Assembly: GCA_946886475.1 (NCBI GenBank)
Contig: CAMPIQ010000043.1
Coordinates: forward strand, 1 to 24,672
Direction: 5' to 3'
DNA: 24,672 nt
Source of the DNA: an uncultured Chitinophagales bacterium
GTDB taxonomy: Bacteria; Bacteroidota; Bacteroidia; Chitinophagales; Chitinophagaceae
In this document: positions 1 to 24,672 of the stretch, piece after piece
How positions within the stretch are numbered: the first letter of the stretch is position 1
Layout: each line of letters opens with the position of its first letter
Program-made: the position numbers and the translations under genes
The notes under the pieces: generated by a model
What the model was told of the DNA's origin: nothing
Database searches by the model: none
The model's input: only the letters and a program-made list of their open reading frames with translations

Positions 1-430
1 AAGAAAGTGCTCTTATCGATTGTGGCTCACCGGTAGAAACGGCATCTTCAATTACCTGGCTGATCAACATGCCTTCATCACAAATAAAACTGGTAAGGGA
101 AGTTGCTTTTTTATAGAATTTGCCTTCAACGGAAATCACGAGCATCGAAACCCTGGGTTTGCGTTTATAAACATGTGCCATAGCCAGAATACCGGTACTC
201 ATTTCCGCGGCCATGCTTAAACAGGCAAAATAGGTGGAACGAAATGGATTTTGTGTAAACCATTTGAAAGGAATGGTTACCACTACTTTTTCCCTGTTAA
301 CTTCCTTCACCCTTACGCCCGAGAAATAGGCAGCAGGCAGTTTTTGCAATAGAAAGAGCCTGAATTTAACCGGATGGCCGGCGAGGGCAAAGAAGGCATC
401 TGAAGGGGCCTGACTGTCATTATTGTCCAT
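1..430 (-). CDS. DUF4442 / hotdog-fold thioesterase-like protein (3' end cut by window edge)
   Basis: Reading the minus strand from the ATG at 430-428 gives 143 open codons with no stop before the window edge, so the C-terminus is missing. The protein opens with MDNNDSQAP, and the middle reads TIPFKWFTQNPFRSTYFA followed by CLSMAAEMSTG. That pattern is typical of DUF4442 proteins, which belong to the hotdog-fold thioesterase superfamily. No signal peptide is visible, so a cytoplasmic location is likely. The substrate is unknown; a thioester is only a family-level guess. It is divergent from the 528-1367 gene across a 97-bp AT-rich gap that must hold promoters for both. The family call is fairly sure; the enzymatic role is not. 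Confidence 0.8.
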   Translation of the reverse strand, partial: MDNNDSQAPSDAFFALAGHPVKFRLFLLQKLPAAYFSGVRVKEVNREKVVVTIPFKWFTQNPFRSTYFACLSMAAEMSTGILAMAHVYKRKPRVSMLVISVEGKFYKKATSLTSFICDEGMLISQVIEDAVSTGEPQSIRALS

Positions 431-527
431 AACTAAAGTTAATTGTATAATCATTTAAACACGCAGCAAATGCAGCCTGCTGATAAATGAAAAAAAAACT
501 ACATTTTTGAAACATAAATTATAAGGG

Positions 528-1367
528 ATGAAAAATATCTTTTTAATGACCGCCTGTTTACTTACCATGAATGGGTTTTCACAAAAAATAAATAACCAGC
601 TTTCATTTGAAAAAGGTAAAAAGCTGGAGATGACCTTAACCGTTAACAGCCTATCGGCATCCATGGGAAATACAACAGTGGATGCTGTGATTGAAAGAGT
701 ATTTGATATTGAAGATGTGATAAACGGGAATGCTGTAATTGAACACAAGATCAAAAGGATTCAGTTCAAAATGCAAAGCATCATGGGCGCTGAAGATTTT
801 GATTCGGAAAGAGAACAGGACAGGAAGGGTAATATGGGTAAGGCTTTTGAAAAAACACTGAAAAGCAAGTATACAATGACCATTGATGCCTACGGAAAAA
901 TACTGGATGTTAAGAAAGATGATGACAACAATGCTGAAAATAATGCGGCCACCAACGATATGATCGCTAATATTCTCGCCCAGTCAGGTGCAGGTATCAA
1001 AGAACCCGTTGCAGGTGAAGGATCGGATTTCATGATCCTGCCGGCCGGGGAATCAGGATCAGGCGACAGCTGGACAGATTCCCTGGAAAATGGTATTGGT
1101 CATTATACCATTGAAGCCATAACCGATTCAACTATTGTCATTCAGTTGAATGAAGAGATCCAGGTAAACCAGAAACAGGAGATGATGGGTAATGAGATCA
1201 ATATTATAACAGTTGAAAAATCAACAGGTACCATTCTACTGGACAGAAAAACAAAATTGCTCAAAGAAAAAAATGTAACCAGCACAGCCGAAGGTACCAT
1301 CAGTGCCATGGGACATACCATGCCGATCAATACGAAGACAACGAAGAAATGGGTGGTGAGGGGGTGA
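528..1367 (+). CDS. Secreted DUF6263-like protein
   Basis: A 279-residue protein with an N-terminal signal peptide: basic start, hydrophobic stretch at about residues 4-15, likely cleavage after GFSQ. The mature part is rich in beta-strand-like segments, with charged stretches around residues 90-105 (a run of Glu, Asp and Lys) and an Asp/Asn-rich patch at about 125-140. This layout resembles DUF6263 proteins, common secreted or periplasmic proteins of unknown function in Bacteroidota. No catalytic motif and no lipobox Cys are seen. It is divergent from the DUF4442 gene and convergent with lysA. Its stop codon is at 1365-1367, where a 7-bp-period array begins. The family name is moderately sure; the function is unknown. 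Confidence 0.75.
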   Translation: MKNIFLMTACLLTMNGFSQKINNQLSFEKGKKLEMTLTVNSLSASMGNTTVDAVIERVFDIEDVINGNAVIEHKIKRIQFKMQSIMGAEDFDSEREQDRKGNMGKAFEKTLKSKYTMTIDAYGKILDVKKDDDNNAENNAATNDMIANILAQSGAGIKEPVAGEGSDFMILPAGESGSGDSWTDSLENGIGHYTIEAITDSTIVIQLNEEIQVNQKQEMMGNEINIITVEKSTGTILLDRKTKLLKEKNVTSTAEGTISAMGHTMPINTKTTKKWVVRG

Positions 1368-1400
1368 GCCTCGAGTTGCGAGTTGTGAGCTGTGAGGCCT
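1366..1400. repeat. Degenerate heptanucleotide array (GAGnnnn x5)
   Basis: Five in-phase 7-bp units all starting with GAG: GAGCCTC, GAGTTGC, GAGTTGT, GAGCTGT, GAGGCCT. The first unit overlaps the stop codon of the upstream gene. It lies between two convergent genes (the DUF6263-like gene and lysA). One member of a family of 7-bp-period arrays in this window. Confidence 0.75.
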
Positions 1401-1420
1401 GGTAGCTTACAGCCCGAAGC

Positions 1421-2629
1421 TCAAAAAACCTGTTTGTTCAACAGATCATCAAATTCTTCCCTTCTTCGGATAAGCCTGGCTTCACCGTTCGAAACCAACA
1501 CCTCTGCGGGCTTGAATCTTGAATTGTAATTGCTCGACATTTCAAAACCATAAGCTCCTGCATTATAAAAAACTAGGTAATCTCCTTCTCTTACTTCATG
1601 CAATAAACGGTCCGTTGCAAATGTGTCGGTCTCGCAGATATAACCGGTAACCGTATAGGCTTTTTCCTGGGCCTGCGGATTGGAAATGTTCACTATGTGG
1701 TGATAGGCATCATACATCATAGGACGAATGAGGTGGTTGAGACCACTGTCAACACCTGCAAATGTCTGCACTCCATTTTCCTTGATCACGTTCACTTTGG
1801 TTACGAGGTAACCACATTCGCTCACCAGGAATTTACCAGGCTCAAACCACAACTGGAATTTCTTTCCGTTTATGAACAGATGTTTCTCAGCGTAATTTTT
1901 AAGTTTACCTGCAATCCAGGCCAGGTCGGTTTCCTCATCATCGGGCTCGTAAGGAACTTTAAAGCCACCTCCGAGGTCAATGATCTCCAGATCCGGGAAT
2001 TGAGGAATGAGCTCATTCAATACTTTAATACCGTGTACAAATACATCCGCGTCCTTAATATCACTCCCGGTATGTATGTGAAGCGTATTGACCTTTATTT
2101 TGAATTGATCAACCAAAGAAATCAAAAGACCCACCTGGTCAACAGGGATCCCAAACTTACTTTTTTCATGACCGGTAGATATTTTCAGATTTCCGCCCGC
2201 CAGGATATTCGGACGCATTCTAACGCCAACGGGATAGCTGCCGCCAAATTTTTTTCCGAATTTTTCAAGATTGGATAAGCTGTCAATATTTACATGCACG
2301 CCGGATGCTACTGCTTCTTCAATTTCATCGAAAGCAATTCCATTTGAAGTGTAAAGAATATTCTCCGGTACCACGCCTGCATGCAATGCCAGTTTTACTT
2401 CATTGATGCTGCTGCAATCAATTCCGCATCCAAGTGAATTGATGTATTTGAGAACATTGATATTGGTAAGTGCCTTACAGGCAAAAAAGAATCTGGCGTC
2501 CAATACAGAAAAACCGGATACCAGTTTTTCGTATTGTTCCTTTATTTTTTCAGCATGATATACATAAAGCGGCGTACCGTAACGGTCTGCCAGTTGTGCC
2601 AACCGGCTATGTGGTAAACTTTGGGACAT
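1421..2629 (-). CDS. lysA: Diaminopimelate decarboxylase
   Basis: A 402-residue fold-type III PLP enzyme. LysA removes CO2 from meso-diaminopimelate to give L-lysine, the last step of lysine synthesis, in the cytoplasm. The Schiff-base lysine is K52 in FFFACKALTN. The barrel has HIHTGSD at 184-190, the phosphate-binding Gly loop LGGGF at 219-223, and EPGK at 263-266. The C-terminal domain has C332-E333 and the GAYGFEMSSNYNSR segment (358-371) with Y360, which fits LysA better than other alanine-racemase-fold decarboxylases. The length is normal. It lies 33 bp downstream of scpB on the same strand, so the two are probably co-transcribed. No linked dap genes are seen. Confidence 0.95.
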   Translation of the reverse strand: MSQSLPHSRLAQLADRYGTPLYVYHAEKIKEQYEKLVSGFSVLDARFFFACKALTNINVLKYINSLGCGIDCSSINEVKLALHAGVVPENILYTSNGIAFDEIEEAVASGVHVNIDSLSNLEKFGKKFGGSYPVGVRMRPNILAGGNLKISTGHEKSKFGIPVDQVGLLISLVDQFKIKVNTLHIHTGSDIKDADVFVHGIKVLNELIPQFPDLEIIDLGGGFKVPYEPDDEETDLAWIAGKLKNYAEKHLFINGKKFQLWFEPGKFLVSECGYLVTKVNVIKENGVQTFAGVDSGLNHLIRPMMYDAYHHIVNISNPQAQEKAYTVTGYICETDTFATDRLLHEVREGDYLVFYNAGAYGFEMSSNYNSRFKPAEVLVSNGEARLIRRREEFDDLLNKQVF

Positions 2630-2662
2630 GTAAAATCTATTGGAAGATGGGGCTAAAAATAT

Positions 2663-3643
2663 CTATTGGTTCTCATCCTTCATTTCATCGTCCGTTTCGT
2701 CATCTTCTGCTTCCTCATTCTTATCATGATCAACGGAAGATTCGTCATCCTCAGCTTCCTCTTTTATTTCTTCTGCTTCTTCCACCTCATCACCTTCAAT
2801 AAAAGTTTCATCGGCAATAAATTCTTCTACAGCTTCTTCTGTTGATTCGTCCTCAACCGGAATTTCATCCTGTTCTGCCGGTGAATTTTCAGGGGCAACT
2901 TCCATTTCACCAAAACTATGTCCATTTATAAAACCTTCCTCTTCCGCTCCGGAAATTTCCTGGTCAACAATAAGTTCGCCGTTATCCGAAACAGCTAATT
3001 CCCCCGGTTCAAAATCGGTATGGTGTACAATGGTGGGTTCCACCAATTGGTCGGCAAGCACCTCTTTGATCCTGGGAAGGTCTTCGGGTGAATTGATGCC
3101 GAAATAATCCATAAAGTTTTTGGAAGTGGCATAAACCAATGGATGTCCCGGTAATTTTTCATTTCGTCCGGTAATAACGATCAATTCTTTTTCAAGTAAT
3201 TTTTGAACGGCATAATCGGAGCTTACTCCGCGAATGGCTTCGATCTCACCTTTTGTTACCGGTTGTTTATAGGCAACTATAGCAAGGGTTTCCAAAGCAG
3301 CGGCAGAAAGCCGCTTTAAAAATTTTTCACCATTTAACTGGGCAACGGTCTTATGAAAATCTTTTTTGGTAAGGAATTGCCATCCGCCACCACTCTGTCT
3401 TACTTCGAATGGATAAAATTCAGAATTATATTTTTCAACTATACCATCCATAGCTGCTTCCACCTGGTCAACCACGATCTTATCTTCCATGAAACCAAAA
3501 GCCTGGTTTATGAGATCCGTAAGCTCTAAAGTGGTGAGTGGCTTATCGCTCGCAAAGATCAAAGCTTCGATATGTGGAATAAGTCCCTGCGTTCCTCCAA
3601 ATTCGGAGAACTTAGGTCCTTCGCTATTTTCATTTTCAGACAT
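2663..3643 (-). CDS. scpB: Segregation and condensation protein B with long acidic tail
   Basis: A 326-residue protein. Residues about 20-190 form the ScpB paired winged-helix region, marked by HIEALIFAS near the start, LSAAALETLAIVAYKQPVTKGEIEAIRG in the middle (in two stretches), and GHPLVYATS at about 166-174. ScpB binds ScpA and SMC to form the bacterial condensin that organises and segregates the chromosome. ScpB is usually about 170-220 residues. Here about 120 extra C-terminal residues are overwhelmingly Glu and Asp and look disordered. The coding frame stays open through this low-complexity DNA. It is upstream of lysA (33-bp gap) and downstream of atpG (90-bp gap). scpA is not in the window. 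Confidence 0.93.
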   Translation of the reverse strand: MSENENSEGPKFSEFGGTQGLIPHIEALIFASDKPLTTLELTDLINQAFGFMEDKIVVDQVEAAMDGIVEKYNSEFYPFEVRQSGGGWQFLTKKDFHKTVAQLNGEKFLKRLSAAALETLAIVAYKQPVTKGEIEAIRGVSSDYAVQKLLEKELIVITGRNEKLPGHPLVYATSKNFMDYFGINSPEDLPRIKEVLADQLVEPTIVHHTDFEPGELAVSDNGELIVDQEISGAEEEGFINGHSFGEMEVAPENSPAEQDEIPVEDESTEEAVEEFIADETFIEGDEVEEAEEIKEEAEDDESSVDHDKNEEAEDDETDDEMKDENQ

Positions 3644-3705
3644 GCTTCGACTTGAAGATTATAATAATTGAATACCGTAATTTTTTTTGAGTCTTCACTT
3701 AGTTA

Positions 3706-3720
3706 CCGCCCATCAGGCGG
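3706..3720. other. Small GC-rich hairpin between atpG and scpB
   Basis: CCGCC, loop CATCA, GGCGG: a 5-bp GC stem between the atpG stop and the scpB start. It lacks a T-tract in the minus direction (an A-tract follows instead), so it is not a standard terminator for atpG. It may be an mRNA stability or leader structure. Confidence 0.35.
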
Positions 3721-3733
3721 CGTACAGGGCGTA

Positions 3734-4615
3734 TTATCCCTGCAATGCAGCTGCACCACTTACGATCTCGGTAAGTTCGGTAGTGATGGCCGCCTGTCTT
3801 GCCCGGTTATAAGAGATCTTGAGGCTGCGTAACAGCTCATTCGCATTTTCGCTTGCCTTATCCATAGCCGTCATGCGGGCACCATGCTCGGAAGCATTGG
3901 CATCCAGTACGGCTTTAAATAATTGCGTATTGAGGATCTTGGGCATAAGTTCTGCGATCAGCTCTTCCTGGTTTGGATCGAAAATGAAATCGGCCTTTAC
4001 ACCACTGCCTGAACCGGCAGTTTTGGGTATTGGTAAAAATTGCTCAACTACAAAACGTTGCGTTGCTGCATTTTTGAATTCGCTGTATACGATCTCAACC
4101 GCATCAAATTCTTTTTCCCTGAATGCTTTTACGGCATCCTGAGCCGCTGCCTGAACATTTTCAAAAGTGAGTTTCAGGAATATATCCTTATGACTGTCGT
4201 TAACCTTGTAATTATTTTTTACAAAGTGCTCATATCCTTTTTTACCAATGCTCCAGATGGTAACGTTGCCCCTGCTAAACTGGGTAGCATATTTTTCCTT
4301 TATGGTTTGTTTGGCCAGTTTGATAACGTTGGCATTGTAGGCACCTGCCAGTCCGCGGTCTGAGGTGATCACGATCAATAATACTTTTTCCACAGGCCGT
4401 TCTGTTGCAAGCGTATTACTCCCTTCCACCTGGGTATTGCTCACAATATTACTGAGCATATCCTGCAGCTTTCTGGCATAGGGACGCATTTGAACAATGG
4501 AATCCTGCGCACGACGCAATTTAGCTGCGCTCACCATTTTCATTGCCTTTGTGATCTGCTGCGTACTCTGAACGGATTTGATCCTGTTACGGACTTCTTT
4601 TAACTGGCCGGCCAT
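3734..4615 (-). CDS. atpG: F1Fo ATP synthase gamma subunit
   Basis: A 293-residue protein. The N-terminus, GQLKEVRNRIKSVQSTQQIT then KAMKMVSAAKLRRAQ, and the C-terminal helix with ISYNRARQAAITTEL then TEIVSGAAAL are the two conserved coiled-coil helices of the gamma rotor shaft. Gamma turns inside the alpha3-beta3 ring and couples proton flow through Fo to ATP synthesis; it sits on the cytoplasmic face of the membrane. The length is normal. In most bacteria atpG lies between atpA and atpD, but here its neighbours are scpB (downstream) and a divergent GNAT gene (upstream), so it is detached from the other atp genes. A -7-like box at 4717-4724 and a 7-mer inverted repeat lie upstream. Confidence 0.96.
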   Translation of the reverse strand: MAGQLKEVRNRIKSVQSTQQITKAMKMVSAAKLRRAQDSIVQMRPYARKLQDMLSNIVSNTQVEGSNTLATERPVEKVLLIVITSDRGLAGAYNANVIKLAKQTIKEKYATQFSRGNVTIWSIGKKGYEHFVKNNYKVNDSHKDIFLKLTFENVQAAAQDAVKAFREKEFDAVEIVYSEFKNAATQRFVVEQFLPIPKTAGSGSGVKADFIFDPNQEELIAELMPKILNTQLFKAVLDANASEHGARMTAMDKASENANELLRSLKISYNRARQAAITTELTEIVSGAAALQG

Positions 4616-4621
4616 TTTTCT

Positions 4622-4703
4622 AGTTTAAAGTTTATAGTTCAAAGTTCAAAGTCAGTCGTCTTAACTTATAGAGTCTGGATTGGAACGCTTTGAACTTTGA
4701 ACT
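4622..4703. repeat. Inverted pair of heptanucleotide arrays in the atpG leader
   Basis: The left arm has in-phase 7-mers AGTTTAA, AGTTTAT, AGTTCAA, AGTTCAA at 4622-4649. The right arm is two TTGAACT units at 4690-4703. Positions 4636-4651 and 4688-4703 are perfect 16-bp reverse complements separated by 36 bp, so RNA from either strand could fold into a long stem. It lies between the atpG start and its likely promoter. Confidence 0.85.
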
Positions 4704-4716
4704 GCTATTCGGGCCG

Positions 4717-4724
4717 CAAAAGTA
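4717..4724 (-). promoter_or_regulatory. Likely atpG promoter -7 box (TACTTTTG)
   Basis: The minus strand reads TACTTTTG, an exact match to the Bacteroidota -7 consensus TAnnTTTG. A TTTG further upstream (4753-4750) is a candidate -33 box, but its 25-bp gap is a little long. If used, the atpG leader would be about 95 nt and would include the inverted heptamer repeat. Confidence 0.5.
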
Positions 4725-4772
4725 CGGCATTCCATATTTATTAACCTGCCAAATTTGGGTTTAATTTGGGGC

Positions 4773-5204
4773 ATGGAAATCAAGACAGCCACCACTAAAG
4801 AGGATTTTTTGGACTGCTGGGAAGTGGTTCATGAGCTCAGGCCTCTGTTAACGCCTGAAACCTATATTGAACTGGTGCTGACCATGCTTGACGAAGGGTA
4901 TCATATGATCTATATTGAAGAAAAGGGAAAGGCGGTGGCCTTCTGCGGGTTCCGGTACACAACCATGCTTTACAGGGGAAAAAGCATTTATATTGACGAC
5001 CTCTGTACCCTTCCCAACTGCCGGGGAAAAGGTTATGCCGGCATTTTATTGAAGCATGTGATCGGATTATCCAGGTCTGAAGGGCTTCAAAGCATACACC
5101 TGGATTCCGGGCACTGGAGGCATGACGCCCACCGGCTTTATTTGAATCATGGATTTATTATGAATGCGCATCATTTCGTTCTCGAGCTGTCTGCCAACCG
5201 GTGA
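4773..5204 (+). CDS. GNAT-family N-acetyltransferase
   Basis: A 143-residue single-domain GNAT protein. GNAT enzymes move an acetyl group from acetyl-CoA to an amine. Motif A is DLCTLPNCRGKGYAGILL; R84-G85-K86-G87-x-A89 is the pyrophosphate-binding loop. Near the end, RLYLNHGF (121-128) is the usual motif B region. The substrate cannot be read from the sequence. I chose the ATG at 4773; an upstream in-frame TTG at 4755 would add only six residues and lies in AT-rich promoter-like DNA. The gene is divergent from atpG and convergent with the lipoprotein gene, whose end is 6 bp away, so it is probably a single-gene unit. Confidence 0.85.
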   Translation: MEIKTATTKEDFLDCWEVVHELRPLLTPETYIELVLTMLDEGYHMIYIEEKGKAVAFCGFRYTTMLYRGKSIYIDDLCTLPNCRGKGYAGILLKHVIGLSRSEGLQSIHLDSGHWRHDAHRLYLNHGFIMNAHHFVLELSANR

Positions 5205-5210
5205 TGCGGA

Positions 5211-5906
5211 TTAATTAACCAGTTCAAATTCCCTTTTTAAAGAATAGGTAAGGGTAATTCTTCCCCCTGCTTTTGTTGTTTCTTTTAATGCGCTTTCCTT
5301 TTCCCGGTGAAGTTCAAATCCTATCGGACCATTCTTTAAACGGGCCAGCATTTGAACAGTAATTTTAAGTTCTGCATTGGTAACAGCCACAGGCTGGTTG
5401 ATCCAGCTTGTACCAAATGCCGTATCCGTCATTACCAGCCGCAAAGGCGTTCTGTTCAAAGGAAAATCCTTTAGTTTAACGGTCAGCTCATTTCTTTTGA
5501 TCACAGGTGGTAATGGTGTGGCTAAAGAAAAAGGAGCGAACTCAAATTGCTCCGTAAATTTTTTCCCAAATGAAGTGAGCACGATGGTATGTTTCCCTTT
5601 GAAATCCTCGAAAGGCAATACAACTTCATAATAGACCCCGTTGAAACGGCTACTGTCCGGTGAAATTAGTTTACCATCCAATTGTATACTGGCCGAATCT
5701 TTCAATTTAATGGCCTCTCCATCAGCACCACCCTGCAGGAATTGAAATTTACAGGTCACGAATTCATTGGTCTCTGCTGCGGTAATGGTATAAGCCAGGT
5801 AGATATTTCCCAGGTCACTGGCGTCTGCCTTCACATCCTTATTTTCATTACAACCAGCCATAATGACCGTAAATAATAATAATGCTATGATCGAATTCCA
5901 CCTCAT
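5211..5906 (-). CDS. Putative lipoprotein, function unknown
   Basis: Starting at the ATG at 5906-5904 gives 231 residues beginning with a lipoprotein signal peptide: MRW, a hydrophobic core, then VIMAGC with the lipidated Cys at residue 19. The reading frame is open for 23 more codons upstream, but that start would bury the signal, so I prefer the shorter one. The mature protein seems to be made of repeated beta-rich stretches, possibly two Ig-like modules split near a PLPPVIKRNELTVKL segment. I do not recognise the family. It is probably anchored in the inner or outer membrane, facing the periplasm. It is divergent from secA; the 242-bp gap between them carries a secA promoter candidate. Confidence 0.75.
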   Translation of the reverse strand: MRWNSIIALLLFTVIMAGCNENKDVKADASDLGNIYLAYTITAAETNEFVTCKFQFLQGGADGEAIKLKDSASIQLDGKLISPDSSRFNGVYYEVVLPFEDFKGKHTIVLTSFGKKFTEQFEFAPFSLATPLPPVIKRNELTVKLKDFPLNRTPLRLVMTDTAFGTSWINQPVAVTNAELKITVQMLARLKNGPIGFELHREKESALKETTKAGGRITLTYSLKREFELVN

Positions 5907-6016
5907 ATATTTTCTGATTAATTCCCGGATAATGGCAAAGTACGTTAAACAAAATGTAAAACCTTTTACTGTCACCGCCCGCGTTAAATAGCTAATGGGA
6001 ACACTTCATTTTGATT

Positions 6017-6024
6017 TATCTTTG
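6017..6024 (+). promoter_or_regulatory. Likely secA promoter -7 box (TATCTTTG)
   Basis: Exact match to TAnnTTTG, 124 bp upstream of the secA ATG. No good -33 TTTG is seen at the usual spacing. If used, it gives a secA leader of roughly 115 nt. Confidence 0.45.
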
Positions 6025-6097
6025 ACGCCCTGTCAAATTGGCTTTTGAATACATTAGCACCTTTTTTGACAACAAAAAAGATTACCCCGGTTAGTTA

Positions 6098-6111
6098 AGC
6101 GGTTTGCCGCT
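6098..6111 (+). other. Small hairpin in the secA leader
   Basis: AGCGG, loop TTTG, CCGCT: a perfect 5-bp stem with a 4-nt loop, 37 bp before the secA start. No T-tract follows, so it is not a terminator. It may be a leader structure. Confidence 0.35.
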
Positions 6112-6148
6112 ACAACAACCTTTTACTTAATTAAAAGATTTCATAAAG

Positions 6149-9100
6149 ATGATCGGCTTCATTACAAAGATATTCGGAGGCAGCAAATCTGAGAAAGATG
6201 TTAAGATGGTACTGCCGCTGGTTTCACAGATCAACCAGAACTTTGAGGCATACCAAACGCTCAGCAACGATGAGCTAAGAAATAAAACACAGGAGTTCCG
6301 GGAAAGAATTGCCAACCACCTCAGGGACATCGATGCGCAAATTGCAGAAACCAATTCAAGAGCCGAAGAATTACCCTTTGAGGATCTCGTAGGCAAGGAT
6401 GCCATTTACCAGGAAGTAGATAAGCTAAAAAAGGACCGCGACCAGAAAATTGAGGAGATACTAAAAGAGATCCTTCCCGAAGCATTTGCAGTTGTAAAAG
6501 AAACAGCCAGGCGTTTTAAGGAAAATGAGGAACTCGAATCTACAGCAACCCAGTTGGACAGGGACTTCAGTGTAGTAAAAAATCATATCAGCATCAGGGG
6601 TGATAAATCCATTTACAAAAATACCTGGACGGCCGGTGGCGGGCAGATCACCTGGAACATGGTGCATTACGATGTGCAGCTGATAGGTGGTATGGTTCTG
6701 CACCAGGGTAAGATTGCAGAGATGGCAACGGGTGAAGGTAAAACACTGGTTTCAACGCTGCCTGCTTATTTGAATGCGCTGGCCGGTGAAGGTGTACATA
6801 TCGTAACGGTAAATGATTACCTGGCGCGACGCGACAGTGAATGGAACGGTCCAATTTTCGAATGGCTTGGATTAAGGGTAGACTGCATTGATAAGCACCA
6901 GCCTAATAGTGAGGAACGCCGCAGGGCCTACCAGGCAGATATCACTTATGGTACAAATAATGAATTTGGTTTTGATTACCTCCGCGATAATATGGTGCAT
7001 ACGCCGGAAGAAATGGTGCAACGCAAACACCATTATGCCATGGTGGATGAAGTGGACTCCGTACTGATTGATGATGCAAGAACTCCATTGATCATTTCCG
7101 GACCTGTTCCTAAGGGCGACGACCAGCAATACCATATATTAAAACCAAGGGTTCAGCAATTGGTGGAAGCGCAGGAAAGAAATGTCCGGGGTTTTTTAAA
7201 TGAAGCCAAGAAAAAATTTGCTGAAGGCGATGATGATCCAAAAAGCGGCGGACTGTTTCTATTCCGTGCACACCGGGGCTTGCCAAAATATGGTCCGCTG
7301 ATCAAATTTTTAAGTGAGCCTGGCGTAAGAGCCAAATTGCAAAAGACCGAAAATTATTACCTCGCCGACCAGATGCGCAATATGCATATTGTTGATGAGG
7401 AACTGCTCTTCCATATTGATGAAAAAAATAAATCAGTTGAACTTACGGACAAAGGTATCAGCATGATCACAAGAGCAGGTGAAGACCCTGATTTCTTTAT
7501 CCTTCCTGATATTGGTGTAAAGCTGAATGATATTGAACAAAGCGATGCGGCGGCAGAAGAAAAAATGCACCGCAAAGAAGAAGTATTGAATGAATATTCA
7601 CAGAAAGCAGACAGGATACATTCCGTACAGCAGTTATTGAAATCATACGCATTATTCGACAAGGATGTTGAATATGTGGTGATGGATGGCCAGGTAAAGA
7701 TCGTGGATGAACAAACCGGCCGTATTCTCGATGGCCGCCGTTATAGCGATGGTTTGCATCAGGCCATTGAAGCTAAGGAAAACGTAAAGATCGAAGCCGC
7801 TACACAAACTTATGCCACGGTGACCTTGCAGAATTACTTCCGTATGTACCATAAGCTTGCTGGTATGACGGGTACTGCAGAAACAGAAGCAGCGGAATTA
7901 TGGAGCATCTATAAACTGGATGTGGTAAATGTTCCTACCAACATTCCTGTAATCAGAAAAGACCACCAGGATAAAGTATATAAAACAAGGAAAGAAAAAT
8001 TCAATGCGGTTATAGAAGAGATCGAAGCTTTAAGAAATGCAGGAAGACCGGTGCTTGTAGGTACAACCTCGGTAGAGGTAAGTGAACTGTTAAGCCGTAT
8101 GCTGTCTGTCCGGAAGATCCCGCACAACGTATTGAATGCAAAACAACACGCAAAAGAAGCACAGGTGGTGGCAGAAGCAGGTTTGCCTGGAGCAATAACC
8201 ATTGCAACCAATATGGCAGGCCGTGGTACGGATATCAAACTCGGTCCGGGTGTTAAAGATGCAGGAGGACTGGCCATCATTGGTACGGAGCGTCATGAAT
8301 CGCGCCGGGTGGACAGGCAGTTAAGAGGCCGGTCGGGCCGTCAGGGCGATCCTGGTACAACCCAGTTCTATGTTTCACTTGAAGATGACCTGATGCGCAT
8401 GTTTGGAAGTGAAAGGATTGCAGGGCTGATGGACAGGTTTGGATACAAGGAAGGAGAAGTGATCCAGCACAGTATGATCACCAAGTCGATTGAAAGAGCA
8501 CAGAAAAAAGTGGAAGAAAATAATTTTGGTATTCGTAAAAGACTGCTGGAATATGATGATGTGATGAATAAACAGCGTAATGCTGTTTACGACAGAAGAA
8601 ATCACGCCTTGTTTGGAGAAAGGCTTGCGTTGGATATTGACAATGCTTTTTCAGTAACCGCAGAAGAACTTGTTAGTGCGCATAAGGAACAGGAAGACTA
8701 TGAAGGATTCAGGCTTGCCTGCATTGTTACATTTGGTCTGGATACCTCCATTGATGAAGAGACCTTCAAAAGAAAAGACATCAATTCACTGGCTGATACT
8801 TTATACAGTGAAACCATCACAAATTATCAGCAGCATAAACAGGATGTAAAAAAACAGGCCGTTCCGGTTTTCAAAAATATCAGGCAGACACAGGGTGCGC
8901 ATATTGAAAACGTGGTGGTACCTTTTACAGATGGGAAAAAAGGGATCAATGTGCTTACCCATCTTGAAAAAACCATTACTTCCAACGGTGATGAATTGTG
9001 TAATGCCATGGAAAGAAACATTACCCTGGCCATTATTGACGATTCATGGAAAGAACACCTCCGTTCCATGGACGATCTGAAACAAAGTGTGCAAACTGCC

Positions 9101-9481
9101 TATCTGGAACAAAAAGATCCGCTGGTGATCTATAAGGTGGAAGCGTATAACCTGTTCAGAAGAATGAGTAGCCAGGTGAACCGTGATATCGTTTCCTTCC
9201 TTTGCCATGCCAATCTTCCTGTTCAGCAGGAACAGGCACCCATGCTTCGCGAAGGCCGTCAGCAAAAAACGGATATGAGCAGGATGAGCGCTAATAAAGC
9301 CGAAGTAGATGCAGCGGGCGATGATTATGCAGCCAATGAAAAGGACTATTATGATCCTTCAGGTGGTGGTACGGCCGTAAAACAGGAACCGGTGAAAGTA
9401 GGTCCTAAGATCGGGCGGAATGATCCCTGTCCATGCGGAAGCGGAAAGAAGTATAAGAATTGCCATGGGAAGGATGCGTAG
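6149..9481 (+). CDS. secA: Preprotein translocase ATPase SecA
   Basis: A 1,110-residue SecA, the ATPase motor that pushes unfolded preproteins through SecYEG. Walker A is MATGEGKT (residues 192-199) and the DEAD-like Walker B is DEVD (300-303), followed by [16 protein letters not shown] of the preprotein cross-linking junction. [14 protein letters not shown] and [14 protein letters not shown] mark the second nucleotide-binding domain. The C-terminus [13 protein letters not shown] carries zinc ligands C1094, C1096, C1105 and H1106 (SEC-C), the site that contacts SecB or ribosomes in other species. It is longer than E. coli SecA (901 aa), mainly through insertions such as the charged segment near residues 330-470, as is usual in Bacteroidota. 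A terminator follows at 9606. Confidence 0.98.
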
Positions 9482-9495
9482 GGGATGTGGTTTGG

Positions 9496-9537
9496 AGTTT
9501 AAAGTTTAAAGTTCAAAGTTCAAAGTCGGGAGTCGGG
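9496..9537. repeat. Heptanucleotide array downstream of secA
   Basis: Six in-phase 7-mers, all starting AGT: AGTTTAA twice, AGTTCAA twice, AGTCGGG twice. It starts 14 bp after the secA stop. The later GGACTCC at about 9576-9582 can pair with part of the AGTCGGG end, giving a loose stem. Same unit as the array in the atpG leader. Confidence 0.85.
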
Positions 9538-9605
9538 TTCAAAACATGTAATGGGTACTTTATATACCGCGTATCCGGACTCCAAAAAAAACAATAAAGT
9601 TTCAG

Positions 9606-9630
9606 CCCCGCTATGGCGGGGTTTTGCTTT
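9606..9630 (+). terminator. Rho-independent terminator after secA
   Basis: CCCCGC, loop TATG, GCGGGG, then TTTTGCTTTTT. A 6-bp all-GC stem with a broken T-tract. It separates secA from the rhomboid gene, whose start is 19 bp further on. Confidence 0.85.
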
Positions 9631-9648
9631 TTACTAAATTAGTACTTC

Positions 9649-10485
9649 ATGGGCGTGATCAGTTTCTTCATCATCATTGCAACCGTTTTATTTTCCTGGC
9701 AGGGTTTCAGGAACAGATCACTCTACGAGAACTATTTGTTCAACGTTGACAAGGTTTTGGTTGAAAAAGATTACAAACGTTTAATTACATCAGGGTTTCT
9801 GCATGTAAGCTGGATGCATCTTATCGTGAACATGTTCTCTCTTTACGCATTCAGTGAATCAGTTGAACTTTACCTGGGTGTTGGACAATATCTTTTGATA
9901 TTTTTTGCCAGCCTTATCGGAGGCAATCTCCTTTCCCTGTTCATTCATCGTCATCATGGTGACTACCGGTCGGTTGGAGCTTCAGGTGCCGTATGCGGGA
10001 TCATTTTTGCCGCTATTGCCGTATTTCCCGGAATGAGCATCGGCATCTTTCCATTTCCATTTTCCATTCCGGCCTGGATATATGGATTGATCTATGTGCT
10101 CTATTCCATCTTTGGGATCCGGTCAGCATCCAATGACACCGGGCATGATGCGCATCTGGGTGGTGCACTTGTTGGAATGATGATCGCCATCGCGATGGTT
10201 CCTTCTTCCCTTTCAACAAACCTCCTGCCTATTCTTGCAGTTACCATTCCATCGCTGGTATTCATTTATATTATGGTGTCAAAACCACAGTTCTTACTTA
10301 CCAATAAAAAAGTATTTACAAAAAAGAAAGAATCCCTGTCTATAGATCACCGTTATAATGCTGAGAAAATAGAAATACAAAGAGAGGTAGACCGCATACT
10401 TGATAAGATCGGAAGGAAAGGCATGAAAAGCCTCACACAAAAGGAGAAAGACATGCTGAGGGAATATTCAAGAGCTGTAAAATAA
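9649..10485 (+). CDS. Rhomboid-family intramembrane serine protease with DUF6576-like tail
   Basis: A 278-residue polytopic membrane protein with about six hydrophobic segments between residues 1 and 210. Rhomboids cut transmembrane helices inside the membrane. The catalytic Ser is S112 in SVGASGAVCG and the catalytic His is H169 in HDAHLGGALVG. H57 and N61 in HLIVNMF match the conserved HxxxN of the oxyanion region. After the last membrane segment, a basic cytoplasmic tail (about 211-278) ends in EVDRILDKIGRKGMKSL, resembling DUF6576, often found on Bacteroidota rhomboids. The substrate is unknown. The ATG at 9649 lies just after the secA terminator, so the gene must have its own promoter. 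Confidence 0.93.
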   Translation: MGVISFFIIIATVLFSWQGFRNRSLYENYLFNVDKVLVEKDYKRLITSGFLHVSWMHLIVNMFSLYAFSESVELYLGVGQYLLIFFASLIGGNLLSLFIHRHHGDYRSVGASGAVCGIIFAAIAVFPGMSIGIFPFPFSIPAWIYGLIYVLYSIFGIRSASNDTGHDAHLGGALVGMMIAIAMVPSSLSTNLLPILAVTIPSLVFIYIMVSKPQFLLTNKKVFTKKKESLSIDHRYNAEKIEIQREVDRILDKIGRKGMKSLTQKEKDMLREYSRAVK

Positions 10486-10504
10486 GTCACAGGAATTTAA
10501 GCTT

Positions 10505-10512
10505 TAACTTTG
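10505..10512 (+). promoter_or_regulatory. Likely promoter -7 box (TAACTTTG) of the 10539 gene
   Basis: Exact TAnnTTTG match, 26 bp upstream of the ATG at 10539. No clear -33 TTTG is present. Its position supports independent transcription of this gene from the rhomboid gene. Confidence 0.5.
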
Positions 10513-10538
10513 CCTTCCCTTACCAAACGTAAACTACC

Positions 10539-11051
10539 ATGGCAAAGAAATTCATCCTGCTGTTTTGCATTTTTTTTATTCACTATCATTCATATGCTCA
10601 AAAAGGAAGTAATTACCTGAGCATTGGTCCTTCTGCCGGATTTCCCATGAACTTCGAGGAGTTTTATAAAACTGGATTTGCAGCCGGACTCAGGGGATAT
10701 TTTGGAGCAGGTCCCGGCGCTTTACTTATAAATGTGAATGTGATTTCTTTTGAAAGCAAATTCTATCCTTACAGGGACCTCAACCTGACTTCTGTTAAGA
10801 TCGGTTATACTTCAAGGTTAAATCCACCGGGGCTGTTTGGTTATTTCGATGTGGGCATTACCACCCATAGCAGAATGGGACGCTATATTATGCCGGGGGT
10901 TGGATTTGGATTAGGTTATGCCATTCCTGTGCGGAATGGTGGCACTATTGATATTGTACCCAGCTTCAATGCTGCTTTCCATAATAATGATGATGTAAGA
11001 AGAACCTGGATTGACCTTCATGTGGCATACAGGTTTGCGGTAGGAAGGTAG
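10539..11051 (+). CDS. Small secreted outer-membrane beta-barrel-like protein
   Basis: A 170-residue protein with a signal peptide (MAKKFILLFCIFFIHYHSYAQ, in two parts: basic start, long hydrophobic core, cleavage after AQ). The mature part alternates polar and aromatic/hydrophobic residues with many Gly-rich turns, such as YLSIGPSAGFP and MPGVGFGLGYAIP, and ends in LHVAYRFAVGR. This is the pattern of small outer-membrane barrels of about eight strands. The terminal Arg differs from the usual aromatic last residue. The cargo or partner is unknown. It is followed by a palindromic array and a convergent amidohydrolase gene. Confidence 0.75.
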   Translation: MAKKFILLFCIFFIHYHSYAQKGSNYLSIGPSAGFPMNFEEFYKTGFAAGLRGYFGAGPGALLINVNVISFESKFYPYRDLNLTSVKIGYTSRLNPPGLFGYFDVGITTHSRMGRYIMPGVGFGLGYAIPVRNGGTIDIVPSFNAAFHNNDDVRRTWIDLHVAYRFAVGR

Positions 11052-11089
11052 GAAGGCCAATGGCTAATGGCCACCAGCCATTGGCTTCC
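11051..11089. repeat. Palindromic heptanucleotide array, possible bidirectional terminator
   Basis: In-phase 7-mers CAATGGC, TAATGGC, CACCAGC, CATTGGC at 11058-11085. The same bases form a perfect 10-bp inverted repeat, GCCAATGGCT (11056-11065) with AGCCATTGGC (11076-11085), 10-bp loop, and flanking GGAAG/TTCC extends it. It sits between two convergent genes, so it may stop transcription from both, although no strong T-tract follows. Confidence 0.7.
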
Positions 11090-11108
11090 TCTCCATCCCT
11101 TCAAAAAG

Positions 11109-12422
11109 CTAAAACTGTTTCAGATTGTACTTATGCAGGTAGCGGTTGTTCAATTGCTTCTGCTTATCATCAAGATTTACATTTCTTCCCTGAATAAAAG
11201 CATGCGTTACATTACTGGTACGCATATCAAGCAGGTCGCCTTCACTGATAATGATATTGGCATCCTTACCTACTTCAATACTTCCTGTTTGTTTTTCAAC
11301 ACCCAGGGCTTTTGCAGCATTTAAGGTGATAGCCTGCAGGGCCTGTTCCTTTGTTAATCCATATGCCACAGCAGTACCGGCATTGAACATAAGGTTTCTG
11401 CCTCTTGTCTGGCCATCATCATCATTGATCACAAAATTAACCCCGGCTTTCGCCAGCATTGCCGGTGTTTTATACGGCTGGTCAATATCATCATCAGCCA
11501 TGGTAGGCAGACTGTGAGGCTGACCCAGGATTACAGAAACATTATTTTGTTTCAGAAGATCTGCTATCTGCCAGCTGTCACTACCGCCAACGATCACTAC
11601 ATCAAAACCAAATTCCTTTACAAAGTCCAGGGCTACCAGCATCTGCTTTACGGTGTTGGCATGGATGTATAGTTTCTGTGATTTATCGAACAAACCTTTC
11701 ACCGCCTCATATTTGAGGTTTGTCTGCTCATGTTCCTTCAGTGAATTATAGGCTTTTGCTTCATGGAAAAAAGATTTCACCTGCTCCACTTTTTCCAGTG
11801 CTTCCTTTACCGGATCCTGCTGTGGTGCATTGGGTCCGGAATTGCCACCACCAAAATTAAATCTTGGACGTGCCAGCATATTTGGCATATTGAAATGAAT
11901 ACCCTGGTCCGTTTTTATCGCAGCATCTTCCCAGTTCCATGCATCTAACTGAACCACCGAAGAACTGCCGCTCAGTAAGCCACCCTGGGGAACAATGTTC
12001 GCCATCAGGATGCCATTGCTTCGAAGTGTATTGATGATCTTTGAATCGGTATTATATGCAACAATTGAACGGACATTGGGATTCATCTCCCCGATCTCGC
12101 GCACATCATTGGTGGCGCGTACGGCTCCAATTTCAACAAGTCCAAGATTACTTGAAGCAAGTATCAACCCCGGATAAACATGCTTGCCCCTGGCTTCAAT
12201 TCTTTCTGCATTGGCAGGAATGGAAACATTGGTGCCCACAGCAGTGATCTTTCCATCCACCATTAATACAGTGGCATTTTCTAAAACCTGGCCTGTACCC
12301 GTATGTACAGTTGCACCAACAACAGCAATGGGCTTTGACTGGGCAGGTGCAGGATAAACCGTTTCCTGAGCGTTGGCAAGAAGGAAACAAAAACTGAATA
12401 TGCTTAAGATAATATGTTTCAT
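11109..12422 (-). CDS. Secreted amidohydrolase-like protein lacking the metal-binding HxH
   Basis: A 437-residue protein with a signal peptide ending LLANAQ. The small beta-domain (residues 30-80) and C-terminal segment EQALQAITLNAAKALG then GSIEVGKDANIII are typical of the imidazolonepropionase-like amidohydrolase fold. The first metal-binding site, normally GLIDxHxH, reads GLILASSN (85-92), so both His are replaced by Ser and Asn. A single His (H254 in LYIHANT) and an Asp in INDDDG (333-337) remain, but the second barrel His is replaced by IVGG. It is therefore probably catalytically weak or inactive. It lies 145 bp downstream of a larger amidohydrolase on the same strand, suggesting a partner or accessory role. 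No substrate is assigned. Confidence 0.85.
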   Translation of the reverse strand: MKHIILSIFSFCFLLANAQETVYPAPAQSKPIAVVGATVHTGTGQVLENATVLMVDGKITAVGTNVSIPANAERIEARGKHVYPGLILASSNLGLVEIGAVRATNDVREIGEMNPNVRSIVAYNTDSKIINTLRSNGILMANIVPQGGLLSGSSSVVQLDAWNWEDAAIKTDQGIHFNMPNMLARPRFNFGGGNSGPNAPQQDPVKEALEKVEQVKSFFHEAKAYNSLKEHEQTNLKYEAVKGLFDKSQKLYIHANTVKQMLVALDFVKEFGFDVVIVGGSDSWQIADLLKQNNVSVILGQPHSLPTMADDDIDQPYKTPAMLAKAGVNFVINDDDGQTRGRNLMFNAGTAVAYGLTKEQALQAITLNAAKALGVEKQTGSIEVGKDANIIISEGDLLDMRTSNVTHAFIQGRNVNLDDKQKQLNNRYLHKYNLKQF

Positions 12423-12443
12423 AATTTTTATTTTTTTGTGAAT

Positions 12444-12566
12444 GGGGTTAGGGTTTAAGGTTTTCAGAACTTACAACCTCTCCCGCTTTTTGCCAGCTCC
12501 TCATCTTTTCGAATGATTTGATCGTAGCCATAACCTTAAACATTAAACTTTAAACCCTAAACAAAC
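12444..12566. repeat. Inverted pair of heptanucleotide arrays between the two amidohydrolase genes
   Basis: The left arm is GGGGTTA, GGGTTTA, AGGTTTT (12444-12464). The right arm is AACCTTA, AACATTA, AACTTTA, AACCCTA, AACAAAC (12532-12566). The right arm read in reverse complement resembles the left arm, so the two can pair across a spacer of about 67 bp. Almost all of the 145-bp intergenic region is this structure. Confidence 0.75.
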
Positions 12567-12567
12567 C

Positions 12568-15500
12568 TCACTCATTTGCATCTATTGTTAACAAACCATG
12601 ACTGTGAAGGTGATCAGAACAAGTATGCATGATCTGGTAACTTGGTATGGCAGGTGTTACCGGTGCGCCACTTCTTTTTTCTCCAACCATTTTAACCACC
12701 AGCCTGTTTCTTTCATTATCAACTGATCTTTGTAACTGTTCATCCCTTGCACGGTCAAAATAAATAATGCCGTCAACAATAGTGTATAATGATTTGGCAT
12801 AAATACTTAATGGATGATGGCTCCATAGAACCACATCGCCATCTTTACCGGTTTTGAGGCTGCCTACCCTGTCATCCACATGCAACATTTTTGCAGCATT
12901 CAGTGTAACCATTTTGAGCGCTTCCTCCTCAGTAACACCGCCATACTTCACGATCTTGGCCGCTTCCTGGTTCAACCTTCTTGCCATTTCCGCATCATCG
13001 GAATTGATAGCTACATTCAGGCCTATCTTATGCATGATGGCGGCATTATATGGAATGGCATCCTGCACTTCCATTTTATAAGCCCACCAGTCAGAGAAAG
13101 TAGAGGCGTTGGAACCATGTGCCTTCATTTTATCAGCCACCTTATAACCCTCCAGGATATGGGTAAATGTATTAACGGTATAGCCCATGCGCTCTGCAAC
13201 TTCCATGGCACTATTGATCTCACTCTGCACATAAGAATGGCAGGTGATGAAACGTTTTTTATCCATAATCTCCACCAGCGCTTCCAGCTCCAGGTCTCTC
13301 CTGGGTGGTGTTAATCCCTTTTTATCTTTTGCACTGTTATAATCCTCCCATCCTTTCTTATAATCCTTTGCCCTGGTGAAAGCATCCACCAGAACCTGTT
13401 CAACACCCATGCGCGTATCGGGATAGCGGATGTTATTGGAACTATTGCCAAGCGCTGCAGGCGATCTTTTTACATTCTCACCCAAAGCAAACTTGATCTG
13501 TCCAGGCCAGTTCTTAAATTTCAATTCTTCATCATTAGCACCCCAGCGAAGTTTGATCAATTGTGTTTGTCCGCCGATAACATTGGCTGAACCATGAAGA
13601 ATATGAGAGGTAGTAACACCACCACTTAACTGGCGGTAAATATTTATATCATCAGGATTTAAGTTATCAGCTATCCTCACCTCGGATGTTACGCTTTGTC
13701 CTCCTTCATTAATGGATGCCGCAGCAATATGTGAATGTTCATCAATAATGCCGGGTGTAACGTGTTTGCCTGTTCCATCAATAACTCTTGCAGATGCATC
13801 TGAAAGATTTTTTCCAACACCTGCGATCTTTCCATTTTTTATCAGCACATCTGCATTTTGCAACACACCCTCTTTTTCATTGGTCCATACAGTGGCATTT
13901 TTAATAAGGATCGTTTCCTGCCTGGGCGCCTGGTCTTCCGTCCAGCCAAAAGGTTCAAAAGGATAGACCAGCTTTCCAACCTGTCCCGGTTTTCTTGAAC
14001 GTGCGCTATCAGATCTTTGTACTGCGGGTGAATTCATGATGGCAGTCCAGGTAAATAAATTTCCAAGACTGTCTTCACCTGTACCACTCCAACCCTGATC
14101 ATTCACCATTCCGCTCAATCGAAAACTTTCGCCCGGCATTCTTCTTTCAGGTGCCACATTGATCCGCACCTGGCGTCCGTCAAAATAAAATTTCGATGTT
14201 ACGGTATCCTTTCCTATCAAACTGGCTGAATTATTTGTTTTAAAATCGAGTATATAATCAACAGGACCTGTTGACCGGTTCAGGGTTATTTTATATTTAC
14301 CACGGGGGTCCGTCCAGGTTTCATCCTTCACACTGTATTTTTTACCCTGCACCCAGTTCTGGTAAATAGTGGTTTTATCCTTGAACACGGGTCCTGATGT
14401 TATAATAAAATTGGCGATCTTACCCTCATCCAGGCTGCCAACTTTATCATAAACACCCAATAAAGTTGCAGGGGTTTTGGTGAGGGCATTCAATGCGGCG
14501 GTCTCACTCAAACCATAATTAAAAGCTGTTCTCAGGTTGGTCATAAAAGAACGCGGATCCCTGAGGTCTGAGGTGGTTAAACAAAAAGGGATACCTGCTT
14601 TTTCAAAAGCAGCCGGATTAGAAGGCGCCATTTCCCAATGCAACATATCTGTCAGGGAAACAAATCTTGCATCTGCGGGATCTTCCACATCCTGGGCCTG
14701 CGGAAAGTTCAAAGGCAGAATGAAGCTGGCACCGGTTGCCTTCATTTCTTTGATCCTTTGATATTCATTTTGTCCCCCTTTGATGATATACTGCACACCA
14801 AATTCATCACCAATCCTGTCGGCCCGGAGGTTATTCCATTTATCGTTGGCTTCAAAGATCTGAGGTAGTCCCTGATTTTCATTCCAGGCCTGCAGACTAA
14901 GATTCAGTCCTTCTGCAGCCGGTTTATTTTTATACCATTGCGCGTCCAGGTAGGTCTGACGCAATAAGGCGATCATTCCCATCATGGATCCCGGATAGCT
15001 TTGCCTTGAAGAGCCCCTGCTAAAAGAATAATGAGCAGATGCCCTGTCCTTCAATATGGAAAAGTTTTCCTTTTCAGTTGAAAGCGTAACCAGCGTACCT
15101 GTACCGCGGGCAATTCCATCTCTTACATGTGAAAGCACCGTACCAAATCCCGCATCGCGGAGCGTTTTTGCTTTATTGGCATCCACCGCAAAAACCTTAA
15201 ATGCTTCAGCATCGCTTTTTATGGCCTGGTTCCATCCGTATGCACCTTTTGTATTGGATTCCAACTGCGGTTGCTGGGCAAAATTGAATTGATTCCCACC
15301 CGGACCTGACGGTGGCAAACTGGTACCATAGTCGGCATAGATATCTATGAAAGAAGGATAAATATATTTACCCTTACAATCCACTTCTATGGCCCCGGCC
15401 GGAAGCTTCAGATTAGAACCCACTGCAACAATTTTCCCGTCTTTGATGATCAGCGTAGCATTTGTGATGGTGGAATTTGCATCTTTTACAATAGTAGCAT

Positions 15501-15627
15501 TTGTAAAAGCATAATGACCATACCGGGGATCTGCCACTCCGTTTTCGGGGAAGGTGGGCTGGGCAGAAACCATGGTGGACATCAGCAAAATTCCACATAG
15601 CAATAAGAAGCAATTAGCTTTTTTCAT
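12568..15627 (-). CDS. Secreted double-domain amidohydrolase (one active, one degenerate domain)
   Basis: From the ATG at 15627-15625 the protein has 1,019 residues, with a signal peptide starting MKKANCFLLLCG and ending MVSAQ. The frame is open for 44 more codons upstream, but those would precede the signal peptide, so the shorter start is preferred. Residues about 30-460 form a first amidohydrolase-like domain whose HxH is replaced (FIDIYAD). Residues about 580-970 form a second domain with all ligands: H631 and H633 (DEHSHI), H797 (TCHSY), H823 (FTHILEG) and D877 (NSDD). A linker of about 100 residues joins them. The extreme C-terminus has H1001, C1003, D1005, H1006, H1008 and H1010, a possible extra metal site. 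Probable role: periplasmic hydrolase of a cyclic amide or peptide-like substrate; the substrate is unknown. Confidence 0.9.
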   Translation of the reverse strand: MKKANCFLLLCGILLMSTMVSAQPTFPENGVADPRYGHYAFTNATIVKDANSTITNATLIIKDGKIVAVGSNLKLPAGAIEVDCKGKYIYPSFIDIYADYGTSLPPSGPGGNQFNFAQQPQLESNTKGAYGWNQAIKSDAEAFKVFAVDANKAKTLRDAGFGTVLSHVRDGIARGTGTLVTLSTEKENFSILKDRASAHYSFSRGSSRQSYPGSMMGMIALLRQTYLDAQWYKNKPAAEGLNLSLQAWNENQGLPQIFEANDKWNNLRADRIGDEFGVQYIIKGGQNEYQRIKEMKATGASFILPLNFPQAQDVEDPADARFVSLTDMLHWEMAPSNPAAFEKAGIPFCLTTSDLRDPRSFMTNLRTAFNYGLSETAALNALTKTPATLLGVYDKVGSLDEGKIANFIITSGPVFKDKTTIYQNWVQGKKYSVKDETWTDPRGKYKITLNRSTGPVDYILDFKTNNSASLIGKDTVTSKFYFDGRQVRINVAPERRMPGESFRLSGMVNDQGWSGTGEDSLGNLFTWTAIMNSPAVQRSDSARSRKPGQVGKLVYPFEPFGWTEDQAPRQETILIKNATVWTNEKEGVLQNADVLIKNGKIAGVGKNLSDASARVIDGTGKHVTPGIIDEHSHIAAASINEGGQSVTSEVRIADNLNPDDINIYRQLSGGVTTSHILHGSANVIGGQTQLIKLRWGANDEELKFKNWPGQIKFALGENVKRSPAALGNSSNNIRYPDTRMGVEQVLVDAFTRAKDYKKGWEDYNSAKDKKGLTPPRRDLELEALVEIMDKKRFITCHSYVQSEINSAMEVAERMGYTVNTFTHILEGYKVADKMKAHGSNASTFSDWWAYKMEVQDAIPYNAAIMHKIGLNVAINSDDAEMARRLNQEAAKIVKYGGVTEEEALKMVTLNAAKMLHVDDRVGSLKTGKDGDVVLWSHHPLSIYAKSLYTIVDGIIYFDRARDEQLQRSVDNERNRLVVKMVGEKRSGAPVTPAIPSYQIMHTCSDHLHSHGLLTIDANE

Positions 15628-15720
15628 GTGTAGAATGTTTTGAATTTTCCTGGTAAACATGTGTGATTTGAAGAATGCCCAATTTAAAGACTTTTTAAAT
15701 GCAATCATTTGTAAAGAGAT

Positions 15721-15753
15721 AAAAGAAGAAAAAGAAGGAAAGGAGGAAAAAAG
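15721..15753 (+). other. 33-bp uninterrupted purine tract
   Basis: All A or G from 15721 to 15753, in the divergent region between the large amidohydrolase gene and deoC. No gene function is assigned. Such tracts can adopt unusual DNA structure or act as AT-rich upstream elements. Confidence 0.7.
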
Positions 15754-15761
15754 CCCCATGC

Positions 15762-15796
15762 CACTGGCTTATGGCTATTGGCTTTCAGCTCTTAGC
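15762..15796. repeat. Heptanucleotide array overlapping the deoC promoter region
   Basis: Five in-phase 7-mers ending GC: CACTGGC, TTATGGC, TATTGGC, TTTCAGC, TCTTAGC. It directly precedes the deoC -7 box at 15799 and contains the candidate -33 ATTG (15777-15780). Confidence 0.8.
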
Positions 15797-15798
15797 TT

Positions 15799-15806
15799 TA
15801 CCTTTG
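15799..15806 (+). promoter_or_regulatory. Likely deoC promoter -7 box (TACCTTTG)
   Basis: Exact TAnnTTTG match, with TTG at 15778-15780 exactly 18 bp upstream as a -33 box. Transcription would begin near 15813, about 9 nt before the ATG at 15822. This rules out the in-frame ATG at 15771, which lies upstream of the promoter. Confidence 0.6.
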
Positions 15807-15821
15807 ACGCAATTAGATCAT

Positions 15822-16742
15822 ATGGCCATTTTTAAAGAAAAGATCATCATTCCCGATTTCCGTTTATCCCCGAGGATTGACCAGGTGGGACAGGAAGAAA
15901 GAGCATCAAGATTTACGAAGAGAAGCATTAAGAAGGAATCGAAGGTGGATGGGTTGAAACTGGTTCTCAGCATGATTGACCTTACAACGCTGGAAGGAAA
16001 GGATACGCCCGGTAAAGTGAAACAGCTTTGTTACAAGGCAAGTCACCTTCACCAAGCATATGATGATCTTCCAACGGTGGCTGCTGTTTGTGTGTATCCT
16101 TCCATGGTGAAGGTGGCAAAAAAAGCAGTGGAAGGATCAGGAATAAAAATAGCTTCGGTAGCAACAGCTTTCCCAAGCGGACAGGCCGCCACAGATGTAA
16201 AACTCCGTGATACAAAATATGCAGTGAATGAAGGTGCGGATGAAGTGGACATGGTGATATCAAGAGGGAAGTTTCTTTCAGGTGAATACAATTTTGTTTT
16301 TGATGAAATTGCTGCAGTAAAAGAAGCCTGTGGTGAAGCCAGGTTAAAGGTGATACTTGAAACCGGTGAACTGGTAACGCTTGATAAAGTACGAAGGGCC
16401 AGTGATATTGCTATGTATGCAGGAGCGGATTTTATCAAAACATCAACCGGCAAGGTTCAACCAGCTGCCACCATGCCAGTAACACTTACCATGCTGGAGG
16501 CTATTCGTGATTATTATTATAATACAGGAAAAATGATCGGCATGAAACCGGCAGGTGGTATTTCCAAATCAAAACTGGCACTTCATTACCTGGTGATGCT
16601 GAATGAGGTTTTGGGAGAAGACTGGATGAATAACCAATGGTTCCGGTTTGGAGCCAGCAGCCTGGCCAACGATGTGTTGATGCAACTGGTAAAAGAAAAG
16701 TCAGGTCTTTATCAAAGTGCTGATTATTTTTCGATCGACTGA
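15822..16742 (+). CDS. deoC: Deoxyribose-phosphate aldolase
   Basis: A 306-residue class I aldolase that splits 2-deoxyribose-5-phosphate into glyceraldehyde-3-phosphate and acetaldehyde, the last step of deoxynucleoside breakdown. The Schiff-base Lys is K206 in DFIKTSTGK, the second active-site Lys is K242 in GMKPAGG, and the proton-relay Asp is D143 in EVDMVI. DLTTLEGKDT (53-62) is the first barrel strand motif. The protein carries about 45 more N-terminal residues than the 259-aa E. coli enzyme. The start at 15822 is chosen because a promoter box lies between it and the upstream in-frame ATG at 15771. Two aldehyde dehydrogenase genes follow on the same strand. Confidence 0.95.
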   Translation: MAIFKEKIIIPDFRLSPRIDQVGQEERASRFTKRSIKKESKVDGLKLVLSMIDLTTLEGKDTPGKVKQLCYKASHLHQAYDDLPTVAAVCVYPSMVKVAKKAVEGSGIKIASVATAFPSGQAATDVKLRDTKYAVNEGADEVDMVISRGKFLSGEYNFVFDEIAAVKEACGEARLKVILETGELVTLDKVRRASDIAMYAGADFIKTSTGKVQPAATMPVTLTMLEAIRDYYYNTGKMIGMKPAGGISKSKLALHYLVMLNEVLGEDWMNNQWFRFGASSLANDVLMQLVKEKSGLYQSADYFSID

Positions 16743-16759
16743 AAAATTATTTCATCATC

Positions 16760-16793
16760 ATCTTTCCCTGACCAAATGAAAGATCAGCTTTTT
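16760..16793 (+). terminator. Weak terminator-like hairpin between deoC and the aldehyde dehydrogenase gene
   Basis: ATCTTTC (16760-16766) and GAAAGAT (16778-16784) form a 7-bp AT-rich stem with an 11-nt loop, then CAG and five T. It could act as a partial terminator or attenuator; the low GC makes it uncertain. Confidence 0.35.
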
Positions 16794-16900
16794 GAAAACA
16801 ATATATGAACCGGACCCGGATAGAATTATTATAAGTAAACAAAATCTCCAAACAGCTTTCCCCTGGTTGCAGGGTAGAGATAAAGAGACAAAAAATAAAT

Positions 16901-18415
16901 ATGGCAGTAAAAGCAAAAAAAAATCCTGTGGTGAAAGAGAAGGGAGCGAAAAGCAATGTAGTTCCAAAGTTGAAATTCAATACCGGATGGGAATATGCAC
17001 CTGCTCCGGAAGGAACAGGCCATATTAAACTCAATGACCGCTATGACCTTTTCATCAATGGAAAATTTGTAAAACCATCTTCCGGAAAATATTTTGAAAC
17101 CATCAACCCGGCCAATGAGCAAAAGCTTTCCGAAGTTGCAGAAGCCAATACTGCTGATGTGGACAAGGCCGTAAAGGCAGCAAGGAATGCCTATGATAAA
17201 TACTGGAGAAAAATGCCTGCTGCTGAGAGGGCAAAATATATTTTCAGGATCTCAAGGATGATCCAGGAAAGAGCCAGGGAACTGGCTGTGATAGAAACCC
17301 TTGATGGCGGAAAAACCATCCGTGAATCAAGAGATATAGACGTGCCACTTGCAGCCAGTCATTTCTTTTATTATGCCGGATGGGCCGATAAACTGGATTA
17401 TGCATTTCCTAACCGGCAACCACAATCCCTGGGTGTTGCAGGTCAGATCATACCCTGGAATTTTCCATTGCTGATGGCGGCCTGGAAAATTGCACCTGCA
17501 CTGGCAACCGGTAATACGGTTGTATTGAAACCAGCAGAAACCACTCCGCTTACTGCACTGAAACTTGCTGAGATCATTCAGGAATGTGGCTTGCCCGAAG
17601 GGGTTGTAAATATCATTACAGGTTTTGGACAAACAGGTGCTGACCTCGTGAATCATCCGGGCGTTGATAAAATTGCATTTACCGGTTCCACCGAAGTGGG
17701 TAAGATCATCCAAAGATCCGTTGCAGGCACAGATAAAAAGGTGACGCTTGAATTAGGTGGCAAGGCTGCGAATATAATTTTTGAAGATGCCCCGCTTGAC
17801 CAGGCGGTGGAAGGAATTATCAATGGCATTTATTTCAACCAGGGCCATGTATGTTGTGCCGGCTCAAGATTGTTTGTACAGGAATCTGTTTACAATATTG
17901 TATTAAGAAAATTAAAAGACCGGATCGAAACACTTATTGTGGGTGATCCTCTTGATAAGAATTCCGACATCGGTGCCATCAATTCAAAAAGTCAGTTGGA
18001 CATTATTAATAAATATGTGAACCTCGGTAAGAAAGATGGCGGAGAGGTTTACCAGAGCGGTTGCAGGATCCCGACAAAAGGGTTCTTCTTCCGTCCTACC
18101 ATTTTTACCAATGTGGCTCAAAGCAACCGTATAGCACAGGAAGAGATATTTGGTCCTGTATTGGCTATTCAGACATTCAGAACAGATGAAGAGGTAATTG
18201 AAAAAGCAAACAATACACCCTATGGTTTGAGTGCAGGTGTATGGACCGATAAAGGATCAAAGATCTTTAATCTTACTACGAAGATGAGAGCCGGTGTTGT
18301 CTGGGCCAATACTTATAACAAGTTCGATCCAACATCACCCTTCGGAGGATATAAGGAAAGCGGATATGGCAGAGAAGGTGGATTGCATGGATTAGGCGGA
18401 TATGTAAAATTCTAA
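16901..18415 (+). CDS. Aldehyde dehydrogenase (catalytic), ALDH16-like N-terminal half
   Basis: A 504-residue NAD(P)-dependent aldehyde dehydrogenase with all key residues: N187 in PWNFP, K210 in VVLKPAE, GSTEVG at 262-267, the general-base E284 in LELGGK, the nucleophile C318 in QGHVCCAGSR, and E415 in EEIFGPV. It oxidises an aldehyde to the acid. A basic N-terminal extension of about 40 residues precedes the domain. The gene starts 158 bp after deoC and is followed 65 bp later by a truncated, inactive paralogue, a pair that mimics the two-domain ALDH16 chain. Acetaldehyde from DeoC is the obvious candidate substrate by context, but the sequence does not prove it. Confidence 0.94.
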   Translation: MAVKAKKNPVVKEKGAKSNVVPKLKFNTGWEYAPAPEGTGHIKLNDRYDLFINGKFVKPSSGKYFETINPANEQKLSEVAEANTADVDKAVKAARNAYDKYWRKMPAAERAKYIFRISRMIQERARELAVIETLDGGKTIRESRDIDVPLAASHFFYYAGWADKLDYAFPNRQPQSLGVAGQIIPWNFPLLMAAWKIAPALATGNTVVLKPAETTPLTALKLAEIIQECGLPEGVVNIITGFGQTGADLVNHPGVDKIAFTGSTEVGKIIQRSVAGTDKKVTLELGGKAANIIFEDAPLDQAVEGIINGIYFNQGHVCCAGSRLFVQESVYNIVLRKLKDRIETLIVGDPLDKNSDIGAINSKSQLDIINKYVNLGKKDGGEVYQSGCRIPTKGFFFRPTIFTNVAQSNRIAQEEIFGPVLAIQTFRTDEEVIEKANNTPYGLSAGVWTDKGSKIFNLTTKMRAGVVWANTYNKFDPTSPFGGYKESGYGREGGLHGLGGYVKF

Positions 18416-18480
18416 AAGCTGGCTATGGGTAATGAAGGGCTACGGCCTTTTGTTCAACACCCGGCCACTAAAAAAAATAT

Positions 18481-19434
18481 ATGGGAAAACTCATTCAAAA
18501 AAAGTCAACACTTACCATCAGTGAAAATGGATTGGAATCTTCTGTATCCAATAAGAGAGTGGAAGTTTTAAAAACCTATAAGCTTTACATAGGAGGGCAA
18601 TTTCCAAGAACTGAAAGCGGAAGGTATTATGTGGCCACCAACGCCGGCGGACAACAACTTGCCAATGTAAGCCTGGGTTCGCGTAAAGATATACGTGATG
18701 CAGTGGTGGCTGCAAGAAGCGCATTCAAGGGATGGCCGGCAAGAGCCGCGTTCAACCGTGGACAGATACTTTACCGGATGGCAGAAATGCTGGAAGGCAG
18801 AAAGGCCCAGTTCATGGAGGAACTGATAAGTCAGGATCAAACCAGGGCACAGGCGCAAAAAGAAGTGAATACCGCAATTGACAGGTTGATCTATTATGCC
18901 GGATGGTGCGATAAGTACCAGCAATTATTCGGGACCGTAAACCCTGTTGCTACATCCCATTTTAATTTTTCTGTTCCTGAACCAACCGGAGTAGTAGCAG
19001 CTATTGCAGCACAGGATAGTTCTTTGATAGGACTGGTTTCTGTTATCGCACCTGTTATTGCAGGGGGCAATACCTGTGTTGTTCTGGCTTCCGAATCAAA
19101 ACCACTTTGTTCCATCACATTTGCCGAAGTGCTTCATTCATCCGACCTGCCAGGAGGTGTGGTAAACATCCTGACCGGAAAGGTTGCTGAACTGGCCTCC
19201 CAATTTGCGGCGCATATGGATATAAATGCCGTGATCTATTGCGGCGAAGATGATGCTGTTCAAAAAGAACTGCAACAAAAGGGCGCTGTTAATGTTAAAC
19301 GGATCCATATTTATAAAAATATAAACTGGTTAAGTGAAAAAGGCCAGTCTCCTTATTTCATCATGGATGCGCAGGAGATCAAAACAACCTGGCACCCTAT
19401 TGAGAATATAGGTGCAGGGGGAGGCGGCTATTAA
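18481..19434 (+). CDS. Truncated, catalytically dead aldehyde dehydrogenase paralogue, ALDH16-like C-terminal half
   Basis: A 317-residue protein that aligns with the NAD-binding part of aldehyde dehydrogenases: KLYIGGQFPRTESGRYY (34-50), RDAVVAARSAFKGW (72-85), PTGVVAAIAA (168-177), GGVVNILTGK (225-234). The active-site Asn region PWNF is replaced by AAQDS, the adenine-contact Lys of VVLKP is replaced by VVLASES, the GSTEVG loop reads CGEDDAV, and the protein ends before the catalytic Glu and Cys segments. It therefore cannot catalyse on its own. It ends in WHPIENIGAGGGGY. No aldehyde-dehydrogenase-like sequence continues after the stop in any frame I checked, so this looks like a real short protein, not a recent break. 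Likely role: structural or regulatory partner of the upstream enzyme. Confidence 0.85.
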   Translation: MGKLIQKKSTLTISENGLESSVSNKRVEVLKTYKLYIGGQFPRTESGRYYVATNAGGQQLANVSLGSRKDIRDAVVAARSAFKGWPARAAFNRGQILYRMAEMLEGRKAQFMEELISQDQTRAQAQKEVNTAIDRLIYYAGWCDKYQQLFGTVNPVATSHFNFSVPEPTGVVAAIAAQDSSLIGLVSVIAPVIAGGNTCVVLASESKPLCSITFAEVLHSSDLPGGVVNILTGKVAELASQFAAHMDINAVIYCGEDDAVQKELQQKGAVNVKRIHIYKNINWLSEKGQSPYFIMDAQEIKTTWHPIENIGAGGGGY

Positions 19435-19660
19435 AAAGCAGTTCAACAATATGCACAGGCAGAGGCAACACTTGAAAGGGAACATTCGTCAGCCCGGATG
19501 TTTTATTTTATAATTGAATATGTTAAGACGCTCAGAAATAAATGATCCGCTATGAATTTTTTCACATCACAACTGAAGAAATCCATAACAGCTCGTTAAT
19601 ATAAATCCATCCTGTTCAGGTTTGGAAAGATTTTTGAATAAGAATGTCAACCTTTATATC

Positions 19661-20089
19661 ATGAAGATCTTTTTTCTTTCCTTATTTACTTTTATTACAG
19701 GATTTGTTTTTGCGCAGGATGCATCTGATACCGGTTCAATAGTTATACATAAAGACCCCAGGGTTGATGTATTACTCAAGAAACAGGCAGATATCAATGC
19801 GGCCAATAAAAGAGCCAGTGCAAGAACTGCAAGAGGATATCGCCTATTGGTGGTAAGCACCAACAAAAGGGACGAAGCCATTTCGGCAAAGACAAAAATA
19901 TATACCAACTTTCCGGAATTGCAGGCTTATCTGGTGTACCAGACCCCTTACTTTAAATTGAAAGCAGGAAATTTCAGAACAAGAGAAGAAGCCAAAGATT
20001 ATCAAAAACTTTTATCGGTTTATTTTCCCAAAGGCGTGATCGTGATTTCAGATATAATTGAGGTAACACCTGAAAAAGAAGACAATTAA
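19661..20089 (+). CDS. Secreted SPOR-domain protein
   Basis: A 142-residue protein with a signal peptide starting MKIFFLSLFTF and ending VFAQ, then one SPOR domain at about residues 59-132 (GYRLLVVSTNKRDEA ... YFKLKAGNFRTREEA). SPOR domains bind peptidoglycan strands lacking stem peptides, as at division septa. There is no transmembrane anchor, so it is probably a soluble periplasmic protein. A TTG at 19622 would add 13 residues before the signal peptide, so the ATG at 19661 is preferred. It is followed by a strong terminator at 20114. It stands 226 bp after the dead aldehyde dehydrogenase gene and is probably separate from it. Confidence 0.85.
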   Translation: MKIFFLSLFTFITGFVFAQDASDTGSIVIHKDPRVDVLLKKQADINAANKRASARTARGYRLLVVSTNKRDEAISAKTKIYTNFPELQAYLVYQTPYFKLKAGNFRTREEAKDYQKLLSVYFPKGVIVISDIIEVTPEKEDN

Positions 20090-20113
20090 TTTACCAGATC
20101 ATATTTTAATGAG

Positions 20114-20137
20114 ATCCGCCCGCAGGCGGATTTTTTT
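20114..20137 (+). terminator. Rho-independent terminator after the SPOR gene
   Basis: ATCCGCC, loop CGCA, GGCGGAT, then seven T. A clear 7-bp GC-rich stem and T-tract 25 bp after the SPOR stop codon. Confidence 0.92.
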
Positions 20138-20156
20138 ATAAGACCAGGGTACGGGC

Positions 20157-20184
20157 CAGTGGCTAATGGCCTATAGCCTATGGC
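20157..20184. repeat. Heptanucleotide array upstream of the M20 gene
   Basis: Four in-phase 7-mers ending GC: CAGTGGC, TAATGGC, CTATAGC, CTATGGC. Same phase pattern as the arrays at 11058 and 15762. Confidence 0.75.
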
Positions 20185-20201
20185 TTTCCTCCCCCTTTAT
20201 G

Positions 20202-20209
20202 TACCTTCG
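20202..20209 (+). promoter_or_regulatory. Possible -7 box (TACCTTCG) of the M20 gene
   Basis: One mismatch from TAnnTTTG, 20 bp before the ATG at 20230. No clear -33 box. Confidence 0.35.
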
Positions 20210-20229
20210 TTGCCTCTATCCATAAAAAC

Positions 20230-21411
20230 ATGCTTGATAAAACCATCAAAGAACTCGCAAAAAAATATGCACCGGAATTCATTGAAGTGCGGCATCATTT
20301 ACATGCCCATCCGGAATTGAGCTATCAGGAATTTGAAACATCAGGATTCATTCAGCAAAAATTAGCAGATTACAATATTCCTTTTGAGATAAAAGCAACA
20401 ACGGGTGTGATCGGTATTGTAAAAGGCAAAAACCCTGCTTCAAGAATTATTGCATTAAGGGCTGATATGGATGCCCTGCCAATTGAAGAACAAAATAATG
20501 TTTCTTATAAATCAACCAGACCCGGTATCATGCATGCCTGCGGCCATGATGTACATACCACCTGTTTGCTTGGAGCAGCAAAGATCCTGTCTGAAACAAA
20601 AGACCAGTGGGAAGGAACAGTAAAGCTGGTATTTCAACCCGGTGAAGAGAAAAATCCAGGCGGTGCCAGTTTGCTGATCGGTGAAGGTGTATTGGAAAAC
20701 CCTGTGCCTGAAGCCATTCTTGCACTTCATGTAAATCCACAGCTTGAAACCGGCAAACTCAGTTTCCGTTCAGGGAAGGTAATGGCCAGTGCAGATGAAA
20801 TTTATATCACCATTAAAAGCAAAGGAGGACATGCCGCGGCACCGCAGCTAACAGTAGATATCATCCTTGTGGCCTCCCATCTTATTATTGCTTTACAACA
20901 GGTGATCAGCCGCAACAATAATCCGCTCCAGCCTTCCGTGTTATCTATTACATCCTTCCAGGGCGGACATACCACCAACGTCATTCCATCTGAAGTAAAA
21001 CTAATGGGAACCTTCAGGGCAATGGATGAAGAATGGCGCTTCAGGGCTCATGAAATCATCAGAAAACTTTCCACCGGGCTTGTTCATTCCATGGGTGCAG
21101 AAATAGATCTGCATATTGATGTTGGCTATCCAACTGTTTATAACAATGAAGCATTGCATGAAACGGCAAAGGATCTTGCATCCGCGTATATGGGAACAGA
21201 TAAAGTGGAGGAAACAGAGATCAGGATGGGTGCAGAGGATTTTGGATATTATTCACAAAGAATCCCAGGATGTTTTTTCAGGCTTGGAACCGCTAACAAA
21301 AACAAAGGTATTATTGCCGGAGTGCATACGCCCGTTTTTAATATTGATGAAGATGCTATTGAAACAGGGATCGGCATCATGGCCTGGCTGGGCAGCAGGG
21401 CGCATTCCTGA
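20230..21411 (+). CDS. M20-family metal-dependent amidohydrolase/peptidase
   Basis: A 393-residue M20D-type hydrolase. This group removes acyl groups from amino acids or releases amino acids from amides (hippurate, indole-acetyl, N-acetyl-diaminopimelate). Visible metal ligands: C104 and H106 in MHACGHDVHT, E139/E140 in QPGEE, H167 in LALHVNP, and H366 in GVHTPVFN. HAAAP (201-205) marks the start of the dimerisation domain. No signal peptide is present, so it is cytoplasmic. The cysteine ligand at 104 is typical of M20D and argues against DapE/ArgE types. The substrate cannot be read from the sequence. It lies 50 bp upstream of a lipoprotein gene. Confidence 0.92.
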   Translation: MLDKTIKELAKKYAPEFIEVRHHLHAHPELSYQEFETSGFIQQKLADYNIPFEIKATTGVIGIVKGKNPASRIIALRADMDALPIEEQNNVSYKSTRPGIMHACGHDVHTTCLLGAAKILSETKDQWEGTVKLVFQPGEEKNPGGASLLIGEGVLENPVPEAILALHVNPQLETGKLSFRSGKVMASADEIYITIKSKGGHAAAPQLTVDIILVASHLIIALQQVISRNNNPLQPSVLSITSFQGGHTTNVIPSEVKLMGTFRAMDEEWRFRAHEIIRKLSTGLVHSMGAEIDLHIDVGYPTVYNNEALHETAKDLASAYMGTDKVEETEIRMGAEDFGYYSQRIPGCFFRLGTANKNKGIIAGVHTPVFNIDEDAIETGIGIMAWLGSRAHS

Positions 21412-21427
21412 AACAATGCAACGTTTT

Positions 21428-21435
21428 TATCTTTC
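21428..21435 (+). promoter_or_regulatory. Possible -7 box (TATCTTTC) of the lipoprotein gene
   Basis: One mismatch from TAnnTTTG, 26 bp before the GTG start at 21462. It supports, weakly, a promoter separate from the M20 gene. Confidence 0.35.
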
Positions 21436-21461
21436 CCTTTGTCAGAAAGAAAAAACAAACC

Positions 21462-21851
21462 GTGAAAATTTATTTCTTCATCATCCTGTTTGCTGCGTTG
21501 CATTTTTCTTCATGTAAAAAAGAGGTGGATGCGTCGCGGCTTGAAATTTCTTTGAATGCATGTAATTCAACAAGCCTGAAAAAAAATGCAGAGGTCTGTT
21601 ACCTTGAATTACTTGAAGATTCAAGATGCCCTGCCAATGCCAATTGTTATGACCAGGGGCCTGCAAAAGCAAGGTTCATTATAAAATCCGGTAACAGGCA
21701 ACAGCAATTTGAATTATCTACGATGGACAGGTATCCCAATCATCAAAATAAAATAGAAGTGCTCGGCTATACCATCAGGCTGATCCAGATCCATCCCTAC
21801 CCAGGAACAGGTGGAACCTTTCACAGTGCTGAAATTGAAATTTCCGACTGA
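21462..21851 (+). CDS. Small lipoprotein with conserved Cys pair
   Basis: A 129-residue protein starting with GTG at 21462; this is the only start that gives a complete lipoprotein signal (MKIYFFIILFAALHFSSC, Cys at 18). The mature part has a short Cys-containing segment, EDSRCPANANCYDQGPAKA (residues about 52-70), a pattern seen in small Bacteroidota lipoproteins that read DSRCP...C..xGxA. Beta-rich otherwise. It is probably an outer- or inner-membrane lipoprotein. The function is unknown. It follows the M20 gene by 50 bp and may share its transcript. Confidence 0.75.
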   Translation: MKIYFFIILFAALHFSSCKKEVDASRLEISLNACNSTSLKKNAEVCYLELLEDSRCPANANCYDQGPAKARFIIKSGNRQQQFELSTMDRYPNHQNKIEVLGYTIRLIQIHPYPGTGGTFHSAEIEISD

Positions 21852-21895
21852 TGGTAAATGACCAGAAATTTTCATGATCTCATACAGTTATAAAA

Positions 21896-21925
21896 AAACC
21901 TGTAAGCCCCGGAGCTTACAGGTTT
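21896..21925. terminator. Strong hairpin terminator, mainly for the minus strand
   Basis: AAACCTGTAAGC (21896-21907) and GCTTACAGGTTT (21914-21925) form a perfect 12-bp stem with a 6-nt loop. On the minus strand a run of T follows (complement of the A-run 21892-21898), so it best ends the small basic gene at 21943. It may also stop the plus-strand lipoprotein transcript. Confidence 0.9.
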
Positions 21926-21942
21926 GCCTTCATATATAAAAC

Positions 21943-22137
21943 TTACCTGCCTGTTGAGCTTCTGCCCGAAGATCCTTTATTGGAAGCGCTTCCGCTTCTG
22001 CCAGAACTTCTGCCACCGGAAGATGAACGTCCGCCTTCCTCTGCTTCTCTTCTTTTTCTTTTCTGATATGCCTGCTCGTGTGGCTGCTGACTTACTCTTT
22101 TAGCATCAGCGCCTTTTTTGTTTGGATTATCTGCCAT
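21943..22137 (-). CDS. Small basic Ser/Gly/Arg-rich protein
   Basis: From the ATG at 22137-22135 it encodes 64 residues: MADNPNKKGADAKRVSQ, a charged helix-like stretch to about residue 35, then a low-complexity tail of Gly, Ser and Arg. The start resembles the beginning of DUF3606-type small proteins but the rest does not match, so the family is unsure. An upstream in-frame ATG at 22176 would add 13 residues. A 12-bp terminator directly follows the stop on the same strand, which strongly supports a real gene. The basic, disordered tail suggests nucleic-acid binding; that is inference. Confidence 0.7.
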   Translation of the reverse strand: MADNPNKKGADAKRVSQQPHEQAYQKRKRREAEEGGRSSSGGRSSGRSGSASNKGSSGRSSTGR

Positions 22138-22246
22138 AGATTTTAGTTTGGTTAATTGTTTCAAATGATATGCCATTCAGTAAAAACCCCTGCTAAGAAT
22201 CATAGCCATGTGCCTTTTTTAATTTGTATTTTGCAGCCTTAATTCA

Positions 22247-24672
22247 ATGGAAGATCACCGCAATTTTATGATCAGAGGAAATATGCGGTCAAATAAAAAG
22301 AATATGGCGAATAGTCTGCGTAAGAAAGATGCCCTGGAATATCATGAGAAAGGAAGACCGGGAAAAATTGAAGTAGTTCCCACCAAAGAAGCCAAAACAC
22401 AAAGAGACCTTTCACTGGCTTATTCTCCAGGCGTAGCGGAACCATGTAAGGAAATTGCGGCAAATAAGGAAAACGTTTACAGGTATACGGCAAAAGGCAA
22501 CCTGGTGGCCGTGATCAGTAATGGAACGGCTGTATTGGGACTTGGAAATATTGGTCCCGAAGCCAGCAAGCCGGTCATGGAGGGTAAGGGTGTTTTGTTT
22601 AAGATCTTTGCAGATATTGATGTGTTTGATATTGAGATCAACGAAAATGATCCTGAAAAATTTGTTCAGATCGTTAAGGCACTTGAACCCACTTTTGGTG
22701 GTATTAACCTGGAGGACATAAAAGCGCCGGAATGTTTCTACATAGAAAAAGAACTCAGGGAGCAGCTTACCATTCCGGTAATGCATGATGACCAGCATGG
22801 AACAGCCATCATCAGTGCAGCAGCTTTACTGAATGCTTTGCATCTGCAAAAGAAAAAAATTGACAAGGTAAAATTTGTAGTGAATGGCGCCGGAGCAGCT
22901 GCAATGGCCTGCACACAATTGTATGTTTCACTGGGTGCCAAACCTGAAAACTTCACCATATTCGACCGCAAGGGTGCACTGCATAAGGAAAGAACCGACC
23001 TGGAAGGTTTTAAGCTCCGTTTTGCCAATGCCACTGCGGATACTACTCTGGACAAGGCTTTCAAGGGCGCTGATGTATTTGTTGGTTTGAGTGTAGGCAA
23101 TGTTGTAACGGCAGATATGGTGAAAAGCATGGCTAAACACCCTATCGTTTTTGCCATGGCCAATCCCGATCCTGAGATCTCATGGCAGGACGCTACCAGT
23201 GCCAGGAATGATATTATCATGGCAACAGGCAGAAGTGATTTTCCTAACCAGGTGAATAATGTACTTGGGTTTCCATATATATTCAGAGGAGCTCTTGATG
23301 TAAGAGCCACACAGATCAATGAAGCCATGAAGCTCGCTGCGGTTAAGGCTTTGGCTGAAATGGCACAAAGTCCTGTACCGGATATCGTGAACCTGGCCTA
23401 TAATACCAAGAGCATCAATTTTGGTCCGGAATATATAATACCCAAACCACTTGATCCGCGTTTGCTGGCAACCGTTGCACCTGCTGTGGCTAAGGCAGCC
23501 ATTGAAAGTGGTGTGGCGCAGAAGCCTATCACCGACTGGGAAGGCTATGCCAATGATCTGAATAAAAGGTTAGGCCTGGATAACCAGGTGATGAGGATCC
23601 TGGGAAATAAAGCCCGCCGTGACCCAAGAAGAATTGTATTTGCTGAAGCGGATAATTTAAAGATCCTGAAAGCCGCACAGGTAGTATTTGATGAAGGAAT
23701 CGGCTATCCTATTTTGTTAGGAGATGAATCCAAGATCAAAGCCATTGCCAATGGAAATGGAATTGATCTGGAAGGCCTTCCCATCTTCGATCCCCGCAGC
23801 GATGCGCAGGAAGAAAAAAGAAATCAATACGCAGAATTATTCTTCCGTAAACGCCAGCGTAAAGGATTCAATTATTATGAATCAAAGAAAGTGATGAAAG
23901 ACCGGAATTATTTTGGTTGCATGATGGTAGAGACTGGCGATGCGGATGCCATGATCTCCGGCCTGTCAAAAAATTATCCTGATACCATACGTCCGGCCAT
24001 TCAGTGTATTGGCATGGAAGAAGGTACCAACAGGATAGCCGGCATGTACCTGATGCTTACAAAAAAAGGTCCTTTATTTCTTGCCGATACCACTGTAAAT
24101 TTTCATCCAACTGCACAGGAACTTGCTGAGATCACCCTGTTGGTGGCCAAGGAAGTAAGGCATTTCAATATCATTCCGAGGATAGCCATGTTGAGTTATT
24201 CCAATTTTGGAAGCAGTAATTCCGCTGAAGCCAATCTGGTATCAGACGCCAAAAAAATTGTAAAGGCGAAATTACCCGCACTGATCGTGGAAGGAGAAAT
24301 GCAGGCAAGTATTGCTTTCAATAATGAGCTGATGAAAGAAAATTATCCATTCAGCGAACTTGTTGACAAAGATGTGAACACATTGATCTTCCCCAATCTG
24401 TCATCAGGCAATATTGCCTATAACCTGCTGAAAGAACTGGGCGCTGCAGATGCCATTGGTCCCATCTTATTGGGGCTGAATAAACCGGTTCATATATTAC
24501 AGTTAGGAAGCTCTGTAAGGAATATTGTGAATATGGCAACGATAGCTGTGATCGACGCACAGATCAAAAGCCAGGTTTCGGCCGAAGAAATGATAAAGAA
24601 ATCACCCTGGTGGAAGCGGTTCAAAAAAAGAAAAGAGGAAGGCATACACAATCTTAAGATCGCCACCATCTT
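22247..24672 (+). CDS. maeB: NADP-dependent malic enzyme, MaeB type (3' end cut by window edge)
   Basis: 808 codons are visible with no stop. The N-terminal malic domain has [11 protein letters not shown] (about 57-67) and [12 protein letters not shown]; the NAD(P)-binding part has [10 protein letters not shown] (213-222). From about residue 450 ([12 protein letters not shown]) to the edge lies a phosphotransacetylase-like domain with [16 protein letters not shown] [12 protein letters not shown] and [14 protein letters not shown]. MaeB converts malate to pyruvate and CO2 with NADP reduction; in MaeB the C-terminal domain is regulatory in the species studied (acetyl-CoA inhibition in E. coli). 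A basic extension after the domain ([11 protein letters not shown]) is unusual. ATGs at 22268, 22283 and 22304 are alternative starts; 22304 gives the length closest to family norms. Confidence 0.93.

Follow-up and report, generated by a model that had tools for sequence, protein, structure and literature searches.

Seven-nucleotide repeats between genes of a Chitinophagales bacterium and its relatives are often arms of inverted repeats and are rewritten between sister species

Introduction

Why should several spacers of a single bacterial contig carry short tandem repeats of different sequence, all with a period of seven nucleotides? The question is raised by contig CAMPIQ010000043.1 (assembly GCA_946886475.1) of an uncultured Chitinophagales bacterium (Chitinophagaceae, Bacteroidota). 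We analyzed its positions 1 to 24,672, which we call the window. An initial annotation, made from the sequence alone, had listed seven intergenic sites with such arrays and proposed an active copying process. In cyanobacteria, heptamer repeats are known under the name STRR. Heptamer repeats in Bacteroidota, and an excess of heptamers in general, are already known from the literature cited in the Discussion. Here we asked how the arrays are built, how they differ between related species, and which process might have produced them.

Results

Seven sites of the window

At all seven sites the self-match at lag 7 was 0.64-0.84, while lags 3-6 and 8-11 gave 0.00-0.50, in agreement with the in-phase 7-mers described earlier. 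When the segments were shuffled with dinucleotides preserved (2000 shuffles per segment), the lag-7 value was matched by 0, 0, 0, 3, 0, 3 and 0 shuffles across the sites; because the segments had been chosen for periodicity, these frequencies are not unbiased p values. A strict scan of the whole window (12 matches per 14, lags 2-20) returned four lag-7 runs (1372, 4629, 9490 and 12532), each of them between genes. It also returned two lag-14 runs, which were the same arrays again. Lags 3, 9 and 16 supplied the only other runs, a single one apiece, and all three were counted as coding; the coding status of the lag-9 run (15721-15744) is uncertain, since the N-terminal end of its ORF is doubtful, and this run may be intergenic. 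In 300 shuffles of the window spacers, lag-7 runs had a mean of 0.02 and a maximum of 1. Periodicity is weaker, though real, at 11058, 15762 and 20157, and these sites fall short of the strict scan.

By reading the sequences, we assigned the seven sites to three unit families, GTTTAAA (three sites), TGGCNNA (three) and GAGNTGN (one). The claim that the unit differs by site was therefore overstated. The first family comprises the AGTTYAA arrays at 4617..4652 (plus strand, lag-7 match 0.83) and 9490..9528 (plus strand, 0.84), together with the array at 12532..12563 (0.80), which reads GTTTAAN on the minus strand (GTTTAAAGTTTAATGTTTAAGG). The array at 4617, close 5' of the ATP synthase gamma gene, is the left arm of a hairpin whose inverted partner, CTTTGAACTTTGAACT, lies at 4688..4703 on the minus strand; this 14/14 partner was equalled by 0/40 shuffles. 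The array at 12532 is a right arm, and its left arm, TTAGGGTTTAAGGTTT, lies at about 12448..12463 on the plus strand (13/14 complementary, 0/40 shuffles). The array at 9490 begins soon after the secA stop codon (9479-9481) and has no clear inverted partner, 20/40 shuffles doing as well in the partner search. Apart from it, an ordinary terminator-like hairpin, read in the sequence as CCCCGC/GCGGGG followed by TTTT, stands at 9605..9625 on the plus strand. A possible likeness of the GTT..AAC arms to integron attC sites was considered and dropped as the arm order looked reversed.

The TGGCNNA arrays, to which no strand was assigned, lie at 11055..11085 in a convergent spacer (0.64), at 15754..15783 5' of a DeoC-family gene (0.65) and at 20155..20186 between 19622..20089 and 20230..21411 (0.72). 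At 11055 the palindrome GCCAATGGC..GCCATTGGC sits within the segment, so the partner search was empty outside it; the search found no partner for the other two arrays. The array at 15754 contains an ATG at 15771. The GAGNTGN array (1366..1398, plus strand, 0.73) begins inside the stop codon of 528..1367 and has a weak inverted partner near 1409-1422 (10/14, equalled by 1/40 shuffles).

Inverted pairing, to which the sites at 4617 and 12532 each contribute a single arm, was absent from the initial annotation. DNA folding against shuffles gave z values of -4.13 at 4617 and -4.83 at 11055, so that two of the seven window spacers beat their shuffles. Values at 1366 (-0.69), 9490 (-1.32), 15754 (-1.27) and 20155 (-0.67) were no better than shuffles, and the whole 135-nt spacer holding the 12532 array equalled them (0.03). 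A clear hairpin is present at just two or three of the seven sites. An Rfam search of the window gave no matches at gathering scores, and no tRNA or tmRNA that might serve as an insertion site occurs within it.

Period-7 excess in relatives

The refutation test proposed with the original observation was an absence of intergenic lag-7 excess over shuffled sequence. Across 81 Bacteroidota sources (1.57 Mb), we found 41 intergenic lag-7 runs versus 1.7 in shuffles, about 25-fold. These 41 runs fell in 146 kb of intergenic DNA, as against 13 runs in 1.42 Mb of coding DNA, consistent with the earlier statement that the arrays are intergenic. The ORF caller was a crude longest-ORF script (at least 100 aa), so some "coding" arrays belong to spurious ORFs, and the measured distances to stop codons depend on the caller as well. 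Each species is represented by a single genome in the collections, and the sources cannot be treated as independent, since four of the Larkinella species are orthologous and families recur. A 200-kb scan of E. coli gave no lag-7 runs. The arrays are short and the spacers AT-rich, as a chance or low-complexity artefact would have it, but the counts in the window (4 versus 0.02), overall (41 versus 1.7) and in E. coli led us to reject this explanation, whose probability we consider negligible. Heptad repeats between genes are found in this bacterium and in many relatives.

The period was described as always 7, which held in the window but not in the relatives, where period 8 gave 14 intergenic runs versus 1.7 shuffled (5 of the 14 in one source, L022). 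Lags 8, 10-12 and 16-18 were also somewhat above shuffles (6-16 runs versus 0.7-2.3).

Unit families within and among genomes

In genomes G053, G001 and G003, 15/15, 20/25 and 24/30 arrays had an 8-mer in common with some other array at a distance of more than 3 kb; the control, using arrays of other genomes, gave 8-35%. Shared unit words stood in the same versus opposite orientation at 15:0, 17:2 and 58:4. Other, non-heptad hairpins gave 80:14 (G053), 5:3 (G003) and 2:0 (G001), and because same-orientation sharing is not peculiar to heptads, our claim of polarity rests on the G/C counts given below.

We searched for unit words from the window in 99 genomes related to G007, the window's closest relative by SecA. 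Four units of TGGCNNN matched 7 genomes, three of AGTTYRA 4, and four of GAGTTNN 16 (402 matches in G047 alone), whereas the same words read backward matched 7, 8 and 16 genomes, indicating that no window word is favoured across relatives. G007 itself had 0, 0 and 3 matches to the three words. Three units of TAGTGNN gave 115 matches in G001, forward plus reverse, and 0 for the backward control, which had 16 in G002 and 8 in G008. Among genomes, then, the period is more widely common than the unit sequence. The view that the arrays are not one dispersed element holds just in part within G053, G001 and G003, where most arrays share an 8-mer with a distant one. By eye, AGTTYAA, AATGATG and TAGTGNN have no G-tract, and a few units (ATAGGGA, GGGTAAG) have one.

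In the 13 TAGTGNN arrays of G001, adjacent units had the same variable dinucleotide in 10/37 cases, where 12% was expected (permutation p 0.0014; one family, one genome).

Arrays as arms of inverted repeats

We next give the partner counts for spacers of 30-800 bp, from which the SecA loci L039 and L062 were dropped as overlapping other stretches. An inverted partner (at least 16/21) was found in 46 of 112 array-bearing spacers, as compared with 9 for a direct partner and 0 in shuffled sequence; 48 of the 112 had no partner even at 14/21. The 5' arm was G-rich, on both strands, in 88 of 97 heptad hairpins (88:9) versus 95 of 188 other hairpins. Partnerless arrays were oriented 36:18 in favour of pointing away from the closest gene (p 0.02). 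These data show that many heptad arrays are arms of inverted repeats, which is new here.

Change between sister species

In the genus of Larkinella rosea, 8 of 9 species have hairpins in the secA spacer whose arms are heptad-like, and the units vary (among them AGTTTAT, GGCAGAG, GTTTACGGTTTTCA and GTTTCCGGTTTTCA) yet match across both arms (both by eye). At 12 loci we made 24 cross-species comparisons, in which at least one species had period-7 arms and both carried a hairpin; left-arm identity, over the longer arm, was below 0.8 in 20. Because hairpins were selected for complementarity, the informative point is that both species have one. Between G053 and G056 (median gene identity 94%), a C/G difference in one arm is met by G/C at the paired base opposite. 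The coupled-arm evidence comes from a single genus. In the hairpins read in G001, the variable NN positions were not mirrored between arms, so copying of arms is not universal.

Between G011 and G059 the loop was inverted at three loci, picked from 35 comparisons and equalled by 6, 0 and 0 of 2000 shuffles; one has heptad arms and two are other hairpins. Gains were also seen. One spacer of G060 is 219 bp long versus 36 and 33 bp in G003 and G067 (crude ORF caller), and the secA array of N. caeni was not seen, by eye, in any of the 8 remaining species of the genus that could be read. A conserved tip, TGGCTGACGCA, recurs on differing stems. Arrays are thus gained and rewritten between sister species, which, together with the 41 versus 1.7 runs and the identical neighbouring units, supports an active process of sequence rewriting.

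Placement relative to genes

Heptad hairpins begin a median of 6 nt past the stop codon (57/91 within 10 nt), and other hairpins 21 nt (58/185 within 10 nt; difference p 4e-5). In spacers of 30-800 bp, density was 0.65/kb in convergent, 0.45 in tandem and 0.21 in divergent spacers. A T-run of at least 4 at the 3' arm end occurred in 2/56 heptad hairpins versus 33/116 others, and we rejected intrinsic terminators as an identity for the arrays on this count. G-U versus A-C arm mismatches, counted in spacers of 40-500 bp, were 60:46 in heptad hairpins (p 0.21) and 106:87 in other hairpins (p 0.19); since the latter are likewise without signal, this test is weak. At secA, both the window and N. 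caeni have a separate ordinary terminator besides the array.

Discussion

As the best reading, though one about as likely as not, we propose that the arrays arise by slippage that duplicates 7-nt units and by template switching from arm to arm, in DNA that is itself tolerated. Slippage would duplicate units within an arm, its errors being tolerated, and a polymerase switching templates would copy arm onto arm, so that complementarity is kept while the sequence drifts and the loop is now and then flipped. The arrays would be mostly tolerated rather than needed, with selection barring them from genes and thinning them in divergent, promoter-bearing spacers. Neither slippage nor template switching predicts genome-wide unit families or a G-rich 5' arm. 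The partnerless spacers, the five of seven window spacers that fold no better than shuffles and the raised counts at other lags speak against this explanation.

It is possible, if rather unlikely, that the arrays are instead mobile palindromes belonging to several families, resembling REP or MITE elements and moved by a transposase in trans, with the heptads as its binding sites. REP elements are conserved tagged palindromes with their own transposase, RAYT. Like them, the present arrays form many intergenic palindromes per genome, and the shared, singly oriented unit families, the gains in G060 and at N. caeni secA and the conserved tip on different stems would all fit. However, neither the centre nor the unit sequence is conserved from locus to locus, and a link to a transposase was not borne out here. 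We took 27 Y1-transposase (PF01797) loci, 4 of which score under the family cut-off, and set aside 4 without an ORF at the centre; a heptad array adjoins 2 of the 23 examined (a hairpin at L226, an array at L228). Moreover, in G005, a possibly incomplete genome, TAGTGNN matched 44 times and PF01797 not at all. We therefore rejected RAYT as the driver. Somewhat less likely still is selection at the RNA level, in which the hairpins that follow stop codons would terminate transcription or stabilise 3' ends. Their start close to the stop, their density in convergent spacers and their retention across species suggest such a role, but T-runs are rare, G-U pairs do not significantly exceed A-C, and at secA a separate terminator is present in the window and N. 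caeni while sister species manage without the array.

We regard as improbable a specialised enzyme (one like telomerase, or a terminal polymerase of low fidelity) that would extend 3' ends at spacer breaks by G-rich 7-nt units, the joined ends forming inverted arrays with the G-rich strand inward on both sides. It would predict the inward G polarity, the orientation of partnerless arrays, the loose NN that accompanies a 5-base core in G001 and a constant period across changing units. Against it, the mirrored Larkinella arms would require a second step, and the same NN in neighbouring units fits slippage. A broader version, a telomerase-like 7-nt copying activity of Bacteroidota, perhaps also of cyanobacteria and xanthomonads, with unit families as changing templates, seems a shade more doubtful again.

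In Larkinella, Niastella, Sediminibacterium and similar genera, units are exchanged between sister species at fixed loci, in both arms together and with fixed strand polarity. Coupled stem changes in spacers can arise by mutation alone and need not imply a functional RNA. A general heptamer excess was noted by Mrazek et al. 2007 (as cited in PMC4679880 and PMC4692102), with polymerase slippage as a possible cause (via PMC4679880), and the origin of this old statistical oddity becomes testable in these genomes. Its cause and use were left open in PMC4679880 and PMC4692102. Template switching has a signature of arm homogenisation and spacer inversion in inverted repeats (PMC8604942, PMC8794818); complementary arms, flipped loops and multi-base coupled changes are common to both systems, although these reports, in the parts used, describe yeast coding genes and RNA genes without heptad arrays. 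Long simple sequence repeats and the cyanobacterial heptamer repeats (via PMC4692102) share the period-7 excess, and the accounts of them cited here make no mention of inverted pairing or polarity.

The initial annotation knew of no described equivalent in this phylum, but TAACTGA arrays occur in Beggiatoaceae, cyanobacteria and five Bacteroidetes, with other heptamers in the same spacers of two Bacteroidetes (PMC4679880). At three spacers in two Bacteroidetes, a close relative's spacer is shorter and repeat-free. These repeats, proposed as translational sites, are likewise heptameric, intergenic and dispersed; they differ in having one dominant unit and, in the main genome, lie mostly directly before start codons, with a single indirect repeat (PMC4679880). 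The heptamer repeats of Xanthomonas and Nostoc (GGGNATC and GGGGAYT) occupy 186 and 183 loci dispersed through their genomes, of which 89-93% are intergenic, with 70 and 75 inverted pairs; they lie near gene borders, 8 and 7% in divergent spacers, and no function was found in the account cited (Rehm et al. 2015, PMC4692102). They share with the present arrays period 7, fixed and loose positions, inverted pairs within a spacer (here 46/112 versus 9 direct) and variation in length and sequence between close species. Each of those genomes, however, has one G-rich unit, mostly in fours and interpreted as a G-quadruplex (PMC4692102), whereas here several families occur per genome and both arms of a locus are rewritten together.

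Results

A run at lag 7 was scored wherever DNA matched itself 7 nt further on at 12 or more of 14 positions. Four such runs came out of a strict scan of the window, each of them between genes, where shuffled sequence averaged 0.02. The initial annotation had described in-phase 7-mers in at least seven intergenic regions, and these were present at all seven sites named (1366, 4617, 9490, 11055, 12532, 15754 and 20155). It had also held that the unit differs by site; there is more than one unit, but by reading only three families (GAGNTGN, AGTTYAA/GTTTAAA and TGGCNNA) cover the seven sites. The proposed lag-7 excess between genes was borne out in the window plus 80 SecA loci (81 sources, 1.57 Mb): 41 runs lay between genes and shuffles gave 1.7, and coding DNA, ten times as abundant, had 13. 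In the same sample, lag 14 gave 38 intergenic runs against 1.0 shuffled, lag 8 gave 14 against 1.7, lags 10-12 and 16-18 gave 6-16 against 0.7-2.3, and lags 5, 6 and 9 gave at most 4 each. No lag-7 run was found in 200 kb of E. coli K-12. One relative's locus (L022:6558-7624) carried five period-8 runs of the AATTTGAA type and one period-7 run.

The SecA comparison placed the window as a piece of Bacteroidota chromosome close to Chitinophagaceae. In its best segment the window's SecA shares 79% identity with that of the MAG called Sphingobacteriales nzgw144; for the remaining 79 fetched loci the figure does not exceed 77%. The ten scanned ORFs included a DAP/Orn/Arg decarboxylase, ATP synthase gamma, GNAT and rhomboid proteins, two amidohydrolases, DeoC and an M20 peptidase. 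The ORF caller put the start of the DeoC-family gene at ATG 15771, within a heptad array; a start at 15822 is likelier. Ordinary GC-rich hairpins lie at 9605-9625 and 20112-20138, both with a T-run, and at 21897-21924, suggesting that standard terminators are also in use in the source genome. Genome-wide statements are drawn from relatives' genomes (G-handles).

Pairing of arrays was examined across 85 sources (3.38 Mb), whose 1613 spacers included 112 with a strict array. At 16 or more of 21 matches, an inverted partner was found in 46 of the 112, a direct partner in 9 and none in shuffles. Relaxing the threshold to 14 of 21 gave 64 inverted and 34 direct, with 2 and 5 respectively in shuffles. 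Arrays occurred in 24 of 241 convergent, 73 of 1042 tandem and 15 of 330 divergent spacers. The window has inverted pairs at 4617/4688 and 12448/12532 and a palindrome at 11055-11085; array 1366 has a weak partner, and the partner search gave no clear one for 9490, 15754 and 20155. Among the window's seven, only the 4617 and 11055 spacers folded better than shuffles as DNA strands.

Heptad hairpins were strongly polar. Among the 101 whose arms had period 7, G outnumbered C on the 5' arm in 88 and was outnumbered by it in 9 (p 2e-17), as against 95 and 93 in 202 other hairpins; counted by source, the G excess was 18 to 2. Partnerless arrays showed a weaker trend, the G-rich strand pointing away from the nearest gene in 36 versus 18. 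Words shared by heptad hairpins within genomes lay in the same versus opposite orientation at 15:0, 17:2 and 58:4, and between sources at 214:37; for other hairpins with common words the ratios were 2:0, 5:3 and 80:14. Such same-orientation sharing would be expected of any dispersed palindrome. In tandem and convergent spacers the median distance from stop codon to hairpin start was 6 nt for heptad hairpins and 21 nt for others, and of the heptad hairpins in tandem spacers 2 of 56 had a T-run at the 3' arm, versus 33 of 116 others (p 8e-5).

Long hairpins lacking period 7, for example of the GGATTACGCGGATTAAAGGATTAA and CTCTGCG types, occurred at loci L187-L196 (G053) and L210-L219 (G011), where the tip TGGCTGACGCA was joined to unrelated stems. 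A heptad array lay near a Y1 (RAYT-like) transposase gene at L226 and L228 (Niastella and a sister), that at L226 being a full hairpin; the 21 other PF01797 loci examined had no heptad array nearby.

Unit families are common to the arrays inside one genome. Arrays having an 8-mer in common with another, distant array in their own genome numbered 15/15 in G053, 20/25 in G001 and 24/30 in G003, compared with 8-35% for sharing with other genomes' arrays. In G001 (Sediminibacterium MAG RGIG5603), three-unit TAGTGNN matched 115 times and its reversed control 0 times; by eye, its 400-kb stretch also held AATCTNN, ATAGGTN, AAGGTNN, GAATTNN and GAGACCG arrays. Extreme expansion was seen in another relative, G047 (402 matches to GAGTTNN x4 and 64 to TAGTGNN x3). 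Across 99 relatives, the window's words were no commoner than the same words backwards. Arrays stood directly behind the secA stop codon at no fewer than 7 of 78 other readable loci (L015, L019, L039, L042, L050, L062 and L077; partly by eye); their units mostly differed, those at L019 and L077 resembling each other.

Turnover was evident between species. By eye, eight of nine species in the genus of Larkinella rosea had hairpins with heptad-like arms in the secA spacer, and the ninth an ordinary terminator; units varied by species, the two arms matched within each, and the tip GTGGCTGACGCA was common to several. G053 and G056 have a median gene identity of 94%; in one of their spacers a C/G difference in the left arm was met by G/C at its pairing position, and in the secA spacer an identical A/C difference recurred in three copies of a unit, two on the left and one on the right. 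Period-7 arms were present in at least one species in 24 (12 loci) of 35 orthologous hairpin comparisons, and in 20 of these 24 left-arm identity over the longer arm was below 0.8. At three G011/G059 loci, one with heptad arms and two with other hairpins, the loop alignment was inverted rather than direct; it was direct at several other orthologous loci. Niastella arrays were found in single species: the G060 array spacer measured 219 bp versus 33-36 bp in two sisters, and N. caeni had, by eye, the sole secA array among nine readable species, lying after the stop codon and ahead of an ordinary terminator of a kind found in four sisters.

Discussion

Heptad arrays may be made by slippage together with template switching, which fits both the identity of adjacent units and the coupled arms with flipped loops; PMC8604942 describes coupled arms and flipped loops as marks of template switching. 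This leaves the genome-wide families, the G-rich 5' arm and the number 7 unaccounted for. In the G001 hairpins read, both arms had a 5-base core in common and differed at the NN positions, and arm copying is therefore weak or old in that genome.

In the open-access literature searched, judged mostly from listings, we recognised no paper on heptad arrays whose two arms turn over together or whose 5' arm is consistently the G-rich one. The nearest described case is that of Rehm et al. 2015 (PMC4692102), and heptamers in five Bacteroidetes were described by MacGregor 2015 (PMC4679880).
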